64,000 nucleotides of DNA. Origin: Muricoccus harenae (GTDB lineage: Bacteria > Pseudomonadota > Alphaproteobacteria > Acetobacterales > Acetobacteraceae). Under the pieces are notes generated by a model that saw only the letters and a list, made by a program, of their open reading frames with translations, had not been told where the DNA came from and ran no database searches. How positions within the stretch are numbered: position 1 is the stretch's first letter; each line of letters begins with the position of its first letter. Made by a program: the position numbers and the translations under genes. Shown here in pieces: positions 1-64,000 of the stretch. The stretch is taken from positions 1 to 64,000 of the forward strand of contig NZ_WWDL01000017.1 of assembly GCF_009848505.1 (NCBI RefSeq), in the 5' to 3' direction.

Positions 1-197
1 GGCGGCGGCAGGGGCGGCGCTTCGGCGGCAGGCGGCGCGGTGCGGCGGCGCGCCGCCCGACGCCGCGCCGGGCGGCGCGGGCGGTCCGGCACCGCCGCGG
101 TCTCCTGCACGAGATGGAGGGTGGCCTGCCCCGCCGTACCCGCCAGGGGAACCGGCGTTCCCATGAGAAGGGCGGATAGGGCAAGTGTCGCGATCAT
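1..197 (-). CDS. Secreted protein of unknown function, N-terminal part (cut by window edge)
   Basis: The minus strand opens with ATG at 197 and stays open to the window edge, giving about 65 residues. The N-terminus (MIATLALSALLMGTPVPLAG) looks like a signal peptide. It is followed by a short stretch reading ATLHLVQETAAV and then an Arg/Ala/Pro-rich segment. The start codon overlaps the stop of the upstream Nudix gene (ATGA), so the two are probably translationally coupled. The ATLHL-ETAAV stretch loosely recalls the start of SIMPL-domain (DUF541) periplasmic proteins, but too little is visible to decide. The Arg-rich continuation is odd and could also reflect a frame problem in this extremely GC-rich stretch. 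Confidence 0.45.
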   Translation of the reverse strand, partial: MIATLALSALLMGTPVPLAGTAGQATLHLVQETAAVPDRPRRPARRRAARRRTAPPAAEAPPLPP

Positions 198-754
198 CCG
201 GCATCTCCCGCCAGGACAGGCCCGGGGAGGGGGCGCGTACCCCGCACATCCTCGGGCGGATTGAGTAGGGCCGGGCCGGGAAAGCCGCCGCCCTTGCGCC
301 AGGCGTTCAACGCCCATCGGACGGTGGGGAAGGCAATTTCGCCCCAGGGGATTTCATCCCAGGAGAAAACGCGAACCTCGAGGCTCTCGGGACCAGCCGC
401 GAAGCTGGGTTCGGCAAGCCGGGCGCGGAACAGCACCTGCACCTGTCCGAGCCGGGCGATGGAATAGACCGCGAGGATGCCGTCCAGCGCGATCCGCGCC
501 TGCGCTTCTTCCCAGGCCTCGCGCTGCGCGCCCTCGTCGACCGTCTCATGCATTTCGAGGTAGCCGGCCGGGAGCGTCCAAAAGCCCGCGCGCGGCTCGA
601 TCGCGCGCCGGCACAGCAGCACGCCATCGCCCACGGCGACGACGGAGCCCACCACGACCTTGGGATTCTCATAGGCAATGAAGCCGCAGTCCGGGCAGGT
701 CAGCCGGTCGCGGTCATCGCCTTCCTGGCGCATCTGCACGAAATGCCCGGCCAT
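194..754 (-). CDS. Nudix hydrolase with N-terminal zinc-ribbon half
   Basis: The product is 186 aa and belongs to the Nudix hydrolases, which cleave nucleoside diphosphates linked to another group. A CxxC pair (Cys20, Cys23) in TCPDCGFIAYENP marks the short ribbon seen in ADP-ribose/NADH-type members. The Nudix box runs from Gly64: GYLEMHE, seven residues, then REAWEE (Arg78 to Glu83). The usual Gly near the end of the box is Gln here, a tolerated change. The frame is open much further upstream, but the family normally begins about 20 residues before the ribbon, so ATG 754 is chosen; ATG 733 is the alternative. The last bases overlap the start of the secreted protein gene downstream. The substrate cannot be predicted. 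Confidence 0.85.
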   Translation of the reverse strand: MAGHFVQMRQEGDDRDRLTCPDCGFIAYENPKVVVGSVVAVGDGVLLCRRAIEPRAGFWTLPAGYLEMHETVDEGAQREAWEEAQARIALDGILAVYSIARLGQVQVLFRARLAEPSFAAGPESLEVRVFSWDEIPWGEIAFPTVRWALNAWRKGGGFPGPALLNPPEDVRGTRPLPGPVLAGDAG

Positions 755-809
755 CACCGGAGAATGGCGACGGCAATCTGCCGTAACAAGAGTTTTCGGC
801 AGGTGGAAC

Positions 810-1088
810 CTAGACGCGGAGGTCCAGCAGCGAGCCGCGGGGCATGGGCGAGCTGGGGGCAGGCGGCACCGCTTCCAGCAGGCGCTGCGCGGGACTGGCC
901 TGACCAACAGGTGCGCCGGTGGATCGGACCGGCTGCACCGGACCGATCCCGGTGGCGCGGGCGACATCCTGCGTGAACGCAGCCAGGGAGTTGGTGCTGA
1001 TCATGCGCAGGATGATGCCCGAAAGACGTAAATCATCCCTTAACCGGCGGGCGGGGCGAGCCTTGGCGGGAAAGGCGGCGATGCGCAT
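810..1088 (-). CDS. Small conserved-looking hypothetical protein ending PRGSLLDLRV
   Basis: This is a 92-aa minus-strand protein with no recognised domain. The C-terminus (PMPRGSLLDLRV) recalls short, low-complexity proteins common in Rhodospirillales, from memory and not checked. A GGGAGG sits seven bases before the ATG at 1088, which supports that start. A second ATG at 1004 would give 64 aa (MISTNSLAAFTQDV...) but has no clear ribosome binding site. The protein is Pro/Ala-rich toward the end with no membrane segment. The function is unknown. Confidence 0.5.
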   Translation of the reverse strand: MRIAAFPAKARPARRLRDDLRLSGIILRMISTNSLAAFTQDVARATGIGPVQPVRSTGAPVGQASPAQRLLEAVPPAPSSPMPRGSLLDLRV

Positions 1089-1154
1089 GGCCCAGCCTCC
1101 CAGGCCGGGCCGTTAACACTCCAACAATCTCTGGTTGCGATTTGCGCAGCGCCC

Positions 1155-3481
1155 TCAGAGGACCGGCTGCGGAAAGCGCTGGGTCTCCAGGAAGTCGAGC
1201 CGTGCCAGCAGGTCGTCGTCGCGGCAGAGCATCAGGCCCCGCAGCCCGGTGCCGGCCGGGCCATCCAGCTCCAGCTCCAGGAAGCGCGTCCCCTCCACCA
1301 CCACGACCGGCATGGCAGTGGCATAGTCCCCCGCCGGCGGATGGGGGATGGCGGCAGCCCCGGCCGGCAGCGAATCCGCGAAGAGCGCCAGGTGGAGGCT
1401 GCTTCCGGCCGCCGAACGCAACTCCAGGTGCAGGCGCAGGAGGCCTACGGTTGCGGGCGGGATCGGCAGGCGCAACCGGGCGGGGCCCCTGGACAGGGGG
1501 CGCCCCAATCCTCGGCCGGCGCCCATCCGGCGCCCTCGCGGACCACCTCCGAAAGCGCCATGGCGCGGTCCGGCAGCATGGCATCCGTCCGCCGCATCGA
1601 GACGCGCATCCCAAGGGGCAGGGCCAGCCGCTCCGCCGGCGGCGTAACCGGAACGCTGCCGAAGCGCTCCACCGCCGAGAGGACCTGCGCCTGCACGGCC
1701 TCCCAGCGTCGGCGATTGGCGCGGCCGGCGACCACCCGCTCGGCCTCCGTCAGCGCCCCCGGCACGAAGAGTAGCCGCTCCACCGCCGCCACCATGTCAG
1801 GCTCGCTCCGCGGCTCGACGAAGACGGCGGCGTCCTCTGCCGACTCCAGCAGCGCGGAATGGCGTGGCACGACCGGCACCTTCCCCCAGGCGAGGCTTTC
1901 CGTCACCGGAAGGCCCCATCCCTCGTAATGGGAATTGTAGATCGTGAAGAGGCAGTCCCGGTACAGCGCCGCCAGACCCCCATCCGAGACATCGTGCAGC
2001 ATCACCACCTGGCGGGACAGGTCCGGGCTGCCCTGCAGCAGGTTCATCGCCGCCTCGGCATGCCAGCCGGCCGCACCGACGCAGACGAGGCGTGGGATGC
2101 GCCCCGTGCCATGCCGCCGCACGAGGGAAAGCCAGGCGCGGAAGACCGTAAGGTGGTCCTTGCGGCTTTCGATCGTCGCGACGAACAGGATGTAGGATTC
2201 GGGCGGGCGGGGTGCGCCAGTGCCCTCCAGCGCCGCCGGATCGGGCGCTGCCTGGCCGCGCGGGTCTCCGTCGAGCCGCACCACCTCCATCGGCAGGTCG
2301 AGCCCCGGAATCAGTGCATCGAGGAAGCGCTGCCCATCCGCCCGGGTGCATTCGGAGTTGCAGAGCACCCCATGCGCATGGACGGCCATGCCGGCGAACC
2401 AGCGCACATAGTCCTGCACCAGCGTCCGCACGCAGTGCTCGGGCATGACCAGCGGCACGCAGTCATGCAGGAAGGGCACGTAGCGCAGGCCGCTGGCCCT
2501 CTGGGCCGCGCGCAGCCCTCGGAAATAGCCGGCGATGCCCCAGGAATTGCCGAGATTCACGAGCATGGCGCCCTCGGCGAAGGCATGGATGGGCGCGGCG
2601 GCAATCCCCTCGGTCACCGCGTCGCGGGCGGCGATCCAATCCGGGTCCTCGGTGCTCGCGCCTGCGCCGGCCAGGGCCAGAAGGGATGCGAGCCGGTCAG
2701 CCGGAACGGTCCGCCAGGCGGCCCGCGCCGCATCGAAGGCGACATAGGACGCCTCGGTCCCCGAGCGCAGCGCGGCACCCACGATGCTCGCTTGCACGCG
2801 CTGGATGCTGGTGAGGGTCCGGCGATGACCGAAATGCAGCAGCAGGTCGGTGATGTCGAAGGCAATGGCCCCGGCCGAGGTGCTGCCTCCCCGCGTGCCG
2901 ACCGCACTGCCGGCACGCAGCATTGCCATGCGAGGGCGGGGAGGTGGCGCCAGCATGCTCGGCCGACGAAGCGCCGACGGCGGCTGCGCCAGCACGGGCA
3001 CGGCCGGGGCGGGCGCCTGGGAAGGGGAAAGAGAAGTTGCCACGACACTTTCGGCCGGGCGGGGCGGCAGTGGCGGTGCGGGCGGGGCGGCGCCCGCCTC
3101 CTCCAGGCGGCGGAGCCCGTCCTCCGCCTCCCGCAGGGCGTCCTCGCCGGTCTGGAGCGTCAGCGCCATGGAATAGGCGCGCGCCGCTTCCTCCCGCCTG
3201 CCCAGCAGCCAGAGCGTATGGCCGCGATGGGTCTGCGGCGCGGATTCTGCCGGGGATTCCGCTGCCGCCCCGGCATAGGCCTCCAGCGCCGCCTCGAGCG
3301 TTCCTGCGGCACGCAGCGCATGGCCACGCCACAGGAGCGCCTGGAATGGCTCGGAGGAGCGTTCCGCCAGCTCGGCATAGTGGCGTGCGGCCTCTTCGGG
3401 CCGCTCTGCATGCCAGAGCCGCGCAGCATTGTCCCGCAGAGCGGAGAGGGGCGGGGTCTCGTCGGGCCAAGCATCCATCAC
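1155..3481 (-). pseudogene. TPR-GT4 glycosyltransferase with C-terminal beta-rich tail, frameshifted near 1503
   Basis: The protein has a TPR-like helical N-terminus (residues 14-125), a Pro-rich linker (130-205) and a GT4 retaining glycosyltransferase domain (from about 206). The GT4 domain includes ILFVATIESRKDHL and the EX7E catalytic signature EGWGLPVTE (Glu520, Glu528). The literal reading frame runs past residue 650 into nonsense and stops at 1445. A second frame continues the protein sensibly (RPLSRGPARLRLPIPP...) to a stop at 1155. One missing base in the G-run of the coding strand (plus-strand 1503-1506) accounts for the switch; repaired length is 775 aa. The tail looks beta-rich and resembles stretches of other proteins in this locus. 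It probably acts in cell-surface polysaccharide assembly. The lesion removes only the tail, so partial activity is possible. Confidence 0.75.
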
Positions 3482-3531
3482 GGAGATGGGTAGCCGGGGA
3501 GGGGCCCCGCCCGAAAGGGGAAAGGGCCGGA

Positions 3532-4599
3532 TCAGGGCTCCAGCCGGCGTCCCGTTTCGGCATCGAACACATGCAGATGCGTCGGCGTCAGGCGAACGGG
3601 CAGGGACTCGCCGGAGAAGGCCCCCTGCAGCCGGGCCGTGACCGCCATCCCGCTGGCCGCGCGCCCATGTACCACCGTCTCCGAGCCCAGCGGCTCGATC
3701 AGCTCCACCGCCAGCGGGAGCGAATCGGGTCCGTCGCCCGTCTCGACATGCTCCGGCCGCAGCCCGAGCGTGAGGGGCATGCCGGCTTCGCCAGGGCGGG
3801 GGCCATCGGCGAAACGGATCAGCGTGCCGTCGCTGAGGCGGGCGGAGGCGTTGCCCTGGTCCAGCGTGGCGGGAATGAAGTTCATGGCGGGGCTGCCGAT
3901 GAAGCCGGCGACATAGGTGTCGGCGGGCCGCTCGAAGATCTCCATAGGTGGCGCCACCTGGGCGGCACGTCCTGCATTCATCACCACCAGCCGGTCGCCA
4001 AGCGTCATCGCCTCCACCTGGTCATGGGTCACGAACAGGGAGGTGACGCCCAGACGCCGCTGCAGCCGCCGGATCTCGGCACGCATCTGCACGCGCAGCT
4101 TGGCATCGAGATTGGAGAGCGGCTCGTCGAAGAGGAACAGCGCCGGCTCGCGCACGATGGCCCGGCCCATGGCGACGCGCTGCCGCTGGCCGCCCGAGAG
4201 CTGCTTCGGCTTGCGGTCCAGCAACGGGCCAATGCCGAGGATCTCAGCCGCGGCCTTCACGCGCTTCTCGATCTCGGCCTTGCCCATGCCGCGTATCTTC
4301 AGCCCGTAGGCCATGTTCCCGAAGACCGACATATGCGGGTAGAGGGCGTAGTTCTGGAACACCATGGCGATGTCGCGGTCGGCGGGCTCGAGTTCGGTCA
4401 CGTCGCGCCCGTTGATGACCACCTGGCCGGAAGTTGCGGTTTCCAGCCCGGCCACGATCCGCAGCAGGGTGGACTTGCCGCAGCCGGAAGCGCCGACGAT
4501 CACCACCAACTCGCCATCGGCGACATCCAGTTCGATGCCGTGGAGCACCTGGGTAGCCCCGAAGGACTTCCGCACGTCGCGGAGGGAAAGAGTGGCCAT
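3532..4599 (-). CDS. ugpC: sn-glycerol-3-phosphate ABC transporter ATP-binding protein UgpC
   Basis: The product is 355 aa, the ATPase of the glycerol-3-phosphate/glycerophosphodiester importer. The Walker A motif GASGCGKST is at 36-44, the LSGGQ signature at 134-138 and Walker B LFLFDEP at 154-160. The C-terminal third is the TOBE/MOI-type regulatory domain of MalK-like ATPases ([24 protein letters not shown]). It is the last gene of ugpB-ugpA-ugpE-ugpC on the minus strand, four bases after ugpE, matching the order of the E. coli system. The substrate assignment rests on gene order and family; other MalK-type importers share the same ATPase. Confidence 0.9.
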
Positions 4600-4603
4600 G
4601 GAT

Positions 4604-5521
4604 CTACTTCTCGGTCTCGGTCAGGCCACGGACGAACCAGCGCTGCATCAGCGCCACCACGAGCACAGGCGGCAGCAGGGCCAGCACGGCGGTGGCCATG
4701 ATGGTGTTCCATTCGTTCTGGGAGTCGCCGCTCCCGATCATCTTCGACAGCCCTACCACGATTGTCTCCATCGAGCGGTCGTTGATGATGAGCAGCGGCC
4801 AGAGATACTGGTTCCAGCCATAAATGAAGAGGATGACGAAGAGTGCCGCGATATTCGTCAGGGACAGCGGCAGCACGACGTCCTTGAGGAAGCGAAGCGG
4901 CCCCGCGCCGTCGATCTTCGCCGCCTCCACGAACTCGTCGGGGATGGTCAGGAAGAACTGGCGGAAGAGCAGCGTGGCGGTCGCCGAGGCGATCAGGGGA
5001 ATCACGAGCCCCGCCCAGGTGTTGCCTAGGTTGAGATCGACGATGACCTGGAAGGTCGGGATGATCCGCACCTCCACCGGCAGCATCAACGTGATGAAGA
5101 TGGCCCAGAAGGCGGCCATCCGCCCGGGAAAGCTGAAGAACACCACCGCATAGGCCGAAAGGATGGAGATCGCGATCTTTCCCACCGCGATCAGCACGGC
5201 CATCAGAAGGCTGTTCCACAGCATGATGGAGGCCGGGGTGGTGCGGGTCCGCCCGCCGCCCTCGTTCCAGGCGGTCGCGTAGTTCTCGGTGGCATGCAGA
5301 CCGGGCAGGAGTGGCACGTCTCCGCGCCCGATGGTGGCCGCGTCATGCGTCGAGCCCACCAGGGTCATCCAGATGGGGAAGGCCACGATCAGCACGCCCA
5401 GGATCAGCGCACCATGGGCAATGATCCTGGATATCAGCAGGCGCCGGCGCGTGGCGCGCAACAGCGCATCGTCCCGCACGGCCGGCACCCGGGCGGTGGC
5501 GGGGAGGGTGGTGCTGGACAT
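4604..5521 (-). CDS. ugpE: sn-glycerol-3-phosphate ABC transporter permease UgpE
   Basis: This is a 305-aa inner-membrane permease of the MalG/UgpE type. A cytoplasmic N-terminus is followed by a first transmembrane helix ([20 protein letters not shown]). Further hydrophobic segments and the EAA loop ([20 protein letters not shown]), which contacts the ATPase, follow. The start codon shares one base with the ugpA stop (TGATG), indicating coupled translation. The length is slightly longer than the usual 280 residues because of the N-terminal tail. Confidence 0.9.
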
Positions 5522-6402
5522 CAGTAATGCACCTTCTTCTCGACCGCGCGGAACTGAATGGCCGTCAGCCCGATCACGAGGATCATCAGGATGACACTCT
5601 GCGCCGAGGAGGAGCCGAGGTTCAGGTTCTGCACGCCATCGACATAAACCTTGTAGATCAGCGTCTCCGTCGCCTTGGCCGGGCCGCCGCTGGTGAGGGC
5701 GTGGATGATGCCGAAGGTCTCGAAGAAGGCGTAGGTCAGGTTTACCACCAGCAGGAAGAAGGTGGTCGGGGAGAGCAGGGGGAAAATGATGGTCCAGAAG
5801 CGGCGCGCCGGGCGCGCGCCGTCGATGGCGGCAGCCTCGAGCACGCTGGCGGGAATGGACTGCAGCCCCGCGAGGAAGAAGATGAAGTTATAGGCAAGCT
5901 GCTTCCACGCCGCCGCGATGATCACCAGGATCATCGCCTGGTTGCCGTTCAGCCGGTAGTCCCAGGCGATGCCTATGGCATTCAGCCCGCGCCCAAGAAG
6001 CCCCACATTTGGCTGGAAGAGGAAAAGCCACAGCACCGCCGCGACGGCCGGCGCCACGGCATAAGGCCAGATCAGCAGACTACGATAGACAGTGGCGCCA
6101 CGCAGCGACTTATCCGCCTGCACCGCCAGGAACAGGGCGAGGCCGAGCGCCAGCCCGGCCACGCAGCCGGAGAAGACGAGGCTGTTCAGCGCGGCGTTCA
6201 CCCAGCTGGGGTCGGACAGCACTTCCTGGAAGTTCTCCAGCCCGACGAATTCGCGGGAGAAGCCGAAGGCGTCCTCCCGCAGCAGCGACTGGTAGATTGC
6301 CTGCCCCGCCGGCCAGAAGAAGAACACGAAGGTGACCGCCAGCTGTGGCGCCAGCAGGGCAAGTGGCAGCAGCCTGCCCTTGAAGATAACCTTTTTCTGC
6401 AT
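5521..6402 (-). CDS. ugpA: sn-glycerol-3-phosphate ABC transporter permease UgpA
   Basis: The product is 293 aa from ATG 6402 ([17 protein letters not shown]). It is the MalF/UgpA-type partner of UgpE with about six membrane helices and the EAA loop ([18 protein letters not shown]). An upstream ATG at 6447 is in frame, but the one at 6402 is preceded by a GAAGGG ribosome binding site and matches family length. It lies 49 bases after ugpB. One base overlaps ugpE. Confidence 0.9.
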
Positions 6403-6451
6403 GGCGCCCTTCGTGAGACCCGGCGGGTTAGTCCCGCCGGGTGCCATCCTG

Positions 6452-7801
6452 TCAGTTGTTGCGGTTGGTGCGCTCGAAATTCCGCAGCACCTGGTTGCCG
6501 CGGGTGTTCATGCTGGCGAGCGCCTGTTCCGGCGTCACCTGGCCCTGGAAGGCCCGCTCCATCTCTTCCTGGATGATGTTGCGGATCTCGATGAAGCCGC
6601 CGAGGCGGATGCCGCGGCTGTTCGGGGTGGGATCGCCGCCGCGCAGCATCTGCTCGATCGGAATGTCCGCACCCGGATTCTGCTGGTAGTAGCCGGCTTG
6701 CTTGCTCGCCTCATAGGCCGAGCGGGTCACTGGGACGTAGCCGGTGTCCTGGTGCCACTTCGCCATGACCGGCGGGCTGGTGATGTAGCGGTAGAACTCC
6801 GCCACTCCCCTTAGCTCCTCCGGCGTGCGGCGGGTGTTCGGGCCGCGCTGCATGGCCCAGAAGGCCGCGCCGCCGATGATGGAGTTGCGCGGTGCGCCTT
6901 CCACGCCCTCGTAATAGGGAAGCATCGCGGCGCCCCACTGGAAGCGCGCCTCGCGTGAGATCCGCGCGCGCAGGCCCGAGGAAGCGAAGGTGATGGCGCA
7001 TTCGCCGGTGGGGAACACTGGATCGGCCGCGGAATCGCGGCCAGCGTAGCGGAAGAGCCCTTCCTTCTGCCAGTTCACCAGGTTCGTCAGATGGCGGACA
7101 AGCAGCGGGTTGGTCAGGTTCAGCTCGGCATTCAGCCCCTCGAAGCCGTTGGAGCGGCTGGCGAGTGGCACGTCATGGATGGCGAGCAGCTGCTCTACCA
7201 TCAACCAGCTCGGCCAGGAGGTGGTCATGGGGCAGGCGATGCCGGCCGCCTTCAGCTTGCGCGCCGCTTCCTCCACGCCCTGCCAGGTGGCAGGGAAGGC
7301 GTTGGGGGCCAGCCCAGCGCGCTGGAACATGTCCTTGTTGTAGAAAGTGATGGCGGTGCTGCTGTTGAAGGGCAGCGCCATCATCTTCCCATCGGCGGCG
7401 GCATAATAGCCGGCGACGGGGCCGATGAAGTCGCGTGGATCGATGGCGACGCCGCTTTCGGCGATGATTTCGTGCAGCGGCTTCACCGCGCGCCCGGCGG
7501 ACATCATCGTGCCCGTGCCGACCTCGAACATCTGCAGGATGTGGGGCGCCGTGTTCGCGCGGAATGCTGCGATGGCAGCAACGGCGGTCTCGGAATAGCT
7601 GCCGCGGAAGGACGGCACGACCTTGTACGCCGCTTGGCTGCCGTTGAAGTCGGTTGCCAGCTGCTCGAGCATCCCGCCTAGCGGCTGGTTCAGCCCGTGC
7701 CAGAATTGGATCTCAATCGGCTGCTGGGCGCGGGCCGTGAAGGGCATGGCGAAGAGGCTGGCCAGCGCGATTGCGCCGGCGGCAAGTTGGCGTCGCCGCA
7801 T
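6452..7801 (-). CDS. ugpB: sn-glycerol-3-phosphate-binding periplasmic protein UgpB
   Basis: The product is 449 aa, the periplasmic substrate-binding component that delivers glycerol-3-phosphate or glycerophosphodiesters to UgpAE. ATG 7801 starts a clear signal peptide ([17 protein letters not shown]...ARAQQ) followed directly by the mature start [20 protein letters not shown], typical of UgpB. The frame is open to 7978, but that extension is not protein-like and the signal peptide would be internal. AAGGA lies 11 bases upstream of the ATG. It is first in the operon. Upstream sequence contains direct repeats and a Pho-box-like half-site (see 7901-7929), consistent with the phosphate control known for ugp in E. 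coli. Confidence 0.92.
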
Positions 7802-7900
7802 GTGTGGGTGAATCCTTCCCTCATATGGAGCCCCTGGCGGAGCGGTGGCCCGGGGATTACGCGCCCCGTGTTGCAGATAGACTACAATCTGATGACCGGT

Positions 7901-7929
7901 TTGTGGAAGGGCTGTCATCTCTTGTGGAA
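7901..7929 (-). promoter_or_regulatory. Possible Pho-box-like operator upstream of ugpB
   Basis: The plus-strand word TTGTGGAA occurs at 7901-7908 and exactly again at 7922-7929. Between them lies CTGTCAT at 7912-7918, the canonical half-site of the PhoB box. The three 7-mers sit at about 11-bp steps (7901, 7912, 7922/7923), the spacing of tandem PhoB monomers. The site is about 100 bases upstream of ugpB, whose E. coli homologue is PhoB-controlled. Only one of the three repeats matches the consensus well, so this is a suggestion. Confidence 0.35.
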
Positions 7930-7977
7930 AGCCGGGCATCAACCTGACGTTCATCTGATTGCCTGCATCCTTGGCCA

Positions 7978-8580
7978 ATGGAAAGCGACTCGCCCTTCCT
8001 TCTCCTTGGCGTGGCCTCGCGCGCGGTTCCGGGTCTGCCCTCAGTCAGCGCGGGGCGCCTCACCGGGCTAATGGCGGGACGGATGCGGCGCCGGCTTCCG
8101 GCGGCCGCATTGCGGCTGCCCCAGCCCCTGGGCTTCGGCGGCCTCGCGGAGGTCCGGTCCTGGCTGATGGCGCGGGAGGCCCGGTTGACCGCCGCTCTGC
8201 GCGTCCTGGCTGGGTGCCGCGAGGTCGGGCTGGAATTGCAGGAGGATGCGCCCCGCCATGCCGCCTGGCTTCGCGCACGGGACCGTGGGCTTGCGGGCGG
8301 CGCCTCCTCCAGTCCCGCACGCGCCGCCCGACGTGCCATGGTCGCGCGGCGAGTGGAGGCGATCCTGGCAAGCGAGGCCCGTGCCGCCGTGCTCCCCGAT
8401 CCGGTGCGGGAGGAGCAGCCCGGAAGCTGGGCCGTGGCCGTTCCGGAGGCTGCCGTGGCGCGCCTGCGCGCCGCACTGGAGATGGAGGCGAGGAAGCTCG
8501 CCGGCACCGGCCTCACCCTGCATCTCCGCGCTACCGACGAGAGCACCGAACTTGCCCGCGCAGTTCTGCAGGACGGCTGA
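7978..8580 (+). CDS. Hypothetical protein, possibly distantly GvpL/GvpF-like
   Basis: This is a 200-aa Ala/Arg-rich protein, divergent from ugpB. No strong ribosome binding site precedes ATG 7978, but an early start is needed to keep the [11 protein letters not shown] strand. The overall pattern recalls gas-vesicle accessory proteins GvpF/L. It has a leading beta strand, a [17 protein letters not shown] segment, [16 protein letters not shown], a charged helix, then a strand-helix-strand ending ([17 protein letters not shown]...LTLHLR). The hallmark C-terminal GPWPPYSF is missing and no other gvp gene is nearby. It is treated as hypothetical; the resemblance is an inference from pattern only. 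Confidence 0.5.
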
Positions 8581-8801
8581 CCCCTCGGTCCACGCCCCAG
8601 GGCCTGCGACCATTTCGCCCATGCGGTTGTCGAGAGCCCAAAACCTCCGCCCAGCTCCCGCGGGCTCGATCAGCTACCTCCCCGCGGGGCTTGTCCAGCG
8701 GCCCGGGGCGGAGCTGCACCCGAATGCCTGATCGCGCACCCCCTTGGCAGAGCGGCCCGGATGAGCTTCCTGACGCCAGACGCCAATCACCGGAGGACGC
8801 C

Positions 8802-10010
<1,209 letters not shown>

Positions 10011-10023
10011 GCCGCCGCTGGCC

Positions 10024-10042
10024 GCCCCGGCCTGGTCGGGGC
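10024..10042. terminator. Small GC hairpin between convergent pcaF and the 10050 gene
   Basis: GCCCCG at 10024-10029 pairs with CGGGGC at 10037-10042 across a seven-base loop in the 39-base convergent gap. There is no T-run, so this is a weak bidirectional terminator candidate. Confidence 0.35.
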
Positions 10043-10049
10043 TGCCAGT

Positions 10050-11439
10050 TCATGCGCCCGGGCCGGCCGCCTCGGGTGCCACGGGGCGGCCTGCCTCATC
10101 CAGCAGAAGCTTCGCCGTGGCGATCCATTCGCCGGTTTCCGCGACGGAGAGGCCAGCCTGCCGGCATGCGTCCTCGGCCAGGCGAGGCAGCACGGAAATC
10201 AGCGCCTGCATCATCGCGGCGTCGCGTTCGTCGGTGATCGACGCAAGGAACTCCTGCAGCTCCGGTAGGGTGATCCGCAGGAACGGGCCGAACTTGTCGC
10301 TGGCCCGGCCCAGCCAGTCCCGAAACATATGCGGCCAGCCAGGCGCCTGCCGGAACTCCAGCCGCGGCTCGCCATCCTTGCTCGCCAGCTTTAGCCGCAG
10401 CGCCGCCCAGCGTGCCGGACCGGCGGCGAGGCTGGCCACGGTCAGCTCGAGGTGGCGGTAGGACTCGCCTGGCAGATACTGGTGCAGGCGCACCGCCTCA
10501 TAGCGCGCCGCGGGGCGCGGCTTCCGCAAGGCCGCGGGGGCGGGCGACGCCGAGGGTCGCTTCGCCGCCACGCCGGTGGGTGGTCGCTGCATCGGCTCCG
10601 ACGCCTTCGCGGCCGGCGCGCCGGGTGGCGGCGGCACCGCAAGGTTTGGTGGCGCGTAACGCGGGGTCGCCGGGGTGGGGCCCTTTGGGGTTGCCGGCGC
10701 TGGCGGGGCAGATTCCTGGGCCGCAATCACCCGCTTTACGGTCTGATCTGTCGTGTCGGGCGGCACCCCAAGGTCCGGTGCGGCGCTCGCAGGTGGAGAG
10801 ACGGTTGGGTCCGTGGCGGAGGTCGGAACCATCGGCGGAAGGGCCTCGCGCGTCGCACCGCCTGCGGCGGCAACTCGAATCGGAGCGCTCGGCTCCGGCG
10901 GCACGGGCTCGCGGTGGAAAGGGAAGCACGGCCGGCTGTGCCGGCCGTGGCGTGGCTGCCCTTCCAGTCGGTGACGTGATGCCAATGTCATGCCGATCGG
11001 CCGATAGCCTGAGGGACACCACCTCGACGGCGGCCTCCTCGGGACCCGCGCGTAAGCCGATCACGAGGCAACCCTGCCCGTCCGGAAGCGGTGCCAGGGG
11101 GAGGGTCAGCTCGCCCCCGTCCTCCGGAAGTACGCGCCAGCCCGTCTCCGCCGCCGCGCCGCCACGCTGCTCCAGCGCAGCCAGGTCGGACGGCGCATGA
11201 TCGGCCGGGTAAAGCCAGGCCGAAACCACAGCGCCGGACCCGGTCGGCTCGGCGAAGGCGATCCGTACTCGGTCCAGCCCTGGGCCGTGCAATCCGGGCA
11301 GCATCAGAACCGCCTGCTCTCCCGCATGGGCGCGCAGCAGCGGTCGAGGGGACTCCTCGCCCAGTGCCACCAGATCCATCTGGCCCGCCAGGGGCCGTGC
11401 CGCCGCCCAGGTCGCGGAGGGCAGGGCAAGCGGAACCAT
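10050..11439 (-). pseudogene. Unknown polysaccharide-locus protein, frameshifted near 10918 (possibly the C-terminal part of the 11515 gene)
   Basis: Two frames together give one protein of about 462 aa. The first (from 11439) is beta-rich (RPLAGQMDLVALGE, LLRAHAGEQAVLMLPGLHG). The second holds a long Pro/Ala/Thr-rich linker and a compact C-terminus (YLPGESYRHLELTVASL, APGWPHMFRDWLGRASDKFG, ITLPELQEFLASI). Deleting one base of the AAA at plus-strand 10918-10920 joins them smoothly (VLPFHREPVPPEP). No start codon with a ribosome binding site precedes 11439, and coding-like sequence continues in frame up to a TAA at 11515-11517. That suggests this and the next gene were once one open frame of about 760 codons. 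I do not recognise a characterised family; from memory it recalls uncharacterised Acetobacteraceae proteins filed as DUF6212, which is unverified. Confidence 0.55.
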
Positions 11440-11514
11440 GCGAGGCGGTGCGAGCCCGACATCCCCCGGCGCCCAGAAGGCGGGCGCGAGGTATCGGTCC
11501 CCGGGCTCCCCGGC

Positions 11515-12330
11515 TTAAGCCCGCAGCGCCAGCGGGTGGTCGCCGGAGGCGCCGGCCCAGCGCGTATCGCGCGACAGCCCGGGCAGGCCGCTGCCCTCAG
11601 GCAGGATTTCGAGCACGGCCGTCTCCCGTAGCGGGCCGGTCGGGGTGGGCAGGTCGAGCGTCAGCCAACCCGTGGCGAGCGCGGCTGCAGGCCCCGCCCA
11701 GGCGCCGGCCACGCGGTCCGTCTCGCCACCCCGTAGCCGGAAGTGCAGCTGTCCGCCGCCCTGGCCGGGGCCGGTGACATGCACAGCCAGCGCGGCCAGT
11801 GCGGCGAGACCGGTCCCGAGGATATGCCGCGCCGTGCCCGTCACCGGCGAGCCATTCCCGATCTCGCCCGAGAGGACGAGGCGTGGCGCGACCGGCGGAC
11901 GATGCGCCATGACACGGGACACACCGGCCATGGCCTCCCGCGTTTCCTCCAACTCCTGCCGTGCTGCCACCAGCGCCCGTCCCGCGGTGGCCTCGCGTGC
12001 CTGGGTGGCGCTCATCTCCCCCGCCAGGATCGGGACCAACCCGGCCAGGGCGGCCTGGCCCGTTGCGGCCAGCAGGAAGGGCGGCGCAGGCAGGCCGGAT
12101 ACCTCGGTCCACCAGCGCGTGATGGGCAGGACGCGCAGCCTTTCGGTGGCAACCAGGGCGATCATGCCCATGGGCGGCGTCTCCAGCGCCACCGAGGCGG
12201 CCGGCTCCGGCGCACGGGTTCCGGCCGGATGGAGCAGGATCGCACCGCCGCGGCTGGAGGCGAGCCAGACCTCCAGCGCCGGGGAGGCGAGGGGCGAAGG
12301 GTCCATCACCCCCTCGGCCACCAGCAGCAT
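11515..12330 (-). CDS. Hypothetical protein with central coiled coil, glycosyltransferase-linked
   Basis: The literal product is 271 aa, unknown. Residues 1-110 look like an alpha/beta domain (LLVAEGVMDPSPLASPALEVWL, MIALVATERLRVLPITRWW). A helical segment follows (ATAGRALVAARQELEETREA), then a beta-rich C-terminal half (RHILGTGLAALAALAVHV, LHFRLRGGETDRVAGAW). It lies just after the tandem GT2-GT4 gene on the same strand. The TAA at 11517 is followed in the same frame by coding-like sequence (DRYLAPAFWAPGDVGLAP), so the stop may be premature. The frame also remains protein-like upstream of ATG 12330, so the true start is uncertain. A helix between two beta domains recalls the product at 18399-19142. 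Confidence 0.5.
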   Translation of the reverse strand: MLLVAEGVMDPSPLASPALEVWLASSRGGAILLHPAGTRAPEPAASVALETPPMGMIALVATERLRVLPITRWWTEVSGLPAPPFLLAATGQAALAGLVPILAGEMSATQAREATAGRALVAARQELEETREAMAGVSRVMAHRPPVAPRLVLSGEIGNGSPVTGTARHILGTGLAALAALAVHVTGPGQGGGQLHFRLRGGETDRVAGAWAGPAAALATGWLTLDLPTPTGPLRETAVLEILPEGSGLPGLSRDTRWAGASGDHPLALRA

Positions 12331-12379
12331 TGGACCACCGCCGGCCAGTCGGAAAGATGGACGGGGTCGGCGCGCAGGG

Positions 12380-14989
12380 TCACGGAGAAGGAACCTTGTC
12401 CAGTCGGTCCAGGAGGGCCGTCATGTGCCGCTCCCAGCCAGGGAGGGCGACGGCGTGTGTGGCGGCGGCGCGGGCGGCCGCCCGCAGTGCCGCGCGGTCC
12501 GCCGAAAGAGCGGCAAGGCGCTCGGCGAAGCCCGAGGCGACCGCCGGGTCGAGCTGGGTCGGGATCAGGAAGCCGTCGGCCCCGTCCGACACCATCTCGT
12601 GCACCGCCCCCGTCCGGGTCGCCACCGGCACGCAGCCCATGCGCTGCGCCTCCAAGATTGGTGAGGGGCGATCCCTCGAAGCGCGAGGGCAGTACGAGCA
12701 CGTCCGCCCAGGCGAGAAGCGCATCCAGCGCGGCGGGGTCCCTGGGCGGCGGCTCGATTGAAAGGCCCGGGATGTCCCCCAGACCCCCTCCCAACACCGC
12801 GCGGCCGGCGGCGCGCCATTGGGTCCCGGGCGTCAGCACCACGATGTCGCGCAGCCGGTCTAATCCCTTTTGCGGATCCAGCCGGCCAAGGAACAGCGCG
12901 CGCAGCGGCCCGCTGCGCCGCGCCCGGTCGGCGATCGCGGCCTCAGCCGCCCCCGGCGCCGTCGCATGGCCGGGGCCATTCGGTATCACGAACACCTTTG
13001 ATTCCGGCAGCCCCTGGGCAATGCACCAGTCGCGCAAACCTTCGGAGACAACGGCGACCGCATCATAGGTGGACTCCTGCGCCAGCACCGCATGGGGATG
13101 ACCCAGCGGCGCGCCGGACGCATCCCGCTCCACCAGATGCAGCCCGGCCACGACAAAGGTCCCGAGGCTGCGGAGCGCGCCCGCGATGGCATGGGCGCCC
13201 TGGGAATGCGTCGCCAGCACCGCCCGCATCGGCGCGGCCTGCCCCAGCGCGTCGCGCGTCTCCGCGACGCCTGGCAGCGGAGCGCCCAGATGGGCGGCCA
13301 GTGGGTCCTGCCCCTCGATTCCGCCGGGCTGGGGGAACTGCACCGTCTCGAAGGCGGCAACGGCGTCGGGCGGCAGCTGCGCGCGGTCCGCGCCGGTCAC
13401 GAAGAGATGCGGCCGCCAGCCCCGGCGGCGCAGGACCCGGGCGTAATTCGCCAGCACCCGCTCCACCCCGCCCTGCTCGAAGATCGGGACCATCAACCCG
13501 ATGTCGCGGCCCTCGGCAGGTGCCTGCCAGGGCAACACCGCGCCCGCGCCGATCAGCTCCTGGTATCCGTCATGGGCCCTTGCCCGGGGGCGGCGCCAGT
13601 CGCCGCGCCATTCGCCATGGTCGGGGTGCCGCGTGGCGAAGGCCTCCGCCAGGGACGCATATTCAGCCTTCGCCTCCTCCAGCACGGGCGGTGCGGCATG
13701 GGAGATTCCAGCGGGCAGGGTGACGCGAAGGGTGGCCGCGCGCCGCGTCACGGCCTCGAAGGCTGAGCCGACCGCGGCCTCCTCCTGCCATGCGGCGCCC
13801 CGCAGGACGAGGAGGACGGCTTCGCCCGGGATGGGCCCGCCACCTCTTTCGAGCGCAAGGGTTTCCCCGATCCCCGCCGAGAGCGTCACGGCCACGGCAT
13901 CCGTGTGGCGCAGCAGGATCTCGGACTGCCAGAGCATGTTGTGCAGCAGCTTGCCGGCCCGCAGCGCCTCCAGCGCTGTGTCGGAGGCAAAGACGTGGAA
14001 GGGCGGCGCATGCACCGCCTGCGGATGCCGGCTGGCCTCCACCAGCAGCCGGCGCGCCGCGGCGCGTGGCAAGGGCGGGCGCGCCGGGCGGAGCGGGTCC
14101 ACCACCGGTTCCGCCAACGTTCCGCCGGATCGGTGCAGAAGGAAGCGCGGCACCTCGGCCGCCTCCAGCGCCAGGAGCCGGCGCGGGTCCAGCGGCGGCC
14201 GGAGCCGGTCCCGCATGCCGGAGAGGATCGCCGCCCGGCGTCGCTCCGCTTCCAGCCGCATGCCGCCGGCCCGGCGCCGGTATCCGAAGCCGGCCATGGG
14301 GAGGTGACGTCCGCGAAAACCGGCGCCGGCAGCGCGCAGCCAGAAGTCCCAATCCTCGAAGCCGTGGCGCATCGTTTCATCGAAGCGGATCCCAGCCTCG
14401 AACACCGCGCGGGAGATGAGGCTACCGGCGTCGCTCGTATTCTCCAGGAGGTGCAGGAACAGGCTGTGCTCCCCGGCCGCGGAGGCGTGCTCTGGAATGC
14501 CGAAGAAGTCGAAGTCCGGGTAGATCCAACCTGTCTCCCGCCCGGATTCCTCCAGCAGCTCGGCGGCGCGGTCGATCAGCCAGGGACCCAGCCGGTTGTC
14601 CGAGTCCAGCAGGAACACGGCGCGGCAGAAGGGCCAGGCGCGCAGGGCGAAGTCGATGCCGGTGTTGCGGGCGGCGGAAAGCCCCCCATTCGCACGCCGC
14701 AGCAGGTGCACCTGCCCGGGGTTCCCGCGGGCGAGGCGAAGCGCTGTCTTCCGGGGTTCCCGCGGGCGAGGCGAAGCGCTGTCTCCCGGGTTTCCGGCAT
14801 GGGGCAGCCGTCGTCCACCACCAGCGCGGCAATGCGGCGGCGCCCGCGCTGCGCAAGGACGGATTCGACCGCCTCGGCCAGAAGGGCGGGCTGGCGATGG
14901 CTGGGGATGACCACCACGATCTCGGGAGGGAGCTCGGCGCCACGCCACTGGTCGGTTGCATCCTGTTTCAGCCCCGTCGGCGCCTGCAT
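12380..14989 (-). pseudogene. Bifunctional GT2-GT4 glycosyltransferase, broken by a 35-bp tandem duplication and a +1 indel
   Basis: The repaired length is 857 aa. The N-terminal GT2 domain starts MQAPTGLKQD at 14989 with PPEIVVVIPSHRQPALLAEA, then the nucleotide-binding DDG and the DSDN (DXD-type) motif. After a middle region a GT4 domain begins at DIGLMVPIFEQGGVERVLANY. It ends with the EX7E box EGSPLTILE and a normal C-terminus at 12380. Two lesions separate these parts. A 35-bp tandem duplication (14716-14784) shifts frame after the ETALRLARGNPG stretch; removing one copy restores LARGNPGQVHLLRRANGGLS. One extra base near 12658 separates the first from the second catalytic Glu of the EX7E box. 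As sequenced it cannot make the full enzyme. It presumably added two sugars in exopolysaccharide assembly. Confidence 0.75.
14716..14784. repeat. 35-bp-period tandem duplication inside the GT2 domain
   Basis: The 34-base block at 14716-14749 recurs exactly at 14751-14784, with one spacer base. The period of 35 is not a multiple of three, so the extra copy shifts the reading frame of the glycosyltransferase. With one copy removed the GT2 frame reads through. The sequence itself is ordinary coding DNA, not a mobile-element end. Confidence 0.9.
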
Positions 14990-15038
14990 CCGACGATCCG
15001 TCCCCCGATCCCTGGTCGATATGGAGGGCCGCAGTATC

Positions 15039-16184
15039 TCACCCGACCCCGAACCCGCCAAGCGGAGGTGCCAGCAGCCGTCTGAGCCTGGCGAGGTAGC
15101 GCGCGGCCATGTCCTCTGCCGTGCCCGACGCCGCGAGGCGCAGGGCGAATTCCACCCGCGCCAGGACCGCATGGCCGCCCCCCACCGCCTCCGCCAGGGC
15201 ATCGGCCATCTCTGCCGCATCATCGCCCCGCACCAGGGAACCGGCCGCCGGGCCGAGCGCCTCCAGCGCCTCCGGGCTGGCCACCACTGGCAGCCCCCAG
15301 GATGCGGCCTCGAGGAAGGCGAGCGGCGCCCCCTCCAGCCGCGAGGGCAGGAGGAGCGCATCCACCGCCGCCAGCAGCTCCGCCGGCCGCGAATGACGCC
15401 CGAGCAGCCGCAGCGGATGCCCGTCCGGCGCCGCGTTCCGCAGCATCTCAGCGAGTGAGCCGGTGCCCGCGCTTGTGATCACTCCGTTGGACCGCCGGGC
15501 GAAGGCTTCGGCCAGGAGGGGCAGGCGGTCTGCGCCCTTGGCCTCGTCGAGCCGCCCAAGGAAGAGCGCCACCGGCGTCTCCCTGGAAAGGCCGAGCCGG
15601 GTCCGCAGGTCTTGGCGCGCCGTGTCCCGATCCAGTGCGGGCCGCGGATCGACACCATTGGGTATGGTGGCCACGCGGCCGGGAGGCAGGTTCAGATAGC
15701 GCGCGAACCGCTCCGCCGTGGGGGCTGAGGCAGCCACCCAGTCGGCCCGGATCGCCGCCGCGGCCGCCAGGGCCTGCTCGTCCAGCCCGGGCGGGCGCTC
15801 CGCCCCATGTGGGGCGAGATGGGCGACGATCAGGGCCGGGATGCCGGCCTCCGCCAGCGCCTGCATCGCCCCGCCGCCCCGGTCCGGCCAGGGCAGGGGG
15901 AGTAGCGCCGCATCCGGCCGTGCAGCCGAGAGAGCCGTCCGGGTCGCGCCCGCCTGGGCCTCGCGCGCTGTCTCCACCAGCCCGCGCCGCCAGGTGACCG
16001 GCAGGTCCCGCACGCTCCGGCCGGGCGCCGCCACGAGCGGGTACAGGGCCGTGCCGGCCGCCACCGTCACCGCCACCCCCGCCGCCTCGGCCGCGGCGCA
16101 GAGCCGCAGAGTATGGGCTTCGGCGCCGCCGAAGCGGTCACCAGGCAACAGCACCAGCAGCCGCCGCATCCGCAGGATCGTCAC
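15039..16184 (-). CDS. GT4 family glycosyltransferase
   Basis: This 381-aa product is intact, unlike its neighbours. The N-terminus RRLLVLLPGDRFGGAEAHTLRLC is the GT4 acceptor-side start. The nucleotide-sugar half has IPNGVDPRPALDRD, VALFLGRLDEAKGADRLPLL and the EX7E signature EGAPLAFLE. The frame opens at GTG 16184 (MTILRMRRLL), with ATG 16169 as an alternative; neither has a strong ribosome binding site. It is divergent from galE and upstream of the broken GT2-GT4 gene on the same strand. It likely transfers a hexose during polysaccharide repeat-unit assembly. Confidence 0.85.
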   Translation of the reverse strand: MTILRMRRLLVLLPGDRFGGAEAHTLRLCAAAEAAGVAVTVAAGTALYPLVAAPGRSVRDLPVTWRRGLVETAREAQAGATRTALSAARPDAALLPLPWPDRGGGAMQALAEAGIPALIVAHLAPHGAERPPGLDEQALAAAAAIRADWVAASAPTAERFARYLNLPPGRVATIPNGVDPRPALDRDTARQDLRTRLGLSRETPVALFLGRLDEAKGADRLPLLAEAFARRSNGVITSAGTGSLAEMLRNAAPDGHPLRLLGRHSRPAELLAAVDALLLPSRLEGAPLAFLEAASWGLPVVASPEALEALGPAAGSLVRGDDAAEMADALAEAVGGGHAVLARVEFALRLAASGTAEDMAARYLARLRRLLAPPLGGFGVG

Positions 16185-16274
16185 AGGTTAAGAACACCCC
16201 TCGCCAAGCACCCTATGATGCGGGCGACCCCCCCTCTACAAAGGGGGACCCGACTTGGACAGCTGGGAGCACGG

Positions 16275-17285
16275 ATGGGACGATACCTTGTAACGGGCGG
16301 AGCCGGCTATGTCGGCAGCCATGTGGTCCTTGCCCTGCTCGACCGCGGCGATGATGTGGTGGTGTTCGACAATCTGCGCCAAGGCCATCGCGCCGCGGTG
16401 CAGCCGGGGGCAAAGCTTGTCGTCGGCGACCTTTCGGACCGCGCGATGGTCCGCGAGGTGCTCGCCGGCTGGCGCTTCGACGGCATCCTGCATTTCGCGG
16501 CCCTTTCCCTGGTCGGCGAGAGCATGCGCGAGCCGCTGCGCTATATCGCGGAGAATGTCGGCAACACCCTCTGGCTCGCCGAGGAAGCGGTGAAGGCGGG
16601 GGTGATGCGCTTCGTCCTCTCCTCCACGGCCGCCCTGTTCGGCCTGCCGCAGCGCATTCCCATCGACGAGGAGGAGCGCAAGGACCCCGTCTCGGCCTAT
16701 GGCGAGTCCAAGCTGATGGCCGAGCGTGGACTGGAATGGGCTGATCGCGCTCTCGGGCTCCGCTCTGCCGCGCTGCGCTACTTCAACGCCGCCGGAGCTG
16801 ATCCGGGCGGACGGCTGGGCGAGGACCACAATCCCGAGACGCATCTGATTCCGAACGCGATCAACGCCGTGCTCGGCCTCGGTCCGCCGCTGACCGTCTT
16901 CGGCACCGATTACGAGACGCCCGACGGCACCGCGATCCGCGACTACGTGCATGTGGCCGACCTGGCGGATGCGCATCTGCGCGTGCTGGACCGGCTGAAG
17001 GACGGCCCCTCCTGCCGCTACAATGTCGGCAGCGGCACCGGCGCCTCAGTGCTCGAGGTGATCGCGGCGGTGGAACGCGCGGCCGGGCGCCCGGTGCCAC
17101 ATGTCCTGGGCCCGAGGCGAGAAGGGGATCCGGCTGTGCTGGTCGCTTCCAACGACCTGCTGCGGCGGGAGACGGGCTGGACACCGCGTCTTGGCGCGCT
17201 GGATGACATCGTGGGCACCGCCTATGCTTGGCGGGCGCGGCACCCGAAGGGCTATCTCGGCCCTGTCGCGGAGGTTGCGGCCTGA
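16275..17285 (+). CDS. galE: UDP-glucose 4-epimerase
   Basis: The product is 336 aa, a short-chain dehydrogenase-type epimerase interconverting UDP-glucose and UDP-galactose, which supplies precursors to the surrounding glycosyltransferases. The NAD-binding Rossmann motif GGAGYVG is at 8-14. The catalytic Ser/Thr lies in SSTAALFG (116-123) and the Tyr142-x3-Lys146 pair in YGESK. The family markers RYFNAAGADP and DYVHVADLADAH are present. GGGAG at 16265-16269 supports ATG 16275 over upstream in-frame starts. The stop overlaps the next gene's start. Confidence 0.93.
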   Translation: MGRYLVTGGAGYVGSHVVLALLDRGDDVVVFDNLRQGHRAAVQPGAKLVVGDLSDRAMVREVLAGWRFDGILHFAALSLVGESMREPLRYIAENVGNTLWLAEEAVKAGVMRFVLSSTAALFGLPQRIPIDEEERKDPVSAYGESKLMAERGLEWADRALGLRSAALRYFNAAGADPGGRLGEDHNPETHLIPNAINAVLGLGPPLTVFGTDYETPDGTAIRDYVHVADLADAHLRVLDRLKDGPSCRYNVGSGTGASVLEVIAAVERAAGRPVPHVLGPRREGDPAVLVASNDLLRRETGWTPRLGALDDIVGTAYAWRARHPKGYLGPVAEVAA

Positions 17286-18389
17286 AGCGGATCGTTTTCA
17301 CCGGCGACGTGCTCCGCCCGGGCGAGACTGTATTCCGCCCGGCGCAGACCGAGAACATCCGCTGGTTCCACCGCCTCGTGCGTGCCCAGGTCGCGGCGGC
17401 GACACGCTGCCCCGTCAGTGCCGTGACATGGGGCGAGGGCATCGACACGGAACGCGTCTACGAACTCTGGGGCGCAGAGAAGAGCTGGCGCGGCTGGGCC
17501 GCGATCTTCGACGCCGGCTTCGCGCCCGACGGCGTGGTGGTGGCGCTGGAGCGCGCCTTCGCCGATGCGGTGGTGGTGGGCTTCGAGCTTGCGGAAGCGA
17601 TGAAGCGCATCCTCAGCCTGCTCGGGATTCCCTTCATCGATTTCAGCGTCCATCCGGTCCGCTTCCTCCAGGACATCTTCTTCGCGGTGCAGACGAATGA
17701 CGCGGCCGTGTTAGGCAATGCTGCCCGACCATACGGACAGCGGCGCATTTCTCGGCCCCGCGGGGTTGCTCGCTGCCACGGCGTTGAAGTTCAGGCCGGA
17801 GCTGCGTCCGCGCGGCGAGAACTTGGTGGTGGGGCAGACGCGGATCGACCGCGCACTGGTGCGCGGAGGGCGGGTGGTGGACCTGTCCGACTTCGGGCCG
17901 GCGCTGCGCGAAGCTGTAGGCGATGGAGGCGTGACCTTCAAGCCGCATCCTTATGCGCATAGCGACTTCGGCCTGCTGTCCACCGGCATCTCGCTGCGGA
18001 AGATGAACCTCACCTATGAGAACGTCTATGCACTGATGGCCTCGAAGGGGATCCGACGCGTGGTGGGGGTCAGTTCCTCGGTGCTGACCGAGGCGCGGTA
18101 TTTCGGGCTGGAGACGCGAACCCTCTACGATTCGCCCTTCGACCTTCCCGAGCGGCGGTCCGATGCAGTGCCGGGCCAGCATCTCAGCATCGTGGATGAA
18201 TGGGGCGATGCGGATTTCTGGCGCCGCATCCTCGCGCCGCTGGTTTCGGTCACGCGCCCTGACGGGCAGCGCTTCCGCCGGGCGCCGAATGCGCTGCGGA
18301 CCTCGCTGAAGAACTTCTGGGGCTACAACGAGCTGACCACGGACTACCAGGTGGCGATCGCGCGGCCCGAGCGGCGCCCGGCGATCTAG
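17282..18389 (+). pseudogene. KPHP-type polysaccharide transferase, frameshifted at 17714
   Basis: Two frames make one 368-aa protein. The first starts LKRIVFTGDVLRPGETVF, apparently at a CTG (17282) whose TGA part is the galE stop, with GGAGG eight bases upstream. The second resumes at MLPDHTDSGAFLGPAG. Deleting one G of the GG at 17714-17715 joins them (AAVLAMLPDH). The C-terminal half has TFKPHPYAHSDFG and VVGVSSSVLTEARYFG. That KPHP plus SS pattern is seen in bacterial sialyl-, Kdo- and capsule-type GT-B transferases. It may act on capsule or lipid-linked glycan, but the specificity is unknown. The extra base should abolish the C-terminal donor-binding half. Confidence 0.65.
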
Positions 18390-18398
18390 AGCCGGAGA

Positions 18399-19142
18399 TT
18401 ACAGGCTTCGGCCGCCGATCCGCTCCGCCACCACGCGCCGCACGCCCACGCCCAGCCGGCGCGGGTCGCGGCCGCGCGGGTCGCCGATGCTCGGCCCGAG
18501 GATGACGAGCCCCAGATTGACGCCCGCCACCTCGTGCCCTTCCCAGAGCGCGGCGAGGGTTGCGCGGCTGCCATCCACCCACACTGGGGTGAGGCGCAGC
18601 GGCTCCCCATCCGCCAGGATGCTCACCGTATCCAGCTGGGACGGCTCGTCGAAGGGAAAGAGGAGGTCCAGTTCGAGCGCCACGGCGCCGAGGCCGAGAT
18701 CGGGCACGATGATGGAGGCGGCCGGCGCAAGCCCGCTCCAGCGCCAGCTCTGGTCGCCGTGCCGCTCGGCCGGGTGCCAGCCGAAGCCGGTGAAGTCGGG
18801 ATCGGCCGCCTTCACCTCGTGGCGCGCGGCAGGCAGGGGCGGCGGCGCGCCGCGGTCGCCCGGCATCTGGCGGAGCGGATCGATCTGCAGCCAGTCACCC
18901 CGGCTGCGGCGGGTCTCGGTCGCGGCCTGCCAGGCAGCCTCGGCCCGGGCCTCGATGCGCCCGACCTCGTCAATCAGACGTTCCATCGCTCCCCGCATGG
19001 ACGGGGGCAGCTGGGACAGCTCGCTCCCCATGCGCTCGCGCAATGCCATGCTGCCGATCCGGGCGGCGGCGGCATCCAAGGCTTCGTCCGCCTCGCGCAT
19101 GGCGGTGAGGTCCAGTCCGTCGCTGGGGGTCTCGAGGGGCAT
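18399..19142 (-). CDS. Hypothetical beta-rich protein with helical N-terminus, in the polysaccharide locus
   Basis: The product is 247 aa from ATG 19142 (MPLETPSDGLDLTAMREADE), with GGAG six bases upstream. Residues 1-95 are helical and charged (READEALDAAAARIGSMALR, AMERLIDEVGRIEARAEAAW). The rest is beta-rich: DPDFTGFGWHPAERHGDQSW, WSGLAPAASIIVPDLGLGAV, ALELDLLFPFDEPSQLDTVS. It ends with a basic segment. The frame is open further upstream to 19265, and a single-base change near 19190 would fuse it to the tandem glycosyltransferase. It may therefore be that enzyme's C-terminal tail, as in the 1155-3481 gene. No characterised family was recognised. Confidence 0.6.
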   Translation of the reverse strand: MPLETPSDGLDLTAMREADEALDAAAARIGSMALRERMGSELSQLPPSMRGAMERLIDEVGRIEARAEAAWQAATETRRSRGDWLQIDPLRQMPGDRGAPPPLPAARHEVKAADPDFTGFGWHPAERHGDQSWRWSGLAPAASIIVPDLGLGAVALELDLLFPFDEPSQLDTVSILADGEPLRLTPVWVDGSRATLAALWEGHEVAGVNLGLVILGPSIGDPRGRDPRRLGVGVRRVVAERIGGRSL

Positions 19143-20828
19143 GGAACGCTCCAGCTGGTCTGGCGGCACGCGGCGCCATGGCGGCGGCGCTGGCGTTGCG
19201 GGCGATGTCGGCGAGATGCCGGAGGGCGGCCTGCGCGGCCGGCTGGCCGAAGCGGGAACGCCCAAAGCGGAAGGCGCCCTCGCCGATCCGGCGGCGCCAG
19301 TGCGGGTCCCGGATCAGCCGGCCCAGATGGGCGACATACTCGGCGCGGGACCTCGCGACCAGATAGGCCTGACCCTCTCCGCCATGGAGGCCGTAGGCGC
19401 CCTCCTCGGTGAGCACGGAGAGAAGGCCGCGGCAGAGATATTCCACTGTCTTGATCTTCACCCCGCCGCCGTAGAACACGGGATTGATTCCGACATCTGC
19501 GGCGTCGAGGAAGCCGGCCAGATCCTCCACCTCCCCATGCAGCCGGACGCCCGAGCCCGAGGGGATGGTGACGGCATCACAGACCCGGCCTGCAATGTGC
19601 AGTTCCGCGCCCAGGTCGCCGACGGCGAGCCAGACCTGCGCCAGGAACCAGCGCAGCCCGTCCCGGTTCATCGGGCTGTCGCCGCCGACGAAGACGATGC
19701 GGCGCACGGCGCGCGTGGTGTCGGCCGGGGTGAGGTCCGGCAAGGTATGCGGCAGGAGCAGTGAACGGCCGGGCAGGGCGTCCCGCAGCAGCGCGTGTTC
19801 CGTCTCCTGAATGGCGAGAACCTGCTCCAAGCCATCCATTATTCCGAGCTCCTCCAGGAGGCTGATTCGGAGGAAGTGCTCGCGCCCGAAATGCTCGAAG
19901 TTCCGCGACCGCAGCGACATGACGTCATGCGTGTCCAGCACGCGCAGCGGCGGGGCAGGGCGGGCGTGGCGCAGGTAGGAAAGGCGGATGTACTCGATCA
20001 CCACGGCCTCGTAGGAAGCCTCCGCCAGCAGCGCCTCATAGGCCACGAAATGGGCGGCATCAAATGCTGCCGTTCGAAGGAGGTCAGCCGTGCATGGGGC
20101 GGAACCAGGCCTGCGACACGGCCTCCTGGACCGCCCATGGAAGCGAGCAGCCGCCCACGTCGCCCAAGGATGCGGCTGGCCGCGGCATCATCCGCCGGAC
20201 CGGCCTTGCCGAGGAACAGCACGTCCACATCCATCTCGCCGCGCGCCACCCGCAGCATGGCGGCGATCCTTGCCTGGTTGCCCAGGCTCTCGCGCCAGAA
20301 GGGGATGTCCGTCACCAGCAACGCGCGGGGCCGTGCGATCAGCCGCTCCAGCGCCTCCCGGAAGCGGAAGGGGGCGAACTGGCGGCGCACCGTGCGGGCA
20401 TAGCGCGCGGCGAGGGACGCGCTTTCCCGCGCCACCTCCTGCCGGAAGCGCGGCTCCGCCGCGCAACGCTGCGCCAGGGCGGCGGTGGCCACCGCGTCCG
20501 GCGCGGCATGGAAGGCGGCATGGGCGCCAAGGCCGCGGAAGGCCTCGGCCGTGCCGATAACCGGGCGGCCATGAGCCAGCGCCTCCACCGTCTTGATCTT
20601 CAGCCCGGTGCCGCCCTCATGCGGGTTCACGCCCAAGTCCAGCGCCAGGTAGAAATCCTTCGGCTCCCCGACGCCGACCGGGACGATCCCCGGCCGTGCC
20701 GGCCCGGCGTAGCGCGTGGCGCCGTCCGCGACATGCAGCACGGCGCCAGCCTCAGCGAGGGCCTCCGTATCCAGCGCCGCGATGAAATGGCCCAGAGCAT
20801 GGCCGTTCAGCGGGTTGCCGCTGCCCAG

Positions 20829-20831
20829 CTA
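20829..20831 (-). other. In-frame amber stop in tandem glycosyltransferase copy A
   Basis: TAG interrupts a frame that is protein-like on both sides (LRMG, then LGSGNPLNGHALGHFIAALD). GT4 proteins usually have a GYxGS-type stretch here, so a Tyr codon turned into TAG is the simplest explanation. Confidence 0.7.
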
Positions 20832-21095
20832 GCCCATCCGCAGGCCCTCATGCGGGGCGACTGGCATCGGCTCCACGGCCGGCATGAAGCCGAGGGTTAC
20901 GACGGGGCTAGTCGTCGCCTCCTCCAGCACCTGGCGCTCGTCGTCCTGGATCGCCAGCACGAGGTCGGCGCGGTCCAGCCCACGTCCCTCCTGCTCGGGC
21001 GTCGTGTGGAAGAAGCCCACCGGCAGGCCCAGGGCCTTCAGCCGCAGATGGCGATCCGCGAACACGTCATGTGTGTCGAGCACCCGCAGTGTGCC

Positions 21096-21104
21096 GGGGG
21101 GGGG
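21096..21104. repeat. G9 homopolymer tract in glycosyltransferase coding sequence
   Basis: Nine consecutive G (C9 on the coding strand) sit within the tandem glycosyltransferase. Eight would keep frame (ELSPPGTLRVLD); nine puts it out. It is a contingency-type slippery tract and also a common site of sequencing error. Confidence 0.85.
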
Positions 21105-21605
21105 ACAGTTCCAGCGCCCGGCTGAGGAAGACATATTCCACCAGCACGAGGTCGTAGCGCTTCTCCGCCGCGAGAGCGGCAATGGCGTCCTCGAGATCGG
21201 GCGGGAACCAGTCGTCGATGGCGAAGGTTTCGCCGAGGCTCGGCGCTTCCTGCGTCCGATCATAGGGATGAGGTAGAGCCGGTTCCAGGCGGCGCGCATC
21301 GCCTCTAGCGCCTCCTCCGGGACCGCCTCGCGCTGGATGAAGGCAAAGTCCACGCGATGCCCGAAGCCACGAAGTGCGGCGAGGAGGGTGTGGATGCGCT
21401 GACGGTTTCCGGCATCCTGCGGATGCGTGGGCGTCGGCGATATGACGAGGCAGTGCATTCGTCCTGGCATTCGGGTCGGGGGGCAGCATAGAGGGGGGGG
21501 AAGGTAGCGCGGTCAAGGCGGGCCGGGCAGGGCGGCGCCCCAGAGGCGCGCCGGCGGCATGGGGCGGACCGTAACGAAGGGCCCGCCGCGAGAATTCGGC
21601 AGCTT

Positions 21606-23105
21606 ATGTATTTCGAGCTCGGACAGGCCCTGCAGGCGGAGATCGACTGCGCGGGCGACATCGGTCCGGACCAGGGGGCGGTGTTCGGCTGGGTCCGGCA
21701 CCCTGCGGGCCAGACGCCGCTCCTGCATGTGGAGAAGAGCGGGGGCACGCGGGTCTCGACAATCCTGCTCGCGCTCCATCCCCGCACGGATATCCACGCG
21801 CCCCGGGGGACCGCGGTCTCCGGCTTCACCCTGATCCATGACATCCCGCCCGGCGCGGCCGGCCGCCTGCTGGTGGTCGACGCCGGAGGAGCGGAGGTCG
21901 CCCTCGATCTGCTCGCCTATGGCCCGCCGGCGGAGCCGGAGGCTGCGATCCTCGGCCGCGACCCCGCGGCCAACTTCCAGTTCCTGCAGGCCGCCGCGCG
22001 GGATCCTGCGCGGATCCGGGCCCTGTCGGCCGGGGATGTGCCCCTGGGCCTGTTCGGCGGCTGGCTTGACCGGTTGCCGCGCTACACCGGCGCTCCCGGT
22101 CCCTCCCTGGCCTTCCGCCGTCTCTCCATCGCCTGCACCGGCGACGGCGAGGTGGCGATCTCCGGCGATTTCGGCGCGCCTGGCGAAGCGTCGGAGGTGA
22201 CTGCCTGCGCCCTGGTCCGGCTGGGCGATGCCCCGCCCATGGTCGCGCCGCTTGCGCAGGAGAGGTCCGCGCCGCTCGGGACCGGCTTTGCCCTGTGCGG
22301 CCAGCTCGCACTTCCGCCATGTGCGACGGTGGAGCTGGTGGTGCAGCTTCGGCGTGGTGACCAAGCCTGGTGGTTCCGGGCCGAGGCGGAGGCGGTGGCG
22401 CTGCCCGCCTTCCTTAGGACCCTCACCCTGGAGAGAATCGAGTTGCCCGGCAGCGACGCTGGGGTGCTGCATGGATGGGTGCGCGAAGTGCTGCGGGACC
22501 GGAGCGACCGGCTGCGCGGGCGGCTCTCCGGGCTGGGACTCCCGCTGGCGGGCCCTCGGGATCCAGGGTTTGGCGGCCGCACGGAGCCGGCTGGCGGGAC
22601 GGCGCTGCTCTTCGGCCTGCATGACGACTATGCCGCCCGCCTCCTCGCCCTCCTCGCGCCGCAGATGGAGGCGCAGTTTCGGCGCATCGTGATCAGCGGC
22701 GCCGCCGCCGGCCGCGCAGCCGCGGCGCTGCTGCGGCGGGGACGCGTCGAGGTGCTGGTTGAGGAGGAGGCCGAGGGCGCGCTGGCAGCGGCCTCGGCCG
22801 GTGCTGCCTCGGTCACCCCGATCGATACGCCAGCCCTGGTCGACATCGCGATCGAGGGCAGCATGGCACGGGTGGCCGGGCACGCGCTGCCCGCCGACCG
22901 GATGCCGATCCTGTCCAGCCTGCACGAGGCGGCGGGCACGGGCGGGATGGAAGCAACGCTACGCCGCGTCGCCGCCATCATGTCGGGCGCCGATCCGGGG
23001 GCCCTGCCGCTGCCGGGCCAGCGCCCGGACGCCATCGGCGGCCTCGTCGCGGAACATCTGCGCGGGCTATGGGACATGGTGGCGGGCACGGAGGCACGCC
23101 GATGA
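21606..23105 (+). CDS. Hypothetical multi-domain protein of the polysaccharide locus
   Basis: The product is 499 aa with no recognised family. Residues 1-290 are beta-rich, with two segments that look alike in layout: GAVFGWVRHPAGQTPLLHVE and EVAISGDFGAPGEASEVTAC. A third (VLHGWVREVLRDRSDRLRGR) follows. Residues about 315-440 look alpha/beta (TALLFGLHDDYAARLLALLA, QFRRIVISG, RVEVLVEEE). The C-terminus is helical. There is no signal peptide or membrane segment. Its TGA stop overlaps the ATG of the following glycosyltransferase (ATGA), so the two are co-translated and presumably work together. The start at 21606 lacks a good ribosome binding site. It could be an accessory carbohydrate-binding or scaffold protein, which is inference only. 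Confidence 0.7.
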   Translation: MYFELGQALQAEIDCAGDIGPDQGAVFGWVRHPAGQTPLLHVEKSGGTRVSTILLALHPRTDIHAPRGTAVSGFTLIHDIPPGAAGRLLVVDAGGAEVALDLLAYGPPAEPEAAILGRDPAANFQFLQAAARDPARIRALSAGDVPLGLFGGWLDRLPRYTGAPGPSLAFRRLSIACTGDGEVAISGDFGAPGEASEVTACALVRLGDAPPMVAPLAQERSAPLGTGFALCGQLALPPCATVELVVQLRRGDQAWWFRAEAEAVALPAFLRTLTLERIELPGSDAGVLHGWVREVLRDRSDRLRGRLSGLGLPLAGPRDPGFGGRTEPAGGTALLFGLHDDYAARLLALLAPQMEAQFRRIVISGAAAGRAAAALLRRGRVEVLVEEEAEGALAAASAGAASVTPIDTPALVDIAIEGSMARVAGHALPADRMPILSSLHEAAGTGGMEATLRRVAAIMSGADPGALPLPGQRPDAIGGLVAEHLRGLWDMVAGTEARR

Positions 23106-24376
23106 GCGGCCCTTCCGTCTGTATCGTCTCCCATGCCCATCCCGACTTCTCCAAGGGCGGCGGGGAGATGTCGGCCTATCGCCAGTTCCAGACCCTGGCC
23201 GGGGAGGGCTGGGAGGCCAGTTTCGTTGCGGCCATCGAACTGCCGAACGGCCAGTCCCCCGCGGATCGCGGCGAGACGGTCGCCGGCTACGGGGAGAGGG
23301 AATATCTCTTCACCGTCAACGGCATGGAGGAGGACCGGCTCTGGTGGCGCAACCCGGAGGAGCGGCGTGCCCTGTTGCGCCTGCTCGTCGGTTTGAAGGC
23401 CGATGTGTACCACTTCCACCATTAGTGGCGCATTGGGCTGGACCTGATTGCGGAGCTGGCGGAGGCCCGGCCGGATGCGCGGCTGGTGCTGACGGCGCAT
23501 GAGATGCTCGCCATCTGCAGCCACCACGGACAGATGATCCGCACCCGCTCCCGCGAACTGTGCAGGAAGGAGACGGCGCAGCGCTGCCTTACCTGCTTTC
23601 CGGACCAGACTCTGGAGCGGCTGCGGCTGCGCAAGGCGATGATGCTGGCCGGCCTGCGGCACTTCCACCATTTCGTCTATCCAAGCCATTTCATTGCCGA
23701 GCGCTACCGCGCCTGGGGCCTTTCGCCCGACCGTGCGACGGTGCTGGAGAACTATCTCGGCGACGACCTGCTGGCGGTGCCCCGGCAAAGCCGTGACAGC
23801 GAGGGCCTCGCCGGGCATTTCGCATTCTTCGGCCAGCCCACCGAGTTCAAGGGGCTCGACACCCTCGTTCCCGCCTTCGCTACGGCGCTGCGCGAGAAGC
23901 CGGTGCTGAGTCTTGTCATCCATGGCACCACGGCGGAGGAGGCGCTGCGCTTCTTCCCCGCTCTGGAGAAGCCCGTCGCCGCGGGCGCCGACCGGCTGAT
24001 CTTCGCAGCGCGCTACGACTCGCATGACGTGCTGCCGCTGATGGCCTCGGCCGGCTGGGTGGTGATGCCCTCCGTCTGGTGGGAAAATTCGCCCGTGGTG
24101 ATCCAGGAGGCGCGCCGCGCCGGCACGCCGCTCATTGTCTCTGGCATCGGCGGCATGGCGGAGAAGGTGCAGGACGGTGTCGACGGGCTGCATGTGCGGG
24201 CGGGATCGGTGCCGGACCTGACGCGCGCGCTGCTGCAGGCCCCGGTTCCCGAGACCCATGCGCGGCTTTCCGCCAGCCTGCGGGACGTGATCGGGCGCGA
24301 GGAATTCGTCGCCGCCCTCGGCGCCATCTATGCGCGCCCAGGGACCTCCGCGCCGCGCATCATCCGCGCTGCTTGA
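23102..24376 (+). pseudogene. GT4 glycosyltransferase with in-frame amber stop at 23423
   Basis: One continuous frame of 424 codons has a single internal TAG at 23423-23425. Before it comes SVCIVSHAHPDFSKGGGEMS and KADVYHFHH; after it WRIGLDLIAELAEARPDARL and the donor half. The donor half contains GHFAFFGQPTEFKGLDTLVP, SVWWENSPVVIQEARRAGTP with the EX7E pair, and EKVQDGVDGLHVRAGS. FHH is normally followed by an aromatic residue, so TAC/TAT or TGG to TAG is likely. ATG 23102 overlaps the stop of the upstream hypothetical gene. The truncated product (107 aa) would lack the catalytic half. A re-start at a downstream ATG such as 23486 would lack the acceptor half. Confidence 0.75.
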
Positions 24377-24489
24377 CCAGCAGCGGCGCGGTGGCCAGCG
24401 CGCAGCCGGGCTGCTATTACCATTCGGCCGGATCGCAGGGCGGGCGCGGCCCGTCGCTCCGCCGGCCTGGTGTCCCAGGAGGGTCCGGC

Positions 24490-25275
24490 TTGCGATTCCG
24501 TCACGCGCCGCGTTGGCATCGCCTCCTCCGGCTGATTGGCCTCGGCTTGGTGGGCATGGCGCTGGTGCCGTCTGCCCTGGCCCAGTCGCGGTCGGCGCTC
24601 GATTGCGCGGCCCTGCCGCCACGGCCCGCCATGCCACGGGAGGCGGTGCCGGCCTATCTTGAGGATCCCAACTGGCGCGGCCGCGTGGCCGAGCTGAGCC
24701 GGCAGACCGCGCGCGACCTGTCCCAGGTGCAGCTAGTCTTCCTGGGCGATTCGATCACCCAGGGCTGGTTTCCCTTCTTCTGGGATCATTTCTACGGGCA
24801 CCGTGCGGCGTTGAACCTTGGCGTCAACGGCGATTTCACTCAGGGAATGCTCTGGCGGCTCCAGCAGGGCGGGCACTGGCCGGCCACGCTCCGCCCGAAG
24901 CTGGTGGTGCTGCTGATCGGTACCAACAACACGCAGTACGGCCCGCCGGATGACACCGCGCTCGGCATCGCCGAGATCCTGCGCTTCATCCGCCAGCGTT
25001 CCCCGGCTACGCGGATTCTACTCGTCGGCGTGCTGCCGCGCGGGGCCGATGCGACCGAGCCGGCACGCCGCCTGAACCAGCGAGTGAACGAACTCGTCGC
25101 GCGTTGCGCCGATAACCGCACCATCTTCTTCACCGATCCGGGCGGCCTGCTCCTCGACGGCCAGGGGCGGCTTTCGGACCAGGTCGCCTTCGACCTCCTG
25201 CACCTGACCGGCTACGGCTATGCGCTGCTCGGCGCGGGGCTGGAGCCCTCCATCCGCCAGCTTCTGGGGCGCTGA
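24490..25275 (+). CDS. Secreted SGNH/GDSL esterase
   Basis: The product is 261 aa from a TTG start at 24490, chosen because AGGAGGG lies six to seven bases upstream. It also gives a complete signal peptide (RLLRLIGLGLVGMALVPSAL, cleavage after ALA near 31). Family blocks are present: GDSIT with the nucleophile Ser88, the Gly of NLGVNGD, GTNN with Asn146, and the closing DLLH pair Asp235/His238. The nearest type is the platelet-activating-factor-acetylhydrolase-like SGNH group. It is exported and lies tail to tail with the AlgJ-like gene, so it may deacetylate or edit acetyl groups on the exported polysaccharide. That role is inferred from position. Confidence 0.85.
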   Translation: MRFRHAPRWHRLLRLIGLGLVGMALVPSALAQSRSALDCAALPPRPAMPREAVPAYLEDPNWRGRVAELSRQTARDLSQVQLVFLGDSITQGWFPFFWDHFYGHRAALNLGVNGDFTQGMLWRLQQGGHWPATLRPKLVVLLIGTNNTQYGPPDDTALGIAEILRFIRQRSPATRILLVGVLPRGADATEPARRLNQRVNELVARCADNRTIFFTDPGGLLLDGQGRLSDQVAFDLLHLTGYGYALLGAGLEPSIRQLLGR

Positions 25276-25294
25276 GCGGACCCTGCGGCCCGGG

Positions 25295-26413
25295 CTACCA
25301 GCGCCGGATGAAGTCGCGCTCGGCCTGCGTCAGGGGCTGGGCCACCACACGTTCGGGGATTTCCCAGACCACCAGCTTCGGCGGCGACTGGCGGAAAGAC
25401 GCGCCCGCGAAATAGGTGGCCGCCGCCCCGGCGAAACCGCCGCCGGCGGTCGCGGCATTCAGCACGGTGCTGCGCAGCGCCACCTGCAGGGCGCCATGGA
25501 AATTCGCATTCACCGAGTAGGAGGAGCCGATCAGCGCCACCTCCGGCGCTGGCGTTTCGTCCAGCAGCCCGCCGCCACCCCCGGGCGCCTCGCTGCGCTC
25601 CAGGCGCTGCCGGTCGGGGTCGGGGCGCAGGGCATTGGGGACATGGTCCAGGCTCATCAGCCGCAGCAGATCGCCCGGGCCGTCCGTCTCCTCGGCGGCA
25701 AGAGTGGTGCGGTAATCCTCGGCGCGCGACAGCGGCGCCTCGTGCAGCGCGCCGGCGATCGCGGCCGCCGCCGCCTTCGCCCCCTCCTGGTTCCAATGCG
25801 TATCCGTGCGGTACCAGGCACCGCCGCGCGCCTCCTGCGCCTGGAGCGCCGGCAGCAGCGCGATCGGGCCGATGCCCTCGACGCGCAGCGCGGCCAGGAA
25901 GGCATCGTGGCGGGCATCGGCCTGCCGCGAGCGCGGTGCGCCGCAAAGCTCGGCGGCCTTCACCCGCGCCTTGTCAGGCACGACGGCCACGGCCAGTGCG
26001 ATGCCGCGCGCGGCCAAGGCGGCATTCACCCAGCGCACACCCTCGGCCCGCTCGGCCATCGCGGCTTCCGCGTGTGGCCAGGGGCGGAACTCCTCGGTCA
26101 GGAACAAGGTGTCATCGCAGCCAACCCGCACCTGCGGGCCGCCGGAGCCGAAGAGGTTGTAGCGGAACACGCCGCCGGCGGCGCGCAGGAGCGGGTCGGT
26201 CGGAAGGTCATGGGCGAGGACGGTGTTCACCGCGCCGGTGAGTCGACCTGAGAAGAAGGAGTCGATGTTGAGCACCGGGCGCAGGCGCTGGGTGCCCTCC
26301 TCGCTGGCGACGGCGACGATCCCCTGCCAGGCGCCGAGGACGAGAAGCAGCACGGCAGCGGCGCCCTGCAGGGCGGCGGCGGGTTGCGCGTTCTTCCAGG
26401 TGGTGCCGGTCAT
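25295..26413 (-). CDS. AlgJ/AlgX-like SGNH O-acetyltransferase, membrane anchored
   Basis: This 372-aa product is a periplasmic SGNH-type acetyltransferase of the alginate O-acetylation kind. An N-terminal membrane anchor is present (AAALQGAAAVLLLVLGAWQG). The catalytic Asp-x-His is in YRTDTHWNQEG (Asp204, His206) and the Ser in LIGSSYS (297-298), the order and spacing of AlgJ/AlgX. ATG 26413 has GGAGAGGA upstream; an earlier in-frame start at 26503 lies inside algI and is rejected. It lies 19 bases downstream of the AlgI-like gene and should receive acetyl groups from it to decorate the exopolysaccharide. Confidence 0.85.
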   Translation of the reverse strand: MTGTTWKNAQPAAALQGAAAVLLLVLGAWQGIVAVASEEGTQRLRPVLNIDSFFSGRLTGAVNTVLAHDLPTDPLLRAAGGVFRYNLFGSGGPQVRVGCDDTLFLTEEFRPWPHAEAAMAERAEGVRWVNAALAARGIALAVAVVPDKARVKAAELCGAPRSRQADARHDAFLAALRVEGIGPIALLPALQAQEARGGAWYRTDTHWNQEGAKAAAAAIAGALHEAPLSRAEDYRTTLAAEETDGPGDLLRLMSLDHVPNALRPDPDRQRLERSEAPGGGGGLLDETPAPEVALIGSSYSVNANFHGALQVALRSTVLNAATAGGGFAGAAATYFAGASFRQSPPKLVVWEIPERVVAQPLTQAERDFIRRW

Positions 26414-26432
26414 GCTCGTCCTCTCCTGGCGC

Positions 26433-27854
26433 TCAGAACTGGAAGTAGAGGAAGGGCACGGCGGCGCGGCTATAGAGCAGCACGACGCCGAGCAGGAAGC
26501 CAAGCAGCGGCCCGACCACCCAAAGGCCGCGCCAGTAGCTTCCCATCAGCTCCGGCGCGCGCAGCACGGGCAGGCGCGGCCCGAGCAGCGGCAGATAGAC
26601 AAGCACCACCGCGATGAGCATCGTCCACCACTGGTCGGGCGTAACCTGCCAGGCGAGCTCATCGCTCAGTCCGGCTCCGTTTACGCCGATCATGCCGCCA
26701 TACATGGTGGCCGCATTGCCGAGGTCATGCGCGCGGAACACGACCCAGCCGATGACGGCCGCCAGCATGGTTAGCGCATTGCCCAGGATCCAGGGCATCG
26801 GCCTGTGCCCGGCCTGTTGCCACAGCCTGTGCGCCGCCAGCAGCGCGCCATGCCAGGCGCCCCAGATGATGAAGGTCCAGTTGGCGCCGTGCCAGAGGCC
26901 GCCGATCACCATCGTCAGGAACAGGTTGAGATAGGTGCGGAAGCGGCCTTTCCGGTTTCCGCCGAGCGAAATGTAGAGATAGTCGCGCAGGAAGCGCGAC
27001 AGCGTCATGTGCCAGCGCTGCCAGAAGGCCTGGATCGAGCCAGACAGATAGGGGTGGTTGAAGTTCTCGGGGAAGTGGAAGCCAATCATCAGCGCCAGGC
27101 CGATCGCCATGGCGGAATAGCCCGCGAAGTCGAAATACAGCTGGAGGGTGTAGGCGATGGCGCCGGTCCAGGCATCGGCCAGCGTCGGGTTTGGCAAGGC
27201 AAAGGCGGCGTCCGCCACCAGCGCCACCGTGTCGGCGAGGCAGACCTTCATCGCGAACCCGATCATGAAGCGCCGCGCGCCGAGGCCGAACTGCGCCAGG
27301 GTATGGGGGCGCGAGACCAGTTCGTCCTTGATCTCCGCATAACGAACGATGGGGCCCGCGATCAGCTGACTGAAGATCGCCTTATAAGTTGCGTAATCCA
27401 GCAGCTTGCGCGTGACCGGCACCGTGCCGCGCCAGATGTCCACCAGATAGGACACGGATTGCAGCACATAGAATGAGAGGCCGATCGGCAGGATGATCTC
27501 GGTCCAGGGGACCGGCCCGAAGCCCATCGAGGCGCGGACGTCGTTGAAGGCGCCCACGCCGAAATTCGCGTATTTGAAATAGGCCAGCACACCGAGATTG
27601 CCGGCCAGCCCGATGACCAGCAGCCATGTGCCCTGCCGAGTTTGCGGACCGATACGGTCCATCAGCCGCACGGTGTAGAAGGTGAAGATCGTGCAGAAGA
27701 GCAGCAACAGCAGGAAGTCGACGCGCCACCAGGCGTAGAAGGCCCAGGAAAGGATGAGAATCGGCCAGTTCCGGTGGCGGAACGGGGTGAGGAAATAGGC
27801 TGCGAAGAACAGCGGCAGAAAGAGGCACAGGAACTCGAAGGAGGCAAAGATCAT
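26433..27854 (-). CDS. MBOAT-family acetyl carrier protein AlgI-like
   Basis: The product is 473 aa, a polytopic membrane-bound O-acyltransferase that passes acetyl groups across the inner membrane. It opens MIFASFEFLCLFLPLFFAAY, typical of AlgI/DltB relatives. It has about a dozen hydrophobic segments, GLSFYVLQSVSYLVDIWRG, LYFDFAGYSAMAIGLALMIG and QRWHMTLSRFLRDYLYISLG. The catalytic His is in GGLWHGANWTFIIWG. It is the first gene of a two-gene unit with the AlgJ-like transferase. Alginate itself is not implied; the same pair acetylates other polysaccharides. Confidence 0.92.
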   Translation of the reverse strand: MIFASFEFLCLFLPLFFAAYFLTPFRHRNWPILILSWAFYAWWRVDFLLLLLFCTIFTFYTVRLMDRIGPQTRQGTWLLVIGLAGNLGVLAYFKYANFGVGAFNDVRASMGFGPVPWTEIILPIGLSFYVLQSVSYLVDIWRGTVPVTRKLLDYATYKAIFSQLIAGPIVRYAEIKDELVSRPHTLAQFGLGARRFMIGFAMKVCLADTVALVADAAFALPNPTLADAWTGAIAYTLQLYFDFAGYSAMAIGLALMIGFHFPENFNHPYLSGSIQAFWQRWHMTLSRFLRDYLYISLGGNRKGRFRTYLNLFLTMVIGGLWHGANWTFIIWGAWHGALLAAHRLWQQAGHRPMPWILGNALTMLAAVIGWVVFRAHDLGNAATMYGGMIGVNGAGLSDELAWQVTPDQWWTMLIAVVLVYLPLLGPRLPVLRAPELMGSYWRGLWVVGPLLGFLLGVVLLYSRAAVPFLYFQF

Positions 27855-28325
27855 CGGGTGCCGTGCGCCCCCGCCTGCCCGTCAGAGCCAACCACCCGCG
27901 CCATGGAAACCCCCTACGGCGGCCGCCCGCATCAGGGCAGCGGCGTGTCGGTCCTCCCCAGGACCGCCGGGGGGGTTTAGGGTGAATCCTGAATCGCGCG
28001 CAACGTGGCAAATTCTGAGACGATGTGACTGTTCCGGAATGTGATACGAAATCTGCACTGTTACCCCTTGGCCGCAGCCTCCATCGGTTGGGCGGGGTCG
28101 CACAGCGTTCCCGTGGCGGCATCGAAAATGCCCAGATCAGTCGGATGTGGGCCCGGATTGCAGGCCAGCGAGATAGCGGTGATGCCGCGGAAGACGCGAA
28201 AGGGAGGCTTCCAGTCCATCACCGCATCGGCCGCCTTCCGCAAATGGGCGAAGCTCGGGGTGCAGCTGGCGGGATGGAGGGCAAACTGGCATCTACGCCG
28301 CGCCCCCCCGCAACGGAGCCCCTTT
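27855..28325. other. 471-base gap between divergent algI-like gene and amidohydrolase
   Basis: It contains the upstream region of the algI-like gene. A hairpin lies about 95 bases before that start (CGGTCCT 27949-27955 pairing with AGGACCG 27960-27966), followed by a G-run. It also holds a possible small minus-strand reading frame (28061-28219). No RNA gene or repeat was recognised. Confidence 0.5.
28061..28219 (-). CDS. Possible small protein of 52 aa
   Basis: This short frame reads MDWKPPFRVFRGITAISLAC and ends ...LCDPAQPMEAAAKG. The composition is more protein-like than the usual shadow frame here, and it lies in an otherwise empty gap. There is no clear ribosome binding site and the frame is open upstream into the amidohydrolase. 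It is offered as a weak candidate only. Confidence 0.25.
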   Translation of the reverse strand: MDWKPPFRVFRGITAISLACNPGPHPTDLGIFDAATGTLCDPAQPMEAAAKG

Positions 28326-29516
28326 ATGCCAAATGTCGAGGCGCTGGAACCGCTCGCCAAGGCCATGACGACCTGGCGCCGGGACCTGCACGCCCATCCG
28401 GAGCTCGGCTTCGAGGAGCAGCGCACCGCCGCCCTGGTCGCGCGGGAGCTGCGCGCCGCCGGGATCACGGTGCAGGGGGGGATCGCGGGCACAGGTGTGG
28501 TCGGCACGCTGCGGGGAACCGCGGGCGGCGCGGGCGGCAACCGTGCCATCGGGCTACGCGCCGACATGGATGCGCTGGCCATGGAGGAGGCGACCGGCGC
28601 CCCTTGGGCCAGCCTCTCCCCGGGACGGATGCATGCCTGCGGGCATGACGGGCACACCTCGATGCTGCTGGGGGCGGCGAAATGGCTCGCGGCGAACCGG
28701 GAGCGCTTCGCGGGTACCGTCCAGTTTATCTTCCAGCCTGCGGAGGAGTCGCGCGGTGGCGCCCAGGCCATGCTCGCGGACGGGCTGTTCGAGCGTTTCC
28801 CCGTTGACGCCGTCTACGGCATCCACAACCTGCCGGGCCTGCCGCTTGGCACCGTGGCGGTACCGAAGGGCCCGGTTCTGGCCAGCTCGGACACCTGGGA
28901 GGTGAGCTTCCGCGGGCGCGGCACGCATGGGGCGAAGCCGCATCTCGGCACGGATGCGATCCTGGCGGCGGCCGCCTTCATCACCGCGCTGCAATCCATC
29001 GTGGCGCGGGAGCTGGACCCGATGGCCACAGGGGTGGTGAGTGTCGGCCATATCGCCGCAGGCCATCCCGAGGCGCCGAATGTCATCCCCGCCCAAGTCC
29101 TGATGCGCGGCACGGCACGGGCCCTCTCCGCCGAGGTGCGGGACATGCTGGAGGCGCGGATCGGCGCAATTGCCGAGGGCGTGGCCGCGATGCATGGGGT
29201 GGAGGCCGTGCCAGTCTACACCCGCCGCCTGCCGCCGACGGTGAACCACCCGGCCCAGGCCGTGCTGATGCACCGGGCGGCGGCGGCCACCCTCGGCGCC
29301 GCGCAGGCGCGCGATGATCATCCGCCGATCACGGCCGGCGAGGACTTCGCCTGCATGCTGGAGGCCCGACCCGGCGCCTACGCTTGGCTCGGCACGGGCG
29401 ATCCGGCCCATCCCGAAGGCTGGCACCACAACCCGCATTTCGATTTCAACGATGCCGCCCTGCCCGCGGGCGCCGCCTTCCTCTGCAGCATCGTGGAAGC
29501 GGAGCTTGGCGCTTGA
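28326..29516 (+). CDS. M20 family amidohydrolase (hippurate hydrolase/IAA-amino-acid hydrolase type)
   Basis: The product is 396 aa, a metal-dependent amidase releasing amino acids or aromatic acids from N-acyl conjugates. Motifs: WRRDLHAHPELGFEE, AIGLRADMDALAMEE, the metal-binding MHACGHDGHTSMLLGAAKWL, QPAEESRGGAQAML and the C-terminal His region. ATG 28326 (MPNVEALEPLAKAMTTWRRD) is the usual family start; the longer open frame upstream is non-coding in appearance. The TGA overlaps a TTG that starts the nucleoside hydrolase, so the two are coupled. Confidence 0.9.
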   Translation: MPNVEALEPLAKAMTTWRRDLHAHPELGFEEQRTAALVARELRAAGITVQGGIAGTGVVGTLRGTAGGAGGNRAIGLRADMDALAMEEATGAPWASLSPGRMHACGHDGHTSMLLGAAKWLAANRERFAGTVQFIFQPAEESRGGAQAMLADGLFERFPVDAVYGIHNLPGLPLGTVAVPKGPVLASSDTWEVSFRGRGTHGAKPHLGTDAILAAAAFITALQSIVARELDPMATGVVSVGHIAAGHPEAPNVIPAQVLMRGTARALSAEVRDMLEARIGAIAEGVAAMHGVEAVPVYTRRLPPTVNHPAQAVLMHRAAAATLGAAQARDDHPPITAGEDFACMLEARPGAYAWLGTGDPAHPEGWHHNPHFDFNDAALPAGAAFLCSIVEAELGA

Positions 29517-30466
29517 GCGGCGCTCAGGCTCGGGCCTTGCCCCGCCGCCAAGTGATTCTGGACTGTGATCCCGGCACGGATGACGCCCTGGCGCTCTGGC
29601 TGGCTCTGGCCTCGCCGGAGATCGACCTGCGGCTGGTCACGGTGGTGGGTGGCAATGTCGGGCTCGAGCGAACGGTGGCGAATGCAGCCGCCGTGGTCGG
29701 GCTCGCGCGGGCGGTGGTGCCGGTGGTCGCCGGGGCCGGGCGGCCCTTGCGCGGGCACTTCGCCGGCGATGGGCGCGTGCATGGCGACGACGGCCTCGCC
29801 GGGGTGGCGCTGCCGCCAGGCCCGCCGCCGATGCCCGCCGTGGCGGCCGATGCCATCCGCACGCTGCTGCGGGCGTCGCCGCCCGGCGGGATGACGCTGG
29901 TCGGAATCGGGCCCGCCACCAACCTCGCTTTGGCGCTGGCAACGGAGCCGGAACTGGCCGGGCGGCTGCGCGAGATCGTGCTGATGGGTGGCGCCTGGGG
30001 GGAGGGGAACTGGACTCCTTCCGCCGAGTTCAACGCGGCCAGCGATCCGGAGGCGCTCGACATCCTGCTCGGCCTCGGGGTGCCGGTCACGCTGGTGACG
30101 CTGGACTTCACCGCCCAGGCCTTGGTTACTCCCGAAAGGGTCGACGCCATTCGCGGGCTGGGGGGCGGCGCCTGCCTGCGCGCCGCCTGCGACATCATGG
30201 CTGCTGTCCCGCCCTCCCGCCGCCTCGGTGGCCTGGGGCATCCGTTGCACGACGCCTGCGCCGTAGCTTGGCTGGTCGCGCCGCACTTGTTCCAGACGCG
30301 GCCTGCATCGGTCCAGGTGGATTGCGGCCACGGGCCCGCGCGTGGCCGAACCCATGTCGACCGCTGGGGGCGCAGCGGCGCCCTGCCGCAAGTCACGCTT
30401 CCCGAAACCCTGGATGTGGCGGGCTTCTTCACCCTGTTGGGGCAGCGGCTGGCGCGGCTTCCCTGA
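29513..30466 (+). CDS. Inosine-uridine-preferring nucleoside hydrolase family protein
   Basis: The product is 317 aa, cleaving the N-glycosidic bond of nucleosides for salvage. The calcium-binding DCDPGTDDALAL motif (Asp17, Asp19, Asp23, Asp24) is intact. The middle VGIGPATNLALAL and LMGGAW segments and a late HDACAVAWLV (His-Asp) motif complete the active site. The start is taken as TTG 29513, overlapping the amidohydrolase stop (TTGA), with a GGAAGCGGAG stretch upstream. No ATG lies between it and the conserved N-terminus. It converges on the small 30472 gene with five bases between. Confidence 0.88.
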   Translation: MSGAQARALPRRQVILDCDPGTDDALALWLALASPEIDLRLVTVVGGNVGLERTVANAAAVVGLARAVVPVVAGAGRPLRGHFAGDGRVHGDDGLAGVALPPGPPPMPAVAADAIRTLLRASPPGGMTLVGIGPATNLALALATEPELAGRLREIVLMGGAWGEGNWTPSAEFNAASDPEALDILLGLGVPVTLVTLDFTAQALVTPERVDAIRGLGGGACLRAACDIMAAVPPSRRLGGLGHPLHDACAVAWLVAPHLFQTRPASVQVDCGHGPARGRTHVDRWGRSGALPQVTLPETLDVAGFFTLLGQRLARLP

Positions 30467-30471
30467 GCGGC

Positions 30472-30762
30472 CTATTCGGCCGAGGTGACCTCCAGATGGG
30501 ACGCGATCCAGCCGCGGATCGCGTCGTCCACCCCGTCCATCTCCAGCGAAGTGGTGACACTGGTGACCAGCAGCATGCCGTCCGCTCCCGCGCGGCGCAC
30601 CGCCTGGCGAAGATGGGAGAGCAGGTAGGAGGGCGAGACGCTGGTCGCGACGAGCATTCCGCCCGCCAGCATCCAATGGCTTTCGCTCAATTCCCAGGTG
30701 GCCGCCTGCATGGCCTCCAGCCCGGCCGGAGGCAGTTCGTACAGGACAAGGCTGAGTGCCAT
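30472..30762 (-). CDS. Hypothetical 96-aa protein
   Basis: A small protein of unknown function, MALSLVLYELPPAGLEAMQA, with alternating strands and helices (HWMLAGGMLVATSVSPSYLL, GADGMLLVTSVTTSLEMDGV). The C-terminus is acidic. GGAAG lies about 11 bases before ATG 30762. It lies between the convergent nucleoside hydrolase and the divergent glycerophosphodiesterase. The fold looks small, ferredoxin-like alpha/beta. No family was recognised. Confidence 0.6.
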   Translation of the reverse strand: MALSLVLYELPPAGLEAMQAATWELSESHWMLAGGMLVATSVSPSYLLSHLRQAVRRAGADGMLLVTSVTTSLEMDGVDDAIRGWIASHLEVTSAE

Positions 30763-30890
30763 TCGGATCGCTTCCGGTCGGCCCTTGGACAGGCCGTGTT
30801 AATGCGGGAGCTCGGCCTGGAAGGCCATCCCCGCGCATGGTACCCGCCGAGCATCCCAGGCCTAGCCGCACAGATCAACGGGGACGAACC

Positions 30891-31622
30891 ATGACCGAAA
30901 TCATCGCGCATCGCGGTGGCGCCATCCTCTGGCCAGAGAACAGCCTGGCGGCGTTCCGTAACGCGATCGCGGCCGGCGTGGATGCGGTGGAATGCGATGT
31001 TCATCTCTCCGCCGACGGGGAGGTGATGGTGATGCACGACCCCATCCTTGACCGCACGAGCAACGGACGCGGCCCGCTGGCCGAGCGGAGCGCAGAGGAG
31101 CTTGCGGGGACGAAGCTTATCTCGGCCGGCGGCGAGGGCGTGCCGCGGCTGGCGGAGCTGGCGGGGTTGGTCAGTGCCTCGAAAATTGGGCTGCAGGTGG
31201 AGATCAAGGAGGATGCGCGCGGCCGGCCCTATGTCGGCATCCTGGACCGCGTGCTGGCGCAACTGGACGGGGCCGGGTTGCGCGCGCGGACCGAGCTGAT
31301 CGTGTTCGAGGCGGAGATGGCCGCCGCTGGCCTGGCGGCCGGCGGCTTCAGCAACGTCGCCTGGCTCTTCTCGCCGGCGACGCTGGGCAAGCTGGGGACC
31401 GGCGGCGTTCTGGCGGTGGTGCGGCATCTCGGGGTCGCCATGGTGGAGACGCATGAGTCGGTACTGGATTCCGGACTGCTCGCCGCGCTTCGCGGGGCCG
31501 GCCTGCGCGTCGGCGCCTGGGGCGTGAATCACGTGGCTTCGATCGAGCGCATGCTCGCGCTCGGCGTGGATGTGATCGCGACCGACGACCCGGTGCTGGC
31601 GTTGGCTATGCGCGACCGCTAG
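30891..31622 (+). CDS. ugpQ: Glycerophosphodiester phosphodiesterase, UgpQ-like
   Basis: The product is 243 aa, hydrolysing glycerophosphodiesters to glycerol-3-phosphate and an alcohol. The TIM-barrel start has His7-Arg8 and Glu16-Asn17 in IIAHRGGAILWPENSLAAFR, then DAVECDVHLSADG and VMHDPILDRTSNG. KIGLQVEIKED follows, and the C-terminal GAWGVNH and ATDDP are present. There is no signal peptide, so it is cytoplasmic like E. coli UgpQ, which acts with the Ugp importer encoded at 3.5-7.8 kb. GGGGA precedes ATG 30891. The symbol is by family and function rather than operon linkage. Confidence 0.88.
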   Translation: MTEIIAHRGGAILWPENSLAAFRNAIAAGVDAVECDVHLSADGEVMVMHDPILDRTSNGRGPLAERSAEELAGTKLISAGGEGVPRLAELAGLVSASKIGLQVEIKEDARGRPYVGILDRVLAQLDGAGLRARTELIVFEAEMAAAGLAAGGFSNVAWLFSPATLGKLGTGGVLAVVRHLGVAMVETHESVLDSGLLAALRGAGLRVGAWGVNHVASIERMLALGVDVIATDDPVLALAMRDR

Positions 31623-31699
31623 CCACGCAGAAGGCACTTGCGAGGACCGCGCGCGGCCCCCATGCTCCTCTCAACAATAAGATCGAGGGGAGCGTCTGG

Positions 31700-32506
31700 G
31701 TGGGCGATCACGCGCCGATCCTGCAGGCGGAATCCGTGTCCCTGCGCTTCGGCGGAATCAGGGCGCTGACGGATGTGTCCTTCGCCGTAAATCGCGGCGA
31801 GGTCTTCTCGATCATCGGGCCCAATGGCGCGGGCAAGACCTCCATAGTCAATTGCGTCTCAGGCCGCTACCGCCCGACCGAGGGGCGCATCCGCTTCGAC
31901 GGGCAGGACATCACGCGGATGCGGCCGAGCCGCCGCGCCGCGCTAGGCCTGGGCCGCACCTTTCAGAACCTGGCGCTGTTCGGCCATATGAGCGTGCTCG
32001 ACAACATTATGGTCGGCCGCCACCACCTGCTGCGCTCCGGCTTCCTCTCCGGCATGGTTTATTGGATCGGCGGCGCGCAGCGCGAGGAGCTGGCGCATCG
32101 GCGCGAGGTCGAGGAGATCATCGACTTCCTCGAGATTCAGCATATCCGCAAGGCGCAGGCGGGCACGCTTTCCTACGGGCTGCGCAAGCGGGTGGAACTG
32201 GCCCGTGCGGTCGCGCTGCGGCCGAAGCTGATCCTGCTCGACGAGCCCATGGCAGGCATGAACCTCGAGGAGAAGGAGGACATGGCGCGCACCATCCTCG
32301 ACCTCAACGAGGAATGGGGCATGACCATCCTGATGATCGAGCACGACATGGGCGTTGTGATGGACATCTCCCACCGCGTGATGGTGCTCGATTTCGGCCG
32401 CAAGCTGACCGAGGGGCGGCCGGAGGAGGTGATGGCCCATCCCGAGGTGCGCCGCGCCTATCTTGGCGAGGTGGAGGACGCGCCGGCGGAGGCCGTGCCG
32501 GCATGA
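31700..32506 (+). CDS. livG: Branched-chain-type ABC transporter ATP-binding protein LivG
   Basis: The product is 268 aa from a GTG start (31700) with AGGGGAG upstream. Walker A is GPNGAGKTS (40-48), followed by LGLGRTFQNLALFGHMSVLD, the LSYGLRKRVELARA signature and LILLDEPMAGM. The region after RTFQN is extended relative to E. coli LivG (HHLLRSGFLSGMVYWIGGAQ), typical of the subgroup paired with an acyl-CoA ligase. It is the first gene of a seven-gene operon. The stop overlaps the ligase start (ATGA). Confidence 0.92.
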   Translation: MGDHAPILQAESVSLRFGGIRALTDVSFAVNRGEVFSIIGPNGAGKTSIVNCVSGRYRPTEGRIRFDGQDITRMRPSRRAALGLGRTFQNLALFGHMSVLDNIMVGRHHLLRSGFLSGMVYWIGGAQREELAHRREVEEIIDFLEIQHIRKAQAGTLSYGLRKRVELARAVALRPKLILLDEPMAGMNLEEKEDMARTILDLNEEWGMTILMIEHDMGVVMDISHRVMVLDFGRKLTEGRPEEVMAHPEVRRAYLGEVEDAPAEAVPA

Positions 32507-34404
32507 GCGCCAGCCACACAAGAGACGACACCCTGCCGCGGCTGCTGCGGCGCAACGCGCGGGCCCGTGGTGGCGATGTTGCGCTGCGCGAGAAGGCATT
32601 CGGGATCTGGCGCGCCTTCACCTGGGCGGAATACGAGGCGCGGACGCGAGCAATGGCGCTCGGGCTGCAGGGGCTCGGCGTCGGCGACGGAGATGTCGTG
32701 GCGCTCATTGGAGACAACCGGCCGGACTGGGTGATGGGCGAGATCGCCGCCCATGCGCTCGGCGCGCGTTCGCTGGGACTATATCGCGACGGCCTGGAGG
32801 AGGAGATCGCCTATCTCCTCGCCTATGCCGGTGCCACGGCCGTGATCGCGGAGGATGAGGAGCAGGTCGACAAGCTGCTCAACATCGCGGACTCCGTGCC
32901 CGGCCTGCGCTACGTCATCTATTCCGATCCGCGCGGGATGCGGAAATATTCAGACCCGCGACTTCTGCCGATGGCCAAGCTGGTGGCGCAGGGCGAGGCG
33001 GCGCATGCAACCGATCCCGCCGCCTGGGATCGCCTCGTCGACGCCACGGATGGCGAGCGGGTGGCCATACTCTGCACCACCTCCGGCACCACGGCGCGGC
33101 CAAAGCTGGCCATGCTTTGCGGCCGTGCGCTGGTGCGGCATGCGGAGATCTACCTGGCCGCCGATCCGAAGGGGCCGCGCGACGAATATGTCTCCGTCCT
33201 GCCACTGCCCTGGATCATGGAGCAGATCTACGCGCTCGGCTTTGCGCTCGTCTCACGGATGCGCGTCTCCTTCGTGGAGGAGCCGGAGACGATGATGGCG
33301 GACTTCCGAGAGATCGGCCCGAGCTTCGTGCTCTTCGCGCCGCGCGTCTGGGAGGCGCTGGCCGCCGATGTCCGGGCGCGCGTGATGGATGCCTCCCCGC
33401 TCAAGCGCCGCGCCTTCGACTGGGGGATGAGGCTGGGGCTGGCGGCCCAGGCGAAAGGGCGGCGCTCCCGGCTGGCGGACTTCCTGCTGTTCCGCGCCCT
33501 GCGGGACCGGCTGGGCTTCACCCGACTGACCTCGGCCGCGACCGGCGGCGCGGCGCTGGGCCCGGACACGTTCCGCTTCTTCCAGGCCATGGGCGTGCCG
33601 CTGCGCCAGCTCTACGGCCAAACGGAGAGCCTGGGCGCCTACACCATCCATCGCCCTGGCGAGGTGGATTTCGACACGGTGGGCGTCGCCTTCCAGGGCG
33701 TCGAGCTGCGCGTGCACGAGCCAGACGTGAACGGAGTAGGCGAAATCCTCACCCGCCACCCGAACATGTTCCAGGGCTATCACGGGGTGGAGGGCATCCC
33801 GGACATGCGCGACGGCTGGCTGCACACGGGCGACGCGGGCTACTTCGACAAATCCGGGCATCTGGTGGTGATCGACCGCATCAAGGACATCGCCACCACG
33901 GCCCGGGGCGAGCGCTTCAGTCCGCAGTTCATCGAGAACAAGCTGAAGTTCAGCCCCTATGTCGCCGAGGCGGTGGTGCTGGGCGACGGGCGCCCGCATC
34001 TGGCGGCGCTGATCTGCATCCGCTTCCCCATCGTCTCGAAATGGGCGGAACGGAACCGGATCTCCTTCACCACCTATACCGACCTTTCATCGCGCCCGCA
34101 GGTGCTGGAGTTGCTGCGCCAAGAGGTGGAGAAGGTAAATGCCACACTCCCGCCGGCCCAGCGCATCCGCAGCTTCGTTCTGCTCTACAAGGAGCTGGAC
34201 GCCGATGACGAGGAGCTGACCCGCACGCGCAAGGTCCGGCGCGGTGTCATCAACCAGAAATACGGCACGATCATAGACGCGATCTATGACGGGCAGGAGG
34301 CGATCCCGGTGGACACCACCATCACCTTCCAGGACGGCACGAAGCAGCGCATCCGCACGACGCTGGCCGTCGCCTCGGTTGAACGCGAGAGGGAGGTGGC
34401 CTGA
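32503..34404 (+). CDS. Long-chain fatty-acid/aryl--CoA ligase (AMP-forming)
   Basis: The product is 633 aa, an adenylate-forming ligase that activates a carboxylic acid to its CoA thioester. The P-loop TTSGTTARPK is at 192-201, with LYGQTES further on, then GWLHTGDAGYFDKSGHLVVI and DRIKDIATTARGERFSPQFI. It is of the long FadD15/FAA-like type with an extended middle. The unusual feature is its position inside a liv transporter operon, coupled to livG, implying that the imported compound is a carboxylate activated on entry. The transported substrate is unknown; aromatic or branched acids are plausible. Confidence 0.9.
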   Translation: MSASHTRDDTLPRLLRRNARARGGDVALREKAFGIWRAFTWAEYEARTRAMALGLQGLGVGDGDVVALIGDNRPDWVMGEIAAHALGARSLGLYRDGLEEEIAYLLAYAGATAVIAEDEEQVDKLLNIADSVPGLRYVIYSDPRGMRKYSDPRLLPMAKLVAQGEAAHATDPAAWDRLVDATDGERVAILCTTSGTTARPKLAMLCGRALVRHAEIYLAADPKGPRDEYVSVLPLPWIMEQIYALGFALVSRMRVSFVEEPETMMADFREIGPSFVLFAPRVWEALAADVRARVMDASPLKRRAFDWGMRLGLAAQAKGRRSRLADFLLFRALRDRLGFTRLTSAATGGAALGPDTFRFFQAMGVPLRQLYGQTESLGAYTIHRPGEVDFDTVGVAFQGVELRVHEPDVNGVGEILTRHPNMFQGYHGVEGIPDMRDGWLHTGDAGYFDKSGHLVVIDRIKDIATTARGERFSPQFIENKLKFSPYVAEAVVLGDGRPHLAALICIRFPIVSKWAERNRISFTTYTDLSSRPQVLELLRQEVEKVNATLPPAQRIRSFVLLYKELDADDEELTRTRKVRRGVINQKYGTIIDAIYDGQEAIPVDTTITFQDGTKQRIRTTLAVASVEREREVA

Positions 34405-34406
34405 GC

Positions 34407-35300
34407 ATGGATGGCGCGCTTCTCTTCCAGCTGCTGCTGAACGGGCTGATCGTCGGGGCGCTCTACGGCGTCGTCGCCATGTCTTTCGTGCTGATCTACA
34501 AGGCGAGCCAGGTGGTGAACTTCGCCCAGGGCGAGTTCCTGCTCGTCGGTGCCTGGATGTGCTGGTGGTTTCTCACCGACTGGCAACTGCCCTTCTTAGT
34601 CGGCTTCCTCTTCACCCTGGCCTTCATGACGCTGTTCGGCATCATCCTTCAGGTGGTGGTGCTGCGCCCCTTGATCGGGGAACCAGTGATCAGCGTCATC
34701 ATGGCGACGATCGGCCTCGGCATCTTCTTCCAGGCTTTGATGAAGTGGATCTTCGGCGTCTTCGCAAAGCCTTTCCCGCCGGTCTTCAGCGCGGATCGCG
34801 TGGCGATCCTGGGGCTGGAGGTGCAGACCGCGTATCTGCTGTCGCTCGGCATCTCCATCCTCATCATGGCGGGCTTCGGCTGGTTCTTCCGCTACTCGCG
34901 CCATGGGCTGGCCATGCGCGCCACCGCCTTCGACCAGCAGGTGGCGCAGTCGCTGGGAATTTCAGTGCCACGGGTCTTCGCCATGTCCTGGGCGATTTCG
35001 GCCGTGGTCTCGGCCGTGGCGGGCGTCACTGTCGGCATGGTGAACGGGGTGTCCTCGGCACTGTCCTTCTATGGGATCAAGGTGTTTCCCGCGGTCATCC
35101 TGGGCGGGCTGGATTCCATCCTCGGCGCGGTGCTGGGGGGGCTCATCGTCGGCGTGCTGGAGAACCTGGCCCAGTATGTGGACAGCCAATGGCTGAACTG
35201 GGGGAACATGTATCAGGTGGCGCCCTTTTATGCGCTGCTTCTGATCCTGCTGATCAAGCCTTATGGCCTGTTCGGCACGAAGAACATCGAGCGGGTCTGA
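34407..35300 (+). CDS. livH: Branched-chain-type ABC transporter permease LivH
   Basis: This 297-aa inner-membrane permease starts LLFQLLLNGLIVGALYGVVA, with AMSFVLIYKASQVVNFAQGE as the family signature. About eight hydrophobic segments follow, with SLGISVPRVFAMSWAISAVV and FPAVILGGLDSILGAVLGG. It lies two bases after the ligase stop and pairs with LivM. Confidence 0.93.
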   Translation: MDGALLFQLLLNGLIVGALYGVVAMSFVLIYKASQVVNFAQGEFLLVGAWMCWWFLTDWQLPFLVGFLFTLAFMTLFGIILQVVVLRPLIGEPVISVIMATIGLGIFFQALMKWIFGVFAKPFPPVFSADRVAILGLEVQTAYLLSLGISILIMAGFGWFFRYSRHGLAMRATAFDQQVAQSLGISVPRVFAMSWAISAVVSAVAGVTVGMVNGVSSALSFYGIKVFPAVILGGLDSILGAVLGGLIVGVLENLAQYVDSQWLNWGNMYQVAPFYALLLILLIKPYGLFGTKNIERV

Positions 35301-35304
35301 CGCC

Positions 35305-36372
35305 ATGACGGTGATGACGCCCGCCGGCGACTTCCGCACCAGCTACCGGGCGGACACCACCATCTTCCCCACACTGGGTGGCCGCCTGGCACTGTGGGTG
35401 GGGCTCGCGCTGCTCTGCTGCGCGCCGCTGGTCCTGGATCGCTTCTTCCTGAGCCTGCTGATCAATATCGGAACGCTTGGAATCGCGGCGCTTGGGCTGA
35501 ACATCCTCGTGGGCTTCACCGGGCAGATCAGCATCGGGCACGCGGCCTTCTTCGGCCTCGGCGCCTTCGCCTCCGCCTGGCTGCACGAGCACTATGGCAT
35601 CCCGGTGCTGCTCTGCATTCCGATTGCTGGGCTGATGACGGCACTGGTCGGCCTGGTCTTCGGCGCGCCGGCGGCACGGCTGAAGGGCCTTTACCTCGCC
35701 ATCGCGACGCTGGCGGCACAGTTCATCCTCGAGGACTTCTTCGCCCGCGCCCAATGGTTCACCGGCGGGGTTGCCGGGCGTATCACGGAAAGCCCCGCCA
35801 TCGGCGGCTTCGTCATGGACCGGGAGGAGAGCTACTTCTACCTCGTGCTGGCGTTCGTCATCGTCATGTTCGTGGCGGCGGCCAACCTGATGCGGACGCG
35901 GGACGGGCGGGCGCTGGTGGCGGTGCGGGACCACTACCTATCCGCCGAGATCATGGGGATCAACCTCGCCTATTACCGCACCCTCTCCTTCGGGATCGCC
36001 AGCTTCTACGCGGGCATCGGCGGGGCGCTCTATGCCCATCATTTGCTCTTCGTCAGCGTGGAGGCCTTCAACATCCTCTTCTCTATCCAGTTCCTGGGCA
36101 TGGTCATCATCGGCGGGCTTGGTTCCATCATGGGCAGCCTGATGGGCGCCGCCTTCATGGTGGCGCTGCCGGAGGTGGTGCAGAGCGCGGCGGATGCGAT
36201 CGCGGGCGGGGCGCTGGACCGGATGCTGAAGATCGGCGGCAACATCTCCTTCCTGCGGGAGATGGCGATCGGCGCCGCCATCATCCTTTTCCTGATCTTC
36301 GAGCCGGATGGGCTGGCGCATCGGTGGCGGCTCATCAAGGCTTATTGGAAGCTCTATCCCTACTCGCATTGA
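35305..36372 (+). CDS. livM: Branched-chain-type ABC transporter permease LivM
   Basis: This 355-aa second permease has LNILVGFTGQISIGHAAFFG (family signature), RLKGLYLAIATLAAQFILED, GRALVAVRDHYLSAEIMGIN and GMVIIGGLGSIMGSLMGAAF. ATG 35305 (MTVMTPAGDF) lies four bases after livH, which suits the operon better than the upstream start at 35263, which would overlap livH. The ending is LFLIFEPDGLAHRWRLIKAY. Confidence 0.93.
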   Translation: MTVMTPAGDFRTSYRADTTIFPTLGGRLALWVGLALLCCAPLVLDRFFLSLLINIGTLGIAALGLNILVGFTGQISIGHAAFFGLGAFASAWLHEHYGIPVLLCIPIAGLMTALVGLVFGAPAARLKGLYLAIATLAAQFILEDFFARAQWFTGGVAGRITESPAIGGFVMDREESYFYLVLAFVIVMFVAAANLMRTRDGRALVAVRDHYLSAEIMGINLAYYRTLSFGIASFYAGIGGALYAHHLLFVSVEAFNILFSIQFLGMVIIGGLGSIMGSLMGAAFMVALPEVVQSAADAIAGGALDRMLKIGGNISFLREMAIGAAIILFLIFEPDGLAHRWRLIKAYWKLYPYSH

Positions 36373-36412
36373 AAACGAGCCGCGCAATGGCGGCCCCAGG
36401 AGGATACGGACG

Positions 36413-37696
36413 ATGAAGGCAGTTCTCGCTTTGGCGGCGGCAGTCGCGATCTCGGCGCCGGCCATGGCGCAGCAGCGCATTCCCGTCGGCCATCTGATGG
36501 ATAATTCGGGCGCCACCTCGGATGTGGGCGTGCCCTATGGTCAGGGCGTGGCGGATACGCTCGCCTGGGCAAACCAGACGCGCAACGGCATCAACGGACG
36601 CCAGCTCAACGTGCTTGGCTTCGACTATGGCTACCAGGCGCCGCGCGCCGTGTCGCAATACCAGGCCTGGACCGGACGCGAGCGCGTGGTCGCGATCCAG
36701 GGCTGGGGAACGGCCGATACCGAGGCGCTGGTCCGCTTCGTGAACCGGGACCGCATCCCCTTCATCTCCGGCTCCTACTCCGCGGCGCTGACCGATGCCG
36801 GAGGCAAGTCTGGCCGGGCAGGGGTGGAGCCTTCGCCCTATAACTTCTTCTTCGGCCCATCCTATTCGGACGCGTTGCGAGGGATGCTGCGCTGGGCCGC
36901 AGATGACTGGAAGGCGCGCGGGCAGCAGGGCAAGCCCAAATACGTGCATATGGGCGGCAACCACCCCTACCCGAACTCGCCGAAGGAAGCGGGCGAGGCC
37001 ATGGCGCGGGAGCTGGGCTTCGACGTGCTGCCGGCCATCCAGTTCGCCCTCACCCCGGGCGACTACACGGCTCAATGCCTGACGCTGAAGCAGCAGGGCG
37101 CGAACTACGCCTATCTGGGCAACACGGCCGGCTCCAACATCTCCGTGCTGCGCGCGTGCCAGACGGCGGGCGTGCAGGTGCAGTTCATGGGCAATGTCTG
37201 GGGCATGGACGAGAATGCCATGAAGGCCGCGGGCACCGCCGCCAATGGCGTCGTCTTCCCCGTCCGCACCCAGGTGGTCACAGGCCAGGACGCGCCGGGC
37301 ATGGAGGCGATCCGCGCGATCAGCCGCATCTCAGATCCTGCCGGCAACATCTATCGTCCCGTGCACTACATGGCCGGCGCCTGCGCCGCGATGCTGATGG
37401 TCGAGGCGATGGAAACCGCCGCGGCCAATGGCGGGCAGGTCACGGGCGAGCGCATCCAAAAGGGCTTCTACGAGCGCACGAATTGGGTGCCGAAGGGCTT
37501 CGAGGGCGTTTGCACCCCCTCCACCTTCACCGCCGAGGACCATCGCGGGACGATGCGCGTCGCGATCTACCGCGCCGTCGTGAATGGCGACACCTCCCAG
37601 GGATCGGTCGGCGATCTCATCCGCGCCGGCACCATGCGGCTGGAGCCGGTGACGACCGTGGAGCTCGAGCGCAAGCGCGAGTTGCTGGGTTGGTGA
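36413..37696 (+). CDS. ABC transporter substrate-binding protein, LivK-like
   Basis: The product is 427 aa, the periplasmic receptor of the operon's importer. The signal peptide is MKAVLALAAAVAISAPAMAQ, cleaved after AMA or AQ. The mature protein opens IPVGHLMDNSGATSDVGVPY and is of the type-1 periplasmic fold used by aromatic- and amino-acid receptors. AGGAGGA lies upstream of ATG 36413. The upstream in-frame extension lies in livM and is rejected. The stop shares a base with the livF start (TGATG). Confidence 0.9.
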   Translation: MKAVLALAAAVAISAPAMAQQRIPVGHLMDNSGATSDVGVPYGQGVADTLAWANQTRNGINGRQLNVLGFDYGYQAPRAVSQYQAWTGRERVVAIQGWGTADTEALVRFVNRDRIPFISGSYSAALTDAGGKSGRAGVEPSPYNFFFGPSYSDALRGMLRWAADDWKARGQQGKPKYVHMGGNHPYPNSPKEAGEAMARELGFDVLPAIQFALTPGDYTAQCLTLKQQGANYAYLGNTAGSNISVLRACQTAGVQVQFMGNVWGMDENAMKAAGTAANGVVFPVRTQVVTGQDAPGMEAIRAISRISDPAGNIYRPVHYMAGACAAMLMVEAMETAAANGGQVTGERIQKGFYERTNWVPKGFEGVCTPSTFTAEDHRGTMRVAIYRAVVNGDTSQGSVGDLIRAGTMRLEPVTTVELERKRELLGW

Positions 37697-38535
37697 TGCT
37701 GGACGCCACGCAGCAGCCCGCCCCGGCGGCGATGGCGCCCGCTGCGCCGCCGCTGCTGGAGGTGGCGAATATCGAGGTCGTCTACAGCGACGTCATCCTC
37801 GTGCTGCGCGGCCTTTCCCTTGCCGTTCCGCAGGGGAAGATCGTGGCGCTTCTCGGGGCCAATGGCGCCGGGAAGTCCACGACGCTGAAGGCCATCAGCG
37901 GCCTTCTCAAGACCGAGGAGGGCGAGGTCACGCGCGGCGAGGTGCGCTTTGCCGGCGAGCGGATCGACGGCATCGACCCGCATCAGATCGTCCGGCGCGG
38001 CATCTTCCAGGTGATGGAAGGGCGCCGCATCGTGGCGGACATGACCTGCCTGGAGAACCTCCGCCTGGGCGCCTTCACGCGTCGGGACGGCGAAGTGCGC
38101 CAGGACATCGATCGCGTCTATTCCTTCTTTCCCCGGCTGAAGGAACGCACCGGCCTCGCCGGCTATCTCTCGGGCGGCGAGCAGCAGATGCTCGCGATCG
38201 GCCGCGCGCTGATGGCGCGGCCGAAGCTCATCTTGATGGACGAACCCTCCATGGGCCTCTCGCCACTGCTGGTGAAGGAGGTCTTCGGCATCATCCGGCG
38301 GATCAATGCCGAGCTGGGCGTGACCATCCTGCTGGTGGAGCAGAATGCGCGGATGGCGCTATCGGTCGCCGATTATGGCTATGTCATGGAGCAGGGAAGG
38401 GTCGTGCTGGACGGCACCGCGGAGGCGCTCGCCTCGAATGAGGACGTGAAGGAATTCTACCTCGGCGGCCATGGCGCGGAGCGGAAGTCCTTCCGCAACC
38501 TCAAATCCTACAAGCGCCGGAAGCGCTGGCTTTGA
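37696..38535 (+). CDS. livF: Branched-chain-type ABC transporter ATP-binding protein LivF
   Basis: The product is 279 aa. After a Pro/Ala-rich N-terminus come VANIEVVYSDVILVLRGLSL, Walker A GANGAGKST, GIFQVMEGRRIVADMTCLEN and the signature LSGGEQQMLAIGRAL. LILMDEPSMGLSP and the LivF-type LLVEQNA follow. The C-terminus carries a basic tail (ERKSFRNLKSYKRRKRWL) longer than in E. coli LivF. TGATG couples it to the receptor gene, and TTGA couples it to the following ligase. Confidence 0.93.
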   Translation: MLDATQQPAPAAMAPAAPPLLEVANIEVVYSDVILVLRGLSLAVPQGKIVALLGANGAGKSTTLKAISGLLKTEEGEVTRGEVRFAGERIDGIDPHQIVRRGIFQVMEGRRIVADMTCLENLRLGAFTRRDGEVRQDIDRVYSFFPRLKERTGLAGYLSGGEQQMLAIGRALMARPKLILMDEPSMGLSPLLVKEVFGIIRRINAELGVTILLVEQNARMALSVADYGYVMEQGRVVLDGTAEALASNEDVKEFYLGGHGAERKSFRNLKSYKRRKRWL

Positions 38536-39767
38536 GCGCGCATTTCGACGCGCTGGAAACACGAGCGCCCGAGCTGCGGGAGGCCGCGCTGATGGCACGC
38601 CTTCCGGGCTTCCTGGAACGTGCCGCTGCCGGCTCGGCCCATGCTGCTCGTATTCTGGACCGCGCCGCTTCGTCCGACATCACGTCGCGCGATGCCCTGG
38701 CCCGCCTGCCGGTGACGCGGAAATCCGATCTCATCGCTGCGCAGGCACTCGATCCCCCCTTCGCGGGGCTGAATGGCGTGCCGGTCTCGGCGCTGGCACG
38801 GATCTTCGTCTCGCCTGGCCCGATCCACGAGCCGCAAGGGCAGGGGGTGGATACCTTCCGCTTCGCCCGCGCCCTGCATGCCACCGGGCTTCGCGCCGGC
38901 GACGTGATGCAGAACTGTTTCGCCTACCACTTCACCCCGGCCGGATTCATGCTGGAAGGCGGGGCACGCGCTCTCGGCTGTCCGGTCATCCCGGCCGGGA
39001 CGGGCAACACCGAGGCGCAGGCGCGCGCCATGGCGCACCTGCGGCCGCGCGCCTATTCGGGCACGCCGGATTTCCTGAGGACCATCCTGGAACGTGCGGA
39101 TGAGTTGGGCCTGGATGTTTCCGCGCTCCGCCTCGGTCATGTCTCGGGCGGCGCCTACCTGCCGGGGCTGCGGCAGTTCTATGCGGATCGCGGGCTGACC
39201 GTGCTGCAATCCTACGCCACCGCCGAATGCGGCGTGATCGCCTATGAAAGCGAGGCACGCGAGGGGCTGATCCTCGATGAGGAGGTCATCGTCGAGATCG
39301 TCCGCCCCGGCACAGGCGACCCCGTGCCGCAAGGCGAGGTCGGCGAGGTGGTGGTGACCGTTTTCGATGACGCCTATCCGCTGATCCGCTTCGCGACCGG
39401 CGACCTGTCGGCCTTCCTGCCCGGCACCAGCCCTTGCGGCCGCACCAATGGCCGCATCCGCGGCTGGATGGGGCGGGCCGACCAAGCCACCAAGGTGCGC
39501 GGACTCTTCGTTCGGCCGGAAATGGTGGCGGAGGTGGCGCGGCAATGCCCCGGTCTCGGCCGCCTGCGCCTGGTCGTGGCGGAAGAGCAAGGACGCGACC
39601 GAATGGTGCTGCGTGCGGAGGCGGCGGAGGATGCGGGGCTTCGCGAGCGACTGGCGGCGGCGCTTCAGGCCGTCACACGGCTGCGGGGCGAGGTAGAGCT
39701 GGTGCCACCCGGCACGCTGCCGAATGACGGGCGCGTGGTGGACGACACCCGGCCCCTCCCGGCCTGA
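38532..39767 (+). CDS. Phenylacetate-CoA-ligase-like AMP-binding protein
   Basis: The product is 411 aa, a PaaK-family adenylate-forming enzyme. The N-terminal region has RLPVTRKSDLIAAQ. The phosphate-binding region reads IFVSPGPIHEPQGQG instead of the usual SSGTTG-type loop. LQSYATAECGVIAYE, YPLIRFATGDLSAF, GWMGRADQATKVRGLFVRPE and a C-terminal ACT-like domain follow. The start is a TTG (38532) overlapping the livF stop. It is the last gene of the importer operon. The altered phosphate loop makes the catalytic competence less certain. It likely activates the same imported aryl or acyl acid as the upstream ligase, or a product of it. Confidence 0.85.
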   Translation: MSAHFDALETRAPELREAALMARLPGFLERAAAGSAHAARILDRAASSDITSRDALARLPVTRKSDLIAAQALDPPFAGLNGVPVSALARIFVSPGPIHEPQGQGVDTFRFARALHATGLRAGDVMQNCFAYHFTPAGFMLEGGARALGCPVIPAGTGNTEAQARAMAHLRPRAYSGTPDFLRTILERADELGLDVSALRLGHVSGGAYLPGLRQFYADRGLTVLQSYATAECGVIAYESEAREGLILDEEVIVEIVRPGTGDPVPQGEVGEVVVTVFDDAYPLIRFATGDLSAFLPGTSPCGRTNGRIRGWMGRADQATKVRGLFVRPEMVAEVARQCPGLGRLRLVVAEEQGRDRMVLRAEAAEDAGLRERLAAALQAVTRLRGEVELVPPGTLPNDGRVVDDTRPLPA

Positions 39768-39788
39768 TCGCCTCCGCCGGCGGCCGGT

Positions 39789-41305
39789 TCATCCGCCCGG
39801 CTTGCGGTGCCGGAAGCTCAGCGCCTCCGCGACATGGGCCCGCCCGACCATGTCTTCTCCCGCAAGGTCGGCGATGCTGCGCGCGACCCTCAGCGTGCGC
39901 GTGAAGCCGCGGTTCGACAGGCCGAGCCGCTCCGACGCCGTCTCGGCAAGGGCCAGCGCTTCCGGCGCGAATCCGTCCCGGATCGCCTGGATCGGGGCCT
40001 CGGCATTGGTAGCGAAGCCGAGCCCCTCGTAGCGGGTCCGTTGCAGTGTGCGGGCGGTGGCCACGCGTGTGGCGGTGGTGGCGCTCGTCTCCCCCGCCGG
40101 CGCCCGGGCCAGCTCGCGGGGCGGGATGGGCTGCACCTCGATGGTCAGGTCGATCCGGTCGATCAGCGGGCCGGACAGCTTGCCCTGATAGGACTCTCCA
40201 CAGCGGGGGGCTTGGCCGCATTCGCGCGCGGCATCGCCAAGATAGCCGCAGCGGCACGGGTTCATCGCGGCGACGAGCTGCACACGCGCCGGGTAGGAGA
40301 CATGGGCCGCCGCCCGGCTGACGGTCACGCGCCCGCTCTCCAGCGGCTGGCGCAACGCCTCCAGCGCGGGACGGGGGAATTCCGGCAATTCGTCGAGGAA
40401 GAGCACGCCGCGATGCGCGAGACTGACCTCCCCAGGGCGAGCACGGGGGCCGCCGCCCGTGAGCGCCGCCTGGGAGGCGGAGTGGTGCGGGTCCCGGAAG
40501 GGCGGGCGAGCGCTGATCCGGCCGGATTCCAGCCCGCCCGCGACCGAGCGGACGAGGCTGACCTCCAGCGCTTCCATCGGCGAGAGATCCGGCAGCAGCC
40601 CTGGCAGCCGCGCGGCGAGCATGGACTTGCCCGAGCCCGGCGGCCCGATCATCAGGAGGTTGTGGGATCCCGCCGCGGCGATCTCCAGCGCGCGCTTGGC
40701 GCTTTCCTGCCCGCGCACCTCCGAGAGGCAGGGGCCACGCGGCTCGGCCGTCGCCGCAGTGGGGGCGCCGGCGGGCCAAGCGCCTGCCGTCCCTGGAAAT
40801 GCGCGATCAGCGAACGGAGGTCGGGCGCAGCCAATGCCTCCGTGGCGCCGGCCCAGCTGGCCTCCGCGCCCTGGGCAGCAGGGCAGACCAGCCCCAGCTC
40901 CCGCTCGCCGCAGGCCAGGGCGGCCGGCAGCACGCCGGCCACGGGCTGGATGCTGCCGTCCAGCGCCAACTCCCCCATGGCGGCGAAGTGCGCCAACTCG
41001 TCGGGGGGGATGACCTCCATGGCGCCGAGCAGGCCGAGGGCGATGGGCAGGTCGAAATGGCTGCCTTCCTTCACCAGGTCTGCCGGGGCGAGGTTCACCA
41101 GGATGCGCTTCGGCGGCAGGGAGAGGCCGAGTACGGAGAGCACGGCGCGCACCCGCTCCCGGCTTTCACCCACCGCCTTGTTCGGCAGACCGACCACGGT
41201 GAAGGCGGGCAGGCCGGAAGCCACCTGCACCTGCACCTCGACCGGAACTGCCTCGATACCCTGGAAGGAGAAGGTCGTGACTCGGGCGAGGCTCACCCGC
41301 GCCAT
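39789..41305 (-). pseudogene. comM: YifB/ComM Mg-chelatase-like AAA+ ATPase, frameshifted near 40761
   Basis: The repaired length is 505 aa, normal for ComM, a hexameric helicase promoting branch migration in natural transformation. The N-terminal part (MARVSLARVTTFSFQGIEAV, GLPAFTVVGLPNKAVGESRE) is in one frame. The AAA+ part is in another, with CLSEVRGQESAKRALEIAAA, GPPGSGKSML, GVLFLDELPEF and MNPCRCGYLGD. Adding one base to the five-G run at plus-strand 40761-40765 rejoins them in a variable linker. A homopolymer lesion in a linker may be a sequencing error. ATG 41305 lies 13 bases inside the end of the upstream deacetylase gene. Confidence 0.8.
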
Positions 41306-42324
41306 TCTCCCAGGAAGCGCGCCAGCAACCCGCCGATGACCTCCGTGTTGTAGCCGCCCTCCTGAATGATCGCCGTCGGCAGGCCCAGGGCGGCGATCGC
41401 GGCCCCGGCACGCGAAAAACCGTCCGCGGTCACACGCAGCGCCGCCAGCGGCTCGTGCTCCGATGCGTCGAAGCCCAGGGACAGCACCAGCGCCTCGGCC
41501 CCGAAGGCCCGGACGCGTGCGATGCCGGCGGCCACGGCTTCAAGCCAGTGCTCGTCGCCGGTGCCCATGGGCAGCGGCAGGTTGAGGTTGAAGCCCGCGC
41601 CGGTCCCTGCACCGGCCTCCGCTTCATGGCCGACGAACCAGGGATAATAGGAATTGGGATCGGCATGGATGGAAACGGTGAGCACGTCGGCCCGGGACCA
41701 AAAGATGCCCTGGGTGCCGTTGCCGTGATGGCTGTCGATGTCCAGCACCGCCACCCGTGCCACGCCGGCATCCCGCAATGCCTGTGCCGCCAGGGCCGCG
41801 TTATTCACGTAGCAATGCCCGCCCGCCCGCGCGGCATAGGCATGGTGGCCCGGTGGCCGGCACAGCGCATAGGCCGTGCCGCCCCTGGCTGCCACCGCGG
41901 CGGCGGCCAGGGCGCAGCCGGCGGCGGCGGTTGCCGCCTGCCAGGTGCCGGGCCCGACCGGGCAGGCCGTGTCCGCCGTGTACCAGCCCGCCTTGCCGGC
42001 GGCCTTGCTCGAAGGCCGCGCGCCCTGGGCGAGCATCTCCGGGGAGGGGTGAATGTTCGCGACGATCTCCGGCCCCGCATCGGGCGCCGAGGCCCATTCC
42101 GCGGGTCCGTCCCGAAGCCAGTCCAGGTAGTCCGGGGCGTGGATGCGCTCCAGCAATGCCCGGTCGGCCAGGGCAGGGGTGTCGGGCGCGATGCCCAGGG
42201 CCTTCAGCCCCTCCCGCAGGGCGGCCGCCCGGGCCGGGATCTCGAAATTCGGGCGCAGCACGCCGCGCATGAGGAAGAATTGCGGCGCATGCGCCGACTC
42301 CAGCGGATGGTCGAAGGCCTGCAT
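41293..42324 (-). CDS. Histone-deacetylase-family protein (acetylpolyamine amidohydrolase-like)
   Basis: The product is 343 aa, a zinc-dependent deacetylase of the arginase-deacetylase superfamily. Motifs: ALCRPPGHHAYAARAGGHCY, the metal-site AVLDIDSHHGNGTQGIFW, and the late LVLSLGFDASEHEPLAAL and IIQEGGYN. Bacterial members deacetylate acetylpolyamines or small amides. ATG 42324 (MQAFDHPLESAHAPQFFLMR) fits the family start (HxxExPxR-like region); the longer frame to 42435 overlaps the divergent M20 gene. The end overlaps the comM start. Confidence 0.9.
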   Translation of the reverse strand: MQAFDHPLESAHAPQFFLMRGVLRPNFEIPARAAALREGLKALGIAPDTPALADRALLERIHAPDYLDWLRDGPAEWASAPDAGPEIVANIHPSPEMLAQGARPSSKAAGKAGWYTADTACPVGPGTWQAATAAAGCALAAAAVAARGGTAYALCRPPGHHAYAARAGGHCYVNNAALAAQALRDAGVARVAVLDIDSHHGNGTQGIFWSRADVLTVSIHADPNSYYPWFVGHEAEAGAGTGAGFNLNLPLPMGTGDEHWLEAVAAGIARVRAFGAEALVLSLGFDASEHEPLAALRVTADGFSRAGAAIAALGLPTAIIQEGGYNTEVIGGLLARFLGEWRG

Positions 42325-42425
42325 GGGAATAGACCCTATGGGCGTGCCGGAACCTTGTCCACGCGCCTCGACACGGCTGCCGGAGCGAGTAGCCTGCGCC
42401 CCTCTATTGCGACGCAGGATGTTCC

Positions 42426-43718
42426 ATGACCCCACTCGACCCTGGTGCGAAGCGTGCGATCCTCGATGCGGTGGCGGCCCTGGAAGGGGCGGCGGTGGAC
42501 CGCCTTGCCGCCCTGGTACGCTGCGATTCCACCCTGGGGAAGGAGGCCGGGGTGCTGGACCTCATGGCCGCGAACTACGAATCCCTCGGCCTCACCCCGC
42601 GCCGCATCCCGACTGAGCCGGAGGCGCTGAAGGACCATCCGGGCTTCTCCCCCCCGCTCATCTCCTATGAGGGCCGCGACAACGTCGCCGCCATCCACAC
42701 CCCGCGGGAGGTGAAGGGCCGCAGTCTGGCGCTGCAGGGGCATGTGGACGTGGTGCCGGAGGGTGCGGCCGATCTCTGGATCACGCCGCCTTACGAGCCC
42801 TCGGTCCGGGACGGGCGCATGTATGGGCGCGGCGCGGGGGACATGAAGGCGGGGATCGTCTCCTACCTCACCGCCTTTCAGGCCCTGAAGCTCGCCGGGT
42901 TGCAGCCGGCCGCCCCGGTGCAGATGCAGGCGGTGATCGAGGAGGAGTGCAGCGGCAACGGCGCCCTGGCCACCATGCTCGCCATGCCGCGCACCGATGG
43001 GGTGGTGATCCCGGAGCCCGGCCCTTCCATGGCCGCCATGTATTCCGCCGAGGTGGGCGTGGTCTGGGCCTGGGTCACGGTCACAGGGCGCCCGACCCAT
43101 GTGCGGGACATGCATGCGGGCATCAACGCCATCGAGGCGGCCATGCACATCGCGCGGCGCTTCAAGGATTACGAGAATGAGCGTAACCGCGCCGAGAACA
43201 TCCACGCGGCCTTCCGTGGCGTGAACCACCCGGTGAACGTCAACCTCGGCACCGTCGAGGGTGGCGAATGGAACAGCAGCGTGCCCACCCGCGCGCGGAT
43301 CGGGCTTCGTGTCGGTGTCATGCTCGGCTACAGCGCGGCCCGCACCAGGGCAGACATTGAGCGGATCGTGGCCGAGGCGGCGGGCGATGCGGCGCTGCGC
43401 GGCACGCAGGTGAAGCTGGAGTTCAAGGGCTTCATGGCCGATCCCTGCGCCTTCGACATGGAGAGCGAGATCTGCCGCCTCGCGCGCCGATCCTATGCCG
43501 AGGTCTCGGGCAGCGAGTTGCGCGAATACCCCGCCACGGGCCTGACGGATGGTCGCTTCTTCACGCTGTATCAGGATACGCCGGTCGCCTGCTTCGGCCC
43601 GGATGCGCAGGAAATCCACGGCATCGATGAAAGCGTCTCGCTCGCCTCGATGCATGACATCACGCGCAGCATTGCGCTGCTGATGGCCGAGTGGTGCGGC
43701 GTGGAGAAGGTGGCATGA
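42426..43718 (+). CDS. M20/ArgE-DapE family deacylase
   Basis: This 430-aa product is a zinc-dependent deacylase of the acetylornithine deacetylase/succinyl-diaminopimelate desuccinylase family. Motifs: SLALQGHVDVVPEG (metal ligand and catalytic Asp), GRMYGRGAGDMKAGIVSYLT, AVIEEECSGNGALATML (catalytic Glu pair), the dimerisation-domain GRPTHVRDMHAGINAIEAAM, and a late FGPDAQEIHGIDESVSL with the last ligand His. It is the first of five tightly packed genes and couples to the next by ATGA. The physiological N-acyl substrate is unknown. Confidence 0.9.
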   Translation: MTPLDPGAKRAILDAVAALEGAAVDRLAALVRCDSTLGKEAGVLDLMAANYESLGLTPRRIPTEPEALKDHPGFSPPLISYEGRDNVAAIHTPREVKGRSLALQGHVDVVPEGAADLWITPPYEPSVRDGRMYGRGAGDMKAGIVSYLTAFQALKLAGLQPAAPVQMQAVIEEECSGNGALATMLAMPRTDGVVIPEPGPSMAAMYSAEVGVVWAWVTVTGRPTHVRDMHAGINAIEAAMHIARRFKDYENERNRAENIHAAFRGVNHPVNVNLGTVEGGEWNSSVPTRARIGLRVGVMLGYSAARTRADIERIVAEAAGDAALRGTQVKLEFKGFMADPCAFDMESEICRLARRSYAEVSGSELREYPATGLTDGRFFTLYQDTPVACFGPDAQEIHGIDESVSLASMHDITRSIALLMAEWCGVEKVA

Positions 43719-44956
43719 GCAACATTCCTTTTTCCGGGGCGCGGCTCTGGGATTCGCTGATGGAAATGGCGAGGATCGGCGCCACGCCGAAGGGCGGCTG
43801 CAACCGGCAGACGCTCACGGCACTGGACGGCGAGGGCCGCGCGCTGCTCGCCCGCTGGGGCGCCGAGGTCGGACTGACCCTCACGACCGACCGCCTCGGC
43901 AACATGGCGCTGCTCCGTCCGGGACGAGACCCGTCGCGCAAGCCCGTCGCTATCGGCAGCCATCTCGACACCCAGCCCACGGGCGGCAAGTTCGATGGCG
44001 TACTGGGCGTGCTCGCGGGGCTTGAGGTGATGCGCGCCCTGCATGAGTCGGGCACCGAGACCGAGGCGCCCATCATGCTGATCAACTGGACCAATGAGGA
44101 GGGCGCGCGCTTCTCGCCCCCCATGATGGGCAGCGGCGCCGTCATGGGCGCCTTCTCCGAGCAGCAGGTGCTCGACACGCTTGATCCCGAGGGCATTCGC
44201 TTCGGGGATGCCCTGAAGGAGATCGGCTGGGTCGGCGAGGCTGATCCCGCCGCGTTGCGGAACCTGGAAGCCTATTTCGAGCTGCATATCGAGCAGGGCA
44301 CCATCCTCGAGCGTGAGGGGCTGAACATTGGTGTGGTGACCCATGCTCTCGCCCAGCAATGGTTCACCGTGACGGTGACGGGGGAGGAATCCCATGCCGG
44401 CGGCACCATGGCGCATCGCCGCGATGCTTTGATCGCCGCCGCCGTGCTGATCCAGGCGCTGGAAGCCATCGCTCTGGAAGCCGGCGGAGACGGGCGTGCG
44501 ACGGTGGGACAGATCGCCGTCGAGCCTTCGAGCCGTAATGTGGTGCCCTCACGCACCGTGTTCAGCGTGGACCTGCGGCATGGTGATGAGGCCGCGCTGG
44601 ACCGGATGGCCGACGCGCTTCGCAGCCGCGCCGCCGCGCTGGCTGCCGAGCGTGGCCTGGCAATTGAGGTCACCCCCTTCTGGGCCTTCCCGCAGACGCC
44701 CTTTGACCCGAACCTGGCGCAACACGTGCGGGACGCGGCCGAGGCGCGCGGCATCAGCTTCCGCGATCTTCCGACCGGCATTGGCCATGATGCCGTCTAT
44801 GCCGCGCGCCGCGTGCCCAGCATCCTGATCTTCACCCCTTGCCTTGGCGGGATCAGCCATAACGAGGCGGAGAGCATCACGCCGCAGCAGGCGGAGGCGG
44901 GGCTGCTCGTCCTGGCCGATGCGGTGGTCGCCACCGCCGGCCTGGCGAAGGGCTGA
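43715..44956 (+). CDS. Zn-dependent N-carbamoyl-L-amino-acid hydrolase/allantoate amidohydrolase family
   Basis: The product is 413 aa, an M20-type amidohydrolase that removes carbamoyl or ureido groups. Motifs: AIGSHLDTQPTGGKFDGVLG, MLINWTNEEGARFSPPMMGS, YFELHIEQGTILEREGLNIG, VTGEESHAGGTMAHRRDALI, NVVPSRTVFSVDLRH and GIGHDAVYAAR. The ATG at 43715 overlaps the previous stop. Together with the M20 deacylase and M81 protein it suggests stepwise breakdown of an N-modified amino acid or peptide. Confidence 0.9.
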   Translation: MSNIPFSGARLWDSLMEMARIGATPKGGCNRQTLTALDGEGRALLARWGAEVGLTLTTDRLGNMALLRPGRDPSRKPVAIGSHLDTQPTGGKFDGVLGVLAGLEVMRALHESGTETEAPIMLINWTNEEGARFSPPMMGSGAVMGAFSEQQVLDTLDPEGIRFGDALKEIGWVGEADPAALRNLEAYFELHIEQGTILEREGLNIGVVTHALAQQWFTVTVTGEESHAGGTMAHRRDALIAAAVLIQALEAIALEAGGDGRATVGQIAVEPSSRNVVPSRTVFSVDLRHGDEAALDRMADALRSRAAALAAERGLAIEVTPFWAFPQTPFDPNLAQHVRDAAEARGISFRDLPTGIGHDAVYAARRVPSILIFTPCLGGISHNEAESITPQQAEAGLLVLADAVVATAGLAKG

Positions 44957-44961
44957 AGACC

Positions 44962-46455
44962 ATGCGAATCGCCCTTGGCGGCTTCATGCATGAAAGCCAT
45001 TCCTTCGCGCCGGTTCCCACCCTTTGGAAGGACTTCGCGGAACCGGGCGGCTGGCCTGCGCCGCAGCGTCCTGCCACCCTGCTGGACGGGCTGCGCAACA
45101 CCGGTGTTCCCTCGGCCGGTGCCATCGCGGCGGCCGAGCGCAGCGGCATCCACATCGCGCCGCTCTCCTGGGCCTTCGCGAACCCTGCCGGTCCAGTGGT
45201 GCCCGAGGCGTTCGAACGCGTCGCCGCCTGGATCGTCTCAGACCTTTCGGCGGCACTCACCGAAGGTCCGCTCGACGGCATCTATCTCGACCTGCACGGC
45301 GCCATGGTCGCGGAGGACTTCCCGGACGCCGAGGGCGAGCTGCTGCGACGCGTGCGTGCCCTGGCCGGGCCGGACATGCCGATCGTCTGCAGCCTGGACC
45401 CGCACTGCAACCTGACCGCCGCGATGGTGGAGCGCTCGGATGCCGTGGCACCCTTCCGCACCTATCCGCATGTGGACATGAAGCAGGCTGGCGCCCGCGC
45501 CATGCGCCTGCTGGTGGAGCGAATTCGCCGCGGCAGGCCCTTCGCCCGCGCCTACCGCCAAGTGGATTTCTGGCTGCCCATCACCAGCCAGTGCACGCTG
45601 GTGCCGCCGATGAGCGAGGTCTATGCCGAACGCGAGCGCATCGCGACGCGGCACGGCGTCACCGAGCTCGCCTTCTGCTTCGGCTTTCCCTATGCGGATT
45701 TCCCGGGCTGCGGCATGGCACTCGCCGCCTATGCCGCGGACCAAGCGGCCGCGGACGCCGCCGCCGACGAGTTCCTCGCCCTGATCAACCGCCGTGAGCG
45801 CGACTTCGCCGGGGAGATTCTGCCGGCCGGGCGTGCCGTAGCGGAGGCCATGAAGGCTAACGGCAGCAAACCCGTCATCCTGGCGGACACGCAGGACAAC
45901 CCCGGCGGCGGCGGCCATGGCGACACCACCGGCCTCCTGGCCGAGCTGGTCCGGCAAGGTGCCCGCAAGGCCGTGGTCGGCTCCATCAACGATGCTGAGA
46001 GCGCCAAGGCGTGCCATGTGGCCGGGGAGGGGGCGACGCTCTCCCTCAAGCTCGGCGGCAAAAGCGATGGCGCACCGCTTGAGGTGACGGCGCGGGTGCT
46101 GCGGCTCTCCAATGGGCGTTTCACCTGCACGGGGGCGATGGCCGGGGGCAATCCTGCGGATCTCGGGCCTTCGGCGCTGATCGCTATCGGTGGCGTGCGG
46201 GTGATCGTCACCAGCCGCAAGATGCAGGCCTATGACCTCGCCCTCTTCCGCCATATTGGCATCGAGCCCTCGGAAGAGCGGATCGTGGTGGTAAAGTCCA
46301 GCGTGCATTTCCGCGCCGATTTTCAGCCAATCGCCGAGCGCGTGCTGGTGGTGGCCGCCCCTGGCCCAGTGGTGGCCGATCCGGCCACGCTTCCCTTCCG
46401 CAACCTTCGGCCGGGCCTGCGCCTTCGTCCCGGAGCGAATGACGTGACGAGGTGA
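44962..46455 (+). CDS. M81 family metallopeptidase (MlrC/microcystinase C-like)
   Basis: The product is 497 aa. It opens RIALGGFMHESHSFAPVPT with the conserved His-Glu-Ser stretch. It carries GIYLDLHGAMVAEDFPDAEG and the metal-site VCSLDPHCNLTAAMVER plus RTYPHVDMKQAG, then DTQDNPGGGGHGDTTGLLAE. M81 members include MlrC, which finishes linearised microcystin degradation. Most relatives in soil alphaproteobacteria lie in transport and hydrolase clusters and have no known substrate. It follows five bases after the carbamoyl-hydrolase gene. Confidence 0.9.
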   Translation: MRIALGGFMHESHSFAPVPTLWKDFAEPGGWPAPQRPATLLDGLRNTGVPSAGAIAAAERSGIHIAPLSWAFANPAGPVVPEAFERVAAWIVSDLSAALTEGPLDGIYLDLHGAMVAEDFPDAEGELLRRVRALAGPDMPIVCSLDPHCNLTAAMVERSDAVAPFRTYPHVDMKQAGARAMRLLVERIRRGRPFARAYRQVDFWLPITSQCTLVPPMSEVYAERERIATRHGVTELAFCFGFPYADFPGCGMALAAYAADQAAADAAADEFLALINRRERDFAGEILPAGRAVAEAMKANGSKPVILADTQDNPGGGGHGDTTGLLAELVRQGARKAVVGSINDAESAKACHVAGEGATLSLKLGGKSDGAPLEVTARVLRLSNGRFTCTGAMAGGNPADLGPSALIAIGGVRVIVTSRKMQAYDLALFRHIGIEPSEERIVVVKSSVHFRADFQPIAERVLVVAAPGPVVADPATLPFRNLRPGLRLRPGANDVTR

Positions 46456-46459
46456 GGCG

Positions 46460-46852
46460 ATGTTCAGCCATGTGATGGTCGGGGCGCGGGACCTGGATGT
46501 AATGGCGCGCTTTTACGATGCCGTTTTGCTCCCGCTCGGCCTCGTCCGCGGACCAGATGCTGTTGAGGGACCGAAGGGGATCTCCTACCACCGGCCAGGT
46601 GAGGACCACCCGACCTTCGACGTGCAGGAACCCTTTGACGGACAGCCGCCCAGCCCCGGCAATGGCTGCATGATTGCCTTCATGGCGCCCAGCCGCGCCG
46701 CGGTGGATACGGCCCATTCCGCCGCCCTGGCCCATGGCGGAACGGATGAAGGCGCGCCCGGCCTGCGGACGCGCTACGCCCCTGATTACTACGGCGCCTA
46801 TGTTCGTGACCCGGAGGGCAACAAGCTCCACGTCGTCCATCGCGGCGGATGA
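46460..46852 (+). CDS. VOC (glyoxalase/bleomycin resistance) family protein
   Basis: The product is 130 aa with the beta-alpha-beta-beta-beta repeats of the VOC superfamily: MFSHVMVGARDLDVMARFYD at the start, GNGCMIAFMAPSRAAVDTAH in the middle and YYGAYVRDPEGNKLHVVHRG at the end. His4 and the late Glu (PEGNKL) are typical metal ligands. It is co-translated with the following GNAT gene by ATGA. The role in the hydrolase operon is unknown. Confidence 0.88.
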   Translation: MFSHVMVGARDLDVMARFYDAVLLPLGLVRGPDAVEGPKGISYHRPGEDHPTFDVQEPFDGQPPSPGNGCMIAFMAPSRAAVDTAHSAALAHGGTDEGAPGLRTRYAPDYYGAYVRDPEGNKLHVVHRGG

Positions 46853-47286
46853 AGAACGGGGTCGCACGGGTCACCGCCCTTCCGGCTGGCTTCCCTCTGC
46901 TGCGGGATGCCGCCCTGGCCGAAGGTTGGAAGCTGCTGCGCGTGCTGGAGGAGGACTGGAACAGCGGCGCGCTCCGCTTCGTCGCCTCAGGCGAGGCGCT
47001 GTTCGCCGCCTGGCGGAATGGCGCTCTCGCCGGGATGGCCGGGCTGAGCGTCGACCCCTATTCAGAGACGGAATCCGTCGCGCGGCTGCGCCGGCTTTAT
47101 GTCGCTCCGCCGCATCGGGGATACGGAATTGGCCGCGGCCTGATCGAGGCCGCCACGGATGCGGCGACGGCACATGGATTCCGCATGATTCGCGTGCGTG
47201 CTCCGGCCGCGGCGGGCGCCTTCTACGAGGCCTGCGGCTTCCTGCCGGCCGTCATGCGTTCCGCAACCCATATCCGTCCCCTCTGA
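46849..47286 (+). CDS. GNAT family N-acetyltransferase
   Basis: The product is 145 aa with the acetyl-CoA binding core LRRLYVAPPHRGYGIGRGLI (Q/RxxGxG/A as RGYGIG), followed by GFRMIRVRAPAAAGAFYEAC and GFLP. N-terminal residues bear RVLEEDWNSGALRF. It is last in the operon beginning at 42426. The acceptor is unknown. Confidence 0.88.
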   Translation: MKNGVARVTALPAGFPLLRDAALAEGWKLLRVLEEDWNSGALRFVASGEALFAAWRNGALAGMAGLSVDPYSETESVARLRRLYVAPPHRGYGIGRGLIEAATDAATAHGFRMIRVRAPAAAGAFYEACGFLPAVMRSATHIRPL

Positions 47287-47290
47287 TCCA

Positions 47291-47548
47291 TCAGAGGCTC
47301 GCGGCGGTGGCCTGGAGGCTGCGCACGGTCTGACGGGTGGTTTCGAGTTCGCGGCCCGTCGCGGCGAGGTTGCGGCGCAGGCCTTGAACGCTGTCCTGCA
47401 GCCGCGCCGTCGTGTCGCGCAGCGCATAGAGGCTCTCCCTGAAGTCGCCAAGCGCGGCGCGCTGCTCCTCCTGCGCCACGGACAGGAGGCGCAGCGCGGT
47501 TTGCAGCCGATCCTGCGGGCCGCGGGTGAGGGGAAGAATCTCGGCCAT
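47291..47548 (-). CDS. Small coiled-coil protein
   Basis: This 85-aa, entirely helical product reads MAEILPLTRGPQDRLQTALR, then heptad-like helices (EEQRAALGDFRESLYALRDT, RLQDSVQGLRRNLAATGREL). ATG 47548 is chosen because GGAG lies eight bases upstream; the in-frame ATG two codons earlier would sit two bases from it. It is convergent with the GNAT gene. There is no export signal. The function is unknown; such proteins often act as structural or chaperone-like coiled coils. Confidence 0.65.
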   Translation of the reverse strand: MAEILPLTRGPQDRLQTALRLLSVAQEEQRAALGDFRESLYALRDTTARLQDSVQGLRRNLAATGRELETTRQTVRSLQATAASL

Positions 47549-47668
47549 GCACATCGCTCCGGCAAAAGGTAAGCGAAGGCTTAACGCTGCGTGCCGTGAC
47601 CGTGCATCTTGAAACCGCGTTAACGAAGTTCACTTCTGAACCCCGCCTCACGGGGGGGCCAAACGCGA

Positions 47669-47700
47669 AGCGGCCCGCGGGATCACTCCCGCGGGCCGCT
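47669..47700 (-). terminator. Strong hairpin after the GH17-GT2 gene
   Basis: A perfect 14-bp stem (47669-47682 with 47687-47700) has a four-base loop and lies 18 bases past the stop of the minus-strand glucan synthase. The T-run is weak (TTCGCGTTT), so it may act as an intrinsic terminator or RNA-end stabiliser. Confidence 0.75.
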
Positions 47701-47717
47701 CCTGTCATGCCTTCTCG

Positions 47718-50531
47718 CTACTGGACTTCGCTATGCGCCACGACCTGCCCGGCCGTGGATTGCGCCGGCACCGCTCCCGGCAGCACCGCGACCTGCGTCG
47801 CCGGCATCGCCGCGATCAAAGCCATCGATACCGCCGCCAGATAGGGCACCGACTGCACCAGCAGGATGACGGTCCAGAGGATCGCCTCCCAAGTGCCACC
47901 GCGATGCGCGACGGTGATGCCGATGGCGGCCGTCCAGACCAGCGCCAGGAAGACACCTTCCTGCCGCGCCGTCAGCAGTCCCTGCACCAGCGCGGGCGCG
48001 TTCTCCATCTTCGGCGTGCGGGCGAAATGCGCCCGGCGCTTGAAAAAGCCCTGCCACACCGCCTTGCCGATGGTGTGCGTGAGCGCGAGGCCGCCCAGGG
48101 CCGCGCCTAGCCGGTCGAGCGGGCCGCAGGAGACGCGGGCGCTGTAGAGCATCCAGATCTGCGCCAGCTTGAAGGCGAAGAGGCCGAGGCTCGGCAGCAT
48201 GAAGAGAGTAATCGGGAACTCGTCCGACAGCCCCAGCGAGACCAGCGCGGTGCGCAGCCCCTCGGTCGCGATCTGCAAGCCGAAGAGGTCGATGGCCGGG
48301 TAGAGGCGGGTGAGCGGGATCAGCGTCAGGCCCACCGACCAGACGAGGCCGCCCACCACGAAGGCCAGCCCCAGCGCATCGCCCAGCCAGGGCATCCAGC
48401 CCATGACGAAGTGGAAGCGCTGGCCCTGGGTCAGGCTGCGGTCGAAGGGGTTGAGCAGGGCGCGCCAATGGCCCTTCACGATCTGCACCGCGCCGAAGGC
48501 CCAGCGATGGCGCTGCTTGCGATAGGCCGAGAAGTCGTCCGGCATCACGCCGCGGCCCATGCTGTCCGGGCAGTACACCGCCTCCCAGCCCTGGCGCATC
48601 AGGCGCAGACCAAGCTCGCTGTCCTCGCAGATGCACCACTCGGCCCAGAACTTGCCGTTCACCGCCGCCTGCACCATCGCGGACTTGCGGATAAGCGTCA
48701 TGGTGCCGTGCTGGATGATGGCGTTGCGCTCGTTGCGCGTGACCATGCCCGCCTTGAAGAACCCGGCATACTCCCAGAACATCAGCCGCTTGAAGAGACC
48801 GCCATGGGCGTCGCGGTAGTCCTGCGGGCTCTGCGTGAAGCCTACCTCGGGGCGATCGAAGAAGGGCACCATCCGCCGCAGCCAGTCCGGGCGGACCAGA
48901 TAGTCACTGTCGATCACGCCGACGATCTCGGCATCCGGCGCCGTCTCGCGCAGGGCGAAGTTTAGCGCGCCCGCCTTGAAGCCGGGCCACTTGCCAAGGT
49001 GATAGAAGCGGAAGCGGGCACCGAGGCGCGCGCAATGCTCGGCCACCGGCTCCCAGATCGCCGGGTCGGTGGTGTTGTTGTCCACCACCAGCACCTCGAA
49101 CTCCGGGTAGTCCAACTCAGCCAGGGCATCGAGCGTCTGGCGGACCATGTGCGGCGGCTCGTTGCAGATCGGCAGGTGGATCGAGACCTTGGGCAGGCGC
49201 GCGCCCTCGGTGGCGGGCAGGGCGGGCCAGCGGCGCTTGCTCACCCGGCCGAACACCGTCTCCGCCAGCTCGAAGCCATCCGACAGCAGAAGCGCCAGCA
49301 GCAGCACCTGGCCCGCGATCAGGAAGCTCCAGACCACGCCGGCGGTGGTGGACATGTAGGTTTCGGTCATCGCCAGCACCACGCAGGTGCCAAGGGCGAC
49401 GAAGCCCTGGGACAGCACGGCCAGCATCAGCTTGCCCTGCCAGCGGATGTCGGGCCGGCGGGAGAGAAAGAAGAAGGTGGCGAGGAAGGCGGCAAGGCTC
49501 GCGCCGAGCGCCCAGCCAAGCCAGCCCGGCGTCTCCTGCACGGGCCCCGTCAGCGGCCACTTCTGGTGCCGGTCGAGGTCATACATGCCCCAGTGGCCGG
49601 CGGCACGGCCTTCGAATGAGACCTTCCACGGCTGGTCGAAGGCTTCCATGACGAAGTATTCAAGGCCGCGCTGTTCGGCGATGTTGAAGAAGCTGCGCAT
49701 GAACAGCGCCTGGTTCACGCGGGTGGCGCGGGCGGCGCCCTGGGCCACGCCGTCGGAGGGCCAGCCCACCTCGCCGATCACGATCTTCTTGCCGGGGAAG
49801 CGCGCCTGCACGGCATCGTACTTCTCCATGATGAAACGCAGCGCGTCATCGACCGGCAGCCCCTCCCAATAGGGAAGGAGGTGGATGGTGATGTAGTCGA
49901 CCGCATTGCCGAGTTCCGGGTGGTCCATCCATACGTGCCAGGGCTCGGCGGTGGAGACGGGCTGGCGCACCTGGCGCCGCACCTGTTCGATATAGCCGAC
50001 CATCTGCGCCGGGGTGACGTCGCCGCGCAGCACCGCCTCGTTGCCGACTAGCACGCGCTCGACGTTGCGGCTCTCTCGCGCGATCTGCACCAGGCGCCGA
50101 ATCTCGGCTGCGTTGCGGTCGAGACGCTTATCCAGCCAGGAGCCAAGGGTGATCTTCAGGTCGAGGCCCGTGTTCCAGGCGATCTCGGGGATGCGTTCGA
50201 TGCCGCCATGCGCCGCATAGGTGCGGATGTGGCGGGTGAGTGGGGCCACCTTGCGCAGGTCGCCTTCGATCTGGTCGGCGGTCGGCCAGTTATTGCCTTC
50301 GGCGCTCTGGCCGCGCTGATAGGGCGCGAAGGCGAGGCCGTTCACCTGCCCGCGGAAGCCGGGCATTTCGACAGGACGATTCAGCACCCACCAGCTTCCC
50401 AGATGGGCCAGGGCCACGAGGACCAGCACCAGCAGCGTCCCACGCTGGCGCGCCAGGCGCGAAGGGGCAGGCCGGAATGACTGTCCGGCCGAAGAACCGG
50501 GGGTCGGGCGCGGGGCAACGTGCGCGTTCAT
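47718..50531 (-). CDS. GH17-GT2 membrane beta-glucan synthase (NdvB-like)
   Basis: The product is 937 aa. An N-terminal membrane anchor (TLLVLVLVALAHLGSWWVLN) is followed by a periplasmic GH17 domain. Its catalytic residues appear in RVLVGNEAVLRGD (acid-base Glu) and KIVIGEVGWPS (nucleophile Glu). Then come membrane helices and a cytoplasmic processive GT2 domain: SIHLPICNEPPHMVRQTLDA, VGVIDSDYLVRP (DXD), WCICEDSELGLRLM and KQRHRWAFG (QxxRW). Several C-terminal helices follow. GH17-GT2 fusions are known from NdvB-type proteins of Pseudomonas and Bradyrhizobium making periplasmic or cyclic beta-glucans. The frame is open to 50750 but ATG 50531 starts a normal N-terminus, with GGAG upstream. 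It is intact, unlike the EPS glycosyltransferases. Confidence 0.9.
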   Translation of the reverse strand: MNAHVAPRPTPGSSAGQSFRPAPSRLARQRGTLLVLVLVALAHLGSWWVLNRPVEMPGFRGQVNGLAFAPYQRGQSAEGNNWPTADQIEGDLRKVAPLTRHIRTYAAHGGIERIPEIAWNTGLDLKITLGSWLDKRLDRNAAEIRRLVQIARESRNVERVLVGNEAVLRGDVTPAQMVGYIEQVRRQVRQPVSTAEPWHVWMDHPELGNAVDYITIHLLPYWEGLPVDDALRFIMEKYDAVQARFPGKKIVIGEVGWPSDGVAQGAARATRVNQALFMRSFFNIAEQRGLEYFVMEAFDQPWKVSFEGRAAGHWGMYDLDRHQKWPLTGPVQETPGWLGWALGASLAAFLATFFFLSRRPDIRWQGKLMLAVLSQGFVALGTCVVLAMTETYMSTTAGVVWSFLIAGQVLLLALLLSDGFELAETVFGRVSKRRWPALPATEGARLPKVSIHLPICNEPPHMVRQTLDALAELDYPEFEVLVVDNNTTDPAIWEPVAEHCARLGARFRFYHLGKWPGFKAGALNFALRETAPDAEIVGVIDSDYLVRPDWLRRMVPFFDRPEVGFTQSPQDYRDAHGGLFKRLMFWEYAGFFKAGMVTRNERNAIIQHGTMTLIRKSAMVQAAVNGKFWAEWCICEDSELGLRLMRQGWEAVYCPDSMGRGVMPDDFSAYRKQRHRWAFGAVQIVKGHWRALLNPFDRSLTQGQRFHFVMGWMPWLGDALGLAFVVGGLVWSVGLTLIPLTRLYPAIDLFGLQIATEGLRTALVSLGLSDEFPITLFMLPSLGLFAFKLAQIWMLYSARVSCGPLDRLGAALGGLALTHTIGKAVWQGFFKRRAHFARTPKMENAPALVQGLLTARQEGVFLALVWTAAIGITVAHRGGTWEAILWTVILLVQSVPYLAAVSMALIAAMPATQVAVLPGAVPAQSTAGQVVAHSEVQ

Positions 50532-50659
50532 CGCGTGCAGGGCTCCGGCGCGAGGGCCCGGACCACCGCCCGGCCGATCCGAGCTGGCATGGTCTGGGCG
50601 CCTTCTGCGCTCCATCCCATAAAGGCCCCTGGCTGAGGCGCCCGTCCGGCCCAATCTGG

Positions 50660-50669
50660 GCAATATTGC
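50660..50669. promoter_or_regulatory. AT-cored palindrome in the divergent glucan synthase/CNNM gap
   Basis: GCAATATTGC is a perfect 10-bp palindrome in a 277-base divergent intergenic region and is unusually AT-rich for this genome. It could be an operator or overlap a -10 element. No regulator is assigned. Confidence 0.3.
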
Positions 50670-50808
50670 GGCGCGGTACGTAGCGGCGGAATACGCCGTG
50701 AACGCCCCTGCGGCGTGACTCGCTGTCCGGATTAGGCTGACGGGTGACAAGGCGCTATTTTGGCCTCCCGCCCATCACGATCGAACGAAAAGGAATCTCC
50801 CCCACACC

Positions 50809-52116
50809 ATGTCGGTGCTCCTGGAAATCGGCATCATCCTGCTGCTGGTGCTGCTGAACGGCGTCTTCGCGATGAGCGAGCTCGCGATCGTGTCTTCGCG
50901 ACGCGCCCGCCTCACGGCGCTGGAGCGCTCCGGCTCGGTCGGTGCCGGAACGGCAATGGAATTGGCGGATGATCCGCAGCGCTTCCTGCCGACGGTGCAG
51001 GTCGGCATCACCCTCATCGGCGTATTGGCCGGCACCTTCGGTGGCGCGCGGCTCTCGGCCACCCTCGGGCCGGCGCTGGACTCTATTCCCTTCGTCGCAC
51101 CCTATGGCACCGAGGCGGCGCTGGTCATCGTCGTCGTGCTGATCACCTATCTCTCCCTGATCCTCGGTGAGCTGGTGCCGAAGCAACTCGCGCTGCGGCA
51201 CCCTGAGCGAATCGCGGCGCTGGTCGCCCGTCCCATGTCGGCGCTCTCGCGCGTTTCGGCGCCCGTTGTCTGGGTGCTGTCCACCTCCTCCGCCCTCGTT
51301 CTCCGCCTGCTCGGTGCCCACCATTCGGTTGAGCAGTCCGTGACGGAAGAGGAGGTCAAGGCGGTGGTGGCCGAGGGCGCCGAGGCCGGGGCGCTCGAGA
51401 CCGAGGAGCGCCACATGATCGAGCGCGTGCTCCGTCTCGCTGATAAGCCGATCCGCGCCCTCATGACGCCCCGCCCCGAGATCGCCTGGCTCGACCGCAA
51501 CGCGACCTCCGAAGAAGTGTCCGAGAAGCTGAAGGGCGAGACGGTCAACCGATTCGTCGTGGCCGACGGAAGGGTGGACAATGTGGTCGGCGTCGCCGCC
51601 GCCAAGGATCTGCTCGACCAGGTGCTCTCCGGCCAGCCCCTCTCGGTGGCGGGCGTGCTGCGCCAGCCGATGGTGCTTCCCGATAACCTCTCCGCCCTCG
51701 ATGCACTGGAGCGGATTCGCCAGGATCCACTCGGACTAGCCTTGGTGATGGATGAATACGGCTCTTTCGAGGGGGTGGTGACCGCCTCGGACCTGCTAGA
51801 GGCCATCGTTGGCGAGTTGGGCGCCCCCGCGGCGCAACCCGCCGGGGCTGGCCCGGCGGTGGAGCGCCATGACGGTAGCCTGTTGCTGGACGGCATGATG
51901 CCGAGCGACGAGCTGCGCGCCCGGCTGGACCTTCCCGTGCTGCCGCAGCCTGGCAGCTACCACACGGTGGCCGGGCTGATGCTGGCCCTGTTGCGCCGCG
52001 TGCCGAAGGAGGGCGACCGGATCGTCTTCGGCGGTTGGCGCTTCGAGATCATGGACATGGACGGACGCCGCGTCGACAAGGTGCTGGTGGCGAAGGACGA
52101 TCCACTGGCTGCCTGA
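50809..52116 (+). CDS. CNNM/CBS-domain protein (hemolysin family, CorC-like)
   Basis: The product is 435 aa. The N-terminal DUF21/CNNM membrane domain has EIGIILLLVLLNGVFAMSEL, VQVGITLIGVLAGTFGGARL and YLSLILGELVPKQLALRHPE. Two CBS domains (about 205-330, with IRALMTPRPEIAWLD) and a C-terminal CorC_HlyC domain (GMMPSDELRARLDLPVLPQP, GWRFEIMDMDGRRVDKV) follow. Family members export or regulate magnesium or sodium; haemolysis is not implied. The gene converges on phzF with seven bases between. Confidence 0.92.
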   Translation: MSVLLEIGIILLLVLLNGVFAMSELAIVSSRRARLTALERSGSVGAGTAMELADDPQRFLPTVQVGITLIGVLAGTFGGARLSATLGPALDSIPFVAPYGTEAALVIVVVLITYLSLILGELVPKQLALRHPERIAALVARPMSALSRVSAPVVWVLSTSSALVLRLLGAHHSVEQSVTEEEVKAVVAEGAEAGALETEERHMIERVLRLADKPIRALMTPRPEIAWLDRNATSEEVSEKLKGETVNRFVVADGRVDNVVGVAAAKDLLDQVLSGQPLSVAGVLRQPMVLPDNLSALDALERIRQDPLGLALVMDEYGSFEGVVTASDLLEAIVGELGAPAAQPAGAGPAVERHDGSLLLDGMMPSDELRARLDLPVLPQPGSYHTVAGLMLALLRRVPKEGDRIVFGGWRFEIMDMDGRRVDKVLVAKDDPLAA

Positions 52117-52123
52117 GGGGCGC

Positions 52124-52966
52124 TCAGCCCTCCACCTCCGCCATGATCCGGGCCTGACCGGACACGCGAACCGACACACCCTGTCCATGCGGGATGCTGG
52201 TCAGGAGACGGGATGGCATGCCCATGTCGTCTCCCTGTTGGATGGTGATCCGACCTCCATGCGGCCAGCCGATGTCGCGCAACAGGCCACCCAGGGCCGC
52301 GGCCGCTGCGCCGGTGGCCGGGTCCTCCGCCACGCCTCCCGCGGCGAAGGCGTTGCGGGCATGGAAGAGATCCGGTGCCGCGGAATGGACGATGGCGATG
52401 GTCACCAGTCCCTCTGCCTCCATCAGCGCGCGCCCGGCATCCATGGCGTAGTGCATGTCCCGCAACGTGGCATGGTCTCTCAGCGCAAGGACCAAATGCC
52501 GCGCGCCGGCCTGGGCGACGGAAGGCGGAATCCTCGAATCGAGCATCGATGCATCCCACCCGAAAAGGTAGAGGGTACGTTCGACCAGGTCGTCCCGGGC
52601 CGGCGTGCTGGTGGTGGGCGGCGACTGCAGCGCCGCCTGCAGCCGGCCTCCCTCCCGCCAGCCCTCTACCGTGATCTCCGCCTGGTTCAGCCGCAGGGGA
52701 AACCGCCCATCTCCCTGGCGCAGCGCGAGGGCCGCTCCGAGGGCGATCGTTGCATGGCCGCAGAACGGCACCTCCATGGCCGGGGCGAAGTAGCGCACGC
52801 GCCAGCCATTGCCTTCGGGCGCGGCGAAGGCTGTCTCGGAATAGCCGACCTCCGCAGCGATGCCCTGCATGGCAGGCGCGTCGGGCAGTGCCGGGGCGAT
52901 CACCACCCCGGCCGGATTTCCGCCCGAGTCGCCATTCGAGAAGGCTGCAATGCGCTGAACCTGCAT
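52124..52966 (-). CDS. PhzF family isomerase/epimerase
   Basis: The product is 280 aa with the two-lobed diaminopimelate-epimerase-like fold. The start is MQVQRIAAFSNGDSGGNPAG, the catalytic Glu is in EVGYSETAFA, then EVPFCGHATIALGAALAL and GGVAEDPATGAAAAALGG. ATG 52966 matches the family start and lies four bases after doxX. PhzF proteins isomerise small enol or diene acids. No phenazine gene is present, so the substrate is unknown. Confidence 0.9.
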   Translation of the reverse strand: MQVQRIAAFSNGDSGGNPAGVVIAPALPDAPAMQGIAAEVGYSETAFAAPEGNGWRVRYFAPAMEVPFCGHATIALGAALALRQGDGRFPLRLNQAEITVEGWREGGRLQAALQSPPTTSTPARDDLVERTLYLFGWDASMLDSRIPPSVAQAGARHLVLALRDHATLRDMHYAMDAGRALMEAEGLVTIAIVHSAAPDLFHARNAFAAGGVAEDPATGAAAAALGGLLRDIGWPHGGRITIQQGDDMGMPSRLLTSIPHGQGVSVRVSGQARIMAEVEG

Positions 52967-52970
52967 CGGC

Positions 52971-53390
52971 TCAGCGATGCTGCCGCGCCCAATGTGCCTG
53001 GATGGCGGCCAGGGCCAGGCCGCCGCACATGCCGATATGTTCCACCGCCACATGCATGGTCATCACCGCCGCCTCGCCGGTCTTGGTCCAGAAGGAATGG
53101 ACAAGGAGGATGGTCAGCAGGGTGAAGACCGCCAGGGCCCCGGCGCCGAGCCAGGCGTGGCGCCCATGGATGACCAGCGCCGCGCCGACCAGCTGGGTGA
53201 TGATGACGGCAATAGCGAAGGGAGCGGTCGGGTGCAGGCCGAACATGCCCATCTCGGCCTGGGCGCCGCTGAAATCCGCCAGCTTCACAAGGCCGCTCGC
53301 CCAATAGGGAAGGGTGAGGATGATCCGCATCAGCACGCCGAAGACGCGGCTATCCAGGATGGCGGCGATCGGCCGCGGCGTGGCGCTCAT
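52971..53390 (-). CDS. DoxX family membrane protein
   Basis: The product is 139 aa with four hydrophobic helices: LMRIILTLPYWASGLVKLAD, FAIAVIITQLVGAALVIHG, GAGALAVFTLLTILLVHSFW and HIGMCGGLALAAI. GGAGGGGG lies just before ATG 53390. It is four bases from phzF, so the two form an operon. DoxX-like proteins are small quinone-linked or redox-associated membrane proteins of unclear activity. Confidence 0.85.
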   Translation of the reverse strand: MSATPRPIAAILDSRVFGVLMRIILTLPYWASGLVKLADFSGAQAEMGMFGLHPTAPFAIAVIITQLVGAALVIHGRHAWLGAGALAVFTLLTILLVHSFWTKTGEAAVMTMHVAVEHIGMCGGLALAAIQAHWARQHR

Positions 53391-53529
53391 GGTGAATTCC
53401 CCCTCCGGACCGCGAGGTGCGGCCGGCTCGCGGCCCAAATCATGCGGCGGTCTGTACCGTTTCGCCAGCGTTCCGGCGAGTTGCCCGTTCCGCCGGGTGG
53501 ATCACGCTCGCGGACAGGGACGATCTGCT

Positions 53530-54027
53530 CTAGGCAGCTCCACCGGCGGCCGTGCGGGCGATCGGCGCGACGAATTGCGGCTCGGTGTCCCAGGGGAAGA
53601 GGATCCAGGTGTCCTGGCTCACCTCGGTGACGAAGCTATCCACCAGGGGCTTGCCGGCGGGCTTCGCGTAGATCGTCGCGAAATGCGCGCCCGGCAGCAT
53701 GGCCCGGACCACGCGGGCGGTGGTACCTGTGTCCACGAGGTCATCCAGCACCAGCCAGCCGGTGCCGTCCCCGGCCGCCACCGGGGGCTTGGCGACTATG
53801 GGCTCGCCCTTCTTTTCATCATCATAGGTGATGACGGAGACGCTCTCGATCAGCCGGCAATCCAGTTCACGCGCCACGATGGCGGCCGGGATCAGCCCGC
53901 CGCGCGTGATGGCGACGATGCCGCTGAAGCCGCCCGAAACCGGCCCCTTGCCGACCAGCCGCCAAGCCAGCGCCTTGGCATCGCGGTGAAGCTGGTCCCA
54001 GGTGACGGTGTAGTAACGCGGGGGCAT
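53530..54027 (-). CDS. gpt: Xanthine phosphoribosyltransferase
   Basis: The product is 165 aa, converting xanthine and guanine plus PRPP to their monophosphates. The PRPP motif WLVLDDLVDTGTTARVVRAM is intact. Other markers are GIVAITRGGLIPAAIVAREL and the C-terminal WILFPWDTEP tail that distinguishes Gpt from other PRTases. It follows csaA on the same strand, 14 bases after its stop. Confidence 0.92.
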   Translation of the reverse strand: MPPRYYTVTWDQLHRDAKALAWRLVGKGPVSGGFSGIVAITRGGLIPAAIVARELDCRLIESVSVITYDDEKKGEPIVAKPPVAAGDGTGWLVLDDLVDTGTTARVVRAMLPGAHFATIYAKPAGKPLVDSFVTEVSQDTWILFPWDTEPQFVAPIARTAAGGAA

Positions 54028-54041
54028 GAATTGCGGTCCTC

Positions 54042-54389
54042 TCAGAACATCCGGGCGCCGTTCGGCACCGCCAGGTCGGGACGCAGCAGCACGACCGCGC
54101 CCTCCGCATCGGGGACGCCAAGGACCAGCACCTCGCTCGCGAAACCAGCGATCCGGCGCGGCGCGAAGTTCACCACGGCCATCACCTGCCGGCCGATCAG
54201 AGTCTCGGGCGCGTAATGCACCGTGACCTGGGCGGAGGAGCGCCAGACGCCGATCCCCTCACCGAAATCGACCCAGAGCTTGATGGAAGGCTTGCGCGCC
54301 TCGGGAAAGGGCTTGGCGTCCACCACCGTGCCGGCTCGGATGTCGATGCGGTCGAATTCGGCGAGGGTGGCGGGCGTCGCGTCTTCCAT
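54042..54389 (-). CDS. csaA: tRNA-binding protein CsaA
   Basis: The product is 115 aa, a dimeric OB-fold tRNA-binding domain protein with export-chaperone-like activity described in Bacillus. The sequence EFDRIDIRAGTVVDAKPFPE, ARKPSIKLWVDFGEGIGVW, GRQVMAVVNFAPRRIAGF and VLVLGVPDAEG is close to CsaA throughout. ATG 54389 (MEDATPATLAEFDRIDIRAG) is the usual start; the frame extends to 54440 without a typical N-terminus. Confidence 0.9.
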   Translation of the reverse strand: MEDATPATLAEFDRIDIRAGTVVDAKPFPEARKPSIKLWVDFGEGIGVWRSSAQVTVHYAPETLIGRQVMAVVNFAPRRIAGFASEVLVLGVPDAEGAVVLLRPDLAVPNGARMF

Positions 54390-54775
54390 CCCCGGCGCAT
54401 AGCGGAGGTGGAGCCGGGGCGGAAGGGCAGGGGGCTCCAAGGTCCCCGCCGGCCTCGTGAAAGGTCACATTCCAGGGAAGAAACGCGGCTTCGGCAGCGG
54501 CCGCGGGCCCATTTTTGGGGCTCCGCGGGGGCCGGACCCGGGGCCGATGCCTCCTGAGTGGGAAGGCGTCGGCAGACCCGGCGGCACCCTCCCGGAAAGT
54601 CGGCCGAAGGAATCCTTAACACCCCCGCCTTTCGCCTTCGGCAATCCAGGCGTATCCCCCTCGGACGCATCCTGATCGTCGAGGACGTGATGGGCGCAAT
54701 CTTCTTCCTCGCCCCCCGGCCTTGGCCGACCCAAGGGGGCGGGCCTGCTCATCGACGGGGGCTTAGTTCGACCTG
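54390..54775. other. 386-base gap between divergent csaA and gamma-glutamyltransferase
   Basis: It contains several G- and C-runs and no convincing reading frame, RNA or repeat. It must carry both promoters, but no clear -35/-10 pair was recognised. A short plus-strand stretch near 54675 reads ILIVEDVM by chance. Confidence 0.5.
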
Positions 54776-56386
54776 ATGCGTGACCTTCACCTTCCCGGCC
54801 GCAGCCCGGCCATGGCCCTCAACGCGATGGCCGCCACCTCCATGCCGGCGGCGACCCTCGCGGCGCTCGATATCATGCGCGCGGGCGGCAACGCGCTGGA
54901 CGGCGCCATCGCCGCCTGCGCGACCCTCTGCGTGGTGGAGCCGCAATCCACCGGCATCGGCGGCGACTGCTTCTGCCTCTACGCCCCTGCCTCGGGCGGG
55001 GTGATCGCCATCAACGGCTCCGGACGCGCCCCGGCCGCCGCGACGCCCGAGGCGCTGCGCGCCGCCGGCCTGACCGCCATGGTCAACACCTCGGTCCATT
55101 CGGTGACGGTGCCCGGCGCCATCTCCGCCTGGGAAGCGCTGAACAAGGCCCATGGCAAGCTCGGGATGGACCAGATCCTGCAGCCGGCCATTCGCTATGC
55201 AGAGGAAGGCTTCGCCGTCTCCTCCCGCGTCTCGGCGGATTGGGAGGACAGCGTGGCCAAGCTGTCCAAGCAGCCGCAGACGGCGCGGCGCTTCCTGAAG
55301 GACGGCAAGCCCTATGCCTTCGGAGATCGCTTCACCCAGCCCGAGCTGGCGAAGACCCTGCGCGCCATCGCCAAGGACGGCGCGCGCGCCTTCTACACCG
55401 GCGAGATCGCGGCCGACATGGTCGCCACCCTGCGCGCCGCCGGCGGGTTGCACACGGAGGAGGATTTCGCGGAGGGGCAGAACGTTGCCAACTTCGTCGA
55501 CCCGATTTCGCGCCAGTGGCAGGGCATGGATGTGTTCCAGTGCCCGCCCAATGGCTCGGGCCTGCTGGTGCTGATGCTGCTCGGCATCCTCGAGGGCTTC
55601 CCCGACCCGGGCGGGCCGCTGACCGCCACCCGCCTGCACCGCCACCTGGAGGCCGCGCGCCTGGTCTACCGGGACCGTGACGCCTTCCTCGCCGATCCCT
55701 CGCAGGTCGAGGTGCCGCTCGCGAAGCTGCTCTCGGATGATTACCTGACGAAGCTGCGCGGCATGATCAGCGACGACGAGGCGATGGAGGAGCTGCCGCC
55801 GCCGGGCGATGTCGACTGGCAGAAGCACAAGGACACGGTCTACCTCACGGTCGTCGACCGTGACGGGAATGCCTGCTCCTTCATCAACTCCCTCTTCGAG
55901 GGCTTCGGCTCCGGTATCCTGGCCGAGAAGTCCGGCGTGATGATGCAGAACCGCGGCTTCGGCTTCCGGCTGGAGGAGGGCCACCTGAACTGCATCGCCC
56001 CACGCAAGCGCCCGATGCACACCATCATCCCCGGCATGGTGATGAAGGATGGCCAGGCGATCATGCCGTACGGCGTCATGGGCGGGCACTTCCAGCCGAT
56101 GGGCCAGAGCTGGTTCCTGGCGAACCACTTCCAGTTCGGCATGGACGTGCAGGAGGCGCTGGACCTGACCCGCGTCTTCCCGAGCGTCGGCGCCAACCAC
56201 CGCGACGTCGAAATCGAGACCGGCCTGCCGCCTGAGCTTCGGGACCAGCTGGCCGCCCTCGGCCATAAGCCGAAGTTGATCAAGAAGCCGCATGGTGGCG
56301 GCCAGGCCATCCTGATCGACCGCGAGCGCGGCGTCCTCATCGGCGGTTCCGACCCCCGCAAGGACGGCTGCGCGATGGGCTACTAG
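54776..56386 (+). CDS. Gamma-glutamyltransferase family protein, YwrD-like
   Basis: The product is 536 aa, an autoprocessing Ntn-hydrolase relative. The large-subunit start has ALNAMAATSMPAATLAALDI and VVEPQSTGIGGDCFCLYAP. The self-cleavage Thr lies in KHKDTVYLTVVDRDGN, and the small subunit continues FINSLFEGFGSGI and RPMHTIIPGMV. The catalytic Thr is kept, but the usual TTH is TVY, as in the YwrD-type branch, so classical gamma-glutamyl transfer is less certain than hydrolase or acylase activity. There is no signal peptide, so it is probably cytoplasmic. It heads a cluster with an amidase and a peptide-type receptor. Confidence 0.88.
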   Translation: MRDLHLPGRSPAMALNAMAATSMPAATLAALDIMRAGGNALDGAIAACATLCVVEPQSTGIGGDCFCLYAPASGGVIAINGSGRAPAAATPEALRAAGLTAMVNTSVHSVTVPGAISAWEALNKAHGKLGMDQILQPAIRYAEEGFAVSSRVSADWEDSVAKLSKQPQTARRFLKDGKPYAFGDRFTQPELAKTLRAIAKDGARAFYTGEIAADMVATLRAAGGLHTEEDFAEGQNVANFVDPISRQWQGMDVFQCPPNGSGLLVLMLLGILEGFPDPGGPLTATRLHRHLEAARLVYRDRDAFLADPSQVEVPLAKLLSDDYLTKLRGMISDDEAMEELPPPGDVDWQKHKDTVYLTVVDRDGNACSFINSLFEGFGSGILAEKSGVMMQNRGFGFRLEEGHLNCIAPRKRPMHTIIPGMVMKDGQAIMPYGVMGGHFQPMGQSWFLANHFQFGMDVQEALDLTRVFPSVGANHRDVEIETGLPPELRDQLAALGHKPKLIKKPHGGGQAILIDRERGVLIGGSDPRKDGCAMGY

Positions 56387-56393
56387 GCCCTCC

Positions 56394-56421
56394 GGGGCCG
56401 CGGCCTTCGGGCCGCGGCCCC
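56394..56421 (+). terminator. 12-bp hairpin with TTCG tetraloop between GGT and amidase genes
   Basis: GGGGCCGCGGCC (56394-56405) pairs perfectly with 56410-56421 around the very stable TTCG loop. No T-run follows, and the downstream gene is on the same strand, so it may attenuate or protect RNA rather than end transcription fully. Confidence 0.65.
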
Positions 56422-56465
56422 CCTGAGAACAACCGCCGAAGACCAACCGCCGACCGGGACCGCCG

Positions 56466-57965
56466 ATGACCGAGCCTTGCGACCTGACCGCCCTCGAAGC
56501 CCGGAGGCTGATCGGGATCCGGAAGCTTTCCCCGGTGGAGCTGCTGGAATCCTGCCTCGCACGCATCGCGGCGGTGAACCCGGCCGTCAACGCCGTCGTC
56601 GCCATGGACGAGGATCGTGCCCGCGCCACGGCGCGCGCGGCGGAGGCGGCGGTGATGCGGGGCGACAAGCTCGGCCTGCTGCACGGCCTTCCCATCGGCA
56701 TCAAGGACCTGGAGGAGACGGAGGGGCTCGTCACCACCTTCGGCAGCCCGCTGTTCCGAGACAACGTGCCCAAGGCCGATACCAGCTCCGTGGGCCGCAT
56801 CCGCGCGGCCGGGGCGATCATCACCGCCAAGACGAACACGCCGGAATTCGGTGCCGGCGCCAACACGCGCAACGCCGTCTATGGCGCGACCGGCAACCCG
56901 CATGATCCCACCCGCTCGGCGGCCGGCTCCTCCGGCGGCTCCGGTGCGGCGCTGGCGGCGGGGATGTTCGCGATCTGCTCGGGCTCGGACACCGGCGGCT
57001 CGCTGCGCAACCCGGCGGCTTTCAACGGCATCGTCGGATTCCGCCCGAGCCCGGGCCTCGTCTCGACGGAGCGCCGGCCGCTCGGCTGGCAGAACCTGCC
57101 TGTCCTCGGCCCGATGGCCCGGAATACCCCGGACGCGGCGCTGCTGCTGGCGGCCATGGCGGGCGACGATCCCCGTGACCCCTTGGCCTATACCCTCCCC
57201 GGACAGCCGGTGCGCGGGCTGCCGGAGATGTGGACCCCACTCGCACCGCTTGACCTCTCGGCGCTGCGCGTGGCGGCGACGGAGGATTTCGGCCTTGCAC
57301 TGGTGGAGAAGACCGTGCGCGAGGCCTTCCGCGCTCGCATCACGGCGATGGAGCCGCTTTTCGCAGGCATCGAACAGGCGACGCCCGATTGCACCGGCGC
57401 CAACGAGGCCTTCGAGATCCTGCGCGCCCTTGGCTTCATCGCCGCCCATGCGAAGAAGGTGGCCGACACGCCAGACCAGGTCGGCCCCAATGTCCGCGCC
57501 AACGTGGCGGAGGGCCTCAGCTATTCGGCCGCGGACGTGGCGCGGGCGGGGGTGCTGCAGACCCAACTCTACCAGCGCTGGCAGGCCTTCTTCGCCGCCG
57601 GCACGGACCTGATCATCACCCCGGCCATCACCATCTCGCCGCGCCCCTGGTCCGAGCTGTTCCCGGCCGAAATCGACGGCGAGAAGACGCGCACCTACTT
57701 CCACTGGCTTGCCATGGCCTACATCGTGACGCTGACCGGCCATCCGGCGATCTCCATTCCGCTGGGCCGGGACGCGAAGGGCATGCCCTTCGGCCTGCAG
57801 ATCGTAGGCCCGCGTGGCGGGGACCAGCTGGTGCTGCGTGCGGCGGCTGCGATCGAGGCTGCCGTGGCCGGCGATGCCGAGCTGGCCCGGCCGGTGCCGG
57901 ATATCGCGGCGCTGGCGAAGGCGCCCCCCATCTCCGGCATGCCGGGCTTCCTGGGCTTCGACTGA
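56466..57965 (+). CDS. Amidase signature family enzyme
   Basis: The product is 499 aa, hydrolysing carboxamides. The Ser-cisSer-Lys triad is complete: Lys80 (GIKD), Ser155 (AGSSGGSGAA) and Ser179 (GSDTGGSLRNP), with the 75- and 24-residue spacings of the family. GPMARNTPDAALLLAAMAG and the late GHPAISIPLG segment are also typical. It is cytoplasmic. It lies ten bases upstream of the substrate-binding protein gene. The acyl substrate is unknown. Confidence 0.93.
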   Translation: MTEPCDLTALEARRLIGIRKLSPVELLESCLARIAAVNPAVNAVVAMDEDRARATARAAEAAVMRGDKLGLLHGLPIGIKDLEETEGLVTTFGSPLFRDNVPKADTSSVGRIRAAGAIITAKTNTPEFGAGANTRNAVYGATGNPHDPTRSAAGSSGGSGAALAAGMFAICSGSDTGGSLRNPAAFNGIVGFRPSPGLVSTERRPLGWQNLPVLGPMARNTPDAALLLAAMAGDDPRDPLAYTLPGQPVRGLPEMWTPLAPLDLSALRVAATEDFGLALVEKTVREAFRARITAMEPLFAGIEQATPDCTGANEAFEILRALGFIAAHAKKVADTPDQVGPNVRANVAEGLSYSAADVARAGVLQTQLYQRWQAFFAAGTDLIITPAITISPRPWSELFPAEIDGEKTRTYFHWLAMAYIVTLTGHPAISIPLGRDAKGMPFGLQIVGPRGGDQLVLRAAAAIEAAVAGDAELARPVPDIAALAKAPPISGMPGFLGFD

Positions 57966-57975
57966 GGAACGCAAC

Positions 57976-59598
57976 ATGCGCCGCCACCTTGTCTCCGCGC
58001 TGATCGCCGCCTCCGCCGCTTGGGCCACTTCCATGGCGGCCGCGCCGGCGGTGGCGCAGAACCTGCGGATCGCCATGGCGGGGGAAACCACCTCCGCCGA
58101 CCCGCATCAATACGGGCTGACACCCAACACCACGCTTCGTGGCCACCTCTTCAACGGCCTGACCGAGACGGCGCCGGACCTCTCCGTCGTCCCCGGTCTC
58201 GCGACGCGCTGGGAGCGGGAGAGCGACACGAGCTGGCTCTTTCACCTGCGCCCGGGGGTGGCCTTCCATGACGGAAGCGCGTTCACCGCCGAGGACGTGG
58301 TCGCCAGCTTCTGCCGCATCCGCAACAACGAGGGCGAGGTCACCCAGTCCTTCTCCCGCTATGTGCGCGGCTTCGAGCGGGTGGAGGCCCCGGATGCGAT
58401 GACGGTGCGGATCGTCACCCGCAGCCCGGCGCCGTTGCTGCCGAGCGACCTGACCAACCTCGCCATCATCCCGCGCCGCCTGGTGCCGGCCGGGACGCTG
58501 GACTTCCAGGCCAACCAGCAATGCGGCCTGCAAGGCGCCTGGCCCACGGCGCAGCAGTTCAACGACAGCAGCGCCGCCATCGGGACAGGTCCCTACCGGC
58601 TGTTGTCCTACACGCGCGGCGGCCCGGTCGAGCTGGCACGTTTCGATGGCTATTGGGGCGAGAAGCCGCATTGGGCGACCGTCCGGCTCACCCCCGTCAC
58701 CGCCGCCGGCCCGCGCCTCGCCGGGCTGCTGGCGGGGGATCACGACCTGATCGAGGCGCCAAACACAGCCGACCTCGCGCGCCTGCGGCAGAACGCCGGG
58801 CTTCATGTGGCGGCATCGCCCACCACGCGACTGATCTTCCTGCAGTTCGACGCGGCCCGCAGCCCAAGTCCCTTCGTGCAGGGCGGCACCGGTCCCAACC
58901 CCTTGCGCGACGCGCGGGTGAGGCAGGCCCTGTCCCTCGCCATCGACCGGAAAGCCCTGACCAGCCGCGTCATGGATGAGGTGGCGGTTCCGGCGGCGCA
59001 GTTCCTGCCGGACGGCATGGCCGGAACCATCCCCGGCCTGCCCGTGCTGCCCTACGACCCTGCCCGTGCCCGCGCTCTGTTGGCCGAAGCCGGCTTTCCC
59101 CAGGGCTTCAGCCTCACCTTCCACGCGACCAACAACCGCTACGTCAATGACGCCAGGCTTGCTCAGGCCATTGCCCAGTACTGGCAGCGCATCGGGGTGA
59201 AGGTGGAGTTGGAGACAGTGCCGAGCGCCACCTTCTTCACACGGCGGGCAAGGCGGGAATTCTCCGTGGCCATGGGCGGCTGGTCGGCGGATGCCGCCGA
59301 GACGCTGCTCTTCCTCCAACTCTGGCTTGCCAGCACCGACCCGGCCCGCGGTTTCGGCAGCAGCAATTACGGCGGCTGGTCGGACCCCGATTTCGACCGG
59401 ACGGTGCAGGAGGCGGCCAGCACCATGGACCCCGCCGCCCGCGCCACGCTGTTGCAGGCGGCCGGGCGCATGGCGATCGAGCGCATGCCCGTCGCGCCAA
59501 TCCACTTCGAGAGCGCGACCTGGGCCAGCCGCCGCGGCTTCCGCTATCCCGGCCGGGTCGACCAGACCACCATGGCCGCCGAGGTCACAGCCGAATGA
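57976..59598 (+). CDS. ABC transporter substrate-binding protein, family 5 (peptide/nickel type)
   Basis: The product is 540 aa. The signal peptide is RRHLVSALIAASAAWATSMA ending APAVAQ. The mature start NLRIAMAGETTSADPHQYG is followed by LRPGVAFHDGSAFTAEDVVA, AIGTGPYRLLSY, ALSLAIDRKALTSRVMDE and YDPARARALLAEAGFPQG, all family-5 markers. GAGGAA precedes ATG 57976. No permease or ATPase gene lies nearby, so it works with a transporter encoded elsewhere or senses its ligand. The stop overlaps the next gene (ATGA). Confidence 0.92.
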   Translation: MRRHLVSALIAASAAWATSMAAAPAVAQNLRIAMAGETTSADPHQYGLTPNTTLRGHLFNGLTETAPDLSVVPGLATRWERESDTSWLFHLRPGVAFHDGSAFTAEDVVASFCRIRNNEGEVTQSFSRYVRGFERVEAPDAMTVRIVTRSPAPLLPSDLTNLAIIPRRLVPAGTLDFQANQQCGLQGAWPTAQQFNDSSAAIGTGPYRLLSYTRGGPVELARFDGYWGEKPHWATVRLTPVTAAGPRLAGLLAGDHDLIEAPNTADLARLRQNAGLHVAASPTTRLIFLQFDAARSPSPFVQGGTGPNPLRDARVRQALSLAIDRKALTSRVMDEVAVPAAQFLPDGMAGTIPGLPVLPYDPARARALLAEAGFPQGFSLTFHATNNRYVNDARLAQAIAQYWQRIGVKVELETVPSATFFTRRARREFSVAMGGWSADAAETLLFLQLWLASTDPARGFGSSNYGGWSDPDFDRTVQEAASTMDPAARATLLQAAGRMAIERMPVAPIHFESATWASRRGFRYPGRVDQTTMAAEVTAE

Positions 59599-60614
59599 CG
59601 CCTTCGCGCCGGCGGCTGGTGGCCGCCGGCGCTTTCCTGCCGCTCGCCGCACAGGCGGCAGAGCGCCCTCCTCGCCGGCGGCATGTCCCGCCGGATGCCA
59701 TCAGACCGGATCCAGACATGTCCTTCGCCCCCCAACTTGCCGAAGTCCTCTCACGGCCTGGCCGCGCTTCCATCGTCTTCGCTGATCCGGCGGGCGACCC
59801 GACCCGGCCCGTGACCCTCCACGCCTATCACCCGGAGGGCTGGCGGACGGATGGGCAGGCGGTGCTCGTCATGCATGGAATGGGGCGCAACGGCGACGAG
59901 TATCGCGACTTCTGGATCGAGGCTGCCGAGCGGCACAAGCTGCTCATCGTGGCGCCCACCTTCCCGGCGAACCTGTTTCCCACCCCGGAAACCTACAACA
60001 ACGGGTTCGTCCTGGCCGGGGACGGCACGCTGCGCCAACCGGAATGGAGGGGCTACCGGATCCCGGCGCGGGTGGTGGCGGCACTGCGCGACGCCGGGCT
60101 GATGACGCGGCAGAAGGCGCTGATCTTCGGGCATTCCGCTGGCGGCCAATTCCTGCACCGCCTGCTTTCGACGGAGCCGTCGGACGTCTTCGAGGCGGCC
60201 ATGGTCGGAAATCCGGGCTGGTTTTCCCTCCCGGATCTTGATCGGCCATTCCCGGAGGGGCTGGGTGGCATCGGCGCGGGGGAGGCCGATCTGGCGCGCC
60301 TCCTCGCCTTCCCGATGACCATCCTGTCCGGCGAGGCCGATGTCGCGACGAGCGGGCCGAGCCTGCCCTCGCAACCCGAGGCGATCGCCCAGGGCCCGCA
60401 CCGCTTCGCCCGCGCCCTGACCTATTTCGAGGCCGGGAAGGCTGAGGCCGTGCGCCGCGGCCTGCCCTTCAACTGGAAGCGGGTTACGGTGCCGCATATC
60501 GGGCATGATGGCGCCGCCATGTCCCGCGTGGCGGCCAGCCTCTGGTTCGAAGGCCGCCTGCCGCCGGAGGCGGTTCTGGCTGAGTGGGGCCAGGTGACCG
60601 CGGGCGCGCTGTGA
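59595..60614 (+). CDS. Secreted alpha/beta hydrolase
   Basis: The product is 339 aa with a signal-like N-terminus (RRRLVAAGAFLPLAAQAAE). AVLVMHGMGRNGDEYRDFWI (oxyanion HG) and the nucleophile elbow ALIFGHSAGGQFLHRLLS follow. A VPHIGHDGAAMSRVAA stretch supplies the catalytic His. The layout resembles esterase or depolymerase-like lipases. The ATGA overlap couples it to the binding protein, suggesting it acts outside the cytoplasm on an ester or amide related to the imported compound. Confidence 0.85.
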   Translation: MTPSRRRLVAAGAFLPLAAQAAERPPRRRHVPPDAIRPDPDMSFAPQLAEVLSRPGRASIVFADPAGDPTRPVTLHAYHPEGWRTDGQAVLVMHGMGRNGDEYRDFWIEAAERHKLLIVAPTFPANLFPTPETYNNGFVLAGDGTLRQPEWRGYRIPARVVAALRDAGLMTRQKALIFGHSAGGQFLHRLLSTEPSDVFEAAMVGNPGWFSLPDLDRPFPEGLGGIGAGEADLARLLAFPMTILSGEADVATSGPSLPSQPEAIAQGPHRFARALTYFEAGKAEAVRRGLPFNWKRVTVPHIGHDGAAMSRVAASLWFEGRLPPEAVLAEWGQVTAGAL

Positions 60615-60623
60615 CGCGCAGTG

Positions 60624-60650
60624 GGGCCGGGGGGTGAACTGCCCCGGCCC
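60624..60650. terminator. Hairpin between convergent hydrolase and lipoprotein genes
   Basis: GGGCCGGGG (60624-60632) pairs with CCCCGGCCC (60642-60650) across a nine-base loop within the 42-base convergent gap. It is a probable bidirectional terminator without a T-run. Confidence 0.55.
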
Positions 60651-60656
60651 GAGTGG

Positions 60657-60929
60657 TTACCAGCGGCGGTAATGGCCGCGGGGATAATGACCGTAGCCGT
60701 AGCCATACCCGTAGCGTGGCTGAGGCGCGTAGTAGACCGGTGGCGGCGCGTAATAGACCGGCGGCGGCGGCGCGTAATAGGCCGGGCCGGAGGCGATGGC
60801 CGCACCGGCCGCCGCGCCGACACCGGCGCCCACCAGGGCGCTGCCTGCCACATTCGGCTCTCCATAGGGACCGTAGCAGCCGCCGAGCGCGAGCCCGGTG
60901 ACCGCGAGCACCGCGAGACGCGTTTTCAT
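60657..60929 (-). CDS. Small lipoprotein with glycine zipper and Tyr/Pro repeats
   Basis: The product is 90 aa. The signal peptide MKTRLAVLAVTGLALGGC has a lipobox with Cys18. A glycine-zipper segment follows (AGSALVGAGVGAAAGAAIAS), then repeats of YYAPPPxVYYAPPP and a GYGYGYG tail. It overlaps by ATGA with its upstream neighbour, which has the same architecture. It is likely an outer-membrane or periplasmic lipoprotein; the function is unknown. Confidence 0.75.
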   Translation of the reverse strand: MKTRLAVLAVTGLALGGCYGPYGEPNVAGSALVGAGVGAAAGAAIASGPAYYAPPPPVYYAPPPVYYAPQPRYGYGYGYGHYPRGHYRRW

Positions 60930-61192
60930 CGCCAGCTTCTCCCGTAACCCTGGGCGTAGGGCCGGCCATAACCGCCCCGATCGTAGCCACCGTAGGAACC
61001 GTGGCCCCGCCGCCGGGGTTGCCGGTAGTCGCCCTGATCGCTTGCGGCTGCGGCTACAACACCGGCAGCCAGGCCGAGGCCGGCGCCGAGGGCCAGGGTG
61101 CTGCCCCAGTCCGTGGAGCCGTCAGGGTTCTGGCAGCCGGCGGTCGCGAGGGCGGCGCCGAGGGCAAGGGCGGGAAGCAAGCGGACCTTCAT
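60926..61192 (-). CDS. Small lipoprotein with glycine zipper and Gly/Tyr/Arg tail
   Basis: The product is 88 aa. MKVRLLPALALGAALATAGC carries a lipobox with Cys20. The glycine zipper STLALGAGLGLAAGVVAAAA is followed by a hydrophilic GHGSYGGYDRGGYGRPYAQG tail. It is the first of a coupled pair of similar lipoproteins, probably a local duplication. The function is unknown. Confidence 0.75.
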   Translation of the reverse strand: MKVRLLPALALGAALATAGCQNPDGSTDWGSTLALGAGLGLAAGVVAAAASDQGDYRQPRRRGHGSYGGYDRGGYGRPYAQGYGRSWR

Positions 61193-61327
61193 GGGGTGGG
61201 ACCTCCGATGCCACCAGAGATGGGCGCCTTCCGTGGCGCCCGCGCGGCAGGTCCGGGGCAGGCCGCGGCGACATGAAGGTCATTTCATGGCGGGGAGACC
61301 GCCACGGGTCTGGGCTCAGGTCCGGGC

Positions 61328-61582
61328 TCAGGCCCGCGCGCCAGAAAAGGCGTTGAAGGTCTGAAGCGTGTAGGTGTCCTTGACCCCATGTACGCCTTGC
61401 ACGCGCTCGACGACGAAAAGTCCGATGTCCTGGTCCGGTTCGAGGTAGAACTTGCCCAGGAGGTCGTACTGCCCGCTGGTGGAGTGCATTTCGGACAGCT
61501 CAGGAATGCTGTCGGCCATCTCCCGGGCCACCCGGTAGGCCGCCCCCATCTCACACTTGATCATGACGAAGATCGCTTTCAT
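61328..61582 (-). CDS. Stand-alone Lrp/AsnC ligand-binding domain protein
   Basis: The product is 84 aa and consists only of the RAM/ligand domain of Lrp regulators: MKAIFVMIKCEMGAAYRVAR, ELSEMHSTSGQYDLLGKFYL, and GVKDTYTLQTFNAF at the end. There is no DNA-binding helix-turn-helix. Such small proteins form decamers and may modulate full-length Lrp proteins or bind amino acids. ATG 61582 is chosen; the frame is open to 61660 without family sequence. It is divergent from the efflux operon. Confidence 0.88.
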   Translation of the reverse strand: MKAIFVMIKCEMGAAYRVAREMADSIPELSEMHSTSGQYDLLGKFYLEPDQDIGLFVVERVQGVHGVKDTYTLQTFNAFSGARA

Positions 61583-61782
61583 GCGCAGCCTGCTCCAATA
61601 AGGCTCGGAGGATGGCGCCGCCGGCCCGGGCTTCCAAGCCCGGATGACCGATCGTTCCAATCCGGCCCCGCTGATCGTTTCTGTGCGCCATGCGTTAGAT
61701 GAAGGCGCCGCAACATCTTTCGATTCCGATTGCGGAATGCGGCTTCAATCGCGAGAATGCGAGCGTTCTTTTGGACGGATTG

Positions 61783-62889
61783 ATGCGCAAGCGTACGCAG
61801 CTCGTCGTCTTGGCGCTTCTGGCAAGTGCAGGAGCGGCCTGGCAGATCTATGGGGGCGAGGCTGGCCTGCCCCGCCCGATGGCTCTGCTCGGCCTGGAGA
61901 AGCGCAACGCCGCCGCCGCCGTCGCGCCGGCTGGCCCGGTGAACGTGGCGGTTTCACCAGTCCGCACAGGCACGGTGATCGAGCGCGCCGAGAGCGTCGG
62001 CACGGTACGCGCCCGTGAGGCGGTGACGATCACCGCAAAGACTCCGGGCATCGTCAGTGCCATCCGCTTTCAGGAAGGCCAGCGCGTGCCAGCGGGGGAG
62101 ACGCTGATCGTGCTCGACGACGCCGCGCTGCGCGCCGAGATGGATCAGGCGCGTGCCTTGCTGGACGACGCCCGCAGCCAGCTTCAGCGCGCCCAGCGCC
62201 TGTCCTCTGGCGTCGTCGCGGAACAGCGGGTGGATACGCTCCAGGCCGCCGCCCGAGGCGCCGAGGGGCGGGTCCGGCAAGTCCAGGCCCGGCTCGACGA
62301 CACGCGCGTCACGGCCCCTTTCGCGGGGCGGGTCGGCCTGCGCTCGGTGAGCCTCGGCGCCCTGGTGCAGCCGGGTACGCTGGTGACGACGCTCGACGAC
62401 ATCTCGCGCGTTCGCGTCGAGTTCTCAGTGCCAGAAGTTTATGTCGCCCGCGTTCAACCCGGCAGCATCGTCTCCGCCCGCAGTGCCGCCTATGGGGACC
62501 GCCGCTTTCAGGGCACGGTCACCGTCGCCGACACACGCATCGATCCGGCCACCCGTTCGGTCCGGCTGATCAGCGAGTTCGACAACCCCGACGAGGCGCT
62601 GCGTCCCGGCCTGTTCCTGAACATCGAGCTGAACCTCCAGACGCGCGACGACGCGCTGATGATCCCGGAGGAGGCGCTCGACCCGGTGGGTGAGCGCGCC
62701 TTCGTCTTCGTGGTGCGGGACGACCGCGCGCAGCGCGTCGAGGTCACGCTTGGGCAGCGCCTCTCCGGAGAGGTGGAGGTGGTGCGCGGCGTGGCGGCGT
62801 CCGACCTGGTGGTGGTGCGCGGCATCCAGCGGCTGCGGAACAATCTGCCGGTGCGGATTACGGAAACGCTGACCCGGCCGACGAGCTGA
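61783..62889 (+). CDS. RND efflux transporter periplasmic adaptor subunit
   Basis: The product is 368 aa, the membrane-fusion protein bridging the RND pump and outer-membrane channel. An N-terminal anchor (RTQLVVLALLASAGAAWQIY) precedes the lipoyl half AVTITAKTPGIVSAIRFQEG. The helical hairpin (QARALLDDARSQLQRAQRLS), second lipoyl half (TRVTAPFAGRVGLRSVSLGA) and beta-barrel (GTVTVADTRIDPATRSVRL) follow. ATG 61783 is preferred over 61699, whose extra residues are not family-like. It is coupled to the pump gene 12 bases downstream. Confidence 0.9.
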   Translation: MRKRTQLVVLALLASAGAAWQIYGGEAGLPRPMALLGLEKRNAAAAVAPAGPVNVAVSPVRTGTVIERAESVGTVRAREAVTITAKTPGIVSAIRFQEGQRVPAGETLIVLDDAALRAEMDQARALLDDARSQLQRAQRLSSGVVAEQRVDTLQAAARGAEGRVRQVQARLDDTRVTAPFAGRVGLRSVSLGALVQPGTLVTTLDDISRVRVEFSVPEVYVARVQPGSIVSARSAAYGDRRFQGTVTVADTRIDPATRSVRLISEFDNPDEALRPGLFLNIELNLQTRDDALMIPEEALDPVGERAFVFVVRDDRAQRVEVTLGQRLSGEVEVVRGVAASDLVVVRGIQRLRNNLPVRITETLTRPTS

Positions 62890-62901
62890 GGGGAGGGGGC
62901 C

Positions 62902-64000
62902 GTGGTCCTCAGCGACGTCTCCATCAAACGGCCGGTCTTCGCCACCGTCATCAGCCTGCTGCTGGTGGTGCTCGGCATGGTGGCCCTCTTCAAGCTGCCG
63001 GTGCGGGAGTACCCCGCGATCGATCCGCCGATCGTCTCCATCACCACCACCTATACCGGTGCGTCCGCTGGCGTGGTGGACACGCAGATCACGGAGCTGA
63101 TCGAGTCGGCAGTGGCGGGCATCGAGGGGATCAAGACCCTCACCTCCTTCTCGCGCGATGAGCGCAGCGTCGTCACGCTCGAATTCCGCCTGACCCGCGA
63201 CGTCGATGCCGCTGCCAATGACGTGCGCGACCGCGTGGCCCGTGCGCTCTCCCGCCTGCCGGACCAGGCCGAGACGCCCATCGTCGCGAAGGTCGACGGC
63301 GACAGTCGCCCCATTCTCTGGATCGCGCTCACCTCGAACCTCTATAACGGCATGGAGCTGACCGAGATCGCCTCCCGGCGCTTCAAGGACCGGCTGGCGA
63401 TCGTGGATGGCGTGGCCGACGTGCTCATCCAGGGCGAGCGCAAATACGCCATGCGCATCTGGCTGGACCGCCAGGCGCTGGCCGCCCGCGGCCTGACCGT
63501 GCAGGACATCGAGGACGCGATCGTGCGCGAGAACCTCGAACTGCCGGGTGGCCGCATCGAGAGCAGCCAGCGCGAGCTGACGGTCCGCACCGATACCCGC
63601 ATGTCCCGGCCCGAGCAGTTTCGGGAGGTCGTGCTGACCCGTGGCGGCACCGCCCAGGTGCTGCTGGGTGACGTGGCCCGGGTCGAGGTCGCGCCCGAGA
63701 CGACGCGCGGCGAATACCGGATTAATGGTGTTGCGGGCGTGGGCCTCGGCATCCAGCGCCAATCCACCGCCAACACTCTGTCGGTCGCCGCCGGGGTTAA
63801 GGCCGAGGTGGAGCGGATCAAGGCGACGCTGCCCGAAGGCATCAACACCCAGATCGGCTATGACGAGAGCATCTTCATCGCCCAGTCGATCTATGAGGTG
63901 GAGCACGCCCTGGTCACCGCCCTGGTCCTGGTGGTGATCGTCATCTTCGTTTTCCTGCGCTCCTTCCGGGCCACGATCATCCCGGCAGTCGCCATTCCCG
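62902..64000 (+). CDS. RND multidrug efflux permease, N-terminal part (cut by window edge)
   Basis: A frame open to the window end gives 366 residues from GTG 62902, with GGGAGGGGG just upstream. It begins VLSDVSIKRPVFATVISLLL, the AcrB/MexB-type first helix. It then shows VREYPAIDPPIVSITTTYTG, DTQITELIESAVAGIEGIKT and FRLTRDVDAAANDVRDRVAR. The next membrane helix starts LVTALVLVVIVIFVFLRSFR. It is an HAE1-type drug/proton antiporter in the inner membrane, working with the adaptor upstream. No regulator is adjacent. Confidence 0.92.
   Translation, partial: MVLSDVSIKRPVFATVISLLLVVLGMVALFKLPVREYPAIDPPIVSITTTYTGASAGVVDTQITELIESAVAGIEGIKTLTSFSRDERSVVTLEFRLTRDVDAAANDVRDRVARALSRLPDQAETPIVAKVDGDSRPILWIALTSNLYNGMELTEIASRRFKDRLAIVDGVADVLIQGERKYAMRIWLDRQALAARGLTVQDIEDAIVRENLELPGGRIESSQRELTVRTDTRMSRPEQFREVVLTRGGTAQVLLGDVARVEVAPETTRGEYRINGVAGVGLGIQRQSTANTLSVAAGVKAEVERIKATLPEGINTQIGYDESIFIAQSIYEVEHALVTALVLVVIVIFVFLRSFRATIIPAVAIP

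What the first reader, a model, noticed from the sequence alone, without database searches (positions are those of the whole stretch)
1155..24376. Clustered inactivation of a polysaccharide glycosyltransferase locus
About twelve lesions were seen in the glycosyltransferases and companion genes: near 1503, 10918, 11515, 12658, 14751, 17714, 19190 (uncertain), 20075, 20829, 21096, 21265 and 23423. ugpBAEC, pcaF, galE, the AlgI/J pair and one GT4 gene between them are clean. In the remaining 40 kb only comM is broken. This looks like selective loss of a surface polysaccharide (or a mutated lab strain) or a locally poor assembly. Three stop codons and a 35-bp duplication argue against pure homopolymer error.
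Basis: partly seen in the sequence, partly recalled or inferred. Interest (0 to 1): 0.75.

Follow-up and report, generated by a model that had tools for sequence, protein, structure and literature searches.

The report
Recently broken sugar-chain gene cluster
A bacterium related to Roseomonas carries a cluster of sugar-chain building genes in which six genes are disrupted although several of its relatives keep them whole, which looks like recent loss of an optional surface sugar structure, but only the raw sequencing reads can rule out a local assembly fault.

Summary
The observation largely holds. Eleven of the twelve listed lesions are frame-disrupting differences inside single open reading frames of same-genus relatives; 19190 is a gene boundary. 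The cluster is local: one test against the relative G005 gave 8 events in 17.4 kb here and 8 raw (4 after inspection) in 289 kb elsewhere. The two broken genes searched have no second copy. Most broken genes belong to an accessory module found whole in 7 of 14 same-genus genomes; 3 others keep its neighbours but lack it in the regions fetched. One broken gene without a Pfam match is a homologue of the Kdo transferase KrkA (GT140), catalytic motifs kept in relatives. Not shown: that lesions single out glycosyltransferases (uniform scatter: P = 0.42 and 0.13), that constraint was relaxed (N/S excess P = 0.11), or that reads support the lesions. Best reading: recent, real decay of an optional glycan locus (0.6); local assembly error stays open (0.3). 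Surface-polysaccharide loci broken in place are known elsewhere, so this is a new example of a known kind.

The parts
1155..3481 (-). GT4 glycosyltransferase gene with weak TPR matches, frame broken near 1503
   Evidence: Glycos_transf_1 over Pfam's cut-off, TPR below it; single ORFs of 748-803 aa in G005, G001, G009, G010 span the break
   Evidence: continuous ORFs, 89-95% identical to G005; names not tested by family search
   Evidence: single ORF, 93-95% identical in 10 of 10 relatives
10050..12381 (-). DUF6212 protein gene, frame broken between about 10646 and 10921, nonsense codon at 11515
   Evidence: PF19717 in the G005 protein and in the own genome with one TAA inside; single ORFs of relatives span both
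12383..14948 (-). GT2-GT4 two-domain glycosyltransferase gene, frame broken near 12658 and by a period-35 tandem duplication near 14751
15039..16184 (-). GT4 glycosyltransferase, intact, found in 10 of 10 relatives (51-73% identity)
16275..17285 (+). galE, intact
   Evidence: 85-91% identical in 10 of 10 relatives; Epimerase family on the G007 orthologue
17288..18389 (+). GT140 (KrkA-like, Kdo-transferase type) gene, frame broken near 17713, between the general-base motif (17579) and the nucleophile motif (17832)
   Evidence: intact G005 protein matches KrkA chains, E 1.8e-25; motifs; frame break
18399..19265 (-). gene of unknown family, intact; its overlap with the next gene accounts for '19190'
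19162..21470 (-). large GT4-type glycosyltransferase gene with three frame breaks (near 20061, 21097, 21267) and a nonsense codon at 20829
21606..23105 (+). gene of unknown family, intact
23102..24376 (+). GT4 glycosyltransferase gene with a nonsense codon at 23423
24547..25275 (+). GDSL hydrolase, intact
25295..27854 (-). AlgX-domain (SGNH) and MBOAT pair of O-acetylation type, intact
   Evidence: PF16822 and PF03062

Best explanation
The block is an accessory glycan-synthesis locus of a Roseomonas/Pararoseomonas-group bacterium that has recently lost function by ordinary pseudogenisation. Six genes (GT4 with weak TPR matches, DUF6212, GT2-GT4, GT140/KrkA-like, large GT4, second GT4) carry 11 frame-disrupting lesions. 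Once the pathway was dispensable or costly, further lesions in it were neutral and accumulated, while neighbouring genes with other roles stayed under selection. Shown: lesions in the assembly, intact copies in relatives, local clustering, no second copy of the two broken genes searched. Inferred: that the lesions are in the cell and not only in the assembly, that the product is a surface glycan, and that loss of the pathway came first. What made it dispensable is not known; a Wzx/Wzy-type locus with open frames elsewhere in the genome is one candidate.
For: Single relative ORFs span 11 of 12 sites. Same test: 8 events in 17.4 kb here; 18 control stretches of the same genome gave 7 raw events in 243 kb, 3 kept on inspection, all nonsense, no internal frameshift; adjoining contig 0 in 14.5 kb. 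No other copy of the large GT4 or the GT140 gene in the genome. The six-gene module (GT2-GT4, GT140, large GT4, second GT4 and two genes of unknown family) is missing together from the fetched regions of G001, G009 and G010, which retain pcaF, GT4, galE, GDSL, AlgX and AlgI types; 8 of 11 lesions fall in it against a 42% length share (P = 0.043). Own-unique changes at otherwise invariant sites are 193 against 264 for G005 in five broken genes and 79 against 149 in five intact ones (P = 0.057), the direction expected for recent relaxation.
Against: No reads were available. Which genes are hit is compatible with uniform scatter (P = 0.42 and 0.13). Own-branch N/S in four broken genes (61/107) is not significantly above the G005 branch (49/126; P = 0.11); the other two broken genes were not assessed there. 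The own-unique excess is uneven: ratios to G005 of 1.26 and 1.14 in two broken genes but 0.39 in the broken DUF6212 gene, lower than in any intact one. Two module genes are intact. Several lesions sit among other nearby base changes (8 of 193 own-unique sites lie within 6 nt of a lesion, as do 78 of 5076 invariant sites, but the nonsense changes themselves are among the 8), which a poor local consensus would also give.
Confidence: 0.6

Rival explanations
1. Local assembly or consensus error: the first 24 kb of contig C38 were assembled from too few or mixed reads, so indels, stops and a tandem duplication were introduced irrespective of gene function.
For: The window starts at a contig end in a GC-rich low-complexity stretch that adjoins contig C50 with almost no gap by the G005 map. 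Uniform scatter over the genes is not rejected. Little sign of long relaxed selection. Reference-free frame scans list more candidates per kb in this genome outside the window than in G005 (57 in 366 kb against 33 in 381 kb of coding; strict form 21 in 768 kb against 6 in 408 kb); most were not inspected.
Against: The other side of the contig break is clean (0 in 14.5 kb). Local G+C at lesions is 0.67-0.76; 121 of 800 control 500-bp windows reach 0.73, and the 18 of 20 control stretches put to the homology test left no internal frameshift. That test does not bear out a genome-wide excess: 7 raw events in this genome, 9 raw in G005. No other cluster like this one stood out among 40 stretches scanned without references, but that scan sees only 4 of the 11 locus lesions.
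Confidence: 0.3
2. Selected loss of the glycan in culture or under phage attack: inactivation itself was favoured, as proposed for capsule loci of Klebsiella. This is a cause for the best explanation, so its odds lie within that one.
For: Phage pressure and growth in rich medium are named as selecting for capsule loss, and many Klebsiella isolates hold several capsule pseudogenes (PMC8259999, passages read).
Against: One lesion suffices for loss; 11 in six genes need later drift or a benefit of removing each step. No phenotype or passage history is known.
Confidence: 0.15
3. Reversible on/off switching (phase variation) through a homopolymer and a tandem duplication.
For: One lesion lies at a run of nine G, another is a period-35 tandem duplication.
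Against: None of the seven relatives aligned has the duplication or so long a run there (one, G008, has seven G), and the other nine lesions, three of them nonsense codons, are not of a switching kind.
Confidence: 0.03

Closest known systems
Capsule-locus pseudogenisation in Klebsiella pneumoniae (PLoS Biol 2021, PMC8259999; passages read)
   Same: Inactivating lesions in glycosyltransferase and other glycan genes, several per genome in many isolates, while relatives keep the locus.
   Different: There across about 4,000 genomes and following the pathway order, the first steps hit most; here one genome, no initiating transferase found in the locus, no order testable.
GT140 Kdo transferase KrkA of E. 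coli K13 (J Biol Chem 2026, PMC12887879; abstract and passages read)
   Same: The G005 form of the 17.3-18.4 kb gene aligns over 259 residues (E 1.8e-25) and keeps the QXXXD nucleophile, the HP motif and the general-base Glu position.
   Different: KrkA also carries ribosyltransferase modules, whereas the 332-aa G005 protein gave no Pfam family; in this genome the gene is broken between the motif groups; substrate unknown.
Reduced version of the same locus in G001, G009, G010
   Same: Lacks the module, keeps neighbours.
   Different: Missing as a block (lost or never gained), not by point lesions.

Membership tests
Pseudogene cluster (recent gene loss) | Frame-disrupting lesions where close relatives have open frames | tested here: met
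   11 of 12 sites
Pseudogene cluster (recent gene loss) | Excess over the genome's own background | tested here: met
   8 in 17.4 kb against 4 inspected (8 raw) in 289 kb
Pseudogene cluster (recent gene loss) | Relaxed constraint on the lineage | tested here: inconclusive
   N/S 61/107 against 49/126 in four of six broken genes, P = 0.11
Pseudogene cluster (recent gene loss) | Lesions present in the reads | not testable with these tools
   no reads held
Wzx/Wzy- or ABC-dependent polysaccharide locus | Initiating transferase, flippase and polymerase, or capsule exporter, in the locus | tested here: not met
   none among the 15 proteins of 0.2-28 kb scanned; ugpBAEC and pcaF not scanned. Such genes are on contig C60
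GT140 (KrkA-type Kdo transferase) | Sequence similarity over the catalytic module | tested here: met
   E 1.8e-25, query residues 63-321, on the intact G005 protein only
GT140 (KrkA-type Kdo transferase) | QXXXD nucleophile, HP motif, general-base Glu | tested here: met
   present in 7 of 7 relatives' proteins; the two pieces of the own gene carry the first and the latter two
GT140 (KrkA-type Kdo transferase) | Kdo transfer activity | not testable with these tools
   no assay

The most novel reading that the evidence does not exclude
A glycan switch seen in mid-course: an acquired, lower-GC Wzx/Wzy locus (contig C60, 62% GC over its first 20 kb) has taken over, and the ancestral GT140-containing glycan locus of the genus is decaying in place. 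C60-like genes occur as multi-gene matches in G003, G004 and G011, for which the module gave only short scattered DNA matches, and more weakly in G014, which has the module.
Probability: 0.2. Interest if true: 0.5.

Novelty: new member of a known kind. Interest (0 to 1): 0.35.

Why it matters
If real, it is an example of how an optional surface glycan is lost outside the well-studied pathogens, caught early enough that the broken genes are still readable, and it ties a gene without a Pfam family to the new GT140 Kdo-transferase family in the Roseomonas group. If it is an assembly fault, it warns that a genome held as its species' representative carries a 24 kb stretch of false pseudogenes.

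Tried and rejected
Lesion at 19190: rejected, boundary of two overlapping genes. Sequence poor across the genome: not borne out on 243 kb of controls, although frame scans list more candidates in this genome than in G005. Contig-end effect: adjoining contig clean. High G+C as sole cause: not supported. Redundant second copy: none for the two genes searched; the DUF6212 family also has one place in the genome.

A first blastx event list was too noisy, because opposite-strand ORFs were picked as genes; it was replaced by gene choice with a codon model and DNA alignment. The reference-free frame scan is weak both ways: its strict form finds 4 of the 11 locus lesions and comM, wrongly lists 19159, and lists 21 candidates in 768 kb outside the window, at least two of them one place seen twice in overlapping stretches. 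Of the six candidates in the multi-candidate stretches L131 and L175, four were checked against ORF lists and are ordinary genes; the others were not inspected.

Of the 7 raw control events, 4 were dropped after looking at the alignments (two at start codons, two in gapped misalignments); the raw events of the reverse test on G005 (9 in the controls) were not inspected. L126 and L131 had no G005 counterpart and were left out of the 18 stretches tested; L131 against G012 matched only 2 genes. In the N/S test the DUF6212 gene and the 1155-3481 gene gave no usable rows.

Paper searches: Roseomonas with pseudogenes and exopolysaccharide (one review of Acidobacteria, listing only), Roseomonas with genome, polysaccharide, glycosyltransferase and capsule (none), DUF6212 (none). 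No earlier report was found by these in that library.

Full report
Source. The window is the first 64 kb of contig C38 of a 5.3 Mb draft in 126 contigs. The closest named hits of its galE are Roseomonas and Pararoseomonas species; the best, Roseomonas sp. SXEYE001, lies on a contig of the same length as the G005 contig used here. The window's own record is not named.

The observation. ORFs of same-genus genomes were compared with the window. Relatives have single open frames across 11 of the 12 reported sites; the twelfth, 19190, is a gene boundary. The eleven comprise seven frame breaks, three nonsense codons and a tandem duplication of period 35. They fall in six genes: a GT4 with weak TPR matches (one), a DUF6212 protein (two), GT2-GT4 (two), a KrkA-like gene (one), a large GT4 (four) and a second GT4 (one).

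Background. I fetched 20 control stretches of 20 kb from the same genome, found G005 counterparts for 18, and ran one test on them and on the window. In 229 genes and 243,085 aligned nt it gave 7 raw events; inspection left 3, all nonsense. The two G005 pieces facing the rest of the window (31,667 aligned nt) gave comM only, and 14,528 nt on the adjoining contig gave none. The two G005 pieces facing the locus gave 8 events in 17,422 nt. Three more sites (1503, 10918, 11515) were not covered by that test and rest. Eight against four inspected events gives P = 4e-8; the raw count elsewhere is eight. The window was picked for its lesions and events were counted singly, so the P is too strong. The reverse test, G005 against this genome, gave 9 raw events in 243,848 nt, so outside the locus the two genomes look alike, although frame scans without references list more candidates in this genome.

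Selectivity. With 11 lesions scattered over the 16 genes by length, at least as much sequence stays untouched in 42% of trials and six or fewer genes are hit in 13%. The spared genes are therefore no proof of selection. A grouping made without the lesions does slightly better: the six-gene module missing from the fetched regions of G001, G009 and G010 holds 8 of 11 lesions on 42% of the length (P = 0.043). Four further same-genus genomes (G003, G004, G011, G013) gave only short scattered DNA matches and were not examined by protein.

Age. On codons where outgroups agree, four broken genes show 61 nonsynonymous and 107 synonymous changes on the own branch, against 49 and 126 on the G005 branch (P = 0.11); four intact genes show 24/51 and 30/70. 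Sites unique to the own genome number 193 against 264 for G005 in five broken genes and 79 against 149 in five intact ones (P = 0.057), but the broken genes differ among themselves, from 0.39 to 1.26. If the loss is real it is recent.

What the locus makes. Pfam finds GT2 and GT4 domains, DUF6212, a GDSL hydrolase, an AlgX-type SGNH protein and an MBOAT acyltransferase, with an epimerase (galE) in the G007 orthologue. The 17.3-18.4 kb gene has no Pfam or NCBIfam match in its G005 form, but that form matches KrkA, founding member of GT140 and a retaining Kdo transferase (PMC12887879, abstract and passages). The QXXXD, HP and general-base positions are kept in 7 of 7 relatives, and in this genome the frame break falls between the general base and the nucleophile. 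No polymerase, flippase, initiating transferase or exporter was found among the 15 proteins scanned, so a surface glycan is an inference; glycoprotein modification is possible.

A possible replacement. The first 20 kb of contig C60 (62% GC) hold twelve consecutive ORFs on one strand; among the ten scanned are an initiating transferase, a Wzz-kinase, a flippase, a Wzy-like protein (below Pfam's cut-off), four GT4 proteins and a pyruvyl transferase. G005, G007 and G012 gave only short matches; G003, G004 and G011 gave multi-gene matches and G014 weaker ones. One of these four has the intact module, against six of the ten other same-genus genomes; no test was run and the species are not independent.

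Verdict. The clustering is real in the assembly and most simply explained as recent loss of an optional glycan. Local misassembly stays at about 0.3 because reads were not available and the placement of lesions does not exclude it.

Noticed in passing
39789-41305: comM-like gene split into a ChlI N-terminal piece and an Mg_chelatase piece; G005 has one 505-aa frame.
   Followed up: partly
L163 1658-19824 (contig C60): Wzx/Wzy-type glycan locus with open frames, 62% GC over the 20 kb, with only short matches in G005, G007 and G012.
   Followed up: partly
L115 about 9910, L118 about 8689, L132 about 10659: Three single nonsense codons in control genes, each at a tryptophan codon of G005.
   Followed up: no
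7978-8580: Small protein with a GvpL/GvpF gas-vesicle match (E 8.5e-8) between the transporter genes and pcaF.
   Followed up: no
47718-50429: Intact GT2 protein with a weak glycosyl hydrolase family 17 match, possibly a beta-glucan synthase.
   Followed up: no
1-100: Contig C38 starts in GC-rich low-complexity sequence; by the G005 map the neighbour is contig C50 with almost no gap.
   Followed up: yes
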